Below are positions 1 to 64,000 of a stretch of 64,000 nucleotides of DNA, one piece after another. The stretch covers positions 7,378,001 to 7,442,000 of the forward strand of contig JAPYXD010000484.1 in assembly GCA_030998225.1 (NCBI GenBank), written 5' to 3'. Source of the stretch: Diplolepis rosae (lineage: Eukaryota; Arthropoda; Insecta; Hymenoptera; Diplolepididae). A program made the position numbers and the translations under genes. The notes beneath the pieces are model-generated. The model did no database searches. It was not told the origin of the DNA and worked only from the letters and a program-made list of their open reading frames with translations. The stretch's first letter is position 1. Each line of letters opens with the position of its first letter.

Positions 1-259
1 AAAATTTCATAGTAGAAAATAATTAGCTTAGCAGACTAAGGCTATATGTAAATATCATTCATTTTGAGTTTGAAGTAGATTGTCAATAGTGATTACTAAA
101 TTTTATTGGACGTTATTTCAAGAATGTGCTCAATCCGTCATCATACCTTGATCGTGTTTACCTTTTATATTTGTATGAGTTAAATCACACGTTGTAAATT
201 TCACACATTTTTTTTTTTGACTGTGAATAAATCACGAAATTTTTATTTCCACTTACATT

Positions 260-410
260 TGAACGATATATAGTGTGCCGTAAGAATTTTTTGTCTTTCA
301 AACGAGCTGTTTTCCTAGAAGAGGAAGTACATTCCCAAATTTACTATCAGTACTAATTTTTGTTCTTCGCGAGTGAGAACATAGTTTTTGATGTCGTAAC
401 ATTGCTTACG
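260..410 (+). promoter_or_regulatory. Candidate promoter and 5' leader of the hexosaminidase gene, with a tiny uORF
   Basis: A TATA-like atatatag lies at 266-273, and the leader up to the start codon at 411 contains a three-codon upstream ORF (ATG TCG TAA) at 391-399, 11 bases before the main ATG. The start at 411 was chosen because it opens a good signal peptide. No clear arthropod initiator was found, so the transcription start is not fixed; bases 1-259 show nothing else recognisable. Confidence 0.3.
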
Positions 411-505
411 ATGCGGATCAGCTCTAATGATGTTATAACTGTAATTACGTTGATCCTTTTTCAATGTTTTAATTCACTCAATGCTGAAGGCATAGAAGAC
501 TTCAG
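411..505 (+). CDS. Hexosaminidase exon 1 (signal peptide)
   Basis: Encodes 31 residues starting MRISSNDVITVITLILFQ, a basic N-end plus hydrophobic core with likely cleavage after the Asn-Ala near residue 25, then EGIEDF. It ends in split codon AG before gtgaga (donor at 506). Joining to exon 2 completes a Ser codon and gives the SSPWHYEC run expected at the mature N-terminus. It is too short to be found as an ORF; the splice phase and signal peptide are the evidence. Confidence 0.8.
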
Positions 506-867
506 GTGAGAATATTTATTTACAATAACTCAAGATATCGTGTACTGCAAAAATCATGATTGAATTATATTCCTTGAAATTTATGGAATATATAAAATCG
601 AAATTTTCAAAATTTATTGTATTTTTTTGAAAGAAATTTTGTTTGAAAGGTTTTTATGCAAATTTAGTGTATTTCGGTCCTTTCTTGACGGTGTTGACTG
701 AATTGATCTAGCTCACACCTATTACGTTAGTAGTAACGTAATTATACTTGTCAGTTACACGGAGAAAAAAATCTGACTATAATAGCAAGAAAACTGGTCA
801 TGCTTTTGTAGCAGGTTACGTTCTTTGCCATCCTGGTGAAAAATGTATACATTTCAAGCAGGGATTT

Positions 868-2012
868 ACTATGGTTGCAAGATACCCATCCTATCTCAGT
901 ATGAGTTCTCTTACAACCGAGATATTACCCAAGTAGAAATTTTCAAAAGTTTTATTTGAGATACTCGTAAGTTTTCCTTTTCAACTAGTGAGGCCCTCTT
1001 GAGGAAAAATTGTAAGTTATTCAAAAGAAATGTAATGCTACGCCATTTAAGTTATTAGTGAGTCTAAACTTTTCAAGTATTGTTGAGGCACTCTCTAGTT
1101 ATTTTTGAGAAAATAGACAGTTCTATCTCAGGAATCGAAATCTGACATATGTACTTTAATGTCAGTGAAGATTTCGAGTAATAAAATTTGATGTTGATGG
1201 GCCTTGAACGTCGATTCCAAAAAATTCTGCCGCATCACTTGATCCATCTGCCATAAAAAACGTTATATAAGAACCTAACACCAAAAATGAGAATAAAAAA
1301 AGGTTTTTGAAAACCAGGCAACGAAAACTTATGCGGGATCCCGAGGAATTATAGATTAAGTAGGAAAGTAATCAAAGGACTTTGTAGATTAAACAAAAAT
1401 TGTACGTGATATGATTGTGCAACATTTTGTCCAAGAAACAAAACAAGGAAATTGAGAATTTTATTGAAAAACTAATGTCATAACCTATAGTATATAGACC
1501 TATTGCGATGAATACTTACCGGACTCATACTGATACTTTTGGTTCATTTTTCTCCGTTTACGAAACCTCTTCACTCGGTTTCTGTTTTCTTCCCTTTTTC
1601 GGTCCATTCTTCCATATGCAAAATTTTTTTTCCAACACCTCACTAACGGATTAAATTTTATGGTGACATTTAACTTGTATTTTTAGTATGCACACATTAA
1701 ATGAAATGATTCCAAGTTTTCGCTTACAAATGCCTCAACAATTACTTACAAGAAATATTCAAAAGTTAATCACGGGGGAAACCGGACAAGTTTTACTCCA
1801 GTTTAGCTTGTAATAGTTAAACTTACAAATAACTAGTAAGTCCCTTACGAATATTTTTTTACTAGTTTTGACTTACTATTTACTAATCAACTGACAAGTG
1901 AAACTTAAGACATTTCTACCTGGGTAGGCCACGTCTACTTTCGAACATAAAATCTCTCAATTGTAAGAGAACTCTTGCTGAAATAGGATGAGTTTCCTGC
2001 AACCATAGCGAA
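868..2012. repeat. Diverged foldback element
   Basis: The left arm (about 868-1110, ctatggttgcaagatacc...) recurs inverted at about 1735-2012, with shared blocks such as gagttctcttaca and tacccaagtagaaat. The arms are clearly alike but with many differences, so the element is old. A short ORF at 748-936 lies across its left edge and has no coding signature. Confidence 0.6.
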
Positions 2013-2963
2013 GCGAGGGTCGAGCTATTTTCGCAAGGAACATTGCTCTGATAGTATATGACACTAGCAATAATGGCATGCGCTGGATTTTTTTATTGTA
2101 TGACATTCCATGCTAAAAATGCATAAGTTTATGCCAATATTGGTAGAAGCTCATACCAATTTCGCACATTAAGTTCAGTGCTTTAATAGGAATAGCTCAG
2201 CTTACTATAATAGTTAGATTTTTTCTCCATGCAGTTTTAGTTTTAGTGGAAATGTCAAAGCTTGTAATAATGTCCTGTTTTTCCGTCAGAAGGACGAGGA
2301 CGCGAAATTCTGTTCGCGTAAGACAAGGGCTCTGTCGGCGTGAAAATGTTGAAAATAATGTTACGAGGATAAAATCGTGTTCAATTTTGATTGGTATAAT
2401 TAAGGTCGTGTATGCGCATGCCTTAAAATTCATTTCTCACTCCATATCAAAAGTTTCAAATAAGAGGGGGTGAAAAACCAATATCATTAGAGATACGATG
2501 TACATACATTGGAATTATAACATGTTTTCCAACGATTTTCAGAATTTGTGTGTATTTAGCATAAACGTTGTAATAATTAAGCAACCCCACTTTTTATACA
2601 CATGTTAATGTTTGCATTATAATTATTTAAATTTATCAAGTTTAGAAAAAAATGTGACGGATGATGAAACGTGGAAATAGTAGTTTTATTTCATGATAAA
2701 GTTTATTTAATTATTAAATAAACATATAACGGAGAATACAAAACACAGTTAAAATTAAGAACTTCTCTTCGTTTACGAACGAAACGTTTATTAAGAAACA
2801 AAATATTGAAATATTTTTCTAAATATATTCTGTTCTGGTTAATTAAATTCTCTGAGAACGACATCTCCAGTTAACTCGCTAATAAGATCGTTTTCCGTCA
2901 GGAAAGACAACAGTTTACTGAGACGATTTTTCGCAGGATTTACATCTGATACAATAATTGTAC

Positions 2964-3270
2964 ACGCAGAGAAAAGATCAGTAAAATTTACAGGAAGTTC
3001 GGTACTTATTTGGACAACATGACTTTTCAGTAAATTTTACCAGAAGTTGAGTTCAATTAACAGATTTTCTGTACGTTTGACTCAGCGTCCAGTAAAATCT
3101 ACTGAATACGAAAAAATCCGAGTTAAGTTGATTGTACTGTACGCTAAGTGAATTGTACAGAAAATCTGTTGATTGAACTCAACTTCTTGTAAAATTTACT
3201 AAAAAGTCATGTTGTCCAAATAAGTACCGAACTTCCTGTAAATTTAACTGATCTTTTTTTTGCGTGTAGG
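2964..3270. repeat. Palindromic MITE, about 300 bp
   Basis: Nearly the whole segment is a hairpin: cacgcagagaaaagatcag at the left returns as ctgatcttttttttgcgtg at the right, and the inner arms (gtcatgttgtccaaataagtaccgaacttcc) are inverted copies. The centre is near 3105. No coding capacity. Confidence 0.75.
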
Positions 3271-4230
3271 ATCAAGGCAAGTCGCAGCTTGCGTTAGAGG
3301 ATAAGACAAGGGAGAGCGTTTCAACTTTATAATAAATTTCTGCATTGCCGACCGACATAGTTCACGAAATTTCATGACATCTACATGTTTGAGCTTAACG
3401 TTCCTGAGCTGTCTTAAAGTGTCAAATCCTAAAACAATTTTTGTAGATTAGTAATTCTTTTTCTCCTTTATGTCTTCGACCTGGGACGTAGAATTCGATT
3501 CCATAAATTCACCTTTAACGAATCGGTTTATGATGATCTTCAAAGTTAAGCAAAGAGTGGTATGAAGGAAAGGCACTGAAGGCGCATCCGATTGAAACTC
3601 TCTAAGGAAAGGTTGCATTCCACTGACAAAGATTCAAAAAATGCAAGCTTTACACATAACAATCTTTGATAACAGTTGCTATCGTTTTGAAACTTTCACA
3701 CTTCGGTTCAATTTCCCAGAAAACATGTTGGGGACAGTTGGAGGCCATATTTGCCGATCGCAATTGAGGGGCTTCTGGGAATAATCGCCATCATCTGCGT
3801 TTGCAATTTTGTGCGTTATTTTATCAAAAGCATTGACAACAACACAGCATTGAAACGGTTCTCAATAAATGGGCACTTTTCTTGAGTCATCAATTTGTGG
3901 ACAATATTGAGAAGAGATTACGTACCAAAATATAAAATGTATAATTAGTAAATAAATATAAAATTCGGATTATTATCTCGTAACTATCGATACAGCTTCT
4001 AAAATTTTTGAACAGAAACATTTAGAAATTTTTAATAATAATAAAAATAACTCAATAAAATGACTTGATTTGTGTCGTCAAAGTTTGTGCGCGAGAATTG
4101 ATCAATTCTGTCACGCTACCAAAGTTTTACTAAAAAATTGGCCATTAAACTGGACTCCACGTTTTTCCGTAAAAATTGACCTAATTTCGAGCACTATGCT
4201 CGAGTCATCTTTATCCATGACTTAGGGCGG
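3271..4230. other. Intronic sequence without recognisable feature
   Basis: AT-rich intron 1 sequence. No ORF, tandem array or terminal repeat that I can support. Confidence 0.5.
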
Positions 4231-4323
4231 GAATTGGCGACTTTTTGCGCCTTTTATATGATCACGTTTGGGTTAAAAGTGGCCAGATATTGCCCATTAT
4301 TTGAGCACATGTTTTTTTCAAAA

Positions 4324-4650
4324 TCAATGCCATGGGCAAAATGTGGACTCCACGTCTATTTTTATGGGTTGGTCTTTCTTAACTCCTTCTGTGAATTTCT
4401 TTACATTTTCATGAATATCAATAGCTCTTTGAGCAACATCAGAATTTTCAAGCCATCTAATGGCACAAAACTTTGAGGGAAAAACGTCAGATTCTGTATA
4501 TTGTGTATATTTTGCTCTTCTTGCAAGTACATCCTTAAAGAGGTTATATAGGGATCGTAAATAAATCACTAATTGCCATTCGGTTTCTTTTATAGCGTCT
4601 TTGAAGCCACCATGAACGTTGTGAAGACCACAACTTCCTAATTCAAGCAA
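4324..4650 (-). pseudogene. hAT-like transposase-derived fragment
   Basis: The 108-codon frame contains LGSCGLHNVHGGFKDAIK, WQLVIYLRSLYNLFKD and SDVFPSKFCAIRWLEN. This pattern (CGLH..H..FK, then a FP..FC..RW block) occurs in a group of hAT/BED-type transposase-related proteins of animals, recognised from memory of the family. Flanking sequence in the same frame is full of stops, so only an internal piece survives. Confidence 0.45.
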
Positions 4651-5029
4651 ATGTTTCTGTGTTGGATTCCTTTTTATTTATTTTTTTTTTCATTTTTCGT
4701 AAAAGGGAAAAATACATTAGAATTAGTTTCCTCTTCTGGTTTCCTCAACATTTCTTCTTTTCATATCAATGAACCTTCAAGTGCACTCTTTTGCTGTGGC
4801 GGTAGGTATTCGAGGTTTGTGTACATTGGAGATTCCGATTGGGTTCCCTCGTTTGCACATAATCAAAGGTTTACAATGTTTCATACATAGAAGTTTTTCC
4901 ATTTATAATGAATAGATTCACAACTTGTTCCTCTCTATATTACACTTTTATTCCGTACATACAATTTCGTAAAAGTTTTAGATGATATTATAAAAAATAA
5001 CTTATAATAGTCACAGGACGTGACACCCT

Positions 5030-5995
5030 GCGTGGAAAAGCTGACTGGGGCCCGACTGGGTTCCAATCAGATTGCACATTCACCAGGCTGGCCCCAGCTG
5101 GGCTGTCTGACTGGGGCCCATTTTGGGTTGTAACGCTCAGCCCAACCAAAGCCCATCTTTGGGAAAACTGATTGGGCCCAACTTGTGCAATCCGTTTCCT
5201 GCCCAGATAATAAATGGGTTTTAAATGGGTAGTTGTTCTTTTGCCCATAGTAAAGAAATTGTTAGAGCTGAATTCTGCTCGATTTCACCTTCATCTGTGG
5301 AATGCTGATGTTTGGAAAAGTTTGGAGTTTGTTCTGCAATAAACAACACACAAAATTATAAACTTCATGTCTTACTTTTAAGTTTAGGAAAACATAACCT
5401 CAAAATTCGCACGTCTGCATGTGATTTCTCGTTCCACTAGGTTATAAAAAGAAAAATTTACTTTTATCAACACATCAATTTCTGTCTTATTTATTATTTT
5501 AGGTCTCTGATAAACTAAATATATTTTAATTTTTTTTAAGTTATTTAATTTTTCTTAGTTGAATTAAAAAATATTTATTTTAACTTACTATCATCAGAAC
5601 TCGAATTTTCTCTAGCTGCCACCTTAATTGCCTGAATTGCTCGATGTTTTTTCACTCGAACACGCAATTGATTATTAGCAAGTCGCTTTTTATCAATTTT
5701 TGTATAATTATAAAACAGTGATTAGTATACTTTTTCTAAAACCTTCAACGTTAAATGTGCGTTTATACACTTAATTACTTTGGGTGGATATCAAATAGGG
5801 GGCATATTAGTAGACTTCAATTATAGTATACTATACTGTATTATTACTATTGTTTTTTGTGGAACATGGGTATTAATTGGTATTCCCATTTGGGGCCAAT
5901 TTGAGATGCCCAACCAAGACCCATACATGGGGCGCCAAGTTGGGCCCAGTTTGGAGCCCAATAATAAATTGGGCTAAGTTAGGAAAATTTCCATA
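5030..5995. repeat. Non-autonomous element rich in GGGCCCA motifs
   Basis: Left end gcgtggaaaagctgactggg and right end (inverted) start with a similar cgtatggaaa. Inside, variants of tgggcccaattggg recur at 5040-5230 and 5880-5980 on both strands, with AT-rich sequence between. Frames at 4988-5248 and 5780-5977 are made of this repeat and are not genes. Confidence 0.5.
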
Positions 5996-6259
5996 CGGGA
6001 CTAACAGAATCAACTAATCTTTTCATAGGACTTGAAATGTGCGAGTTCAAATTTTCTGTTGGAATGTGTCGTCAAAAGCATTCAAATTTATAATTAAAAA
6101 GAAATCTTCCAGGTGCCAACTAAAATGACCTCAAACTATTTAAGGCAATTTATAGATATATGGAATTAAAAGTATTTAAATTTGAAATAGAAAAGAAATC
6201 AAATCCAGCACAATCCATTGTTTACTTTATAACTATATAGCATTAGTACATACTACTGT

Positions 6260-6935
6260 GGGAAAAAACTAAGGTGAATTTTGTTATCAAATGAAAAATC
6301 TTTATTTATTTATCCAAACCAATTTCATCCACTTTCATAGTAATCCCCTCCCGATATAATGCACTTATGCCAACGTTTTTTCCAATCGTCGAAACACTTG
6401 TTAAATACGATTTCCGGAATTGCCTTCAAAACCTTCTTCAATTCGGCTTTTATCTCTTCAATCGTCTCAAAACGGTGTCGTCGGAGTAGTCTTTTGAATT
6501 TGGGGAATAGCCAAGTCACACGGAGCCAAATCAGGCGAATATGGTGGTAGTGGAACGATATGCGTTGAGTTTTTGGCGAAATGGTCACGAAGAACGAGTG
6601 CAGTGTGAGACGGCGCATTATCGTGATGCAAAAACCACGAGTTGTCTGCCCAAAATATCTTTTAAAACGGTGTTGAGTGATCCTCTTGAAATGCCAATAG
6701 TGTCAGCAAGGTCTCTAATTGTCAATCGACTATTTTTGTGGACTAATTCCTTGATTTGATTGACGTGTTGCTCGTCAGTTGATGTTGATAGTCGTCCGAG
6801 GCGTTCCAAGTCATCAACACGTTTTCTGCCTTCTTTGATGTCAGTAACAGTAGGACCAACATAAAAATAAAAGAGTTTGACCGAATCGGTTAGCCCGCGA
6901 AGTTTAAATTAAAAATTCACCTTAGTTTTTTCCCC
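6260..6935 (-). mobile_element. Internally deleted mariner-family transposon
   Basis: Terminal inverted repeats gggaaaaaactaaggtgaa (6260-) and ttcaccttagttttttcccc (to 6935) match over 23 bp. Between them lie two transposase pieces on the minus strand: an N-terminal helix-turn-helix part (6618-6809, containing SRLTIRDLADTIGISRGSLN) and a C-terminal part (6325-6618, containing FETIEEIKAELKKVLKAIPE and FDDWKKRWHKCI). The middle, with most of the DD34D catalytic core, is missing. Confidence 0.85.
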
Positions 6936-7384
6936 AGGAGCATGTCCTTAACATACTTAACATCCTCGTTGGGTTCTCTTATGTTCTATTTAGTTCGCTT
7001 TTAATTCTTGGTTAGTCCCTTTAAAATTTGTATAGTATTTTGCAAGTCCTCATTTACACCTCTACCATTCTCTTTAATATTTTAAGATTGATTTGAATCC
7101 TCTGTAACAAATCAAGAAATGCTTTATAGATTCCTCATTTGAAATGAACACGTCTCTGTATTCAAGAAGTTTAAATTGGGAGAATTTTTTTTTGGTATTA
7201 TTGAAAAATGCGGCTTTACTTTAATACAAATGTTCTTAAATATATGCGAATATATAATTAAAAAATACAATATTATTAAATATTGAAAAATATTAAATAA
7301 TAGTCCATTCAACTTCAATATTAAATGTCATATGAGAGGTTATTATAAAATGAGTTCAAAATACTTTATGTTTGAGCAGTACCA

Positions 7385-7779
7385 CACGGAGAAAAATGGA
7401 GTGTCAAAATTTAGGTATGTCAGTTTTATATTGCAGATAGTACCACGTACTATCTATCATTTTTTCTTGATAGTCAGGGAGACCATAATTTTATAGTCTG
7501 TTTGAATATTGACAGAATGTCAGGTTTACATTCTGAAATAGTTAACCTGTCAACAGTGTCAACACTTACACTCCGAGATAATCGAGTTAACGCTCCTGAG
7601 ATACTCAGGTTTACATTCCAGGATTTTCATACACTCTGGGAAAGTCAAGCTGAACATCTAGTTTTTACACTTCACAGATAGTACTTTACACCATCTAGAA
7701 TGTTATCCCATAGTTAAAACTCCAATATAATCAGTTTGACACTCCAGATGTTCAATTTGACACTTCATTTTTTTCCGTG
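7385..7779. repeat. MITE with cacggagaaaaa-type ends
   Basis: Starts cacggagaaaaatggagtgt and ends gacacttcatttttttccgtg, an imperfect inverted repeat. Internally, short words such as ttacactcc and gacactcc recur. No coding capacity. Similar ends are seen on the MITE at 34191-35606. Confidence 0.6.
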
Positions 7780-7879
7780 CAAGTACTGTCTTTAGTGAAT
7801 AAAATTTATCTGTAACAAATTATTTAATTTTCATTATAATATTATTAGAATATTTATAGTTTAAATAATTAAGCGTACT

Positions 7880-8300
7880 TTTCGAAATAGCAAAAATTTC
7901 AATTCAAATGTTCTTAATAAATAATCACTATTAAGTATGCAAAAATTATCATCAATTTACCTTCTCACTTAACGAATGAATAATAAACTTATTATTGACA
8001 ATTCATTGAACATATTGTATAAAATTTATAATTTAGAAATATCTGGTTTATATCGACCCAAAATAATATAAATAATGGTTGGTTTTCAATTTGGCTTTAT
8101 TTCAGGACCCTAAAGCCAAATTAAAAACCAACCATTATTTATAATCTAGTATAAATTTCGTATATTCAATAAAATCGCAATATAATTATATTTAGGATTT
8201 GTTATAAGTAAAAAGGTAGAATGATGTTAAATTTGTGCATACTTAATAGTGATTATTTATTAAGAACATTTGCATTGAAATTTTTGCTACTTCAAAAAAA
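7880..8300. repeat. Foldback element with roughly 200-bp arms
   Basis: Outer arms ttcttaataaataatcacta (about 7912) and its inverse (about 8250) match closely. The inner arms aaataatggttggtttt and aaaaccaaccattattt flank a small loop at about 8103-8112. The word ggaccctaaagccaa at the centre also occurs at the termini of the Penelope element at 25915-28654, so this may be a pair of inverted Penelope ends. Confidence 0.6.
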
Positions 8301-10293
8301 GCCCCCCAAACGTTGCATGTGCAATAGAATATGTATGGCAGAGAATGAAAAAGTTACGAGAATTTAATAAGGATTTAATCAAGTCCCTTTTAAGTCCTCA
8401 AAACGTGCAGAAATGGAAATTTCCGCACATTTCGAGTAGTTAAATAGGTCTTGGATTATATTGAAATAAACCCTCATTAGATCCTTGTAAATTTTCTAAG
8501 ATAGAGAATTTTAGAGTACCTATATTTTTAAATATTTTTACTTTTTAAATCAACTTGATTTTCAAAATTTTTTCGGTTAATTTGAATCAAGGTCCATCAA
8601 GATAAGGACGATATCTTCTAACGCGTGTTTGTATATTCATTTGTGTTTACAGAAGATTGTAACTTTTCACAATGCTTGTTGCGGCTTTAGGAATCTTTCA
8701 AGGCAAGGTTGCACATTATAACGATGATTTTAAAATATTTAAATTAAATTTGAATTAAAATCAACCTGAATAATACTTTGCACTTATGAATGATTCTAAA
8801 TCATTTCTTTATGTTCTTTATAGAATTTTTGTTTGCAATTTACTGAAACTAGAAAGCACTACTGTTAATACACTTAATTAATCTTATCAAAAATTCTCTT
8901 TTCATAATTTCTCAAATATTTTACAATGTAAATAATTTATGAATTTATAGTTGGGTCCAGATTATATTGAGCAGAAAATGTGGCTACAATCTAATTTGTC
9001 AGTTTAAAAAAAGGCACCTAAAATTTTGTAACCCTACTAAAAATTAATTTAATGTAAATGTTTTATCCTATTATAATTTGAAAACCATCTATGAGCATAT
9101 CGTCATAGCACGCATTCAAAAAAGAAAATTTTAAAAGGAATTTTAAATGGCGTGCTGAATCTCTAAAGGACAAAATAATGAATGACACGTTTTAGTTATG
9201 CGAATTTTACTATTTATCTATATTGAAAAATTTAATAAAATGGTAAATAATTCAATGCGAATGGTACCACCTGTAGAAATAAAATGCATTATTTATAATT
9301 TTGTCTTCCAGAAATGTCGCTAAGCGTTTAAAATAACACTTTTATCTCTATTTTATTTTTCTCGTGCGTTTTGCGCTCGGTTTTACGTTATTTCAGTGAA
9401 TATTTATTTTTTTATTTTAAAATTTTTTTATTTATTTCCCATGATGATTCAAGGCTATGACAAAAGTAAATTTTATAGCATTGCAAATGTGAATATAAAT
9501 TTCTAAAAGCTAATTCGACATTGCGAAAGAAAAAATCTATTTTTTTTGGAGAACAACTTTTTTCGTTATCCTTCTTTTGTGAGGCGTAAATTTCAGTTGA
9601 AGAAAAAAAAATTCAATTAATGTATTTTAAATTTTGAAATACCTGTCAGCAAAGAGTTTCAAGGTGAGAATCGAAATTTGGAAATTTGAATATTGAAATT
9701 TGAAAATAAATAAAATTTAAATGCTATGTGATCTTTGCAATATTTTTAACTTTCCTTTCAGCAAGTCACTTCTGGATTGTAAAATTTGACTTTTAGAAAA
9801 TCTGTCCAGACCTGTTGTGGGTCACGGGCACAATTTCATCGCGCTTCCCGTTCGGTCTTATGGTCTTTACATACAATTAAGTTTATTTTATAATATGTAG
9901 ACGTTCACATGAAATGGGCCCTTTTGGCTGATTCTAGTTCAGAAAATATTCGCGTTTTCTTAGTTTAGGATCTAAAATGATCATTTTCAGATTTTTGTGT
10001 GGGGGTTGATACTATGACACACACTAAGTCTATCGGTATTATACTCATATCTTAGATGCAACCGAATAAAATAAAATGGTAAAATATTCAATTATATGCT
10101 TCATGAGACACACTTTCGAGTTAATTATATTAATTATTTTGAGAATAAATGGTACGAGCAGTTGCCAATTCAACAATAATATTTTCAAAAAAAATATTTT
10201 CCACGAACTTTATTTTAAAGTTTCCGTAACATACAGTATTAGTAATATGAAGTTTTGTTTAGTGTATTTTATTATATCAATTTACATACTATA
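8301..10293. other. AT-rich intron sequence, nothing recognised
   Basis: No ORF with coding character, no tandem array and no terminal repeats that I can support. Confidence 0.5.
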
Positions 10294-11203
10294 TACACTG
10301 GGAAAAAAGATTATTTGAATCAAAGAATATTTCTTTGATCCAAATAAATGGTTGAGCTGGATGGTGACGAATAAATCTTTTTTTAAATCAAAGAAATATT
10401 TTTATTTTCTTTAAAAAATGAATAATTAAATTAAATTGAATTATTTGATTCAAATGCGTCTTGCTGAATTCCAAAAATAGGACTTATTGAATCAAATAAT
10501 TATTTTTTTGAGTACGAAAACAAAATTCAAATAAACTAGGTACTTAGTTTCAAAGACATGATTCGGTTGAGTTAATTTGCTCACATTCACAAGCAAAGAA
10601 ATATTTCTTTGTATTGAAGAAATGCCTCTCAACTAAATTATTTCTTTGAATCAGAGCACGCGTTTCATGTTTCGGGTTGGTTGCAAATTTCTAAGTTTTT
10701 TTGTTCATTCTATCCGGTTTTTCATATACAGTGAATTCTACATACATTTTTTCAATTCGTGTTGTTGCATACTGGACTTCTTCATTTTGAATTGCAAGCG
10801 ATGAGATAAGTTTTTGAGTCTTATGATTATCCTAATTTTAATTATTTCCTATATTTTTATCTTTTACAAAAATTTTGAATTAATCAGTTAATTTATGGCA
10901 CTGAAGAGGGCCCCCATATGTGGCCGAAACGTTTGCCTTTCTTTTTTTGTGTTTTTTCATATATAGCATTGATAATTTTAATTGAAGAAAATAAAAAGAA
11001 ACTGAGCCTATGCCAAAGAAATGAGAAATCAACGAAAATTCTGTGAATTTTGGGTCAATATAATAACGGACATGTTATCAAATATGTCACTTTACAATTC
11101 CTAAAAAATATTTAATTGAATTGGATAACGAATTATTTGATAGAAAGCAATGGAATCAATTAAATACATTTCTTTGGATCTAAGAATCTTTTTTCTCAGT
11201 GTA
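10294..11203. mobile_element. Non-autonomous element with tacactg(g/a)gaaaaaagatt ends
   Basis: The left end tacactgggaaaaaagatt is matched by the inverted right end aatcttttttctcagtgta, and both are followed by related ttgaatcaaagaaat words. It contains a hammerhead ribozyme at 10897-10937, suggesting that a Penelope-type terminal repeat lies within it. Confidence 0.55.
10897..10937 (+). ncRNA. Hammerhead ribozyme (type I layout)
   Basis: All core parts are present in order: stem I GGCA (10897-10900) pairing with TGCC (10934-10937); core CTGAAGA (CUGANGA); stem II GGCC/GGCC closing a loop; core GAAA; a minimal helix III ACGT; cleavage-site base T. Stem III is so short that cleavage would be expected mainly as a dimer, as known for Penelope-element hammerheads. 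Confidence 0.75.
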
Positions 11204-11529
11204 CATTTAAGATTTATGAATAATATGTAATATCGAAAACTTGTCATAAAGCCCATTTTTGTTGTCTTTTGGTGAAATGAGAAACTTTTCATTTATGATG
11301 TTACTACAATCAGTAAAGTTGCATGCTTTAAAGCCATGGGTCATGCTGGAGATGTGAACAATTCAGTCCTTGCCTATCGATTTTTTTCTCCTGCTACGTC
11401 ACAAGTACGTAAATACTTACTTTGATCGAAGATTCCTCGTTTTAAGTTAGGATCGAATGATCCTCGCTTAGGGATGAGGATAAGTCAATGAAAAGAACAC
11501 AATGATTAGTAAAGTAATACAAATTGAAT

Positions 11530-12152
11530 TTATTTAAATTAACACTGATACAAACAAGGTTAAAATTTTACAAAGATTCAAACAATGGCACAGGGAAGAG
11601 TAAAGAGTAGAGAGAATTTTCGGTACCTTTGTTGAGTTGTGAATAGTCCCTTTTTTATGAATGATCCTCATAGGTGTGAGGGAGAGAGAATGATTCTTCC
11701 ACTGGTGTGACGAAGACAGCAATAGGTATCCCACTGGTATGCGGAAGGCAAAAACAAATATTCCACTGGTGTGAGGAGGACAAGAATAGTTATCTCACTC
11801 TACACTGACTCTAAGATCCTTTCAAAGATTGAAAGTGCAATCGGAGAATTTACGACACGTTTCTTCGGAAAACTGAACTAAACACGTATCCCACGCTGTG
11901 AATCCTTTTAAGATTTTAGAAATTTGTCGCACTTAATTTTGCTCACAAGACTAGTTTTCCCTTGGCGGCGTGTCCTTTTTATATTATATTTTTTGGTGAC
12001 GTCACGCGTTGCGCAGTCTCCCGCTGCGTGTGACGTAGTAATACCTCTCTTTTCAATAGGTGGTTTTCTCTCTCTTTTAGTAATTTCCCCAGGTTTCTCT
12101 CTATACCTAGCCCATGCCTATAATACATTCTAATGCGTCGCGGGACGTGACA
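11530..12152 (-). repeat. 3' LTR of the large Gypsy element
   Basis: About 96% identical by eye to 32564-33198. In element orientation it starts TGTCACGTCCCGCGACGC at 12152. The far end reads ...TTTAAATAA here against ...TTTAAATCA in the 5' LTR, so the terminal CA has mutated. It contains a TATA-like box near 11975-11990, TGACGTCA at 11997-12004, and a set of 32-bp tandem units. Confidence 0.88.
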
Positions 12153-12163
12153 CCTCCCCCCCT
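12153..12163 (-). other. Polypurine tract
   Basis: On the minus strand AGGGGGGGAGG abuts the TGTCAC start of the 3' LTR, exactly where plus-strand DNA synthesis of an LTR element is primed. It fixes the element's orientation. Confidence 0.9.
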
Positions 12164-12580
12164 AGTTCGAGCGCGGGGATGAAGCATCCGCGATCGAATC
12201 TTCGGAAGAAGAATACATTCGTTAATGTTTTTGAAGAGATACATTCAAATTCAAAATGTGAATGATGAATATAACATTCATTTCGGCGTCTGTTTTACAA
12301 TTTGTATTCTACTATTTGATACATTTCAATATCGACCATTTTTTTTATGTCATTAAAATTTATATTGTCTTGATATCATAATTTTTTTGTTATAATTAAT
12401 TACATAGTTTTTTTTTTAAATATTAAGGATTTAACATAAGGTTACATATGATTTTTGTTATATAACTGAATACATCAATGATTTTTTATTTTATATTCGT
12501 AAATTATAAATAACATGCTGTAATACAAAACGTAATTTTATAATGTCGTAGATTAGAAGACAAATTTTTTTTTTTTTTTT

Positions 12581-13045
12581 TTAAGAATTACTTTTATATT
12601 TTTCATTACGTAAGGGGTTGCGGTAGTTATGAGCTAAATGCCCTCTTTGAAAACACCTTTCACAAGAGTTGGTCCATTTTTGTAAGGTTTCTTTACTGAT
12701 TTCATCACTTATTTTGAAAATTTTCGTTTCTGGGATTAAGCTTTTTTCTTTCATTTCTTCTAAAAATACATATCTTGTGGAAAGCATTTCCAAGAGTTTA
12801 GATGCTGCATTTTGCTTTGCAGACTTTTTTTGAGGGGCTGGTTCCCCAATACAAGAGAAAGTTATTTTATTTTTAAAGATTTCGCAAGTTGCTTGGAACG
12901 GTGGCAGTTCTTGGTGTTTTCCAAGCGATTTTACAATATATGAAGGTTCGGAGAAATCATACTCAATGCTTATCTCGTTTAAAACTTGTACAGCAGTGCC
13001 TTTCGATAGGTCTCTTGTCTGCAAGGCCATTGTTTTGATCTGCAA
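12581..13045 (-). CDS. dsRNA-binding-domain protein with degenerate zinc knuckle (accessory ORF)
   Basis: 154 residues, intact. A canonical dsRBD occupies about residues 17-88: helix 1 AVQVLNEISIEY, first strand PSYIVKSL, strands through FQATCEIFKNKITFSC, then the RNA-contacting QKKSAKQNAASKLLEML helix with its KKxAK signature. The tail holds CERCFQRGHLAHNY, a CCHC-type knuckle whose last Cys is Tyr. The same dsRBD plus knuckle plan is seen in the ORF at 16512-17096, so these are probably paralogues. Inferred role: binding viral or element dsRNA, possibly to shield it from Dicer. It is the last ORF before the 3' LTR; 12164-12580 holds nothing but AT-rich sequence. Confidence 0.82.
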   Translation of the reverse strand: MQIKTMALQTRDLSKGTAVQVLNEISIEYDFSEPSYIVKSLGKHQELPPFQATCEIFKNKITFSCIGEPAPQKKSAKQNAASKLLEMLSTRYVFLEEMKEKSLIPETKIFKISDEISKETLQKWTNSCERCFQRGHLAHNYRNPLRNEKYKSNS

Positions 13046-13484
13046 AAGAATTACCTGTTTGAGTTGATGATTGAATTTATTGAAATTCTAAAGTTAGTTT
13101 TTTTGTTAATAATTTTGTGTTTCTTGATGTATTCACTTTCCGCGTTTTCTAACTCAAAGAGATATTTCATGTAGAGAAAACAGTGGTCTGTTTTTAAGAA
13201 CATTTTAATTTATTAAAGTTTGTCGTTACATTATAGCGGTTAAGGAAGAAGTAGTGGTGTATATGCAATATGCTTTTAAACAACGAATAAAAAATAAAAA
13301 AAGGGAAAATTTTTTTTATAAAAGATACTAATAGATATTGTTTATATTTAGAAAAAAGAATAATAAAAAATATGTTTTGATTTATTATTTTTATTCGTCG
13401 TTGTTATAAATAATAGTGGATGCTTCGGAATCGACGTCGTTATACAATGATTCTTGTTGGTATAAATGAATTACACGTTCGGCA

Positions 13485-13811
13485 TCAAAAAATTTGTGTA
13501 TTGCAAAGGGAGCAGTCGAGGCTAGATAGTTTTAAGGTACAATATAAGTCTTTAGTAACTATGTGATCTATTCGGACAGGTAAAGTTACTTTGGTTTCAA
13601 AGAAGCTAAGTTGTGTCATCCAACAATCCTCGCAAACAAGTTTTTTTTCGAGAACATTCATGTACAAATTCTCGACCAGGGTCGTACAGCAGTATTCTGA
13701 CCATAATTGATTTTCAAAATACGGCTGAACATCCTGCTCGCTTGCTCGAACTTCTTCTGCTTCGATTGTTTCGATTTCTTGGGGCAGCATTTTTCTGTTG
13801 GGGAAATTCAC
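13485..13811 (-). pseudogene. Cys-rich accessory ORF B, possible zinc-binding protein
   Basis: 108 residues ending at TGA, after which the same frame supplies CRTC and stops at 13440. CxxC pairs: LVCEDCW, DCSLCNTQ and, past the TGA, CRTC. This resembles the spacing in the neighbouring ORF at 13930-14337, so the TGA probably truncates a zinc-ribbon-like fold. No family recognised. The start was taken at the first ATG after a short gap from its neighbour. Confidence 0.45.
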
Positions 13812-13929
13812 AATATTTAAGGAATTTGAAATATTTGCAAAATTTACAATTTTTTTGTATTGAGGATTTCATGAAATTTAACAAAATTTTTCATGCGTGA
13901 TTACATGCGTGGAAGGTAGATACGTATAA

Positions 13930-14337
13930 TCATGCAGGGATATTTTCTACTAGAACTTCGTTTCCTTGACTAATTTTGAATTTATTATTTAAATATTGTT
14001 CGATACATTCTCTACAATCAGCTGTTCTTTTTCGCGGAGTAATTAATAGTTCTTGACAACCGTAACAATTCATATATATGCATTCCAATTTACAAATGGA
14101 ATGCCATGAAGTAAAAAATTCACAGTTATTTTGAGTTTCCTGATCTAATTTCTCGAAGCAGAATTGACAATATCTTTTTGTGGTTTGGTGATTATAATAT
14201 AAAAACAATGTTGAGGGTTCTAATCCGAAGCAATAACTCTGTAATAAGTGCGCGTATGCAATCGGATATTCTTGCGGACGTACGCCGTCTACTGGTCCAA
14301 GATGGTTAACAATAGGTTCACTTGGAGTCGGTATCAT
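13930..14337 (-). CDS. Cys-rich accessory ORF A, possible zinc-binding protein
   Basis: 135 residues, intact. Cysteine pairs YCQFCFEK, CKLEC, NCYGCQELL and DCRECIEQYL suggest a treble-clef or zinc-ribbon fold binding two zinc ions. The N-terminal third is Pro-rich and lacks Cys. I do not recognise the family. With ORF B it looks like a tandem duplication in the element's 3' accessory block. Bases 14338-14718 upstream hold only a doubtful 64-codon frame (14481-14675). Confidence 0.55.
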   Translation of the reverse strand: MIPTPSEPIVNHLGPVDGVRPQEYPIAYAHLLQSYCFGLEPSTLFLYYNHQTTKRYCQFCFEKLDQETQNNCEFFTSWHSICKLECIYMNCYGCQELLITPRKRTADCRECIEQYLNNKFKISQGNEVLVENIPA

Positions 14338-14718
14338 TTTCTACAAATTGTTAGAATAGATTTATTTTATTAAGGTCTGATAAGGAGGTTGAATAATAAC
14401 TTTGTATACATTTTCTAATCATGCAAGGTAAAGATTTTGCAAAAAGTATTTTACTTTCCGTCAGAAAAACAACTTTTATATTACAGTTTGTTATTTGTTT
14501 TGTTAGAAGCATTAAAGGCGTGGGTACAAAAACTGTCCTTCTGACGGTATAGGACGTTCATGCACGTGGTTTCGAGGAAGGTAAGGACGGAATGTACCTG
14601 TATCTGAAAAATTTTGTGAATTGACTTCAAGTCTATTAAAGAAAAGGGTGAAAGATGGAATAAAGGAAAGGTCAAAAGTTAAACGTCAAGTCGGTCAGTA
14701 AAGGTTTTGTCACGGAGC

Positions 14719-16452
14719 TTAAAGGAGTTTTTGTATAAGTTCTGTACGTGTTGGCGTTTTGTTTATTTTTTTAGATATTTTTTGAATTTTCAATAGTAAT
14801 AATCCTAAAATTGTAATCATAAGTAAAGTGATAATGATTAGTGCTAATGTTAATTTATGTGCACTGGAAATAAAAATAGATGGAATAATTTTTTGAATGT
14901 TAGCATATTTTGTAAGGATAAAGACATGGTTTTCGAAGATTGATAATGGCATGTCTTCTTTTTGCTAAAGAAGAAGTAATACCTTTTTTAGTAAGTGAGG
15001 CTCTTGAATAGAAATATTATATAAAAATGGTGAAATTATAGCAAGAGAAGTGGTTGATTTGCTAACTGGAATTGAATTATCCATTATATTTAAATACTTT
15101 TGGAGATGGTAATATGGAGTTGATGAATCGAGATTGCAACTTGACTTTGTTTGCAAAATTCCTATTCCTTGGAGTGTGATTAAGGTTTTAGAGTTTTTTC
15201 GACATGATAAGAAAATTTGTCGGGGGAAAATTGTTGAGTATAGCCATCCATGATGAAATTGCAATGGTGTTAGAAAGGGATATTCACTAAAACTGATGAA
15301 TATTTCACACTTGTATGGTTGAGAATTTAGAAACATTGATGTTTCACAAATAGGATTGTTATTGATATTGGATATAGATCTTGGTGGGTGACAAAATGTT
15401 TGGAATCCATTTTGATAACATGCATTGAGGAAATTTTCATTTGTTGTAAAGTATGATTGGTTATTTGAAGAAATAGCGAGATAAGAATGTTGAGGTTTTA
15501 TGTAAATAGAGGAAATTACGTCAGTATTAAAATCGAGATGTATTGGAATTGGATGTGGTTTAAATAATTGAAATTCTTCAGCAGATGGGATTGGTATAGT
15601 CATAATAAAAATCAAGTACTTATCGAATAAGAAGTATTGTATTTTAGAAAATGGAAGGACCATAGAAAAAAGGGATGTTGAAAGGTGTGGATCTTCTTTG
15701 TTGGATTTGAAGTCTAAGAAGGTATCAGGAAGTAACATAGGGTGCCATAAATTAGTTGCGGCATGGGTAATAGCTTCTGTAAGTTGGTCAAGGAGTAAAA
15801 GAAAAGAGTGAGAAATTTCATGCAGGTCGTTAAGCTAATTTGCTGCTAATATTCGATATAGGTGAATATTTGGATCTTTTTGAGAATTATGCCATTTTAT
15901 GTAGGTCATAATGTTGTCAAGTTTTGAAGAAAGATTTGTAACTTTTTGGAAAAATGGATTTGGGAGTAGATATAAATTTTCTTTGGGCCAGTAAAGTGAG
16001 GTTTCCTGTCTGATTCTCAATTCTAAAAGTACTTTTTGTATCTGTTGCAGGAATGGATCATTAGTTTTAGAAATATTCGTGATATTACGAGCTTGTCTAG
16101 ATATAAATGATATTTCTTCAAGGAAATAGTTGATTCGTTGTTCTATAAAATCAAGTTGTGTCTGATGATCGTATAAATTACAATTATTGGCAATATTTGA
16201 AAGTATGCAATATTCATATAATTTATGTGAGAAATCTATTATTTTGTATTTAAGTACTTCTGGCTGAAAGATATCGATATAAGATATAAAATGATATTTT
16301 TCAGAAAAAAGACGAACTTTTGAAATTGGTTCAAAATAAATCCCTGAAGAATGAGAAAATTGTGAGTCTATGAAGTATTTTTCTGCTTCGAAGAAAAGGA
16401 GTGGAATTAAAATTAAATACACTCTGGATGCTAGTTGATTAAGGAAATTCAT
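14719..16452 (-). pseudogene. env: Errantivirus/F-type envelope glycoprotein (two in-frame stops)
   Basis: One frame of 578 codons including the terminal stop, interrupted only by TAG at 15835-15837 and TAG at 14965-14967. Seen: N-terminal signal peptide (MNFLNQLASRVYLILIPLLF), SGIYFEPISKVRLFSEKY near the mature start as in Gypsy-type envelopes, a Cys-bearing middle with CETSMFLNSQPYKCEIF, WLYSTIF and IFLSC, and a C-terminal membrane anchor LTLALIIITLLMITILGLLL followed by a short tail. Length and order match insect errantivirus envelopes, which are relatives of baculovirus F fusion proteins. I do not see a clear furin site. It is the second envelope of this element. Known role of the family: membrane fusion and entry. 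Confidence 0.8.
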
Positions 16453-16511
16453 TAGGCTTCTCGGAAGGCTGAAAAAGAAAAGTAGGATTAATATTGGATA
16501 AAATAGGATGT

Positions 16512-17096
16512 TTACATATGGTTGGATTTAGGTCTAGAAGTTTTTTGGAGAAAAGGGGAAAAAAGTCTACTAAATGTTGAGGAGTTTCTTGGTGGAACTA
16601 GAGGGGGAAATTGGGTTGATTTGTCTACTTTAAAAATATTTCGTCTACGGCACTCTTTTGTAGCATGCATTTGAGTGTTACAAAATCTACAGGAATTTTC
16701 CCAAGGTATTAATTTTGGTCTTGGATTGGTTTGAATACTTTGATTTTTGGTTTTTTGCCTTTTTTTATCATCATTATTATAAAATTTTTCGTCACAGAGA
16801 TCGTATGATCTTATTAGTAGTAATAATAATTTTAAAGCTGCTCTATTTTCTGCTAATTTACTAGTAGGGCCGGCTTGTATAACGAAATGTTCATTTATAT
16901 TAATTTGTGCGAGAAAACATGAGTTTGTTTTCGAATTCGGATCAGGATAGACTGTATATTGCGGTAACGGCAGTCCATATTTTATCGCGAAGTTTCTTAA
17001 AATTTCTACATGATTTAAAAATCCCATGGAGTCTGTTCTGTATTTCTTTTTTGGGTAACTTGGTACGTGTGTAGGCTCGTCGTAGTAATGCTCCAT
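16512..17096 (-). CDS. dsRBD plus CCHC zinc-knuckle protein (accessory ORF)
   Basis: 194 residues, intact. dsRBD at about residues 27-95: helix HVEILRNFAIKYGL, strand PQYTVYPD, CFLAQININEHFVIQAG, then TSKLAENRAALKLLLLL; the usual KKxAK is replaced by SKLAEN, so RNA affinity may be weaker. CRFCNTQMHATKEC is a perfect C-x2-C-x4-H-x4-C knuckle, followed by basic RRR. The first 20 residues are basic (PKKKYR). The start lies 37 bases after the preceding dsRBD ORF and the stop 59 bases before the F-type envelope. Confidence 0.8.
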   Translation of the reverse strand: MEHYYDEPTHVPSYPKKKYRTDSMGFLNHVEILRNFAIKYGLPLPQYTVYPDPNSKTNSCFLAQININEHFVIQAGPTSKLAENRAALKLLLLLIRSYDLCDEKFYNNDDKKRQKTKNQSIQTNPRPKLIPWENSCRFCNTQMHATKECRRRNIFKVDKSTQFPPLVPPRNSSTFSRLFSPFLQKTSRPKSNHM

Positions 17097-17133
17097 TGCA
17101 GTTGATTTCCTGAATCGGTATGGAATGTTTATA

Positions 17134-17871
17134 TTAGAATTTATTGTACTGGTTGGGAGGTCTATATCCGCATTTAAAAAATTTTTTAAAGCTTTTCGTA
17201 GAGAAAGATGATGCAGTATGATTATTATTTGTTTTCATTTTATATAAATTTGTATTTTTATCACGATTGTTATTTGAAGTAATAGGTTTTGTTATTTGGC
17301 TACTCGTTGAAGGTTTTGGATCGTTTATAGATGATTCTTGAATTGTTACATGCAAATGTTCTAGTGAGTTTATCAAACGTAGTTCACATTTCTCGTCCTT
17401 ATGCGAAAGAGAATTAATAATTTTTATGGCAGCAAAATCCTTAGCTGTTTTTATTGAGTTTGCTATTCCTATTTGTTTAATGTTATTAATGAAACAAATT
17501 GCTATGTATGTTGAGTCTTTTTATGAGGTTTTTATTCGTAATACTGTATATTTTGGATACTCAAATTTATTTTCAGTGCAAATTTCGTTTAATTTTTTGC
17601 AATTTTTACTAATAGAGTTTGGTTGGACGTTTTGATTTGTTTCCTTTGATTCATTAATTAAGGCATTATATAAATTTTGTGCTACCTTTTGCTTTACATT
17701 TTCTTTATCTTTGCCACTATTCATTATTATATAATTTTTATATTGTAAATTAACGTGAAATAGACATTCATTATTATTGGTTTGTTCAATGAGTATCTCA
17801 TAAATGAGGGGCGGATCTCCTCTTTGTTGAATAATTTTGTTTAGTAAGATTGTAAAAGGAACATGCGACAT
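17134..17871 (-). pseudogene. Double dsRBD accessory protein (one in-frame stop)
   Basis: One frame of 246 codons including the terminal stop, with a single TAA at 17521-17523. The first dsRBD spans about residues 4-74 (ILLNKIIQQRGDPPLIYEIL through VKQKVAQNLYNAL). The second starts at KKLNEICTENKF, PKYTVL, and its C-terminal helix lies beyond the TAA (KTAKDFAAIKIINSL). A basic, Ser/Thr/Asn-rich tail follows. Two dsRBDs in series resemble the layout of host RNAi partners such as Loquacious or R2D2 (family knowledge); whether it derives from them needs a tree. It starts 10 bases after the glycoprotein stop. Confidence 0.72.
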
Positions 17872-17881
17872 TCTGAAGATG

Positions 17882-19912
17882 TTAGATTTGGATAGAGTAG
17901 TGGGTTCTACTAAGTTCTTCTTTTAGTTCAGAGTGAGGATAAATAGTTGTGTTTCTATTATTGTGATCTTTACCTGAAGTAGTATTTGCGTAATACGATG
18001 GACTTTTAGGTGCCTCTTTCGAGCTTTGTGGCGCTGAAGCTGTTAGCAGTTCTTGATGACTCTCAGCAGGAGGTCCAGAAGGTCGATGGGTACCTAAGTG
18101 TAATAAGAGGTTAGTGACCGAATCCCAGAAGGCGCCTAGTAGATGGAGAGACCATCCAAATAATCTGTGTAGCGCATATCCATGAATAATGGTATCAGCT
18201 ATCAATTTAATCCCTCTAATTATTATTATTAATCCAATTAGGCCTGCACTAGTGGTTCCAAAACTTGTAAAAATTGTCCAAAATCTACCCCATGCGGATT
18301 CAGCAATTTTATCAATTACATCTTCATTAAATAAATTCGTTAATGATATTCCTTGATTAATAGTTGGATGTCCTGTTATTTCTCTAGCTAAAGAATTTAG
18401 AATCATTGGTTTTTCTGCTGGAAACATAATATGATCTCGCAGTTTATCAAGATCAGATTGAGAATAAATGCCACTTGTTGCTAAGGATGAAGGATTTGTG
18501 TATTTCCAGGTTGCTTTTGTGAGAGGTTTAACTATAGTTGGTGCTATGGATTCGACAGGATTTGGAAGTAATTTGTACCAGGTTTCTCCAAAAAGGTACA
18601 TTGGTGGAAGGAAAGAATTGCAATTTGTTTGGATAGCTGATTTTATTAATATATGAGTTCGTGGAGAAAGGAAAAAGGATTGATTTCCTCTAAATATTGG
18701 TAGTTGTAGATAACATTCTTCAGTTTTGCGATATTTTACTTCAACCGGTATACATTTTACGATATGTACTACTTCTCCTGCAATTACTGACATATATCCT
18801 GGGCCTTTCATTAAATGATATGCAAATTCGTCTGGTGATTGGGTTGCTAAGGTTAATGTATTTCTAAAAACTTGCTGTTCAAGTATGCATCGTTGAGTAA
18901 GAACATCGTGATAAAGTCTATTTACTTCAGTGCGTATATGTCGTTCCACATATATAAATTTAGAGTTAACGTATGTAAAAATGTCCATATTTTGAACTTC
19001 TAAATGTTTATTTTCTAAAAATGAATTTCCAGGTCTGGTTTCAAAAATTAATAATTTTGGATGTTCGGTTTGTATTAAAACGTAACTGCAAACTGGTTTT
19101 CTTGTTTTTTCAGCTAGTACGAAAGTTATATCTTCAGTCGTTAAAGAATAAAAGGTTTCAGAATTGTCTGTCGTGTTGTCATATGTTTTATTTGCTGGTC
19201 CTTCATAAATAATTTCATATTTGTTAAAATTACATACGTCATTAGTTAATGTATCCCAGAATGTTTGTCCATATTCTACGTCTGTACAGAATGTGTCTGA
19301 AAGTGTGCATATTATTCCAGATCCTAATTGAATTTTATTTGAATTTAAATGAATAGTCGCGTAATGTTCTTGTAAAGTTATTTTGAATATTGCTTGGACT
19401 ACGACGTTATTCCATGTTCCATATGGGTCAGAAAATTGTGTACCAGTACAGTCTCCATTAGGTGTTACAGAACCTGCTAAAGTAACGCTATGAAATGAAG
19501 TTTCAGTTACTTTTAACTTTGATATTTGAAGAGAAGGGGTTACTAAACATGTTCCTATTGTGTGCATTTGATTGCATTGATCTCGTGTAACATCATGTAT
19601 ATATTCACTGTGGCCATTTGCTACTATGGAACTGTGAGAATGCATACCACAATGAGAGATGGCGCGTCGAATTTCTATTTTGCATTGTATTACTTTTGTA
19701 TTTGAAAATCCAGTTAATTATAAAAGTTGTATATAAGTTCTTTCAACATGTACTTGAGATCGAGGTAGATCACATTCTCCTACCTCTAGTAAAGATAATG
19801 TCGTAATATTTGATTGATTTGAACCGCAATCGAATCCTATGATGGCGTAGACTGTTGTTATATAGTTGAAGTTGCAAGTGAGCAGTGCCAAAAGGAAGCC
19901 TCGTAATCCCAT
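17882..19912 (-). pseudogene. Chuvirus-like (negative-strand RNA virus) glycoprotein, one in-frame stop
   Basis: A frame of 677 codons broken once by TAA at 19718-19720. Seen: signal peptide at the N-terminus (GFLLALLTCNFNYITTVYA), a Cys/His-rich CGMHSHSS segment shortly after the break, many cysteines and N-glycosylation sites in the ectodomain, and near the C-terminus SAGLIGLIIIIRGIKLIAD and ALHRLFGWSLHLLGAFW as membrane segments, then a Pro/Ser-rich cytoplasmic tail. I recognise this pattern as the jingchuvirus-type glycoprotein known in arthropod genomes, usually carried by BEL/Pao elements; here pol is Ty3/Gypsy. Probable role: an alternative entry glycoprotein. The family call rests on recall, not on a search. 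Confidence 0.7.
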
Positions 19913-20031
19913 CTCTGGAAAAAGGGGGTTCCAATTAGCAGCTTGCTTTGTAATATAAGAATAGAAAAATGTTTTATCGTTACATATGTATATTTTTGGA
20001 GTTATTGATTTACTTTTTGTATTTTGCGTTC

Positions 20032-20235
20032 CTAGTTCATTATATCCAACAAGTCGGCTATGACAATGTCATTTAATAGCCGTAAACTGAGAATTAAATT
20101 TTTGTATGCGTCCGGTCCTCTTGTTTTGATTGTTGAAAAAATGTCTTTTATTATTTCTGGATTGTTTAGGTTTCTGCTCCATGTGGGGATATTACAGTCG
20201 TCTTGCTTAAAAATTTTGCGATGAATTTGTTCCAT
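20032..20235 (-). CDS. Small CARD/death-fold-like protein
   Basis: 67 residues. IKDIFSTIKTRGPDAYKNLI and the following LILSLRLLNDIVIADLL match the central helices of CARD domains of initiator caspases (pattern: I..RGP.A...L...L...A..L). The N-terminal helix is short (EQIHRKIFK) and the usual helix 2 seems missing, so the domain may be truncated or spliced to an upstream exon; TTATTCCAG just before the ATG could be a splice acceptor. If expressed alone it could act as a CARD-only decoy at the insect apoptosome. It lies between integrase and the glycoprotein. Confidence 0.5.
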   Translation of the reverse strand: MEQIHRKIFKQDDCNIPTWSRNLNNPEIIKDIFSTIKTRGPDAYKNLILSLRLLNDIVIADLLDIMN

Positions 20236-20395
20236 TATATCTGGAATAATGTGTTATGTCTGAAATTTCATTTTTATTTTGTTTTATATATTTTTTATTT
20301 TATATATAAAACATATATTTTCATGAAAAAATTTTTTTATTTTTTATATTTTTACTATTTATCGGCAAAATAAAATTTCTATATCTTATTTAAAT

Positions 20396-20440
20396 TGTAT
20401 ATGTATATATATATATATATAAATATATATATATATTTTT
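20396..20440. repeat. (AT)n simple repeat
   Basis: A run of alternating TA with two short interruptions, in the AT-rich spacer between integrase and the CARD-like ORF. Confidence 0.9.
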
Positions 20441-20482
20441 TTATAATTAAAGTACATTTATTTTGTTTCTATTTTTATTTAT

Positions 20483-21925
20483 TTACTTTTGTACTTGCAC
20501 ATGTGAGCGTTTTAATCTATTAATGTGGACAACAGTAGGTTTGCCTTTATAGCTTATTTTTACATTCCCTTTTCCTAACACTTCCAATATTTCATAAGGC
20601 CCTGTATAATGGCTGTCAAGTTTTTTAATTTTACCTCCTTTTAATAAAAACACGTAATCTCCAATTTTTACTTCTAAAGGATTTATTTTTTTGTCATAAT
20701 ATAATTTCGATTTTTCTTTTGCTGAAATAAGATTTTTTCTTGCTTGTGTACGCATTTCATGTAGTTGTGTTACGAAATTAATTAAATAATCGTCATATGT
20801 TTGTAATTTTTCTTGCTGTGATAAAGGTTCACTGGAAGGTTCACGAGCTAGTTTACCAAAAACCAATTCATAGGGTGTGCATTTTGTGCCTTCATGTACG
20901 CTAGTATTATATGAGAACATTGCTAGTTCAAGCCAATCATCCCATTCTGAATTTTTTGCAACAAAGTGTTTGAGATATTCTCCTAAAACATGATGTGAAC
21001 GCTCTAATGACCCGTTTGATTGAGGGTGAAAAGCTGTGGTACGAAATTGTTTAATTCTAAAACTTTTTGCCAGTCTTTTTAATAAATTACTTAAAAAATC
21101 TCTGCCTGGGTCAGTAAGTACTCCTTTCGGTGATCCAAATATGCAAATAAATTTTTTCCCGAAAGCGTCTGCTATCGTACTATCTTGGTGATTAGGAAGA
21201 GGTATTGCTAAAGAATATTTGGTAAAATTGTCTTGTATCGTTAGAATATATAAGTTACCAGATTTTGTTTCAGGTAGTGGACGAACAATGTCCATTGATA
21301 TTTTTTCAAAAGCAGTAGTGGGTGTGTCAGTGATTACCATAGGGTTTTTTGTTTTGACTCTGATTAATTTTTTCAGTTGACATTGTAAACAGCCTTGAAT
21401 ATATTTTTGAATGTCTACTTTCATATTTTCCCAAAAAAATTTTTGGCGAATTCGACTATAAGTTTTTGTAACGCCTTTATGACCTCCTAATGCTGAAGAA
21501 TGAGCTTCTTCAATTAAATGAGTTCGTTGTTTCTTTGTTGGATATTGCGTTATTCCATTGCAAACTATAATTTTTGTAGTTGAATTTGAAAAAATTGAAT
21601 CGAAAATTGATTTCACTTCTTCCCAAGATATATGATTAATTCTGGAAGTTTTTGAAATACTAATTGATCGTAATTTAAATTTTTGAGATAATTCATGTAA
21701 TGAGTGAATTGATAATTTTATATTATTTAAAGTTTCTGATAAATTGTCCTTAGTTTCTTCTTCAATTGGAAGTGCAAAATGGTAGTAGTTTCCTTTTTTA
21801 ATCTCTTTTGCTATTCCCTTTTGTAAATTTTTAAATTTTGGTAAAGTTTCACGTTTTTCTAAAGTTTTTGATCCGTTGTCGCGAGGAGTTCTATTTGTTG
21901 TAACAAAATATGCATAATTATCTTT
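20483..21925 (-). pseudogene. pol: Gypsy integrase (C-terminal part of pol)
   Basis: An open frame of 377 codons at 20483-21616, continuous with pol upstream to a TGA at 21926-21928. Contains the HHCC zinc domain (GGHKGVTKTYSRIRQKFFW... CLQCQ), the DDE core (SMDIVRPLP; LTDPGRDF, where TDQG is usual; NGSLERSHH) and the GPY/F module (HYTGPYEILEVLGKGNVKIS). The integrase core itself is intact in this copy. Function: inserts the element's cDNA into the host chromosome. Confidence 0.92.
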
Positions 21926-22975
21926 TCACATAGTTAATTGATCGCGACATTCAACTAAATTTTTCTTTGTTATAACTTTTTCTGTTTGAGAGTTTATAGG
22001 AGGAGGTTCTGGGGGTGGACGATTATAATTATCATGATCTTTATCGATTTTTTCAGGATTTATTTGAGATCTTCGGTTTAATCTCAAATTTTCTTCAAAA
22101 TAAGGCTCTTCAAATTCTTCTTCCAATTTTTCTTCTTGGTTTTCTTCAAACTTCTCTTCAAAATTTTCCTCAAGATTGTCTTCAAAATTTTCTTCAGAAT
22201 TCTGTTCGAAATTCTTTTCAAAATCGTCTTCAAGATCATCTTCAAAATTCTCTTCCCAATTTTCTTCATAATTTTCTCCATCATTTCCTTCGTATGAGGT
22301 TTCAATGTCGTTGATTTCATCTTCTGAGGTTGAAAAATAATTCTCACTTTCAAATTCATTAATATTTTTTGGCTTCTTGGCATTCTTCTTCTTTTTGTTT
22401 TTTGCTTGAGTTTGTTTCAAATAATCTAAATAATCAGGATCAGGGTCGGAATCTGATTCTACTTTTGTTCGGCTTCCCTTTTGCACATTTATTTCTGGTA
22501 ATTCGTTTTCAAACATTTGTTTTCTTGGCCTACCTCTCTTTCTTTTTGTTTGAGAGGGAATATTTTTCAAATTTGTAAGTAGATTTTTTCTTGGCCTACC
22601 TCGTGGTTTTTTCACAAGAGGTTTAGAAGAAAAATTTTCGTCTAATTTTTCTTGAGTTTCGTTTCGATTCAAATATTTTGCTTTTTCTTGCTTTATTCTC
22701 TTTTGAGCTCTTGTAGTAATAGTTTTCCATGATAAATTTTCGTATTTTTTGGAAAACATTGGACTTAGTAAAAATATTGTCATAAAAATAAGTCTTGAAG
22801 CCATATTTTTGAATAAATTTGTGTATTTTAAAATATTCTTACCAATCTCACTAAATAATTCTTCACTAAGAAATTCCTGGAAATATTCTGGGATTTTTGT
22901 GTCAATATTTAATATTTGGGCTTCTGGAATTTCGCTAAAACGATCTACGTCGTCTGGTACGATTTCTGGATTCAA
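21926..22975 (-). CDS. pol: pol segment between RNase H and integrase, with two AT-hooks and an acidic repeat
   Basis: About 350 residues in the same frame as integrase, ending at a TGA (21926-21928) that separates them. Two AT-hook motifs, KKPRGRPRKN and KRKRGRPRKQ, sit in a basic region with TTRAQKRIKQEK. They are followed by a long Glu/Asn/Phe repeat (ENFEDDLEDDFEKNFEQN-type units, coded by 22100-22290), then a Pro run. AT-hooks bind the minor groove of AT-rich DNA, so this segment could tether the preintegration complex to chromatin (inference). Similar RGRPRK motifs occur in other insect Gypsy polyproteins. Confidence 0.6.
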   Translation of the reverse strand: MNPEIVPDDVDRFSEIPEAQILNIDTKIPEYFQEFLSEELFSEIGKNILKYTNLFKNMASRLIFMTIFLLSPMFSKKYENLSWKTITTRAQKRIKQEKAKYLNRNETQEKLDENFSSKPLVKKPRGRPRKNLLTNLKNIPSQTKRKRGRPRKQMFENELPEINVQKGSRTKVESDSDPDPDYLDYLKQTQAKNKKKKNAKKPKNINEFESENYFSTSEDEINDIETSYEGNDGENYEENWEENFEDDLEDDFEKNFEQNSEENFEDNLEENFEEKFEENQEEKLEEEFEEPYFEENLRLNRRSQINPEKIDKDHDNYNRPPPEPPPINSQTEKVITKKNLVECRDQLTM

Positions 22976-24739
22976 GTTTTTTCGTTTTGAAGGTCTTAAC
23001 TCATTTTAAGAGTTTTCTTGTTTTTTTCTTGTAAAAGTTTTCTTGGAAAACATTTTTTCTTGGAAAGTCATAAACGTATCATTGTCATCAACTTGTAAAT
23101 ATCTTGATTTCTCTTTGTTATCATCAATAGGGTTTCTTGAGAGAAACTCGTGAACAAGGGTCTTTTGAATTTTGAAACCAAACTAGAGGTTTGTGATCAG
23201 TCACTAAAGTAAATTTTCTCCCATACAAATAAGGACGAAAATGAGTTACACAAAATATTATAGCAAGAGCTTCTTTCTCATATGTATCATATTTTTTCTT
23301 AGTATCATTTAGACTACGTGAAGCATATGCTATTGGCTTATCTTTATCTATTTTACCTTGTGATAAAATACCTCCTATTGCAAATCCTGAGGCATCTGTT
23401 GTGAGTATAAAAGGTTGAGAAAAATCAGGTCGTTGTAAAAGTGGTTCTTCACATAATTTTGCTTTTAAAATTTCGAAAGCTGCTTGTTGTTTTTCTGTCC
23501 AATTAAAAGATGTATCTTTTTCAGAAGTTGATTTAAAGGACTTGCAATTTTTGAAAATCCATCAATAAATCTTCTATAATATCCTGCTAAGCCTAAAAAT
23601 TGTTTAACATTTTTCTGTGTTTTTGAGACTGGAAAGTTTTTCACAGCTATTATCTTTTTTGGACCTCGACGTACTCCATTTTTATCAATTATATGACCTA
23701 AATATCCTACTTCAGGTCGTAAAAATTCGCATTTGTCTGGTTGTAAGTGAAGATTTGCTTTTCTAAGTCTTTCTGCTAAATTGTTGAATTTAATTTCGTG
23801 CTCTTCTAGAGTATTTGCATATATAACTATGTCATCAAGATATACAAAAAGTTCCGTTCCGATTAATCCAGTTAATGTTAAATCCATTAATCTCTGAAAT
23901 GTGGCTGGTGCAGTTTTTAAACCGAAAGGCATTCTATCGAATTCGTAATGACCGTGAGGTGTAGAAAACGCGGTTTTATGCGAGTCTTTTGGATCCATTT
24001 TTATATGGTGAAAACCGGTAGCTAAATCGAACACTGAAAAATATTTTGCTGATCCTAAAGAATCAAGTATATCGTTTATATTAGGCAAAGGATACGAATC
24101 GCCAATTGTTTTTTCATTTAATTTACGAAAATCAAGAACCATTCTCCATTTTATTTTTCCTTGAGAATCAGGTTTTTTAGGAACTATCCACACTGGAGTG
24201 TTATATGGTGATTGTGAGGGCTTTATTATTTTATTTTTTAATAATTCATCGACTTGTCTTGTAATTTCTTCCTTGTGAACTGGGGGAAATCTATATTGTC
24301 TTGAAAAAATTGTAGCGTCATCTACAGTAGGAATTGAATGTTGTAATACATTAGTAACTTCAAGTGGTTCACCTGGGATTTAAAATCTGTCTGCATTATT
24401 TTGAATTAATTTTTCTACATGTTCATATTCATCTTGATTTAAATGGTCTAATCGAAGAAGTTTTTTAATACATTCTACTCTGTCTTCGTCTGTTACATTA
24501 TAAAATTTGCATGAGTTAATTAGAGAATTGTCAGTTTTTAAAAGGTTATTTAATATTTTACTTGATAAATCTTCGTTATTTGTTTGTTTGAAATTAATTA
24601 AATTTTCAATTTGTTTATGACATTCTTGTTCTTCAAAGTCTTCTAAATTAATTAATGGGATGGATAATGTAATTGGGATTTCATTTGTGTATGCAAATTT
24701 GTAGACGCCATCTTGGATATGTAATCGAGGTACATACCC
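22976..24739 (-). pseudogene. pol: Gypsy reverse transcriptase and RNase H (decayed)
   Basis: RT from about 24380: QYRFPPVHKEEITRQVDELL, WRMVLDFRKLNE, FSVFDLATGFHHIKM, FGLKTAPATFQRLMD and the catalytic FVYLDDIVIYA, ending FLGLAGYYRRFI. At about 23515 one base is lost, after which RNase H continues in another frame (LTTDASGFAIGGILSQ, PIAYASRSLNDTKKKYD, LVTDHKPLVWF). Stops: TAA at 24738-24740 after the protease and TAA near 24380. The YLDD box and the first Asp region are intact. Clearly a Ty3/Gypsy enzyme. Confidence 0.9.
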
Positions 24740-25225
24740 TTAACTCTTTTCTGTATTTTTTATATTAACATAAAATGTTGTAACTGTTCGAGCTGGAATA
24801 GTAAATGTATTGGTAGATTTAAAAGGGTAACAGTGGTTCTCAATTTCTAAGCATTTTGAAGTATAGTTTATATTCACACTATTATCTTGAAAAAATTCTG
24901 ATCCTAATACTCCATCTTCTTCTACTGGGACTTCATTGGGAATAATGTTAAATATCGTTGGATAACCAAAAATGTTTATTTTTACCTGTCCTAACGTGTA
25001 AAGTGGTAAATCATTAATTCCTGTAAGTTTCAATACGTTTGGGCTATTTATGGGTACTTCAGGGTTGAGAACCTTTTGTTTAATTAAATTTCGAGCAGCA
25101 CCAGTATCAATCATCATGTGTGTTGGATTTTTTAGACCTTCCGTTGATATTATAATTGATGGAATTGAAGTGGACTTTGAAATATTTATTGTTGTTGTTG
25201 TATGATCGTTAGAAGTGGATGCCAG
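24740..25225 (-). CDS. pol: Gypsy retropepsin (protease) at start of pol
   Basis: MMIDTGAARNLI carries the aspartic-protease DTG triad, and DGVLGSEFFQDNSVNINY is the second conserved block. The frame is open upstream of 25117 to about 25230, where it overlaps the gag end in a different frame, implying ribosomal frameshifting between gag and pol as usual in errantiviruses. It ends at a TAA (24738-24740). Confidence 0.82.
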   Translation of the reverse strand: MASTSNDHTTTTINISKSTSIPSIIISTEGLKNPTHMMIDTGAARNLIKQKVLNPEVPINSPNVLKLTGINDLPLYTLGQVKINIFGYPTIFNIIPNEVPVEEDGVLGSEFFQDNSVNINYTSKCLEIENHCYPFKSTNTFTIPARTVTTFYVNIKNTEKS

Positions 25226-25236
25226 TCGTTCTCGAT

Positions 25237-25914
25237 TTATGCTTTCCTCAGTGCACCCGTGCTGGGGAGAGCTTTGGAGTTTTCCTGATGAGCTGTTTGT
25301 GATTGGTTATTTGGTCGTATCTTGCAGTCTCGTACTAAATGAACAGGTTGTTTACAGTAATTGCAAATTATTTCAGTATAATTTGAATTTTGTTGAGTGT
25401 TATTATTTTGTAAAAATGTATTTTCATATGGTTTATTTCGATTTTGAAACTGTCCTGAGTTAAAGTTTTTATACTGTCCTGGATTCAATTGTCTATTAGT
25501 ATTATTAACATTATTGTTATTATTGTAAACATTTCTAGGAAAATTATTATTATTGTTGTATCTTTGTTGTAAAAAATTATTATTATTGTTTCTATAATTG
25601 TTATTTCTATTTTGTAAAAAATGATTGTTGTTATTATTAAAATTATAATTTTTATTTCTTAAAAAATTGTTATTTGGAAAATTATTGTAATTGTTTTTTG
25701 CGAAATTATTATTATTATTACTTCTTTGACCATTGAAATTACTATATCCTTGTTGGTTAGGATGCAAAAATTTTTTTTGTTTATTATTAAGAACTGCATC
25801 TTGAGCTTTACTTAAATGAAAACATTTTTCAGTTGTGTGACCTGGTTTTTTACAAATTAAAGAAATAGTTTTATTTTCAAGTGCTACGTTGAATCGGGTG
25901 GTTTTATTATTTTT
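25237..25914 (-). CDS. gag: Gag C-terminal part: zinc knuckles and Asn-rich spacer
   Basis: Contains CKKPGHTTEKC (a knuckle whose first Cys is replaced by Ser) and CNYCKQPVHLVRDC (complete CCHC), separated by about 110 residues dominated by Asn with Phe and Arg (NNNNFLQQRYNNNNN type), coded by AAT/AAC-rich DNA that looks like expanded microsatellite. Cut from the N-terminal part of gag by the Penelope insertion at 25915. Confidence 0.82.
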   Translation of the reverse strand, partial: KNNKTTRFNVALENKTISLICKKPGHTTEKCFHLSKAQDAVLNNKQKKFLHPNQQGYSNFNGQRSNNNNNFAKNNYNNFPNNNFLRNKNYNFNNNNNHFLQNRNNNYRNNNNNFLQQRYNNNNNFPRNVYNNNNNVNNTNRQLNPGQYKNFNSGQFQNRNKPYENTFLQNNNTQQNSNYTEIICNYCKQPVHLVRDCKIRPNNQSQTAHQENSKALPSTGALRKA

Positions 25915-26019
25915 CATATTCTGGACTTACATTGACCCTTAATTAATAATTGAAGATGTATGTTGATGTTGGTAATTGGCTTTAGGGTCCAAGGTTGATA
26001 AAAACTCAGAGTTTTACAT

Positions 26020-26061
26020 AATCAGACGTTTCGGCTCTAATCGGAGCCCTCATCAGTGATT
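26020..26061 (-). ncRNA. Hammerhead ribozyme in left Penelope arm
   Basis: Minus-strand counterpart of the copy at 28545-28586: stem I AATCA/TGATT, CTGATGA, stem II closed by GGGCTC/GAGCC, GAAA, helix III ACGT, C at the cleavage site. All core bases are conserved. Confidence 0.85.
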
Positions 26062-26766
26062 TATTTAAATCTAAAAAATACAGAAAGAAAAAGGTTTGCT
26101 AACATAGGATTTCTTGTAAGTGTCTAAGTATAAAAATATTTTTAAATTGACATTCGTGCATGAAGTTGTAGATTGAAATTTTTTGGTGTAATTTTTAATA
26201 CAATACATATGCACATATACCCATATACACACATGCATATATATACATATACATATATTATATATATACAATATTATATACATACTACATATATGCAATA
26301 TTATACACAACATTGACTTTTCTTTATTTGAAGCTATGTATTGAAATATATCAGTGATTATATCTATCTTTCATGGCTAGTTGAGGGCAAGATGTCACAG
26401 GATAAAATACCTTTTTTAAAAAATGAACATTCTTCAACGTTAAAACTGCCAAATCCTGCTTAAATATGTAGATATACAATTTTTTAACATTCTTTCTTAA
26501 AAATATACAAAACAGCCAAATCTCTTTTGGTATGAAGTGAAATCTGTAAAAAAATTTAATTTAGCATTTTTTCTTTGGCATATTTTCCTTGGAATTTTGT
26601 CTCCTGTGATACTTTTTTAGCAAAAAGAATTGAAAAAATTGACAGTTTTTTTGCGATGACTTAGAGTCCGTAGTGTTATACAAAAGGTTTTTCTCAATCG
26701 TGGGTATAGACAATGAGGCTGCTTATTTAGAATGTACACAGAAAGGACATAAATTTACATATAATA

Positions 26767-27144
26767 TTGCACATAGATTTTTCTTCCAAGGAACCGATCC
26801 CGTTGCTTGATGCCGCTGATGTCGTCTACAATATACCTTGCACAGATTGTAAAGCTACTTATATAGGCACGACCAAACGCCCCTTAAAAACCAGAATCCA
26901 TGAGCATAAGAAAGATGTCTACAACCCTCCAGAAAAATGGACTGCCTTAACAAAACATGCATGGCACCAAGATCACAAATTTAATTTTGATGAAGTCACA
27001 ATATTAGACAGGTCGGATAACTACAAAAAACGCATGATTCTAGAAATGGCCCACATAGCCAGTACCTCACATTCTGTAAATCAAAGGACTGATACAGAAA
27101 ATCTATCAGTTTTTTATCTCCCTCTTTTAAACAACCAAGTCTAA
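26767..27144 (+). pseudogene. Penelope GIY-YIG endonuclease, 5'-truncated ORF
   Basis: The first codons overlap the left inverted arm, so the RT part is gone and only the C-terminal endonuclease remains. VVYNIPCTDCKATYIGTTKR corresponds to the GIY...YIG core with the CxxC insert typical of Penelope enzymes. RPLKTRIHEHK supplies the Arg/His helix and ILEMAHI the metal-binding Glu. Ends with a natural TAA. Bases 27145-27818 are the 3' untranslated part. Confidence 0.82.
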
Positions 27145-28544
27145 CCCCATTCAAAATTCATATTAAAACATTCTGAAATACACAAATACACAAACTTTCT
27201 GAAAAGACCCAAAATGTGGCGACGGAACCGTTATGTCTCAGGTTACATTTTATGATCTCCTCATTGTCCTAACAGTCCAGCCATCTCCAGCACATCCTTT
27301 TCTTTCTCCAAATAAAATCCCTAAAAAGGGGAGAAAAATCTTACCCTCCACTCTCATCCCACTATGCATGCCTAAAAACCAAAACATAACTCAGTTTACG
27401 AGTCAACCTCCCAGGAGAGAAGTGTGTGCAGTTTAAGTTATGTGGCTTCCCAGAAAACGAAAAAAGAAAAAATGGGATAATAACATTTATACAAAAATCG
27501 TAATTTTAATCAAGGTCAGTCCTACTTTTTTACTTTATATATAGTCTGCGATAGGATTTTAAAAAATTTGGGTAAATTGTGCAAAAATTTAAAAAAATTT
27601 TAAAAAATACTATACCTACACATTTGAACATTCTATTTACAATTGCATCTCAATTCCTTACGCAATTTATAATTGTTTACAAAGTTTTTTACTTACATCT
27701 ACTTGTTGAGCAAAAATCGGCAATTTATTCCCAAAAACTGTATTTTATACAGTGGTATTCTCATTGCTTCACACCAAAGAAATATTTACATAGGTATTTT
27801 AGTTCTAGACTCAAAGCAAAGAAAAATCTATGTGCAATATTATATGTAAATTTATGTCCTTTCTGTGTACATTCTAAATAAGCAGCCTCATTGTCTATAC
27901 CCACGATTGAGAAAAACCTTTTGTATAACACTACGGACTCTAAGTCATCGCAAAAAAACTGTCAATTTTTTCAATTCTTTTTGCTAAAAAAGTATCACAG
28001 GAGACAAAATTCCAAGGAAAATATGCCAAAGAAAAAATGCTAAATTAAATTTTTTTTACAGATTTCACTTCATACCAAAAGAGATTTGGCTGTTTTGTAT
28101 ATTTTTAAGAAAGAATGTTAAAAAATTGTATATCTACATATTTAAGCAGGATTTGGCAGTTTTAACGTTGAAGAATGTTCATTTTTTAAAAAAGGTATTT
28201 TATCCTGTGACAGTCTTGCCCTCAACTAGCCATGAAAGATAGATATAATCACTGATATATTTCAATACTTAGCTTCAAATAAAGAAAAGTCAATGTTGTG
28301 TATAATATTGCATATATGTAGTATGTATATAATATTGTATATATATAATATATGTATATGTATATATATGCATGTTTGTATATGGGTATATGTGCATATG
28401 TATTGTATTAAAAATTACACCAAAAAATTTCAATCTACAACTTCATGCACGAATGTCAATTTAAAAATATTTTTATACTTAGACACTTACAAGAAATCCT
28501 ATGTTAGCAAACCTTTTTCTTTCTGTATTTTTTAGATTTAAATA

Positions 28545-28586
28545 AATCACTGATGAGGGCTCCGATTAGAGCCGAAACGTCTGATT
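28545..28586 (+). ncRNA. Hammerhead ribozyme in right Penelope arm
   Basis: Stem I AATCA (28545-28549) pairs with TGATT (28582-28586); core CTGATGA at 28550-28556; stem II GGCTC/GAGCC; GAAA at 28574-28577; helix III ACGT; cleavage predicted after C28581. Complete consensus core. Confidence 0.88.
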
Positions 28587-28666
28587 ATGTAAAACTGAGT
28601 TTTTATCAACCTTGGACCCTAAAGCCAATTACCAACATCAACATATATCTTCAATTTATTATTTTT

Positions 28667-29860
28667 ATTATTATTAGTTGATTCTTCGGTTTTTAAATAA
28701 TCAGTATTTTTATTTCTTCGCAGTGCAGAACTTGCAGCCAATCTTCGTTCTATGTCTATTGCATCATTAATTACTTCCTTAAATGTGTCCTTTTCTTCTA
28801 CACGAATTTCTAACTCAGGACGCAAACCGCGTATAAAACATTGAATTACATCTCTTTCTAAATTTTGTTTAAAAGCATTATCTACCTGACCGCCATTATT
28901 AAGTCTGTGAGCATCTTCTATTCTATCAGCAATTTCTTTAATTCTAGCAGCATAGGAAAGGACATTTTCTCTTTCCCACATAAATGTATTACCTAATTCT
29001 CCCTGCAATTGATATACGCTTTTCGCAGGGGTATATACTCTTTTCAATTTTTCTATTAATTCCTCTATTGTTGCATACGTTGACCCAAAAATACATTTTC
29101 GTGCCTCACCAGATAATTTACCTCTCAATAGACGTGCAAGATTTTCTTGGGCAGCAGGTGTCGGCAGTATTGCCTTTGCTTCCATGCAACCCTCAATAAA
29201 ATGGGACAATGGGAGGTTACTTCCGTCGAACAAAGGGACCACCTATAGCGCGTCGCGTAAGGATACCTGCTGGCTGTTAGGTATGGCTACGGCCATCTCT
29301 TCGTTGTTTACTATTACGGGATTATCCTGATTTATGACTTCTGTATCGCTTTTGTCGTCGTCGCTATCGTTGTTACTAATTAGAGAGTCGCGTGCCAATG
29401 AGGTTTTCAATTTTTCTTTCAAAGTTCTATTTTCTATTGTTATTACCGCTGAGCTTAGCAAATTAGATCCGTCAAAATAAGATAACTCGTTCGTTAAAGT
29501 TTGATCTTGATTACTAGATCCTATCACAATGCTCAAAACTGGACAGAAACTTGAATGAAATCCGCTAGTTTTACTAGAATTTTCACTTGATATGCTTTGA
29601 TCATTAATTAGAGTCTTGTCGAAACGTGAATCGTCTAGCTGAATAGTTTTATCTAATTCTTGTTCAGCAGAAAAAGTGTTTGAAATATCCTTGTATTTAT
29701 TATAATCGACTAAATTTTCTTTGATTTTACCTGATCTTTTTAGTTTCAAGGAATCTATTTGATTTTGATCCACAATTTTTGCGAGTTGATTGTCTTGTTT
29801 TGCTTTACTACGCGTAATAACCTTTTGGGCGGATTCTACAGGGGTATTTGAATTTGACAT
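28667..29860 (-). pseudogene. gag: Gag N-terminal and capsid part (one in-frame TAG)
   Basis: Starts MSNSNTPVESAQKVITRSKA, with an acidic, Ser-rich matrix-like region, then after TAG at 29243-29245 the capsid region: VPLFDGSNLPLSHFIEGCME, ARLLRGKLSGEARKCI, LQGELGNTFMWERENVLSYA, VIQCFIRGLRPELEIRVEEK. This matches the capsid module of insect errantivirus gags. Continues into the Asn-rich part beyond the Penelope insertion. Ends at TEESTNNNKNNK where the Penelope duplication begins. Confidence 0.85.
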
Positions 29861-30638
29861 TGAGTCATTATAAATTTACAGTTTCTTTTAGTTGAGCGTT
29901 ATCTTAGATTATTTATTGTTAATTATCGATTGTTTATAACAATTTAAAAAAACGACATGTAAAATTTTGTTTGTAAATAAAGTGAAAACACTAAAAATAT
30001 AATTTTAATTTATAAAAAATCAAAAAAAAAAATTATAATAATAATTTCAAATATTTAGAACAGGAATTATAGTTTTTTTCATTTATGGACCCTAAAGCCA
30101 ATTATCTAACATTACAAATAATTTCAAAATATAATTTAATTATTTTTATTTGTTTATAACAATAATTAATATTTTTATTCTTTTATTAGCAAATAAGATA
30201 ATAAAAAAAATATAATTCTATAAAATATTAAAATAAATAAATAATCGCTCAATTTTTGTAAAATTATAATGTTAAATAATATATATATATATTTTTTTTG
30301 TACCAACCACGTGTGTCTTGTAAATTATAATGATCTATTTTATTAATTTATTGAATTATAAATTGTTTTTTAAATAAATAAAATTGTTTATAACAAGGAT
30401 CAGATAAGATACGAGTTATGCACAATTTATTTTTCTCTAGACTGGACAAGTTAGGCTCAAGCTCAGATCCTTGGACAATCATTGCAAATAAAAATATTCT
30501 GTTCCTTAACAGAGTTAAAATTAAAGTTATAAACAATACAATCACAAGCACTTCGAACTTTGCCCTACCTAATGATCGTAATCAATGGTGACCGTTCAAC
30601 ATACCCAAAAGGGACTTATACTCTCGTGTGCTGTTTTT
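29861..30638. other. Leader region of the large Gypsy element
   Basis: AT-rich, no coding frame. ggaccctaaagccaatta at about 30088-30105 matches the terminus of the Penelope element. The word ttaggctcaagctcagatcc (about 30450) recurs, slightly changed, at about 32475 on the other side of the 30639-32078 insertion. Confidence 0.45.
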
Positions 30639-32078
30639 ACATTCTCATCATGGATGAGAAGGTATTGGTTTTATGTGAAAAATGACATTCGAAAATTTCA
30701 TCAAATCTTTACGTTTTGAGACCCCCTGAGTCCGAAAAAAGGGTTTTTACGAAAGTGTCTGTCTGTCTGCCTGTAGGTCGTGTGCGGCATAACTCTCGAT
30801 AGAATTATCAGATTGAATTGTGCTTTGGTACACTTTATCGGAGCCGAAAAATTAAGGACAAGTTCGTTAACCAGCCACATCCAATCAAAATTGAGGGATG
30901 GAGCACTACTTTTGTGTTTTTGAAAATAATTTTTTGAAAAAATCAAAAATTCCAATCCTGGTTTTTGATAGTGCTCATAAATCTCTACAAATTATCCTTA
31001 TAACATTTTTTGATTAAATCAAAATTAGAAATGTTACAGCATATTCAAATTCGAAAAAAGTCAATATCAAAATTCCATTTTCCAGTTAAATTATACGAGA
31101 TACGAAAAAACTTTATGATACAATATTATTGAATAAATAAAGACCTACAAATTTGAATTGTAACATTTTTTCATAAGATGCATATTTTTTTTTTTAATTC
31201 AAAAATAATCTATTGAAAATCCAAAATTCAATTTTTTAACAATAATATGTGAAATACGAAAAAAACGTAAGAATACAAAGTTGTTCGTTTCAAAAAGATC
31301 TACAAGTTTTGTCTTACACAGTTTATGAAAAAACATATTTTTCTTTTCAATTCCAAAAAATACGATTAAAATTCAATAATTCCATTTTTTAGACAAAATA
31401 TATGAGATACATAAAAAAAGTTTAGATGAAAAATTATTTGCCTAAATGAGGTCTACACATTCTTATTAAGAAATTTCGCGACAGGATGTATATTTTATGT
31501 TTTGATTTTTAATATTAAAAAAATTCGATTTTTTTCACCAAAATATGTGAGATACGAAATAAGCGTTGTTCTGCAAAATCGTTTCCTTAAAGTAGTACGA
31601 TAACGAAAATTAGACCTCAGACAAAAATAGATAATTTTGCTTTCAAGAATAGCAACATTATTATTGAAGGGCCAATTTGAATGAGAAAAGATTATTTTTC
31701 ATGAAGAAAATTTGAAACACAAAAAAATAATGTTATTAATAAATTTTATTTTTGCCCAAACTTATTTTCTTATCGCTTCGAGTCAAATTTTTGAAAATGA
31801 TGCGATTCTAATAAATTATGGTTCATTTTTTTAGAAAAAAGATTCTCTACAACTTGACCGTTTCCTGTTTTTGAATTTTTTCTTGAAAGCAAAATTATCT
31901 ATTTTAGCCTGAGGTCTAATTTTCGTGATCGCACTACCTTAAATAAAGTCTACGATTATTTTTTCTTTTTGAGAGATTTGGAAGAAAATAAATTATTTTA
32001 ATCATGTAATTTATTAAAAAGTTACTGAAATGTGTACAGAAAATCCAGCGCGAAGCGCGAGTGTCATGATGAGAATGT
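30639..32078. mobile_element. Unclassified insertion with 14-bp inverted ends
   Basis: acattctcatcatg at 30639-30652 is inverted as catgatgagaatgt at 32065-32078. The left part includes gtctgtctgtctgcctgtag and cataactctcgat, words common in dispersed insect repeats. The rest is AT-rich and contains an internal inverted pair (cagacaaaaatagataattt near 31620 and its inverse near 31910). No transposase found. Confidence 0.5.
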
Positions 32079-32390
32079 GTTCCTTAAGGCCGATAGAGCC
32101 TTAAGTAAATTGAATTTCCTGTTTCACTTAAACTGAAAAAGAAATTTAGTGAATTTGAGAAAATGAGTAATTCACATCATCTTTAATATTATAAAATTGG
32201 TTTGAGCTTCAGTATTAAATTATAAGAAATAAACTTAAATGTATGCGAAGAGCACAAGACCGAGCGCGAAGCGCGAGGTCCAAAAAGATCGGAGCGCGAA
32301 ACGCGACGATCAAATCGCACGCCCTAGGCGCGCTCAAGCTTGCGAGCGAAGCGCGCGATGAGAATGTGCCCGCGAAGCGGGCAGATTTTT
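32041..32390. repeat. Cluster of short GC-rich hairpins (gcgcgaagcgcg type)
   Basis: agcgcgaagcgcgag, gagcgcgaaacgcgac, gcgagcgaagcgcgcg and cccgcgaagcggg occur within 350 bp of otherwise AT-rich sequence, each a small palindrome around GAA. The word gatgagaatgtg accompanies two of them. Looks like the end region of a repeat family. Confidence 0.6.
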
Positions 32391-32563
32391 TTTGTTTGTT
32401 TTAACTTAAATCAAAACTTAGTTAATAAATTAGAATAATTTTTTAAATAAGATAAGTTACTTAATCACTTAGGTTAGCCTCAAGGTCAGATCCCTGCGTG
32501 ATTTTTCAAACTTATTTTATTTTATACAATTTATATAAATTATAAAATTTCAAAGAAATGATT

Positions 32564-33198
32564 TGATTTAAATTAACACTGATACAAACAAGGTTAAAAT
32601 TTTACAAAGATTCAAACAATGGCACAGGGAATAGGTAAAGAGTAAAGAGGAAAGAGAGAGAATTTTCGGTACCTTTAAGTGAGTTGTGAATGGTCCTTTT
32701 TTTATGAATGATCCTCACATGTGTGAGGGAGAGCGAATGATTCTTCCACTGGTGTGAGGAAGACAAGAATAGCTATCCCACTGGTATGAGGAAGACAGAA
32801 ACAAATATTCCACTGGTGTGAGGAGGACAAGAATAGTTATCTCACTCTACACTGACTCTAAGATCCTTTTAAAGATTGAAAGTGCAATCGGAGAATTACG
32901 ACACGTTTCTTCGGAAAACAGAACTAAACACGTATCTCACGCTGTGAATCCTTTTAAGATTTTAGAAATTTGCCGCACTTAATTTTGCTCACAAGACTAG
33001 TTTTCCCTTGGCGGCGTGTCCTTTTTATATTATATTTTTTGGTGACGTCACGCGTTGCGCAGTCTCCCGCTGCGTGTAACGTAGTAATACCTCTCTTTTC
33101 AATAGGTGGTTTTCTCTCTCTTTTAGTAATTTCCCCAGATTTCTCTCTATACCTAGCCCATGCCTATAATACATTCTAATGCGTCGCGGGACGTGACA
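32564..33198 (-). repeat. 5' LTR of the large Gypsy element
   Basis: Starts TGTCACGTCCC at 33198 and ends TTTAAATCA at 32564, giving TG...CA. Relative to the 3' LTR there are about 20-25 differences and a few indels. Contains three 32-bp units beginning ccactggtgtgagga at 32746, 32778 and 32810 (+ strand reading), plus a weaker fourth. Confidence 0.87.
33018..33050 (-). promoter_or_regulatory. LTR promoter: CRE/ATF palindrome followed by TATA box
   Basis: In element orientation the palindrome TGACGTCA (33043-33050) lies about 15 bases upstream of a TATAATATAAAAAGG stretch. Both are preserved in the 3' LTR. TGACGTCA is the site of CREB/ATF-type factors, so the element may respond to stress or cAMP signalling (inference). 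Confidence 0.5.
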
Positions 33199-33630
33199 CT
33201 CCATAAACAAAATTTTTAATCAAAATAAATTGGTAAAAATTTAGTAAATGATAAATAATAACAAATGGATGGAATATGGAAAGGCATAGCGTTTGAGAAT
33301 GAAATTTTTTTCCAAATTTTACTAATAATACCAACTAAGTGTCTAGAGTTCTGCTGCACTGGTCTAATACTGTCGGTAATATAGTCTGCAAATTTCGTAA
33401 AAAATTTTTTATATCATTATTAATATTCAAGACATAACAGGCCTGCCTCAGTAATTTTTGATTCATTTCCCAAAATTTCAGAACTCTATTTACCGGTAAC
33501 ACTTCAGTTTTGTATTTAAGAATTTAAAAAAATTCAGAATTTTCACTAAAATGAAGCTAACAGACGTTCCTTATTATCTTCTAATACATTTACCAAATTT
33601 TGAGCAAGATATTTTATAAACAATAGTATA
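33199..33630. other. Intron sequence beside the large element
   Basis: AT-rich; I see nothing recognisable and no duplicated target sequence. Confidence 0.5.
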
Positions 33631-35648
33631 TTATGTGCCTAGGCACACAATAAGGGTGATTGCGTGACGACTGACAATGTTCGCAGGAGATCGAAGCCAA
33701 GGCGTAGTCGAGGCGTAGCCGAGACGTAGCTGAGGCAAAGCCGAGACAAAGTCGAGACGAATCCGAGGCGCGATCAGTCCTGCGAGCATTGTCGCGAGTC
33801 TCGCAATGTCCCGAATTGCGTGCATTGGCACATATTCTATTTTATGTGACTGTGGTGCGGATACGAGTTTTTATGCGTACATTGGAATCTAATCTAGTAC
33901 TTATTGTAGTTGTTTGCTGCGCTAGTTGTACGAAGCGGGCGCAAATTGGCAACTAATCCCGGCCATTTTGATTTTATCGGTCTTGTGTAGTAGTCAGTGC
34001 TAACGCTGTACGAAGAAGAAGTGAGAAGAAGAAGAATAAGAAATAGATTGCGTTCCGCTGTACGAAGAATAAGTGAGAAGAATAAGAATAAGAAATAGAT
34101 TGCGTTCCGCTGTAAGACTATAATGCACATGCGCAGTTCAATTTCTACATTGTATTCCGCTGTAACGGAATATACAACATTGCTTTATTCGCACGCGGAG
34201 AAAAATAGTTGAAGTAATTTTACTCAACTTCCGATCAAATTTGGGACATAAGGACAAGTTAGAAGTTATTTAGTATCATTTTATTTATTTGTGATATATT
34301 AAATGTTCAAAAATGAATGAAAGTTGAGTAAAATTCAGAAGCGTAGGGTGAAGTATGAAAGCGTGCACTAAAATTTTTTAAATATATATATTATTACTCG
34401 TAGTATAACTATAAGAAACCAATCTTTTATTAAATCACAAAAATAGTAGAGCTTTCCCTCCATTCTACTCTACGATTCAATCGAGAGTTGAGTAAACCGT
34501 GAATCGCAAGATTTATTCCAACAGCTACATCTATTCACGCAGGAACGAATGAAAGTAATCTGCGCCTTGGGCACACATAAAAAATTTTTAATTTCAAAAA
34601 CTTAAATTCTTAAAATTAAATTGATATTATGAAAATTTAAACAAAAAAAAGTCGATAAGTGTATTACATAAAATATGAAATATCACATAAATTACTCAGG
34701 CAGAATAATAATTTGGAATTCGCAAATGTAAAATCCATATTTTGAAAATATAAAACACAGAAAATAAAAGAACCTTCTTTTAAATGTTTTTATACAAAAT
34801 ACTTCTTAATAATAATGCAATTTTTTAATGTACATTTGAAAATTTAGTTTCACTAAACTTCATACGTCGTATAATAAAAATGTATACTAAATGTAATTTA
34901 ATAATTATATTAATTTTTAAAAATATTTTATTAATCATTTATGAAAAAAGTTGATTCATTTTTACTTGAGTAAGGCTCAAAAATTTTATTGACGGCACTT
35001 ACTCTCACAAGCTCTGAATAACTCAGGCAGTCACTATATAAGAAAGTTCCATGTTTTATATCTCAGCGTTGTAAGCGAGCTTGTGCGTGATTCGACGAAA
35101 GCGTATCGTACTATATATAAGTGTAGTTATTAGGTTTATATATGTAAGGTTATATGTTTAAGTGTGTTTGTAATTTGAAATGTGATTGGATACATCTGAA
35201 TGGTGTGAATGTATTTGTAAGTTGTTTATGTATGTACCGGATGACTATTGGCAGGCTCGAGGTAAGAATTTTTTTTTATTTAAGAGAACCATACCATTGC
35301 CAGTTCAAATAATACGCCCGATGCTCATTTTACCTAACTACGGTTTGAAGCACCTCAAGCGTCGGTGATATACTTATATATTTCATGTTAACCCACTGAC
35401 GCATGTTGGTGCCCTGTCGTCGATAACGTTTTACTCAACTCCTTACTATTCCCTATGTAACGCTTATTGTTATTCACTTTGGGTGAATTAGGTATATATC
35501 AAATTCATTTTACCCGACTAGGATTTAATAGATGTTCAAATGTCCTTATGTCCCAAGTTTAATCGACAGAGTTGAGTAAAATTACTTCAACTATTTTTCT
35601 CCGTGCAGCTGTAACGGAAAAACGAGTTTCCGCGGCTGAGGCACATAA
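33631..35648. mobile_element. Non-autonomous element with ttatgtgcct ends and a 10-bp minisatellite, split by a MITE
   Basis: Left end ttatgtgcctaggcaca, right end gaggcacataa (inverted). At about 33695-33775 it holds degenerate 10-bp units (gaggcgtagc, gagacaaagc). A second copy lies at 39793-40298. Here the right part is displaced by the MITE at 34191-35606. Confidence 0.65.
34191..35606. mobile_element. MITE of 1.4 kb nested in the previous element
   Basis: Left end gcacgcggagaaaaatagtt then gaagtaattttactcaact; right end is the inverse, agttgagtaaaattacttc then aactatttttctccgtgc. About 35-bp inverted repeats. No coding frame. Confidence 0.8.
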
Positions 35649-35659
35649 AATACTTTATT

Positions 35660-36396
35660 CACCCACACTAGGTCATCTCGTCATCTTTCTCGAGGTTTTT
35701 CCTGAGAGATTGCAATGGTTGTAGTTCGCGGCCTAAATTTAAAAATGCAGGGGTATACTGAGTTGATGCATTTTTACTAGTGTTGATTGCTAACTGGAGG
35801 TCATCAATATTGTCATCCCATGTTGCATGATCATTTTCCAAGTATGCTTTATTTATTTGTTTTATGGTTCTATTATTTCGTTCAGTAGGGTTTGCTTGGG
35901 GGTATATTTAGGTGTCTTTGTATGTCTGATTCTTAATTTTTCGGTTAATTCTGGTATGATTTTATTCACGAATTCTGTACCGTTGTCCGTATGGAGTACC
36001 CGCGGAGTTCCCCAACGCGATGTAATTCGCTTATGGAATTGGGATTTGATTGTCTTTCTGTTTGCTTTTTTAATAGGGATGATCTCTACTCATTTAGTGA
36101 AGAGGTCTAGAAACACTAATATATACTGATTTTTCCCTTTCTTACTCAATGGAAGTGGCCCCATGATGTCCGCTGCTACCATGGTCCACGGCTATTCGAT
36201 GAGTCTTTCTCCCATTAGTCCTAGTTTTGCCTGGTTGCTAGATTTTGTCCTTTGACAGATTTTGCAATTTTTCACGTACTTAATTACCTCCGAATACAAT
36301 CCTGGCCAGTAGTAGTATTCAGATATTCCAGCGTGTGATTTTTCAGATCTTAGGTGTACTGATTGCAATTCGTCATGGTTTTCTTTTACCAGGTCT
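35660..36396 (-). pseudogene. Second Gypsy relic: integrase
   Basis: Minus-strand reading in shifting frames gives SHAGISEYYYWPGLYSEVIK, NCKICQRTKS, MVAADIMGPLPLSKKGKNQY, VLHTDNGTEFVNKIIPEL, then a NERNNRTIKQ-like piece and DDNIDDLQLAINTS. The zinc motif and two catalytic Asp blocks are visible, with several stops and frameshifts. A different Gypsy lineage from the large element. Confidence 0.72.
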
Positions 36397-37136
36397 AGAA
36401 GTATGAAACCGCAATTTCCCTATAGATGGTGCTTGCCATCAGTTAAGGGACCGTACGATCGCTTCTGCAGCGCCATCTTTTCCCTCTAGCAGCTGAGAAA
36501 GATTTTCAGTAAACAACAACCCAAGTTCGATATACCAGTGTATTTACTACAAGCATCAACATGTCGAGTTTTGTGCCTACGAACTACGATTTGCGGACAG
36601 CACTAGTTTTTTGTATCACTTGAAGAAAACTGCTGCAGAACCGCATCAAATGCTTGTCGAAGCTTACGGTGAACATGCTCTTGGCAAAACACAGTGTTTA
36701 GAGTGGTTTAAAAAATTCAAAAGTGGTAATTTTGATGTGAGAAACGAAGATCGTGGAAAACGACCGAAAAAGTTCGAAGACTGGGATCAGAAGGGTGTTA
36801 TCTATTATAAGCTGCTAAACCTGGTGAAACTATCAACACGAATTGCTACCAGCAGCAAATGGTCGATTTAAATCGAGCATTACAAGAAAAACACCGGATT
36901 ATCGAAGAAGGCAACACAAAGTTATTTTTCTTTACGATAATGCCCCATCACACACAGCGAAACGGGTCAAGGAAACGATCGAGTTGTTCAGTTGAGAAAT
37001 ACTGGCGCATGCCGCTTATTCTCCAGACTTGGCTCCGCTGGATTACCATTTGTTTGCATCACTGGGCCACCCTCTCGCTGAACAATGCTTCACTTCGTAC
37101 GAAAATGTACGAGAATGGCTGGTTAAATATATATAA
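36397..37136 (+). mobile_element. Internally deleted mariner inserted in the Gypsy relic
   Basis: Starts MSSFVPTNYDLRTALVF at 36561, then after a frameshift KTAAEPHQMLVEAYGEHALG and FKKFKSGNFDVRNEDRGKRP, then directly WDQKGVIYYKLL (middle deleted), and LYDNAPSHTAKRVKETIELF plus AAYSPDLAPLDYHLFASLGH carrying the second and third catalytic Asp blocks of a DD34D transposase. Related to the mariner at 44568-45704. Exact ends not resolved. Confidence 0.72.
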
Positions 37137-37349
37137 TTAAGCCTTTAGTTTTTCTACGCTAAATGCTAAAGCGAATGCTGTTGATTTTGTTATTTCATTA
37201 GATCTTGAAAGAGTGTCTAGGACTAGGTTCGAACTTACCTTTCTATAGATTACTTCATAGTCGAACTCGAGTAGTTCTAACGCCCACCTAGCTAATCGTC
37301 CTGTAGGGTTTTTCAGATTGGGTAACCATTTGAGTGCCATATAACACAT
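37137..37349 (-). pseudogene. Second Gypsy relic: end of RNase H
   Basis: LKWLPNLKNPTGRLARWALE and LLEFDYEVIYRK followed by LDTLSRSNE are the C-terminal RNase H signature of Gypsy polyproteins. Same orientation as the integrase relic at 35660-36396, from which it is separated by the mariner. Confidence 0.82.
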
Positions 37350-37674
37350 TTTTTTATTGAAAATGCGGTTTTCGCAGTGTACTTAAGGGGGGAATACTAA
37401 TTAAACAGTCCAAAATCGTCACTTAAGGGGTTATTCGCAGTTGGGATTTTCATTTTTTATTATTTTTAAAGAAATTTCGACGAAGCATCAATAAAATCAT
37501 ATACTTTTGGATGATATAATGCTTGAAAAAATATATGCATATAGCAAAAAGAAAAAAATTCTCAAAAAGGACGCTTTTCTTCCTCCTCCGACCTCAATGA
37601 CAGGTATTATGTTTTTTTAGTTTTTAATGCTATACAATAAAATTATTATATTAATTTCGATACCTTCAAACTCA

Positions 37675-37822
37675 AATGTACCGCAGAATCATAATTGAAA
37701 CAATTTAAATGTCTCTTGTGCTCTTCTTATTCATATTATTACGCGGTCAGCGAATGATCAGCGAACGGTTAGTGAACTGTTAGCAAATTCGCTAATCGTT
37801 CACTGGACTGGGCCCGCCAGGG
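37675..37822. repeat. Diverged half of the foldback family
   Basis: ccgcagaatcataattg, aatgtctc and the palindromic ggtcagcgaatgatcagcgaac block resemble one arm of the palindrome at 55467-56003 (cagaatcataattgcaatgc, gaacggtcagagagcggtc). Lies just before exon 2. Confidence 0.45.
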
Positions 37823-37918
37823 TAAATGAGAAATAATCAGATTTTCTTCAGATTAGAAAAAAAAATTTGTCACAAAATGTAGTCCTTCGACCAGCTTTAA
37901 AAATTTAATTTTCTATAG

Positions 37919-38324
37919 CTCACCATGGCACTATGAGTGTATGGAAGGATCCTGCGTAAAACAGGAACTTAAAGCAGATGTCAGTGATCCACAGGCTCTC
38001 TCAGTATGCCAGTTATTTTGCAGTGAAAATGGTGCCCTTTGGCCTAAACCCACAAAACACTATTCGGTCGATAACAAAACAGTTCATTTGGACCCAAAAA
38101 AAATAAGACTTACTGGAATTAAATCAGATACAAGAGTTGGTATTCTGCTACAAAAAAATCTAAAAAAACTAAAGGAAAACGTTCAGAGTCTCTCCCCCAA
38201 AAAATCTCAAACCAATGGCAATGCAATGACAATTCGTATTCTGGTAGAAGATGATGACATATCTCTGACTTTAGGAACTGATGAAAGTTATAAGTTGATC
38301 ATTTCTCAAAATGAAGATGGCAAG
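37919..38324 (+). CDS. Hexosaminidase exon 2 (N-terminal GH20b domain)
   Basis: Residues 32-167. Begins after ttctatag and reads SPWHYECMEGSCVKQ, the conserved Cys-rich start of insect chitinolytic hexosaminidases. The domain continues through LFCSENGALWPKPTKHYS and DDISLTLGTDESYKLII, the alpha/beta domain that precedes the catalytic barrel. Ends at Lys before gtaaga, phase 0. Confidence 0.92.
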
Positions 38325-38907
38325 GTAAGATAGTATATTGATAATTCATATATGTTGAAAATAAAAATAAAACAGAGTGCAAATGATTTTTAACAATAAC
38401 ATAAAAAAAGATTACAAAAAACCATTATAATTCAACAATTGTAATTTTTTAAAATAGAATTGTGGTATGTTTTGTTACATCTTTTGAAGTTGTTCAAATT
38501 CTAGCAAAGAATTCTAGTTTCTTGTGAACTTTGTTATTATTTTTTAACACCTATAACAATTCCATAAAAATGGTGTGAATATTTTTGTTTAAAATTTTTT
38601 GTTTTGAAAATTTGGTTTGCGTTATATAAAATCACAAATAAAATATACGAAAGGCTAAAATTTTGGCTTTAATTCGAACAATCTCAAAAAAATAACAACT
38701 CGAAAAAAAAGTTTACAACAAATTGAGCCGCTAGATCAAATGAGTGCACATGGAATTCCTTAGACAGTTTTATGTGGCATCTTTTTCAAAAATAAAATTG
38801 GATACCATTTTTGCATAACACAAAACAGTTGCACTCTTGAAATGTACTTCATCATAAAAATCCACTTACACTAAGGGTACTAATTTCAAAAATCTGTAAT
38901 TTTCCAG

Positions 38908-39351
38908 ATAGTAGCAAATATAGCTGCGAATACTTACTTTGGAGCTCGTCACGCATTAGAGACTATTTCTCAATTAATAGTTTTTGATGATCTGCGAGAC
39001 GAAGTTCAAGTTGTAAGAAATGTTAAAATCGAGGATGGACCGGAGTTTACTTATCGAGGTATTTTACTAGACACCAGTCGAAATTTCATGACCAAGGCTT
39101 CGATTTTGCGAACCATCCTTGGAATGTCCATGTCAAAGCTGAACACCTTTCACTGGCATATGACAGATACACATAGTTTTCCTATTGTCAGTAAAACTTG
39201 GCCCAAAATGTCACAGTACGGTGCTTACTCACCTCAGAAGGTCTATACTGAAGCTGATATTAAAGAAATAGTAGAATTTGGACTTCTTAATGGTGTCAGA
39301 GTCTTACCAGAATTCGATGCTCCTGCTCATGTGGGTGAGGGCTGGCAGTGG
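38908..39351 (+). CDS. Hexosaminidase exon 3 (start of catalytic GH20 barrel)
   Basis: Residues 168-315, after acceptor ttttccag. Contains FGARHALETISQL, then the first barrel strand YRGILLDTSRNF with the substrate-binding Arg225, the HWHMTDTHSFP segment, and LPEFDAPAHVGEGWQW at the end. Phase 0 at both ends; donor gtgaga at 39352. An ORF running on to 39465 reads into the intron. Confidence 0.95.
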
Positions 39352-39792
39352 GTGAGAACATTATTTTTATTTTTATTACACTCTATTCCTTTTGAAAATG
39401 ATCAACGGAACCAATTGAGCTTCATTAACCCGATTGGAAGAAATTCACTTAACTGGCTTAAATAGTGCCTGAGTATGCAAAGAGACATAATTTTCGGTAT
39501 GTCCTTCAAAGCCTTGTTGTCTGTTTAATTTTTTTCTTGTGGATATCTAAAATGTCCTAAAGATGTCCATATGGCATGACACATCCACATTACATCAATT
39601 GAACAGACATAGAAGTCCGAAAGACGTATTTGGGTAAGGCTTTTTCAAGTAGGCCCTCGATTTTGCAAAGGTTTGTATTTTTAATTGATATTTAACTTAA
39701 ATCGATTTTTATGTGTAAAAAGTACATCCTGTTAATTCCAAATACTCATTATCAAGAAGTAAAGATTATGTGTAACGTTGTATAATAGTATA

Positions 39793-40298
39793 TTATGTGC
39801 TTAGGCGCATAATGAGGGTTATTACGCGACGAGCGACAATGCTCGCAGGAGATCGTAGCCAAGGCGTAGTCGAGGCGTAGCTGAGGCGTAGCTGAGGCAA
39901 AGGCGAGACAAAGCCAAGACGAAGCCGAGACAAAGCCGAGACGAAGCCGAGGCGCGATCAGTCCTGCGAGCATTTTAAGCGAGTCTCGTAATTACCCAAA
40001 TTGTGTGCATTGGCACATATTCTATTTTATGTGACTTCGGCGCATATACGAGTTATTATGCGTACACTCGAATCCAATCTTAAAAGGTCGAAATTGCCGT
40101 GATTATCGCCCATCTCACTTGACATTTCACGAATACTTCCGGCCATTTTGATTTTCTCGAACTTGTGTAGTAGTCGCATATTGTAATAGGCGCACGCGCA
40201 GTTCAATATTTACATTACATTCCTCTGTATCGTAATACACAACATTACGCTACTCTCAACTGTAGCGTAAAACGAATTTACGCGCCGGAGGCACATAA
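39793..40298. mobile_element. Uninterrupted copy of the ttatgtgc element with minisatellite
   Basis: Starts ttatgtgcttaggcgcat, ends ggaggcacataa. Close relative of 33631-35648 without the inserted MITE. The 10-bp units gaggcgtagc, gagacaaagc, gagacgaagc run from about 39865 to 39955. Confidence 0.7.
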
Positions 40299-40470
40299 AT
40301 GCTTTTTACGACATAAATTATTTATCCAATCATATATTAACGTATAGAGGTATATAACTTCTTATTCTTCTTGCACAACAAAAGTTGTGATTGTTACTCT
40401 TTGCGAAAGTAATTTAAAATATTTAATAACTAAAGATCCGTATGATGCTAATATTTTAATATAATATAAT

Positions 40471-40473
40471 GAC

Positions 40474-40504
<31 letters not shown>
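40471..40504. repeat. (TA)n microsatellite
   Basis: Uninterrupted alternating TA of about 30 bp. Confidence 0.95.
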
Positions 40505-40509
<5 letters not shown>

Positions 40510-41694
40510 TAAGGAATGGAATAAAGTTACTTGCCCATGTAGCATTATTCTTTCATTCAAAAAACGATATGGACGGCTTTAGAATAAAAAGCGCGTTAAA
40601 GTGCGGGACTTAGGCTATATACGTAGCGCGCACGCACACAAAAATGTTATTGTTGTGCTGAACCACTTCGATCTACACGCTTTTTTCAGGAATATATGCA
40701 CAAATGTTTATTACATAAGATTTTGTTGTTAATGTTCAGAGGCGCAGAAATATAGTTTTTATTTTTATTTGTTTATAAAAAATGTTTTCAATAAACATTG
40801 AAATTGAGATTTTGTAACGAAAAAAATACTGTTTTGTAGTATCATATTTTATTGACCTGCAATTAAAAACTCATTCAATTCGGGTACTTACCTGCTGGAA
40901 AAAAAAGTAATTCCCAAAACACTACAAAAAACTTTGATTGATTATAAAAAATTTACAATTTAGAATTATGCAACGAAATTAACAGGATGTAATTCTTACA
41001 TATGAAACTTGGATTAAGACAAATATCAACGAAAAATACAAACCTTTGCAAAATTGGGGCCCACTTAAGAAAGCCTTACCCATTTCGAATGTCCTAACCA
41101 TGTTCCATGTTCCCACTGGTGTAGCACTGATTGAATGCAATTAAAAGAATAGGTTTTAGTGGTCTTTCTGAATCGGGTCAATTGAACCTCCTGGGATCAA
41201 AAGGAAACACTCCAGAAACGCTGTCGTTTTATTTGGCCACTGGAAGGTTTCTTTTTCATTACAAATTTAAATACTTGTAATTCCATATTCCAATGGAAAA
41301 TTTGAACGCGCATATTTTTAGTCCTATGAAAAAATTAGTTGATTCTGTTATTTTTCGAGATAATCGAGGAAATATTGTTTTTTGCACTTAATGCGCCATT
41401 AATTCTGAACTGAAATGAATTTTTCAAAACAATTTTCAGAAAGTAAGCACTGTAATGTAGATTAACTAATAACACTCTCGTAATTTTTAATGATCCTTTT
41501 TTAAATGGTTTTAAAATGTATTATCAAAAGAAAATCTTTTTATCAGAAGAAATACGCCTTTTTTGCTATTAGTTCACGTTTTATTCTGATTGAATTAATT
41601 ATGGCGTTTTTATAAACTGAACTCAAGATCTTGAATAATAGTATGGATATCTGATTTTCATTTACTGTGATTTGGGGTTTTTGAAAGTATTTGA

Positions 41695-41945
41695 GATATT
41701 TTCAAAAATGGCATATCGAAATCTTCGCTGTTTTATTTGTGACCTTGGTGGCCAGCCAAGAGTAATAAAAAAACTGGATGGAGTCAATCCAAAAAAAAGC
41801 GACAAATACCTGTTCGTTTTCGTCAAAATCTTTTTAGGTCCTTTGAAAAAATAAAAAACGAATTCCACTTATGCATTACTTGCTTCAGACTTATTCAATC
41901 TGAAATCAATATGCAAAATGATCCTACATATGTACGACTTAATGT
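41695..41945 (+). pseudogene. Possible zinc-finger-associated-domain (ZAD-like) relic
   Basis: One frame gives RNLRCFICDLGGQPRVIKKL; after a one-base frame change the next gives RFRQNLFRSFEKIKNEF then HLCITCFRLIQSE. The CxxC...CxxC spacing of about 60 residues is like the ZAD domain of insect zinc-finger proteins. Short and frameshifted, so tentative. Confidence 0.25.
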
Positions 41946-42075
41946 CCTCTCTAGCGAACCGGCTGAGTTATATTGCTATTTTACACTAGGTTTACGCTGC
42001 AGCCTAAACTTAGCGTAAAATAGCATTATAACTCATGAAATCGACAAAATAAATATTTGACTTGTTTGTATCTGT

Positions 42076-42778
42076 TGACTAGCAGTAAGTTTTAATGAGA
42101 TGAAACCTGTTGGTTGAAAATAAATTTGATGCTGTTGATTTATTCCTTAATCTTGACACTATTTATTGATTTGAAGAGGAGTGTGCAAAAGTTCGTGTTC
42201 TTGTCTTGTTGAAAGTTCAAGAGTATCTAAGTGTTAAGAATAACTTCAAAAAAAGCTAGGGGCGAAGTACACTACAGAAGGTGTGTCACAAAATTTTCTA
42301 GTTTATCTGTAATTGGTCAAAATTAAGAGAGCGGCAAGAGCAATGTATCGTCGACGTCCATCGGCTGAAATTCGGCCAAACCCAACCATTATGTAGCAGC
42401 GTCGGTAAGGTACGATTTACAGTAAAGTGCAACAAAGGTAATTAGGAAATGTCCCAAACTCATTTTCCAGGATGGAGACACATTTTTGCTTCAATAAAAC
42501 TTAAACTTTTAAGAAAAGACACTACGTGAGTTGAAAGAAGCCTATAGGATTAAGGCACTAAAATATCAGACATTTCTAAAAACTAGGCGATGTACAATTG
42601 AGTCGTTGAATTTGTAAGAACTTGTGGATTTCTAAACACTATAGGTTTTCGACAATATATTACACTGGTTACTCTAGACTGTGGATTTACTATTGAATAA
42701 AAAAAATATTGAATTTGTGACAATTCTCTAGTCTAATATTCTGAAGGTTTTAGTTCTATGATTGTTACGCCGTAACAT
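42076..42778 (-). repeat. 3' LTR of the BEL/Pao element
   Basis: Starts TGTTACGG at 42778 on the minus strand, preceded by an AAAGGGAGCC purine tract, and ends ...CTTACTGCTAGTCA. Similar to the 5' LTR except for its first 80-100 bp, which differ. Confidence 0.8.
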
Positions 42779-42962
42779 GCCGGCTCCCTTTGAATGCCAT
42801 ACATTCAAAATCAGACATAAATGGTTCATAATCAATGACGCCTACACTGGAGGTCAGTTAAAAAATTTAAATAAACTCACAAAGATGTAATATGATAGGC
42901 AGAACAAGAGAAGAATGAAGAGAAAATTGCACATAAATCCCTTGTCAGGATTCTCTTAGTTC

Positions 42963-43190
42963 GCTAATTGTCTTTGCATATTGGAAGGGGATACAAGAGT
43001 TTCAGGGCTGGCTTGTAAGTGCCTGAAGGACTTGAGACAGTAACTACCCAAATTATTCCATCGTGGCCTGGATGAGTTGCTGTGATTCGGGCAAGTTTCC
43101 AACTCATGGATGTCAGGTTATCTTCCTTGATAACCATCAAAGTCCCGATCTCGATACCCTCTTGCTTAGTGGAAATGATGGTGCATTTAT
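42963..43190 (-). pseudogene. BEL/Pao DUF5641 domain
   Basis: Minus-strand frame reads GIEIGTLMVIKEDNLTSMSW, KLARITATHPGHDGIIWVVT and YKPALKLLYPLP, the C-terminal domain after integrase in BEL/Pao polyproteins. Open to its natural end. Confidence 0.85.
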
Positions 43191-43199
43191 TGCATGAGT

Positions 43200-43530
43200 T
43201 CCCAGCAGTTTAAACGATTGGCTGCAAGGTTGCGCAAGTCTTTTTACGGAAAGCTTGTCAGAGAGGTTCCAATAAGGAAGTGGCCTGGGGTTAAAGGAAG
43301 TAGATCATTGGTATCGAAGAAAGTGGAGTTAAAGGGCGCGAATTTAGAATTGCCTCAATCTCGACAACTTATGTGTACAATTGTTCGTAGGTTAAAAGAG
43401 ATGTTCCTACGATTCGCGTGAAATGTATTTTAAATGATTTGACAGCGGCCTGACAGAGCCCCCCAAAGTGAGGCGCTCTCGGTAGGATGAAATGCCAGTT
43501 AATTCCCTTTTTTGCAAGAAAGTGTTTAAA
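43200..43530 (-). pseudogene. BEL/Pao integrase tail
   Basis: WHFILPRAPHFGGLCQAAVK, HFTRIVGTSLLTYEQLYT and EAILNSRPLTPLSS in shifting frames. Joined directly to RT upstream, so RNase H and most of integrase are deleted. Confidence 0.8.
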
Positions 43531-43544
43531 CTATGAGTTTGAAT

Positions 43545-43800
43545 TGGTTCGTCGGGACTGTCACGACACAAAATTGTTTGAAAACGACTATCTTCTTGTG
43601 AAACTTGAACCTGTCGGTACAGCTGTTCGATGTGAGCGGTGAACAGTTCGAAAACGTGTTATAATGGAAAAAAGATCCTCTTGAATGGTCGGACCGACCA
43701 TCAGTGAATCATTTAGCGAGATGACGGTTGATGTCTTTGCAGAGCCATCAAAAAGGACTCTTGTGTTTGTGGTAAGACTGGATGTCTTCACCACCGTGTG
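43545..43800 (-). pseudogene. BEL/Pao reverse transcriptase fragment
   Basis: TSSLTTNTRVLFDGSAKTST then LNDSLMVGPTIQEDLFSIIT, followed after a frameshift by TAHIEQLYRQVQVSQEDSRF. The motif-A Asp appears as His (TAHIE where TADIE is usual), so it is inactive. Confidence 0.82.
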
Positions 43801-43939
43801 ATGTGGAAGATATCAGGTGTACAAATAAGGTTCCGCCGTTTTTTATCAAAAATTGCGCATTTATTGTGAAAGAACGGAACCTTATGTTATTGAGTTACAT
43901 TGAGAACAAGAGTCTAGGACAGCACAACAGGATTGATAT

Positions 43940-44567
43940 TCCCCTCTAGAATTTAAAATGTCTACAATCGCAGTTCCTAAGATAACCTGCGACGTTGATT
44001 GAGTCTGAAAACTTAATAACATAGTGGCCGAATTTGAAGTGGAAGGCTTCGAACCTTCTGGGAACTCTCTCTCGAAATGGAGAAGAATATGATGCCCTCT
44101 TCGATATTTTTCGCAAGTAATCGCACGGCATTCGATGCTACGATAATAACCTCTTGAACAATTATAGCAGAAAGACGTCTTTCTAATTTCATTGTACCTT
44201 TCTTTTGGTGAAATACCTTGAAAGGTGGAACATGAAAGGAACGTGTGTTGCTCTGAGCAACTGGGACAAGTAACTTGTGGAGTTTAATAATGAGTTATTG
44301 TTGCCTTATTGTATAAATGTGATGGTTTGAAATTGTGTTTGGTTGAATTCTTTCTTGTAAATTGACTTTGTTAATGAATTTGAGTTTGTTTTTGAGAATA
44401 GATTTGCTTTGAAATGACAAATATCTTCAAAACGAGGCACGTCTATTCCTTTTAAAGATTCCTCTGACTTTTCTCGCGTGTAAGTATTGAATATTTCTTT
44501 CACGATAAAAATAAGGAATCGAAATGAATTTTCGCGAGGCACCTGGTCTTCATTTCTCCCCGAAATA
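43940..44567 (-). pseudogene. BEL/Pao gag, downstream part with zinc knuckle
   Basis: CSEQHTFLSCSTFQGISPKE, KTSFCYNCSRGYYRSIEC and CEKYRRGHHILLHFERE form the Cys/His cluster typical of Pao gags. Separated from the N-terminal gag (about 45705-46250) by the mariner. Confidence 0.72.
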
Positions 44568-45704
44568 TTGGATCTATAACTTAATTCGTGCGGTTTGCTA
44601 AGAGATGGCGTAACTTCATTATTATTCCATCGTTCTAATATTTCGAACGTGCGTTGGAAAGCTACTGTCATTGTGCGTTTTTTTCAGTATATTTCATTCA
44701 TTTGAAGCGTAAACAACAATAATTTGTTTTCACTCAAATATGTCGAACTTTGTGCCTGAAAAAGTGTTGTTGCGGGGAGTTCTTCTTCATCACTTTAATA
44801 TGAAGAAAACTGCTGTCGAAAGTCATCGTATTTTGGTGGAAGTTTATGGTGAACATGCTCTAGCTGAGCGAACGTGCCAAAAATGGTTTGCACGATTTAA
44901 AAGTGGTGATTTTGGCTTGGAAGACGAAGAACGTCCTGGGCAGCCAAAAAAGTTTAAAGATGAAGAACTGGAAGCATTACTCGATGAAGATTGTTGCCAA
45001 ACACAAGAACAGCTCACAGAATCATTGGGAGTCACTCAAGAAGCCATTTCAAAACGTTTAAAAGCAGCCGAATACATTCAAAAGTAAGGAAATTGAGTTC
45101 CACATGAACTCAAGCCGAGAGACGTTGAAAGGCGGTTTTGCATGTCCAAAATGCGCAAAGGTAATGCTTTCTACTTGGTGGGATCAGAAGGGTGTGCTGT
45201 ATTATGAGCTGCTAAAACCGGGTGAAACCATCAATGAAGAACGCTATAGAACACAGTTAATCCGTTTGAAGAGAGCAATAACCAAAAAACGCCCGGAATA
45301 TGTGACCAGACACGAGGCAATAATTTCCATCATGACAACGCTCGACCCCATGTTGCTATTCCGGTTAAGAACTACTTGGAAAACAGTGGATAGGAAGTTT
45401 TACCCCACCCGCCTTATAGCCCAGACCTTGCCCCTTCTGACTACTATTTGTTCCGGTCGATGCAGAACGCCCTCACTGGAATACGGTTCACATCAGAAAA
45501 GGGTATCAAAAATTGGCTTGATTCTTTCTTGGCCGTCAAGCCAGCGCAGTTCTTTTGGGATGGAATCCAAAAATTGCCAGAAAGATAAGAAAAAGTCATA
45601 GCTTCAGATGGGCAATACTTTGAATAATACTATTGTACATGTTTTTCTTAAATAAACGTTAAAATTTTGAAAAAAAAACCGCACGAATTAAGTTATAGAT
45701 CCAA
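44568..45704 (+). mobile_element. mariner transposon inserted in BEL/Pao gag
   Basis: Inverted ends ttggatctataacttaattc and its inverse (to 45704), continuing into gtgcgg, with TA on each side (44566-44567 and 45705-45706). The 1137 bp contain a transposase broken by a deletion: N-terminal domain at 44740-45087 and C-terminal remains at 45104-45601. Confidence 0.88.
44740..45087 (+). pseudogene. mariner transposase N-terminal domain
   Basis: MSNFVPEKVLLRGVLLHHFN, TAVESHRILVEVYGEHALAE, CQKWFARFKSGDFGLEDEER and the second helix-turn-helix LTESLGVTQEAISKRLKAAE: the paired DNA-binding domains and linker of a mariner transposase. The first catalytic Asp segment is lost, and downstream fragments (VMLSTWWDQKGVLYYELLKP) are frameshifted. 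Confidence 0.85.
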
Positions 45705-46250
45705 TATTAAATGGTAGGGGTGAGCGATGTCGACGTTATTGATAAGGACCCTATAGAACGCGAGTTTAAATGTTTTTTAGCTAATTCGCTGATAGCGTAA
45801 AAACGACTTTCGAAGGAGGATCTTTCTGATTCGTTATTTTCTTGCTCTTCTAAGGTTGCAGCTAGATCATCAAATTTGTTTTGAATTTCCTTAAATTCAT
45901 TCCAATAAGTAAGATGTTTGTTTAGTCTGCCTTCTAAATCAAATGCTTCTATATCCGTATCTTCTTTGATTGTTTTTATTACATTTTCAAAAGTCGTTAA
46001 CTGGCGCTTTATTGAACCGCGTAGTTTAAAAAATTTTGTGGGTGTCGATTCAGCCTTGTCCTAACGAGAATGTTATCTAAATATATTTTATCAATATCGC
46101 GAGGAGATTGAGGCGCGTTCTGGGAATGGTATTGAACGGATTGAACATAAGATTGGAACTCTCTTGACTTACTGTCTTTGATGAATAGTCCTGGGATAAT
46201 TTCTTGCTGAAATTTCTGTTGCTGCTGTCGCTAACGTTGAAAAAGTCCGG
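45705..46250 (-). pseudogene. BEL/Pao gag, N-terminal part
   Basis: Minus-strand reading yields a helical, charged region (FDDLAATLEEQENNESERSS, FYAISELAKKHLNSR) typical of the start of Pao gags, with stops. The mariner separates it from the zinc-knuckle part. Confidence 0.5.
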
Positions 46251-46838
46251 TTGACTGGAGCGATGGAATTTCTATTGAAAATATTTTATCTAGAAAATAT
46301 AACCCTTGGAAATGTGTTGTCTAGAATGTTGACCTCCTCAGATGAAGTGATAGAGTTGAAAAAGTGTGGGAGTGAAAACTCCCTCCTCGAAATTGCTGGT
46401 TTGCTTTTGTGTTGAGTTCAATAAAACAATCATTGTTTGTGGATTCACTAGCTGTAAAATCACCAACTTGTAAGTTATTATTTATAAATTTACTAGTTTT
46501 AGAATTATTAGGTTTGATAGTTATTGTTTACTAATCCACTCGTTTTACTCACTAATTTTGAAATCACTGCATTTAAATAATCCGATTTTAAATCACTAGT
46601 TTTAACGCAATAATATGTTGATTGTTTACTGACAGCTGGTTTTGAAATCACTAGTTGTGCCGTCACTTTCTGTAATGCTATGAAATTGTCAATAGTAAAA
46701 CTCTGGCTTTAAAAATCAACACTTTGAGATTCACTAGATTTGAAATCCTACGTTGTCTGTTGTAAAACAAAAGCAATATTCTGCATTCACATGAATCGAT
46801 GCAATCGTCTTAGACGTTTATTCACTTTTACAAAACAT

Positions 46839-46856
46839 CCGCGACTCGAAGGACCA
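46839..46856 (-). other. Primer-binding site of the BEL/Pao element
   Basis: Minus strand TGGTCCTTCGAGTCGCGG, six bases inside the 5' LTR; begins with the TGG expected as complement of a tRNA CCA end. Confidence 0.75.
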
Positions 46857-46862
46857 AAATGT

Positions 46863-47574
46863 TGAGTAGCAGTAAGGTTTAATGGGATGAAAGCTGTTGG
46901 TTGAAGATAAATTTGATGCTGTTGATTTATTCCTTAATCTTAACACTATTTATTGATTTGAAGAGGAGTGGGCAAAGGTTCGTGTTCTTCTCGTGTTGAA
47001 AGTTCAAGAGTATCTAAGTGTTGAAAATAATTTCGAAAAAAGCAGAACTACAGAAAGTGTGTCATATTTTCTAGTTTACCTGTAATTGGTCAAAATTAAG
47101 AGAGCGGCAACAGCAATGTATCGTTAACGTCCATTGGCTGAAATTCGGACACATCCAACCATTATGTAGCAGCGTCGGTGAGGTACGATTTACAGGAAAG
47201 TGCAATAAAGGTAATTAGGAAATGTCCCCAACTCATTTCCCAGGACGGAGACAGATTTTTGCCTCAATAAAACTTAAACTTTTAAGAAGAGACACTACGT
47301 GAGTTAAGACGCCTATAGGATTAAGGCACTAAAATATCAGACATTTCTAAAAACTAGGCGATGTACAATTGAGTCGTTGAATTTGTAAGAACTTGTGGAT
47401 TTCTAAACACTATAGGTTTTCGACAATATATTACACTGGTTACTCTAGACTGTGGATTTACTATTGAACCAAAAAAAGTTATATATGTTAATGTATCAAA
47501 TTTGCACAAATATTGTAACAATTTTGACAGAAATTCATTAATAAACAAATTTTACTTAATTGAGTGCCGTAACA
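46863..47574 (-). repeat. 5' LTR of the BEL/Pao element
   Basis: Direct repeat of 42076-42778; ends ...CTTACTGCTACTCA at 46863. The outer 100 bp (47475-47574) differ from the other LTR but share the terminal gccgtaaca-type sequence. Confidence 0.8.
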
Positions 47575-47589
47575 TATCATACAAATTTG

Positions 47590-48245
47590 ATATAGAGTCG
47601 TTTCGCTCGTTCTTGGGAGGTGGATCGTGGGTGAGGGTCAGAAACGTCTGGCGGTTCCATCCGTGTCGGAAATTCGCTATTTCTACCTTTATCTACATTT
47701 CCTAAAAGGTTCTATACACGGTAACGGTGTTTAGTCTTCAATGTATCGTAGTCTGGCGCTGATATGGGCTTGGCCAGGCTTCCAACGATCCTCGTGGTAG
47801 GTCCTCGCGGCTTGGTGGGCGGTGTGCTGGGGCGGGTGACCTTTCGTCGTACCCATGGATCCTCCTGGGGTGGGGGAATTAGGGGAATCCCTTTGCTGGG
47901 GCTGGCCTGGCTCTAGCCTGGCTGGCCGCTTCCCACGCTATAGGCGTCTTCTTCTTATGAGTTTTTTCTGCGAAGAGACGGCGAGAGTTGGTGGTGCCCC
48001 GATGTGCGCTGGCTTCCCGGAGGTCAGCGTCGTCTTCCTTCCTCACTCCTATAGCGAACACATTCTCTCTCTTTCTCTCTACTTGGTACTGGTCGGGTTA
48101 GGAAGGGGTAGGCGAAAAGAAGCGCGTTAAGCTTCTCCGCTTTCGTACTTTCTCCCAGCTTTTCTTAGCGTGGGACGTTTGCATCTTGTGACCAGTGGAG
48201 GGCTGCATAGGTACTGGTAGCTTACCGCTTAGGAGAGAGCGAGAA
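47590..48245. other. GC-rich block of unknown origin
   Basis: About 650 bp clearly richer in G+C than its surroundings, with abrupt changes on both sides. The frame at 47855-48130 (91 codons) has no recognisable domain. Possibly an LTR or UTR of an unidentified retroelement. From 48246 to 48783 the sequence is AT-rich with nothing recognised. Confidence 0.35.
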
Positions 48246-48783
48246 ACATGCGTGAATGAATAAAGTTGATTATATCAATCATTCATAAAAGAAAGCTTTC
48301 AAAATAATAGGGAATACTTTGTTACCAATAACCATTGTGAAAAGTGTTAAAGATGTTTCTAATTAGTACAGCTGACTATATCAATAAAATTAGTAAATTC
48401 AGTTTTCCCCAAAATTTTTCCACAATAATAAATTTTACTAGCTGAAATTTTCGGTCATCTTTAATTTAATTTTGTTCTGACATCAATTTATTGAATTGAC
48501 ATATTGCCTTCGACTCATAGTTGCTTAACGCAGAATTTTAACTGCTTATCTCTTATAGTCTTTTTGTAAAAGGATTTTTGTTCTGTAAAAATATTATTCT
48601 GTAATTGCTATTTAAAAATTAAAATTATTTCTGCGAAAAATTTGTATGTAATAAATTTTTGATCAAACATGAAAACTATTTCTCGTCATTCATTTTTTCA
48701 AATTATCTGCATAAAAATTAATAAAAACTGTAATTTTCTTATTTTATAGACAATTTACAAACATTAGTAAATATTATTTTAAG

Positions 48784-49752
48784 CATAAAGCAGCTTCGAA
48801 TGGCAAGCGTGGTCCTGGCGAGCGTCCCGCCAATAGATTTATTGGCGGAGGAAAGGCAGGAAACCTTTCAGCTTCGCAAGGAGCTTACCTGCGCCGACCT
48901 GCAGGAAATCGCTCGCGCGAAGGAGGCCATCCGCAAGGATGGAAGGAGCAGACTCGTCGAGAAATGGCAGATGAGATGGCATGGTGAGCAGACAGGGAGA
49001 TGGACCTACCGCCTGATCCCGGAGCTCGCCACCTGGCTGAACAGAAAGCACGGGGAAGTCGGCTTTTACTTGGCACAAGCGCTCTCGGGCCATGGCTGTT
49101 TTAACGCGTACCTGAGGCGCTTTAAGAAGAGAGACGAGGAGACGTGTTGCTACTGCGATTCCCCGGTGGATAACGCAGAGCACGCACTCTTCGTCTGCGC
49201 AAAATGGGGTGTGGCTAGGGAGGTCCTCGGTCAGGCGGTGGGTTCCGAACTTACTCCTGACACGATGGTCCCCCTCATGCTCCAGTCTGAACGGTTCTGG
49301 ACGCTCATCGAGTCATTCGTCACACTTGTGATGAAGACGAGAGAACTTGATGGGCGTCGAGAGCGAAACAACGGGGAGGGCCAGTAGAAATCGCATCGGG
49401 GCCTTACCCGCGGTCCTGCGTCTCGGGTAGACTTGACTGTCCGTGTCGTTCGGGGGAGGAATCGTTTTGTTTCTCCCCTGGGTGGCGCGGCTAGTCGGTT
49501 ATCCTAGTGGGCGTGTGGCCGCGGGTGGAAGCTCCGAGCGAACGGATGACGGAAGAGTCGTACGCGACTTTAATGGAACCAACCACCCGTGAAGTTTAAA
49601 GCCGAAAGTCGGTTCCGCGGGTGGTGTATTGGTTCGAGAGAGGGGTTTTTTTGGTTTTAACAGGTATGCCTAGACCTGTCCTAGGAGAGTCCTGTACAAC
49701 GTCTATAAAAGGTTTTGCCATTTTTCTTCCTCACCAAAAAAAAAAAAAAAAA
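48784..49752 (+). mobile_element. 5'-truncated R1-like non-LTR retrotransposon copy
   Basis: Flanked by a 23-bp target-site duplication, acattagtaaatattatttt plus aag, at 48761-48783 and 49753-49775 (one mismatch), with a poly(A) tail before the right copy. The first about 18 bases (cataaagcagcttcgaatgg) are inverted relative to the rest, as seen by comparison with 63340-63360. The body matches 62263-63220. Confidence 0.92.
48800..49387 (+). pseudogene. C-terminal part of R1-like ORF2 protein
   Basis: 195 codons, no stop: the post-RT domain with KWQMRWHGEQTGRWTYRLIP, GFYLAQALSGHGCFNAYL and the terminal zinc motif CCYCDSPVDNAEHALFVC (C-x2-C-x7-H-x4-C). RT and endonuclease are absent because of 5' truncation; the apparent ATG is a junction artefact. 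Confidence 0.88.
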
Positions 49753-50093
49753 ACATTAGTTAATATTATTTTAAGTCGTGAAATATATAAAATGGCTAAT
49801 ATTTAGATGGTAATATGTATAGGCCGAAATTGACATCTATTAGATTTAATTGCAAACACTTCCGTTAATCGACAATCTTAGATGGTAAATTACCTAAAAT
49901 TATAAAATATGATCGCTTCAATACAATATTACTGAATTTTAAAAATTGTCTATATAATATTGAGCTAGCAGCAAAGTCATTTCGTTTTTTTTTCATGATT
50001 TTCAAAGCAAGTTTATTAATACATATAACAAACACTAATCAATTATGTATTGACCATTTTGTTCTATGACCTTTTGCCATCTTTCAGTCAGCT

Positions 50094-50666
50094 TCATAAT
50101 TCTCCTGTCGTAGAAAGTTTGGTTCTGAAATGGTTTTGAAGTGAACGGAATAAATGATAATCGTGTGGTGCAGGGTCAGGACTATACGGTGGATGAGGCA
50201 TCACTTCCCAGCCTAACTCCAATACTTTTTTGCGAGCGACCAGAGATCTATGTGGTCTGGCGTTATCTTGATGGAAGATGGCGCCTTTACGATTTGCCAG
50301 TTCTGGCCACTTTTCCTCGATTTCTTTGTCCAATTTCATTAGCTGGCGAGAGCAGACATTCGAATGGATAGTTTGATTCCTTGGGAGCAGCTCAAAATAA
50401 ACAATACCTTTGAAATCCCACCAAACACTCAGCATAACCTTATTTTGATGAATATCGGCTTTTAATGTCGATTGTACAGACTCATCTCGCTTGGTCCATG
50501 ATCTTTCTCGCACGACGTTATCGTAAACAACCCATTTTCCATCGACTGTTCTGATTTGCTTTAAAAATGGATCGGTTTCGTTACATTTAAGCAGTGAATC
50601 GCAAATGGAAATTCGTTTGCTGAGTTGAATTTCGTTTAATTTGGGAGCAACCGAAATATCGAGCAT
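50094..50666 (-). pseudogene. mariner transposase catalytic core
   Basis: KVMLSVWWDFKGIVYFELLP, GAIFHQDNARPH and PHPPYSPDPAPHDYHLFRSL: second and third catalytic Asp of the DD34D triad intact. Upstream VVYDNVVRERSWTK corresponds to the domain before the first WWD block. The N-terminus is separated by insertions. Confidence 0.85.
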
Positions 50667-50683
50667 GATATGTGATGTATGTG

Positions 50684-51210
50684 ATACACCGAAAAAAATT
50701 CCTTGTTCCTGTGTACAAGGAATCGACTATTTTGCCTAGTTAGGACAGGCGCCAACTTTGCAATCCTAGTTGAAATGACAAAGTTCAAGTTTAGTAAGAA
50801 AAACAAAGAAAACAAGTTGATTTGACGGACAGATCCTTTCAGCCGCATGTATTAAACATAACCAAAAAACAGCTTTGCGTTAATGATCTACTGGAGCAAA
50901 ATTTATATTGATAAAAGTGGGTCTTGAAGAATTATTGACAAAAATAAATTTTTGTTTGCACAGTGAAAAAGTAATAAATACAGAAGATATTCTTTTTACA
51001 GCGGAGTTTTGTAATAACAGCATAGAAATGTTAATTGAATTTAATTGTTAATAGAACTAGAATTATTTATTTCTCTGTAACAAGGTTTATATTGATATGT
51101 TTAACTGTATGTACGTGATTCTCTTAAGCAGGAATCCGTGTTATTTCAACTAGGTTAGACTTAACTATGGGTAATAGTTGATTCTCGGAAAAAAATATTT
51201 TTCGGTGTAT
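50684..51210. mobile_element. MITE with atacaccgaaaaa ends
   Basis: Left atacaccgaaaaaaatt, right aaatatttttcggtgtat. About 530 bp, no coding capacity; it splits the older mariner's transposase. Confidence 0.75.
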
Positions 51211-51399
51211 GTTAAACTTCCCTGGGATCTCTCGTATCGTACTACGCCGGTTATTTTTTATCATTGCTTTTATTTTGTCGTCAACTTCATTTGGGCATCC
51301 AGAGCGTGATGCATCTTTGAGGTGAAAATCTTCGGAACGAAAACGAGCAAACTAATTCTGGCACTGGCGTTCTGTTGATGATTTTTCAGCATGAACATA

Positions 51400-52693
51400 A
51401 CACGTAGATCAATAAGTCCCGGGACTGACACATAGATGGCGCTGCCAACAAAAGTTCTGTATGATTTTTTATGAGTACCAACCTTCAAAAGATACCTGTT
51501 AAAATTTCATGACATTCTGATGTTTGGTCCACGAGTTACAGTGATGTAAGTGACGCTAGTCTTGATATTCTCAAAACAATGGATTCGAAACAATTTCGTT
51601 TGTTGATTTACAATTGCTTTTTGATGAAAAAAAAACACAGTGCAAGCTCAACAATGGCTTGAAAAGTGCTACGGGGACTATGCTCCATCAAAAACAACCA
51701 TTTGTCAGTGGCATGCTGAGTTTAAACGTGGTCGTACAGACACTGAAGATGCTGAACGCTCCGGCCAGCCAAATGAGGTAGTTACGCCGGAATCCATCAA
51801 AAAAGTCCACCAAATCGTTTTCGAAAACCGTAAATTAAAATTGCGTGAGATATCTGACACCTTAAAGATATCATACGGCAATGTGTACCCTATTTTGCAT
51901 GTACATTTGTCTATGAGGAAGCTGTTGTCAAAGTGGGTGCCGCGTTTGCTCACGGTGGATCAAAAACGACAACGTGTCGTTGATTCCAAACGCTATTTGG
52001 AGTTGTTTCTCCGAAATAAACCGAATTTTTTGCGTCGGTATGTGACAATGGACGAAACCTGGATCCATCACTACACTCCGGAGTCAAAGCGGTCGTCAGC
52101 CGAGTAGACTGCAGTCGGTGAGAAGCGTCCAAAGCGGCCAAAAACGCAAATGTGGGCCGGTAAGGTTATGGCCTCAGTATTTTGGGATGCTCATGGAGTT
52201 TTATTCATCGACTACCTTGAAAAAGGTAAGATGATCAATAGCGAACGTTACATTGGCCAATTGATGCGTTTGAAGAACGAAATCGGTGAGAAATGGCTCC
52301 AAATAAAGAAGAAAAAAGTGCTCTTTCACCAAGACAATACGGTGTATCACAAGTCGCTCGCCACCATGGCTAAATTGAATGAATTGAGCTTAGAATTCCT
52401 TCCGCACCCACCATACTCACTGGATCTGGCCCCCAGCGACTACTACCTGTTTGCAGACCTCGAAAAAATGCTCCAAGGAAAGAGATTCTACTCCAACGAG
52501 GAAGTCATCACCGAAACGAACGCTTATTTCGAGGCCAAAGATAAATCGTCCTACAAAAAAGGTATTGAAATGTTAGAGAAGCGCTGGACTGATTGTGTTT
52601 TTTTTTAAGGAGACTATGTTGATGAATAAAGTCGAGTTTTGCCAAAAAAATGTGTTTTTCCTAGTTAGTCCTGGGACTTATTGATCCACGTGT
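51400..52693 (+). mobile_element. Second mariner, nested, nearly full length
   Basis: Inverted ends acacgtagatcaataagtcc and its inverse (gggacttattgatccacgtgt), with TA on both sides, 1294 bp. Contains an almost complete transposase gene from about 51580. Confidence 0.9.
51580..52608 (+). pseudogene. mariner transposase with one frameshift and one stop
   Basis: Starts MDSKQFRLLIYNCFLMKK at 51580; one base change of frame in the A run at about 51635; then QQWLEKCYGDYAPSKTTICQ, HAEFKRGRTDTEDAERSGQP, first catalytic block VTMDETWIHHYTPESK, TAG at 52105-52107, WAGKVMASVFWDAHGVLFID, LFHQDNTVYHKS and PPYSLDLAPSDYYLFADLEK, ending CVFF. All three catalytic Asp positions are present. Confidence 0.88.
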
Positions 52694-53394
52694 TAATAAA
52701 GCTTTTTCCAAGCTTGCGCTGCTTTTTACCTTTTCGAAAGTCATGAAGTAAAATGTGACGAGAATGACCATCTGCAATCTCCATTTCAAATCAATGCAAA
52801 ACAATAAATAAACAACAAAACTTGAAACTTTTTTTTACTGAATAATCTATGAAACGTCAGCTGTCAAATACCATATACGGTCTGGAGTTTGCAATGGAGA
52901 GGAACGACTTCGACCGATTACCGTCATCTAACGGAAAAAAGCAAAATGACTTTGTTGCCAACCCAATAGTTACAAAACTGTAATTGTAGTAATAGGAAAA
53001 AGTGAAGAATCTATCGGAAAACCAGATTTTTGATCAAAGAAGATGCCTTGTAAATTGAAAGCGAAGTGGGTAAAAATATTCTGATTTCTTTTTAAAATTG
53101 GTACCATGGCATTTTTACATGTGGTTGAATTTGGGGTCACCTATCCTTGATAGCTTTGATACCGATTTAAAGAGACGATGGGTCTGAAGGTGTTGTTAGG
53201 CTTGTGAGTTTCTGTTAAACCAGAAAATATAGTTTTCGACCGAATACATTGAAAACGCATCCTTTCGTGCATATATATCCGGCGCAAAATGGCCGATTTT
53301 AGGCCGCTGACGAGATCGGGCGGACAAGATTTTACCGCTCGCTGCTGCGGGCGGAAATGCGACAAGCCGCGTTTTCAATGTATGTGGTCAAAAA

Positions 53395-53600
53395 ATGTTG
53401 ACCCTATGCCGCCCTTTATACACAATCTACTATTGTAGAGGGTTACTCGATGACGGCTCCGATCAGAGCCGAAACGTATAATTATGTTAAACTTTAAGTT
53501 TTATATTAACCTTGGACTCTAAAGTCAACTATCAACATATATCTCCAATTATTAATTAAGTTTCAATACAAGTCCAGAATATGAACATAATAATTTAATA
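53395..53600 (+). repeat. Penelope terminal-repeat relic
   Basis: aaccttggactctaaagtcaa, caacatatatctccaatt and aagtccagaatatgaa match the right arm and left border of the Penelope element at 25915-28654. Includes a hammerhead-like motif. Confidence 0.7.
53445..53490 (+). ncRNA. Degenerate hammerhead ribozyme relic
   Basis: CGGCTCCGATCAGAGCCGAAACGTA retains stem II, GAAA and helix III, but the first core reads tactcgatgac in place of CTGATGA, so it should be inactive. Confidence 0.55.
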
Positions 53601-54289
53601 TTTTGGAAATAATCGATTAAAAATAAAAAAAATACACATTTTGCAATAAAAAGACTTGTATTAAAATGACGCTTTAAATACTCGAATTTTTAGGCACTGA
53701 TTTTCGTTGCTGTATATCAAGTACTAGCAAGTAATCATGCCATTTTCTAAATTAATAGCAAAGAAATTATGATTCTTCTCGAAAATCAATAATTATAATA
53801 CCCTCCGAGTTGATAATTATTATTATTTAAAAAGAAATTAGATTCTCACAAATAAAATAATTTTAAAAATAGCTAAAAATCGCGTGACGTATTATGTGAA
53901 CGGCCCCTAATACGTAATTTCATTACATCATTTTGTGACAGATTGAAGACGAATTTTCATGCAATTTCAAAAACGATTAGTCGAAATGATTTAAGTGCTG
54001 TTAGTTCCTTTGCATTAAAGTATACGCTTCTTGAAAATTGTTTTGAAAATTTCATTTCAGTTTAGAATTGATGGCGAGTTAAATACAAAACAAATGATTA
54101 TTTTCTGAATGCAAAAGAAAGTCATATTTTTCTATTCATCTTGAAAATTAACAGAATTTAGCAACTTTTTTATAAAACCTTTAAGGGGCAAACTGAAACA
54201 ACAGTGTTTTGGGTATATCCTCTTTTGATTTCTTCCTTACTTCCTTGACATAACGTTGTAAAAATACATTTTTATATTCATGTCGACAG
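53601..54289. other. End of intron 3, nothing recognised
   Basis: AT-rich up to the acceptor at 54289. Confidence 0.5.
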
Positions 54290-54804
54290 GTAGGAGATGA
54301 TGCACTGGTCTGCTTTAATGCAGATCCTTGGTCGCAATATTGTGTAGAGCCACCTTGCGGGCAATTGAATCCTACAAGTGAGAGGGTATATGAAATTCTG
54401 GACGGACTTTTCAAAGATTTTATGGACTATTTCAAACCCGATATTTTCCATATGGGAGGGGACGAGATAAATTCATACTGTTGGAGTACCATTCCCTCTA
54501 TCCAAAAATGGATCGAAACCTACTCCAAAGGTGGAAATGAAAGCTCAGATGCGTATTCCGAACTCTGGAAATATTTCCTGGGCCGATCCTACGATATCCT
54601 CACAAAAGCCAATGGTGGGAAAGAAATTCCTGCTGTCATCTGGACAAGTGACTTAACGAGTGAGAGAAATGTTGATTATTTAGACCCGAAGAAATACATT
54701 GTACAGGTCTGGAGTTCTTCAGGTGACCCAACTATCAAGAGATTGCTGGAGAGGAATATTCGTGTGATATTATCAAATTACGATTCTCTATATTTTGATT
54801 GCGG
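54290..54804 (+). CDS. Hexosaminidase exon 4 (catalytic Asp-Glu)
   Basis: Residues 316-487. Starts at VGDDALVCFNADPW after gacag, so the join reads GWQW|VGDD. Contains CVEPPCGQLNPT, then HMGGDE with catalytic Asp373 (stabilises the substrate N-acetyl group) and Glu374 (acid/base), and ends NYDSLYFDCG with the last Gly codon split (donor gtaatt at 54805). Confidence 0.95.
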
Positions 54805-54879
54805 GTAATTCATGAGTAAATTAGGAAAGAGGAAACAAATATCTGGTTTCCAGTTTTTTCACTTAACGTTTCCATTTAG

Positions 54880-55013
54880 GTTTGGAGCGTGGGTTGGTGA
54901 GGGCAATAACTGGTGTTCACCCTACAAAAGCTGGCAACGAGTATACGGTCATTCACCTTATGACATGATTCAAGGACTAGGAGTAGAAGAAGAAAAGCGC
55001 AAATTAGTTCTAG
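54880..55013 (+). CDS. Hexosaminidase exon 5
   Basis: Reads FGAWVGEGNNWCSPYKSWQ and on to KRKLVLG, the conserved tryptophan-rich substrate-pocket segment. Acceptor tccatttag, donor gtaatt. The preceding intron is only 75 bp, in contrast with its giant neighbours. Confidence 0.93.
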
Positions 55014-55466
55014 GTAATTCTGTTTAAAGAATTTTAAATACTTGGGAAATTATACAATTTTATCAATTTCACATTTCTACTCTTTAAATCTGAATCAATT
55101 AGAATTGTTAATAATTTCAATCAGTGGCTGAGTTCTTGATTCTTAATCGGTTAAAAGTGATTTATTTTCAGTCAACATTGATTGACTGATCATATAAAAA
55201 CTAAACCTGTTTGTTCAGATAAATTTTCTTATTTCTTAAGTATACCATGCCCTTAATTATATGAACATCCATACCTGAATCATTTATCATCGCAAATGTG
55301 ACGCGCTCTGAGAAAAGACCCTTTAGCATCGAAGTGACGATTTTGGAGATAATTATTGTCAAAGTTGACTACTTTAACACGTAATTCGTGGGCAATGCAT
55401 ACGTTCCGTGTAGTTTTATAGATAATCTAATGAAAAACATTGAAATTTCGGTCACCTTCAAACCGA

Positions 55467-56003
55467 CCCTAGCGGACCCGGCTGAGAGAACGGTCATAGA
55501 ATACTCTGACCGTTCTATGACCGTTCTATGACCTCGCATTATTACGGCTAATAACGCTAAAAAATACATTAAAAGAATTGCAATTATGATTCTGTTGCGA
55601 AATTTGGATTAGAAGGTGAAGCAATAAATACAATTATCTTATTTTTCAGCGATAAAAACTATAAAAACATAATACCTATCATTGAAGGCAGTGCAGTGGT
55701 TCACAATTGGCGGAACTTCTCCACCGTGAAGGTTTACTATGGGTGGAGACGTTCCGCAAATGGTGAATCACTGCACTGCCTTCAATGACATGTACATGAT
55801 GTTTTCCTAATTTTTATCGCTGAAAAATAACTTAATTATATTTATTGCTTCACCTTCTAATCCAAATTTCGCCACAGAATCATAATTGCAATGCTTTTAA
55901 TGTCTTTTTTACCGTTCTTAGCCGTAATAATGCGAGGTCATAGAACGGTCAGAGAGCGGTCAGAGTATTCTATGACCGTTCTCTCAGCCGGGTCCGATAG
56001 GGG
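55467..56003. repeat. Large near-perfect palindrome (foldback element)
   Basis: Arms of about 265 bp: ccctagcggacccggctgag at the left returns inverted as ctcagccgggtccgataggg at the right; centre near 55735. The arms include gaacggtcatagaatactct with internal repeats of gaccgttctatgacc. Lies in intron 5. Confidence 0.9.
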
Positions 56004-56847
56004 ATATACGTAACAGTATCGCGACCCGGCAACACTGTTCCCTTTCTCCAGCTTGTCTGCTGTAGGTACTTGACACACATGCACACACACACAACCAGCT
56101 TGGAAGCGTGCGTGAAATCAAGCCAGCTGTATAAAATCATGAATATTATTTATTAAAATGTTTATTAAATCACCAAAGAACTATGACTAAAACACCCAGT
56201 AATATTACATTTGTAATGAGGCTTAAATTTGAAAGAATAATATTGAAATTGTTGGCATCAAGCTGTTCAAACCCATATCACAGTTGCTCAATGATGGTTA
56301 GGTTAAAATTGCAACGTTGAACGATCTACGAGTCTGCCGCTGGAATAGCATTGGTGACTATACGTATACACACATACTACGAATTCTAAGCCAGTAGCAA
56401 ACTAAAATTTTTACCATGTGGACACATGAAATTTTTTCAAAACAGCATAGCTCAACAACGCCCCACGGGACTCTACTATTTTTACGGGGATGGGCTTGCA
56501 TTCAACCTTAAGTTTCGTGTCCGTGACGTCGGAAGTATTCAGCAATAGAGACGACTGACTGACGAATAGACCCGAGTTCCGAGGCTGCGAGGCACACATA
56601 TATAAATTATTCGCGTGCGTGTGAGTGAACAAGAGTCGACGGAGCGTCCTCGACACGCTCATGTTTAGTGACTAATTACAGGAAAAGTATGGTAGATTAC
56701 ATGTTTTTAATTTTACCATGTAAAAGATCAACTAAAATTTAGTCTAAAACCATCATAATCTGAAAATTGAATTTTTGATGGTATGGGATCTTTTTTCGGA
56801 GCGCGTCACAAATTTTAAATTGGAATCATAAATAATCAAACTTGCAG
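56004..56847. other. Remainder of intron 5
   Basis: Contains a short CA-rich run at about 56078-56092. The frame at 56411-56662 (-) has no recognisable domain. Confidence 0.45.
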
Positions 56848-57077
56848 GATCTGAGGCAGCTTTATGGTCAGAGCAGGTGGATAGTTCATCAGTTGATATG
56901 AAATTATGGCCGAGAGCAGCAGCTCTGGCTGAAAGACTTTGGTCGAATCCATCTTCTAGCTGGAGAGATGCAGAACAGAGACTTATGAAACATCGAGAAA
57001 GATTAGTTCAAAATGGAATCAATGCAGATACTTTGGAACCAGAATGGTGTCGACAGAATCAAGGAAAGTGTAATTAA
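56848..57077 (+). CDS. Hexosaminidase exon 6 (C-terminus and stop)
   Basis: After cttgcag the frame gives SEAALWSEQVDSSSVD, then LWPRAAALAERLW, the hallmark C-terminal GH20 motif, and ends RQNQGKCN with TAA at 57075-57077. The following kilobase is probably 3' UTR and intergenic sequence; I found no convincing AATAAA, only ATTAAA near 57674. Confidence 0.94.
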
Positions 57078-58172
57078 TGATTGATATGCGGAAAAAATCC
57101 ATGCTTTTAGTGTATGGTACTGACTCCTACTTTTTCAAGTTAGCACAAAGTCGAACTTCCAATGCATGAAAATGATGCTCATTGAGTAAAGTAAACAATC
57201 ATATTACATTAGTATGAAGATGCGCTCATTCCGTGCTTTCAACGCATGTACTTCATGATTTGATAATAAGGACTACACTCAACAGAAGCACAGCGCTGTT
57301 CGTAGCTCAAACACTCGAGAGACCATATCAGTTTGGTGTGGGAGATCGAGCGTTTTGAAATTTTGTCACTTGGAAAAAGCTCGGTTCTCCTATACCCGAG
57401 AGGTATGGTTGTTCGAGCGTTATGAGCATGAAACGCATCATACGTCTCATGTAAGATCGTGGATCGGGTCCATACAATTTAAGCTAAAAATCCTTGCTAT
57501 TTAAGCAAATGCCAAATGCTTCTGGGTTAGAAATGATAGTGTGCGTTTATACTAAGAGTACCGAACGATTCAAGTATCATTTGTATGCTATCGAAGTTAA
57601 ATTGAGTTTGGACTTTAAATTCATTGGTTCTTCACACACCAAACGCATGGATTTTTTCTCTGTGTACGATACTATTAAATTTTTGTATATGAACCTATAA
57701 TGATATAAAGTTGATGAAGAATTGAAATAATGTTCAATTATAAATTCAGAAGATATTCAAATTCCGCAATTTCTTGCCTTTATAGGCGTTTTATTTTCCT
57801 GAATATAAATGCATTGATTTTAAACTTATTGACCACTGGTTTTTAAAAAAATCCTATCATAATTGCCGATTCAGATTTCAAATCTTAAAATATAATCTTC
57901 TAATAAGGCTTTATATATTCAACACTACCTAATGAACTATACAGGGTGAGGCACATAAAGTGTTACAGAGCGATAGCACTCAAACTATTGATCATATCCA
58001 AGAATGTTTCAGACAAAAGTTTCAGTTTTCGAGAAGGCCGTCATACTGGACCACCCTATTTTTTTATCGGTGGAGGCGCTGGAGCTACGTCAAGGTCAAC
58101 TCCACTTTTTTAAATGGAACATTGTATTTTTTTCGATGACTAGAATGACCTTGTGGTGCAGCTCGATGAATT
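57078..58172. other. 3' flank of the hexosaminidase gene
   Basis: Probably 3' UTR and intergenic sequence. acagggtgaggcacataaa at 57942 begins a repeat-like segment, but no second end was found. Confidence 0.4.
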
Positions 58173-58430
58173 CCCTAGCGGACCCGGCTGAGAGAACGGT
58201 CATAGAATACTCTGACCGCTCTCTGACCGTTCTATGACCTCGCATTATTACGGCTAAGAACGGTAAAAAAGACATTAAAAGCATTGCAATTATGATTCTG
58301 TGGCGAAATTTGGATTAGAAGGTGAAGCAATAAATATAATTAAGTTATTTTTCAGCGATAAAAATTAGGAAAACATCATGTACATGTCATTGAAGGCAGT
58401 GCAGTGGTTCACCATTTGCGGAACGTCTCC
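58173..58430. repeat. Half copy of the foldback element
   Basis: Matches one complete arm of 55467-56003 (ccctagcggacccggctgag through ggttcaccatttgcggaacg) and ends near that element's centre. Confidence 0.85.
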
Positions 58431-59421
58431 ATAATTAACAGACGGCATTGGACGTTTCTTCATCCCTAAATTCATGTCAAAAATGTTCCTAAAATTAACA
58501 ATAGTTATGAAAATACCAACAGTTGTTACTCGTTATTAAAGAAAATGATGATGCGCAATTTTATTCACACATTACTAAATAGCTTCGATATTAATTACCA
58601 ATTGAAAGTGCGTTTTTGATAAAGGCTTTAAAATTTTCAAAAACCATTTTAAATCTTGATTAAAATTAGAAATTTAAATTTAAAGAATTTGAAATCTTTC
58701 TGTGGAAAAAAGACGCTTTCGACTGCGCTGGGATTCGAGCTTCCAAAGCAGATTTCTTCAATTGGTAACAGAAAATCAATGATGTCCGCAAATCGTAGTT
58801 TGAAGGCACAAAAATCGACATTTTTACTATCGAAAAAAAATTAGTTGTATGAAACTTGATTGTTTATGAACTGAATATTGTTGACAGAACACAATGCGAA
58901 GAAATGGCATAGATGACATAGATGTCATTACCGGTTTCATACTGTCACGAGCCGATGGTAAAGTTGGCTCGAATCGAATTTCTTTTCAAATTGATTAGCC
59001 GTGGATTCTTCACAATAAAGAAGTTAAAACTCCAACCCAGCGGTGATCTAATCCTGGAATTTCTTTTGATGTAAAAAAAGGTTTAAAAAGAAAGGAAAAA
59101 AATTAAATCGTTGAATTTTTATAATCAAGAACTTTTGTATTTGGAAGTAAAATTACATGTTGCGAGTTTCGATCTTTTTCATGACGCGGAAGATCGATTT
59201 CTAATCTAAGGGTATTCTATGCTCAGGAGTAAGACCCTGGTCCAGTACATCGCCACATTTTCTCCCACTTGTTCTTTTTTCTTCACTGTCGTCATGCCTA
59301 GCCAATTAGCTTCAATTTTTATCCCTTCTCTTGTACGTTTTGAGTGCAAGTGTCCCTTTACATAGATTTTCTTGGACGTGCCTAGGGTCACGTTTATGTG
59401 TGTCGAATTCTTGGGAACACT
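58431..59421. other. Intergenic sequence, nothing recognised
   Basis: AT-rich, with only short non-coding frames. Confidence 0.45.
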
Positions 59422-59601
59422 CATGGGAGTGAAACCCGCTATGGAAGGGGAGAAACACGTCCATGCAAATGTGGGGGAATCACGCAGCCAATTAAAAATC
59501 ACCCAGAAAACCATGAGAGTGAAGCCCGCTTTGGGAGGGGAGAAACACGTCCATGTAAATGTGGGGGAATCACGCAGCCAATTAAAAATCCCCCAGAAAA
59601 C
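59422..59601. repeat. Tandem duplication of a 90-bp unit
   Basis: Two adjacent copies (59422-59511 and 59512-59601), each starting catg(g/a)gagtgaa(a/g)cccgct and ending cccagaaaac, with few differences. Inverted words near 59413 and 59945 (gtgaaaccc with catggg) suggest the duplication sits in a small non-autonomous element. Confidence 0.85.
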
Positions 59602-60002
59602 AGTTGATCTCGCGGTTCAGATGAGTCATAGCAGCTTGTGAAATGACATTTAGTCTAAAGCCAAGGAAATTAATGCTAAATACTCCAATGAGGCACCAGA
59701 GGCGATCAAGTTATGAAATTACAAGACCAAATTTACTGCTTAATACATAGTAATACAAAGTTTTGCAATTTCAGCACCTGATCGCTTCAGATGTATAAAA
59801 ATTTCATTTTAGAATGTGTTCAGGCAAAGTGGTCAGGAGGGCAGCGGGAGCACTGAAAGGCTCCATGCAAAAGTGGGGGATCGCATGCATTTACCGCCAT
59901 GTTTGTTTCCAGTAATTTACCATTGGGTTTCACCCCCATGGGAACACTTAGCCATAAACACATAAAATTTATGAGCAGAGAAAGAAACTAACCTATCGCC
60001 CC

Positions 60003-60350
60003 TGTCACTACAAGGGTTTCCTATTCCTTATAGTATAATATTACATTCGATTAAAAAATAGGTTTAAAACTGTTTACTTTGTGTCGCGACTTTAGGTCGC
60101 CTATCTGTTTATAATAAATTTGTTATTCCTAATACTTTAATCTTAAGTCTATTCTATAAAATTTAACATTCATTCTTTCGACTCTTAATTTTACTAAACT
60201 CTCCAAAAATAAACTTCATATTCTATATAAACTCTTAATCTAGTCAGTTCACCTTTTGTTTACAGTGATCTCTCTCGATTGGCATTAATTTGAATTTTCC
60301 CACCTGTATGTAGAGCATGTGCAAAATACGTTTTGCATCAATACGTTACA
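60003..60350 (-). repeat. Putative 3' LTR of a third Gypsy element
   Basis: Minus strand starts TGTAACGTATTGATGC just after the purine tract AGTAGGGGTAGAGG and ends GTAGTGACA. No second LTR is in the window, so the boundaries are inferred from TG...CA and the purine tract. Confidence 0.5.
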
Positions 60351-61087
60351 CCTCTACCCCTACTTGAAAAGTTGCTACATAACCTAAATAATAAAGCAAC
60401 TTTTCACTTATATCAAACTTCATATGCGACTAAACGGACTAAACTGATCGTTCATTCGGTTATATTCGGTTGCGGATTGAATTCAAAAAGGAATTTATGA
60501 CTATCTTGTGGAACTATTGCTGCTGGTGGTGGCTTGTAAATCAAAAATAGTCATGCGCTTAAATCTTGAAGAAAATGAATTTAAGTAAGTATATAGAATA
60601 GATATTATTTAATATTTTTAACATTTTGGAATATGTAATTACATTTGTGCTTAATTCGGTTTTTATATTTTATCGAAATCGTACTCGATTAATTTTCTAA
60701 TTCTATTACAATTATCCAATTCATAATTTCATGAAATTATTTTTTTATTTTAGAATAACAGAAAATCTCTTGTATAAACTTAATCAAAATTCTTAGGCAG
60801 TGGCAGAAATTTGAAACTCAACTAGTTAATTTGAAATCATGAAGAATATCTGTATTTTATTGTTTACCCTTGAGTCTTCGTAATTTATTATCAATCTAAA
60901 CACTAATCATGTAATTATTTCTATAATTATATTATTAAATAAGTATTTCATGTAATTATTCATTGAGTTAAATAATGCCTTCTGATAATTTATATATATA
61001 TTGTTTGTTGAATTCATTAATTTTTAATTATTCTATTCGTAACATTCACTGTACAAATTTAATTATTACTTTATTTCGTTCTTTTTT

Positions 61088-62262
61088 TCAAAATCTCAAA
61101 AATGCATGCTTAATTCTATTCATATGAACAACCTTTGTTTCCTTTGAATTTATTTTTAATTCAACATTTAAATCATTATTAATTTTTATTATTTGGTAAG
61201 GACCTTCATACTGATCGTCTAGTTTGTTTTCCCTAGGAATTTGTAAGTATACATATTGACCTACTTCAAAATTTTTTTCGTTTAATTTTGCGTCATAATA
61301 TTTTTTGCACCTTCTTTTTGCAGCTTCTAACCTTGTAACAACCAGTGACTCAGTTTCAGTTAATCTATTTAAAATATCATCAACCAATTGGATAAAAGTA
61401 TTGGGCACCTTTTCTTCTGCGAATTCTGAGGGTTTTCGCGCATCTCGGCCGAAGACGATTCTGTGTGGGGTAAATCCAGTGGATTCGTGAACTGCGGTAT
61501 TGAACGAGAACATAGCATAAGGTAACCACAAATCCCAATTTCCCTTTTCACAATAATGTCTAAGGTACTCCACGAAAGTGTGGTGACTGCGTTCTAAAGC
61601 ACCTAAGGATTGAGGGTGATATGCGCTCGATTTATATTTCCGAATTCTAAATATTCGCGCTATACTGTCCATAATCTAATTAATAAAATGACTACCCTGA
61701 TCTGTCTGGATGGCCTCTGGACACCCATATAAACAAATTATATGTTCAGCCAATGCTATTGCTACTGACGAAGCATCAGCCTTACGCAAAGGAATTGCGC
61801 CCGAATATTTACTAAGGCAGTCTTTCCAAGTTAAAATGTATACGTTATCAAAATCAGTTTTTGGTAATGGGCCTACAATATCCATTTGAATCTTTTCAAA
61901 AACTCGTTTTGGTGTATCTGTAATTTGCATTGGTTGTTTAGTTTTAATTCGGACTAACTTTTTCTTTTGACAAGATTCGCAAGTTTTTACATATTTCCGA
62001 ATTTCTTCGCGCATTCCTGGCCAATAAAAGTTTTCACGTACACTTTCATACGTTTTTGTCTCGCCTGAGTGGCCTCCGGTTACCCCATCGTGATTTTCTT
62101 CAAAAATTTTAATTTGATCTTCTTCTGGAGGTATTATTATTTCTCCAGTACAAACCGTGATTCGATAATCACCTATTCCAAAGAGGCTTCTTAGAGACTT
62201 TTCAATCCAATTCCATGGAAACTTATCAAACCCATTTCCCTCGCGTGCAATACTAAAAGTTT
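61088..62262 (-). pseudogene. pol: Third Gypsy element: integrase (one in-frame TAG)
   Basis: From the R1 junction: IFEENHDGVTGGHSGETKTY, CESCQKKKLVRIKTKQPMQI, MDIVGPLPKTDFDNVYILTW, AIQTDQGSHF, TAG at 61676-61678, then AYHPQSLGALERSHHTFVEY, YDAKLNEKNFEVGQYVYLQI and DQYEGPYQIIKI (GPY/F module). The DDE residues are intact. Related to, but distinct from, the integrase at 20483. The 725 bp to the LTR hold no envelope ORF. Confidence 0.9.
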
Positions 62263-64000
62263 GATATTTTTTTTTTTTTTTTTTTTTTTTGGTGAGGAGG
62301 AAAAATGGCAAAATCTTTTATAGACGTTGTACAGGACTCTCCTAGGACGGGTCTAGGCATACCTGTTAAAACCAAAAAACCCCCTCTCTCGAACCAATAC
62401 ACCACACGCGGAACCGCCTTTCGGCTTTAAACTTCACGGGTGGTTGGTTCCATTAAAGTCGCTTACGACTCTTCCGTCATCCGTTCGCTCGGAACTTCCA
62501 CCCGCGGCCACACGCCCACTAGGATAACCGACTAGCCGCGCCACCCAGGGGAGAAACAAACAGATTCCTCCCCGAACGACGCGGACGGCCAAGTCTACCC
62601 GAGACGCAGGACCGCGGGTGCAGGCCCCGATGCGATTTCTACTGGCCCTCCCCGTTGTTTCGCTCTCGACGCCCATCAAGCTCTCTCGTCTTCATCACAA
62701 GTGTGACGAATGACTCGATGAGCGTCCAGAACCGTTCAGACTGGAGCATGAGGGGGACCATCGTCTCAGGAGTGAGTTCGGAACCCACCGCCTGACCGAG
62801 GACCCCCCTAGCCACACCCCATTTTGCGCAGACGAAGAGTGCGTGCTCTGCGTTATCCACCGGGGAATCGCAGTAGCAACACGTCTCCTCGTCTCTCTTC
62901 TTAAAGCGCCTCAGGTACGCGTTAAAACAGCCATGGCCCGAGAGCGCTTGTGCCAAGTAAAAGCCGACTTCCCCGTGTTTTCTGTTCAGCCAGGTGGCGA
63001 GCTCCGGGATCAGGCGGTAGGTCCATCTCCCTGTCTGCCCACCATGCCATCTCATCTGCCATTTCTCGACGAGTCTGCGCCTTCCATCCTTGCGGATGGC
63101 CTCCTTTGCGCGAGCGATTTCCTGCAGGTCGGCGCAGGTAAGCTCCTTGCGAAGCTGAAAGGTTTCCTGCCTTTCCTCCGCCAATAAATCTATTGGCGGG
63201 ACGCTCGCCAGGACCAGCACAGCGCTCGTCGAGATAGTTCTATATGCCGAAACTATTCTCAGCGCGACAAGTCTCTGCGCCGAGAACAGCTTCTTCTGGA
63301 TAGCATGGTTTTGCAAGGCATTGGCCCAGACCGGAGCTGCATAAAGCAGCTTCGAATGGACCACGCTCGCCACCAATCTTCTTTTCGCTTCCCTGGGTCC
63401 ACCAATGTTTGGCATAAGCCGGGCCAAGTTTGCTCCACATTGGATGGCTTTGGCGGCTGCGATCTTTAGGTGTTCGCCAAAGCTAAGCCTACGATCCAGC
63501 CGCACCCCCAGGTACTTAATGCTTGTTTTCCACTCGACTTCATGCTCTCCGAGAACGATCCTCGGGTATTGGAAGGATCTCCTGTCCGTAACGAGCAAAG
63601 CCTCGGTTTTCTCAGGGGCCATTTTAAGACCTCTGCCATCCAACCAGCGCTTCGCTCGCCACAGACTTTCATTGATCCTCAGCTCTAGGATTCCGACGTC
63701 GTCAGCGGCGCACACGACAAGTGCGTCATCCGCGAAGCCGACGATGCTCGTTCCAGCAGGCAGGTCCATGCGCAGGAAATCGTCGTACATGACGTTCCAA
63801 ACGAGTGGACCCACCCGCGACCCTTGAGGGGCGCCACATGTCATCTCCTCCTTGAGAGACCATTTGTCGCCCTCATATATCACCCACCTGTCGCTCAGAT
63901 AGTCATCTATCATTCGCAACAGGTAGTCTGGAACCTTTTTCCGCACCATCGCCTCGATGCAGATGTTCCATCTCGCGGTATTGAACGCATTGCGTATGTC
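62263..64000 (-). mobile_element. R1-like non-LTR retrotransposon, 3' part, inserted in the Gypsy integrase
   Basis: Poly(A) tail (T run at about 62264-62290 on +), a 3' UTR of about 340 bp, then ORF2 running off the window. Shares its 3' kilobase with the copy at 48784-49752. Confidence 0.92.
62639..64000 (-). CDS. R1-like ORF2 protein: reverse transcriptase and C-terminal zinc motif (5' end outside window)
   Basis: Open from the window edge: DIRNAFNTARWNICIEAM (RT motif A), CGAPQGSRVGPLVWNVMYDD, catalytic GFADDALVV, LKMAPEKTEALLVT, IKYLGVRLDRRLSFGEHL, then the C-terminal domain and CCYCDSPVDNAEHALFVC. No stop or frameshift in 454 codons, so this copy may be recent. The domain order and R.PQG..GP / ADD motifs place it in the R1 group of LINEs. 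G+C-rich against its surroundings. Confidence 0.92.
   Translation of the reverse strand, partial: DIRNAFNTARWNICIEAMVRKKVPDYLLRMIDDYLSDRWVIYEGDKWSLKEEMTCGAPQGSRVGPLVWNVMYDDFLRMDLPAGTSIVGFADDALVVCAADDVGILELRINESLWRAKRWLDGRGLKMAPEKTEALLVTDRRSFQYPRIVLGEHEVEWKTSIKYLGVRLDRRLSFGEHLKIAAAKAIQCGANLARLMPNIGGPREAKRRLVASVVHSKLLYAAPVWANALQNHAIQKKLFSAQRLVALRIVSAYRTISTSAVLVLASVPPIDLLAEERQETFQLRKELTCADLQEIARAKEAIRKDGRRRLVEKWQMRWHGGQTGRWTYRLIPELATWLNRKHGEVGFYLAQALSGHGCFNAYLRRFKKRDEETCCYCDSPVDNAEHALFVCAKWGVARGVLGQAVGSELTPETMVPLMLQSERFWTLIESFVTLVMKTRELDGRRERNNGEGQ

What the first reader, a model, noticed from the sequence alone, without database searches (positions are those of the whole stretch)
11530..33198. 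A single LTR retroelement with gag-pol, two unrelated envelope genes and at least six accessory ORFs
Seen: one LTR pair, one polypurine tract, and all ORFs on the same strand with 10-59 base gaps in the central block. Known: errantiviruses have gag, pol and one F-type env. Here a chuvirus-like glycoprotein, three dsRBD ORFs, a CARD-like ORF and two Cys-rich ORFs are added, about 8 kb beyond integrase. Inference: this is an endogenous virus-like lineage with an expanded anti-defence gene set, which I do not recall being described.
Basis: partly seen in the sequence, partly recalled or inferred. Interest (0 to 1): 0.95.

Follow-up and report, generated by a model that had tools for sequence, protein, structure and literature searches.

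The report
Giant insect retrovirus with two envelopes
An insect chromosome holds the decayed remains of an unusually long retrovirus-like element that carried two unrelated membrane-fusion genes and several small double-stranded-RNA-binding proteins, which suggests that some insect retroviruses collected entry and possibly anti-defence genes from elsewhere.

Summary
The finding is largely right. Between one LTR pair (608 of 630 compared bases identical) lies a minus-strand Gypsy-like element: gag, PR-RT-RNaseH, integrase, a chuvirus-type glycoprotein (Pfam E 7e-213), a dsRBD ORF, a dsRBD plus zinc-knuckle ORF, an F-type env (E 1e-20), two Cys-rich ORFs, a second dsRBD plus knuckle ORF, PPT, LTR. 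It spans 21.7 kb, 18.9 kb without a later insertion in gag. This copy is dead. Relatives of two ORFs (48 and 32 proteins) include a few that fuse neighbouring pieces in the window's order: glycoprotein to dsRBD, dsRBD to F-env, Cys-rich to LTR. So the part from glycoprotein to 3' LTR looks like a multicopy unit. Its link to gag-pol rests on this locus alone, because the whole-genome search did not complete. A CARD is not supported; selection and anti-defence function are not shown. A 2023 survey reported no clear Gypsy capture of such glycoproteins, and my searches found no described element with this gene set, but one relevant paper was not held. Verdict: new variant of a known kind.

The parts
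32560..33198 (-). 5' LTR (left edge approximate)
   Evidence: alignment to the other LTR, 608 of 630 compared bases identical
28665..29875 (-). gag, capsid part, in two ORFs of one frame
   Evidence: two minus-strand ORFs; no capsid family in Pfam for the pieces scanned, so by position and sequence resemblance (recalled)
25941..28664 (.). later Penelope-like insertion that splits gag; two inverted arms of about 845 bases around a GIY-YIG ORF
   Evidence: 848 alignment columns, 839 identical between arms; GIY-YIG E 8.8e-4, 20.0 bits against a cut-off of 22.6
25237..25926 (-). gag, nucleocapsid part with weak CCHC knuckle
   Evidence: zf-CCHC E 0.04, under the cut-off
23006..25306 (-). pol: protease, reverse transcriptase (YLDD), RNase H; interrupted in this copy
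   Evidence: RVT_1 E 1e-36, RT_RNaseH_2 E 3e-38, gag-asp_proteas weak E 0.015; YLDD
21926..23005 (-). acidic spacer with two GRPRK (AT-hook-like) motifs between RNase H and integrase
   Evidence: ORF; AT_hook only E 0.72
20483..21925 (-). integrase: H2C2, rve with D,D,E, GPY motif
   Evidence: Integrase_H2C2 E 3e-21, rve E 2e-11; D,D,E and GPY (my own regular expression for the zinc residues did not match, the Pfam profile did)
   Evidence: no Pfam CARD, no fold match better than E 9.9
17882..20068 (-). chuvirus-type (Monjiviricetes) fusion glycoprotein; one frame, interrupted once near its start in this copy
   Evidence: PF24664 E 7e-213; 494 homologs with E <= 1e-3; 62, 68 and 77% to P0001, P0002, P0049; frames
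17134..17922 (-). dsRBD ORF 1: one dsRBD and, after an in-frame interruption, part of a probable second
   Evidence: dsrm E 9e-5; Loquacious chain E 2.6e-4, no single stretch significant; second piece only dsrm E 0.27
16512..17096 (-). dsRBD ORF 2: dsRBD plus a C-x2-C-x4-H-x4-C knuckle read from the sequence, 194 aa, uninterrupted
   Evidence: dsrm E 3e-5 (the knuckle is not scored by Pfam); 48 homologs, best 96% full length
14719..16452 (-). F-type envelope (baculovirus F / errantivirus env), three pieces of one frame, transmembrane stretch near its end
   Evidence: Baculo_F E 1.3e-20 and, under the cut-off, 7e-5 for the two larger pieces; frame and hydrophobicity
13930..14337 (-). Cys-rich ORF 1, 135 aa, uninterrupted, no known family
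   Evidence: 32 homologs; no Pfam match
13485..13811 (-). Cys-rich ORF 2, 108 aa, uninterrupted, no known family; starts at GTG in the listing
   Evidence: no Pfam match
12581..13045 (-). dsRBD ORF 3: dsRBD plus degenerate knuckle, 154 aa, probable paralog of dsRBD ORF 2
   Evidence: dsrm E 8e-7, zf-CCHC_3 E 0.03 under the cut-off; profile match to ORF 2 E 6e-5, probability 65%, over 120 columns
12153..12162 (-). polypurine tract beside the 3' LTR
11530..12152 (-). 3' LTR

Best explanation
This is one inactivated copy of a multicopy, very large (about 19 kb) Ty3/Gypsy-type endogenous retrovirus of an insect, probably a hymenopteran. Shown: LTR pair, PPT, gag-pol with a GPY-type integrase, a chuvirus-type glycoprotein as the first gene of env size after integrase, an F-type env further downstream, three dsRBD ORFs, two of them probable paralogs with knuckle-like ends, and two Cys-rich ORFs. 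Parts of the order from glycoprotein to LTR are also seen in relatives. Inferred: gag-pol is made from the full-length RNA and the downstream ORFs from spliced RNAs. The chuvirus-type protein does the membrane fusion. The F-type protein, which lacks the usual fusion-peptide motif, is a retained auxiliary, as the F homolog is in Group I baculoviruses after they gained GP64. The dsRBD proteins bind viral dsRNA or Dicer partners and blunt the siRNA response. I give the single-element reading about 0.9, the envelope division of labour about 0.5, and RNAi antagonism about 0.4.
For: Domains. LTRs and PPT. Same-strand ORFs far above chance. Order in relatives: of 48 dsRBD-ORF-2 relatives, 1 also holds glycoprotein (P0165), 5 reach the dsRBD-ORF-1 region in its frame (P0136, P0150, P0162, P0166, P0168) and 7 run into the DNA of F-env (P0131, P0152, P0159, P0163, P0167 at least partly in its frame, P0148 and P0153 in another), all in the window's order and strand. 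Of 32 Cys-rich-1 relatives, 1 (P0190) is fused to the LTR, E 2e-28. The sense strand is A-rich in gag, pol and the dsRBD ORFs, less so in the glycoprotein. F-env: an RxxR is present but the 83 residues after it in that piece hold no glycine, and the published fusion-peptide consensus is absent in all three pieces (consensus from passages of PMC6085415). Group I baculoviruses keep a remnant F after gaining gp64 (passage of PMC4741009). dsRBD ORF 1 is closest to Loquacious among solved chains. dsRBD ORFs 2 and 3 are probable paralogs.
Against: No TSD and no canonical PBS. The link from gag-pol to the glycoprotein is seen only at this locus; of the 120 listed glycoprotein relatives (of 494) none runs into integrase. 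The skew of F-env and the Cys-rich ORFs is like the flanks, and that of the glycoprotein (+0.11) lies within their range. dsRBD matches in relatives are under Pfam's cut-off (P0121, P0122, P0136: 18.6-21.5 bits against 23) and P0162 has none. The Loquacious match has no stretch significant on its own (best 10.8 bits), and P0162, which holds much of that ORF, found nothing relevant in the PDB. The glycoprotein profile found no solved relative, so its class III fold rests on the literature. Selection is not shown: Cys columns are not significantly more conserved (p 0.076 for Cys-rich 1, 0.50 for dsRBD ORF 2; the single Trp column of the latter 0.45). Shared changes are more conservative than single ones in Cys-rich 1 (12 of 19 against 69 of 180, p 0.033) but not in dsRBD ORF 2 (16 of 32 against 105 of 228, p 0.41). 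In dsRBD ORF 2 the basic patch that I recall as needed for dsRNA binding (KKxAK) is not visible. Missing fusion peptides are also common in silkworm ERV env genes.
Confidence: 0.7

Rival explanations
1. The dsRBD plus zinc-knuckle proteins are not anti-defence factors but help the element handle its own very long RNA: packaging, splicing or export, as extra nucleocapsid-like or Rev-like proteins.
For: Two probable paralogs join a dsRBD to a Gag-like knuckle (knuckle pattern read from the sequence). The genome is more than twice as long as usual for an errantivirus (usual size recalled) and has many downstream ORFs.
Against: dsRBD ORF 1 has no knuckle that I can see and is weakly closest to a Dicer partner. 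Ordinary errantiviruses splice env without such proteins (recalled).
Confidence: 0.35
2. The block from glycoprotein to dsRBD ORF 3 is a recent passenger of one Gypsy subfamily, or two element types recombined, so that most gag-pol copies lack it.
For: No TSD and no PBS. Only this locus joins pol to the block. Spare-part composition with two envelopes. Sense-strand skew differs along the block.
Against: Parts of the block are multicopy with order and, in one copy, LTR kept. The glycoprotein follows integrase within about 0.6 kb, where env belongs.
Confidence: 0.2
3. F-env is the working fusogen and the chuvirus-type glycoprotein a redundant or tropism-widening addition.
For: F-env has a hydrophobic start and a transmembrane stretch, and F-type env is the known fusogen of errantiviruses (PMC12992720 passages).
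Against: No fusion-peptide consensus and no glycine in the 83 residues after RxxR. The glycoprotein's main piece matches its profile from position 88 to 649 of 653.
Confidence: 0.15
4. Chance neighbourhood or assembly artefact: unrelated remnants placed side by side.
For: The region has later insertions and a large inverted repeat.
Against: Same neighbours, order and strand in relatives from other contigs; ORFs far above chance.
Confidence: 0.03

Closest known systems
Errantivirus / insect endogenous retroviruses (Metaviridae, gypsy/gypsy)
   Same: LTRs, gag, PR-RT-RH-IN with GPY integrase, F-type env downstream
   Different: A second, chuvirus-type envelope before F-env; three dsRBD and two Cys-rich ORFs; about 19 kb; no fusion-peptide consensus in F-env; no PBS or TSD seen; RT clade not tested
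Anakin (mosquito BEL/Pao element with chuvirus glycoprotein, Dezordi 2020, PMC7642597 passages)
   Same: Chuvirus-type glycoprotein together with pol in an LTR element
   Different: Pol here is Gypsy-like; an F-type env and accessory ORFs are present; the passages read name none for Anakin
Endogenous Jingchuvirales glycoproteins of Hymenoptera (Dezordi 2023, PMC10084718 parts 1-3 of 5; Flynn and Moreau 2019, PMC6540820 passages)
   Same: Same glycoprotein family; Gypsy fragments reported nearby in Hymenoptera
   Different: The 2023 paper reports no clear evidence of capture by Gypsy; here it lies inside one LTR pair shortly after integrase, and relatives link it to the same downstream ORFs
Group I alphabaculoviruses (GP64 plus remnant F; PMC4741009 passage)
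   Same: Works-like analogy: a newly acquired fusogen beside an F protein that may no longer fuse
   Different: DNA virus, unrelated in other respects; an analogy, not membership

Membership tests
Errantivirus / insect ERV | LTR pair with PPT | tested here: met
Errantivirus / insect ERV | PR-RT-RNaseH-IN order with GPY/F integrase | tested here: met
   (protease match weak)
Errantivirus / insect ERV | F-type env downstream of pol | tested here: met
   Baculo_F E 1.3e-20; it is not the first env
Errantivirus / insect ERV | furin site followed by F fusion peptide | tested here: not met
   an RxxR but no fusion-peptide consensus; this copy is decayed and full relatives were not available
Errantivirus / insect ERV | tRNA primer site and short TSD | tested here: not met
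   may be lost by decay
Errantivirus / insect ERV | RT inside the gypsy/gypsy clade | not tested
   no reference set was at hand
Anakin (BEL/Pao + chuvirus glycoprotein) | chuvirus-type glycoprotein with pol between LTRs | tested here: met
Anakin (BEL/Pao + chuvirus glycoprotein) | BEL/Pao-type pol | tested here: not met
   no BEL/Pao-specific family among the Pfam matches of the pieces scanned; H2C2, rve and GPY integrase found; which families mark BEL/Pao is recalled
Integrated chuvirus (non-retroviral EVE) | nucleoprotein or polymerase beside the glycoprotein, no LTR or pol | tested here: not met
   no such Pfam match among the 20 pieces scanned; LTRs and pol present
CARD / death-fold protein (ORF 20032-20253) | match to CARD by profile or fold | tested here: not met
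   the model is weak, so the fold part is inconclusive

The most novel reading that the evidence does not exclude
A lineage of insect endogenous retroviruses that replaced its ancestral F-type fusogen by a class III chuvirus glycoprotein, kept F as an auxiliary, as Group I baculoviruses did, and carries its own RNAi-antagonist cassette: a Loquacious-like dsRBD protein, a duplicated dsRBD plus zinc-knuckle protein and two Cys-rich proteins of unknown fold. It would be, to my knowledge, the first LTR element with dedicated genes against the siRNA machinery.
Probability: 0.3. Interest if true: 0.9.

Novelty: new variant of a known kind. Interest (0 to 1): 0.72.

Why it matters
Insect retroviruses are usually described with gag, pol and one env. 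An element with two unrelated fusogens and several dsRBD genes would show that they can grow towards the complexity of exogenous viruses. It would make the arms race between retroelements and insect small-RNA defence directly testable from the element's side. It would also supply the Gypsy capture of a chuvirus glycoprotein that a 2023 survey looked for and did not clearly find.

Tried and rejected
Rejected: the CARD. A common origin of the two Cys-rich ORFs looked likely by eye but the profile comparison gave only 16 columns, E 0.34. The model of Cys-rich 1 is useless (pLDDT 40) and was not searched further; its profile and Cys-rich 2 found nothing relevant in the PDB. Profile of dsRBD ORF 2 against the PDB: nothing up to E 1. 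dsRBD ORF 3 against the PDB: a plant Dicer-like 1 dsRBD at E 0.0015, not used. Rfam on 11400-33400: nothing at gathering scores, so a hammerhead motif that I suspected in the Penelope-like insertion is not supported. An inherited-versus-single change test gave a weak result for one of two ORFs. Agreement of contig length 4739 between a dsRBD-ORF-2 and a Cys-rich-1 relative can be chance and was not used.

Led nowhere: five scans of viral contigs and one of genome contigs found no relative. The whole-genome search of the window's own assembly was asked 26 times with the same request and never answered, so TSDs in other copies, empty sites and dN/dS could not be tested.

Literature: ten searches. 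The statement that I found no described LTR element with this gene set rests on the listings and the parts of papers named in the report. Chary and Hayashi 2025 (doi 10.7554/eLife.108449), which deals with envelope-carrying Gypsy elements, is not held; I saw only its citation and mentions in another paper. It may describe such elements.


Full report
What is there. The region 11530-33198 holds one pair of LTRs in the same orientation. Over 646 alignment columns there are 608 matches, 22 mismatches and 16 gap columns, which points to an insertion that is neither fresh nor ancient. Read on the minus strand, a purine tract lies directly before the 3' LTR, whose start is TGTCACG. I could see no target-site duplication, and no TGG-type primer site in the roughly 90 bases after the 5' LTR that I looked at.

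Gag-pol. The capsid and nucleocapsid parts of gag are separated by a 2.7-kb insertion. Its two inverted arms agree in 839 of 848 columns around a plus-strand ORF with a GIY-YIG match (E 8.8e-4, slightly under the cut-off), most simply a Penelope-like element (family name recalled). Pol follows as protease (weak match), reverse transcriptase (E 1e-36, YLDD), RNase H (E 3e-38), an acidic spacer with two GRPRK motifs, and an integrase with zinc domain, D-D-E spacing and a GPY motif. Gag and pol are interrupted several times in this copy. Pol is Gypsy-like; the exact clade was not tested.

The block beyond integrase. About 8.3 kb between integrase and the LTR holds 8 ATG ORFs of 100 aa or more on the minus strand (two of them pieces of F-env), 0 on the other strand, and 0.09 on average in 300 first-order Markov shuffles, maximum 2. 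First comes a chuvirus-type fusion glycoprotein (PF24664, E 7e-213) in one frame, interrupted once near its start. Then follow dsRBD ORF 1, dsRBD ORF 2 with a CCHC pattern that I read from the sequence and that Pfam does not score, and an F-type env that reads in three pieces of one frame (Baculo_F E 7e-5, under the cut-off, and 1.3e-20) with a transmembrane stretch near its end. Cys-rich ORFs 1 and 2 and dsRBD ORF 3 complete the block. ORFs 2 and 3 of the dsRBD type match each other over dsRBD and knuckle (E 6e-5, probability 65%, 120 columns). The same profile against dsRBD ORF 1 gave E 0.32 over 14 columns. A fourth dsRBD is possible: the end of the first piece of ORF 1 matches the start of a dsRBD family (DND1_DSRM E 5.5e-4, under its cut-off), and the next piece of the same frame matches the rest weakly (dsrm E 0.27). 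In relatives the dsRBD matches are weaker: of ten relatives scanned, not all of which hold a dsRBD ORF, three match dsrm, all under the cut-off.

Is it one element? The protein search with dsRBD ORF 2 gave 48 relatives of 83 candidates, the best 96% identical over its full length. Mapped back on the window, 1 of 48 also holds glycoprotein sequence, 5 of 48 reach the region of dsRBD ORF 1 in its frame, and 7 of 48 run into the DNA of F-env, 5 at least partly in its frame and 2 in another, always on the same strand and in the window's order. They look like decayed copies with small deletions. The search with Cys-rich ORF 1 gave 32 relatives of 33 candidates, six of them 135 aa long. One of the 32, P0190, passes from Cys-rich ORF 1 directly into the LTR, E 2e-28. 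Hence the part from glycoprotein to 3' LTR most likely moves as a unit and has many copies in some public data set; the join from F-env to Cys-rich ORF 1, and the places of Cys-rich ORF 2 and dsRBD ORF 3, were not shown in a relative. All 80 of these relatives are listed from ENA contigs without a named organism, so they may come from one species or a few. None of the 120 listed glycoprotein relatives (of 494) runs into integrase, so the join with gag-pol rests on this locus and on the glycoprotein's place within about 0.6 kb of integrase. The sense strand has A-T skew +0.13 to +0.29 in gag and pol, +0.11 in the glycoprotein, +0.22 in dsRBD ORFs 1-2, only +0.03 to +0.05 in F-env and the Cys-rich ORFs, and +0.14 in dsRBD ORF 3. 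The 33 flank pieces average +0.02 with standard deviation 0.06 and maximum 0.16; leader and insertion are near zero. This fits one unit in part and proves nothing.

The glycoprotein. Of 5390 candidates 494 proteins match with E <= 1e-3. In a tree of 63 rows (the window, the 60 best hits and two further named ones) the window groups with P0049, P0002 and P0001 at 100/100; the virus has a long branch and no firm place. The host is therefore probably hymenopteran; this is inference. The profile found no solved relative in the PDB.

How it may work. A Gypsy-type genome of some 19 kb would make gag-pol from full-length RNA and the rest from spliced RNAs, as errantiviruses do for env (recalled). The chuvirus-type protein belongs to a family described as type III fusion glycoproteins (passage of PMC13172572) and would do the fusion. 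The F-type protein keeps an RxxR, but the 83 residues after it in that piece hold no glycine, and the published fusion-peptide consensus is missing from all three pieces (consensus from PMC6085415 passages). In Group I baculoviruses GP64 took over and a remnant F stayed, unable to replace GP64 (PMC4741009 passage); I think the same happened here. Against this, six of seven silkworm ERV env genes also lack the motif, so decay alone is possible. The dsRBD proteins most likely act on dsRNA or on Dicer partners: ORF 1 is closest to Drosophila Loquacious among solved chains, E 2.6e-4, with pieces aligning to what I recall as its first and second dsRBD and the start of its third, though no stretch is significant on its own (best 10.8 bits) and the relative P0162 found nothing relevant. 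ORF 3 keeps the basic stretch that I recall as typical for RNA binding, while ORF 2 does not. The rival is a role in handling the element's own RNA, which the Gag-like knuckles would suit.

Selection. With proteins only, I could not compute dN/dS. Cysteine columns are not significantly more conserved (p 0.076 for Cys-rich 1, 0.50 for dsRBD ORF 2). Changes shared by three or more copies are more conservative than single ones in Cys-rich 1 (12 of 19 against 69 of 180, p 0.033) but not in dsRBD ORF 2 (16 of 32 against 105 of 228, p 0.41). None of the shared changes hits a cysteine column (0 of 19 and 0 of 32, against 17 of 180 and 10 of 228 single ones). For these tests 22 of 33 Cys-rich and 20 of 49 dsRBD rows were aligned, the window included, mostly the best-scoring ones. 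This is weak support for one ORF and none for the other.

Known relatives. Errantiviruses share gag-pol and F-type env. Anakin of mosquitoes joins a chuvirus glycoprotein to a BEL/Pao element (PMC7642597 passages). For Hymenoptera, Dezordi and others found Gypsy fragments beside such glycoproteins but 'no clear evidence' of capture by Gypsy (PMC10084718 part 3). In ants, apart from two small clades with viruses, the rest of 224 such glycoprotein EVEs fall in ant-only clades (PMC6540820 passage). Kojima 2025 (PMC12440569, parts 1-3 of 5 read) names Errantivirus and Anakin as examples of envelope capture. I found no description of a Gypsy element with two envelopes and dsRBD genes, but the most relevant survey (doi 10.7554/eLife.108449) was not held.

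Verdict. The interpretation as one element is supported for several joins from glycoprotein to LTR and probable for the whole. The anti-defence role is a reasonable hypothesis, not shown.

Noticed in passing
window 25941-28664: Penelope-like insertion in gag with near-identical inverted arms and a GIY-YIG ORF; a piece of about 110 bases at about 81-83% identity recurs at about 53449-53557.
   Followed up: partly
window 61130-62215: Remnant of another Gypsy integrase, 44% identical in its longest matched stretch to the one described; weaker integrase-like matches near 35730-36390.
   Followed up: no
window 21926-23005: Acidic, repeat-like spacer with two GRPRK motifs between RNase H and integrase, in the integrase frame; could help integration-site choice (speculation).
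   Followed up: no
window 29876-32555: AT-rich 2.7-kb leader without long ORFs and without the A-rich sense strand, holding inverted repeats at 31582-31947 (90% complementary) and a 58-base stretch 84% like 9839-9894; probably further small insertions.
   Followed up: no
window 38884-39465, 54254-54808, 56832-57077: Plus-strand exons that look like an insect beta-N-acetylglucosaminidase gene (recalled, not searched).
   Followed up: no
window 44713-45601, 50094-50726, 51628-52608: Mariner-like transposase remnants (recalled, not searched).
   Followed up: no
window 48734-49387 and 62639-64000: Two nearly alike stretches of a non-LTR reverse transcriptase element on opposite strands (type recalled).
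   Followed up: no
alignment A1, tails of P0013, P0017, P0018, P0026, P0056 and others: Several glycoprotein relatives, the virus OKIAV146 included, carry a YPxL-like motif near the C-terminus, a possible budding or sorting signal.
   Followed up: no
window 34004-34107: Two tandem copies of a 52-base unit, 96% alike, about 0.8 kb outside the 5' LTR.
   Followed up: no
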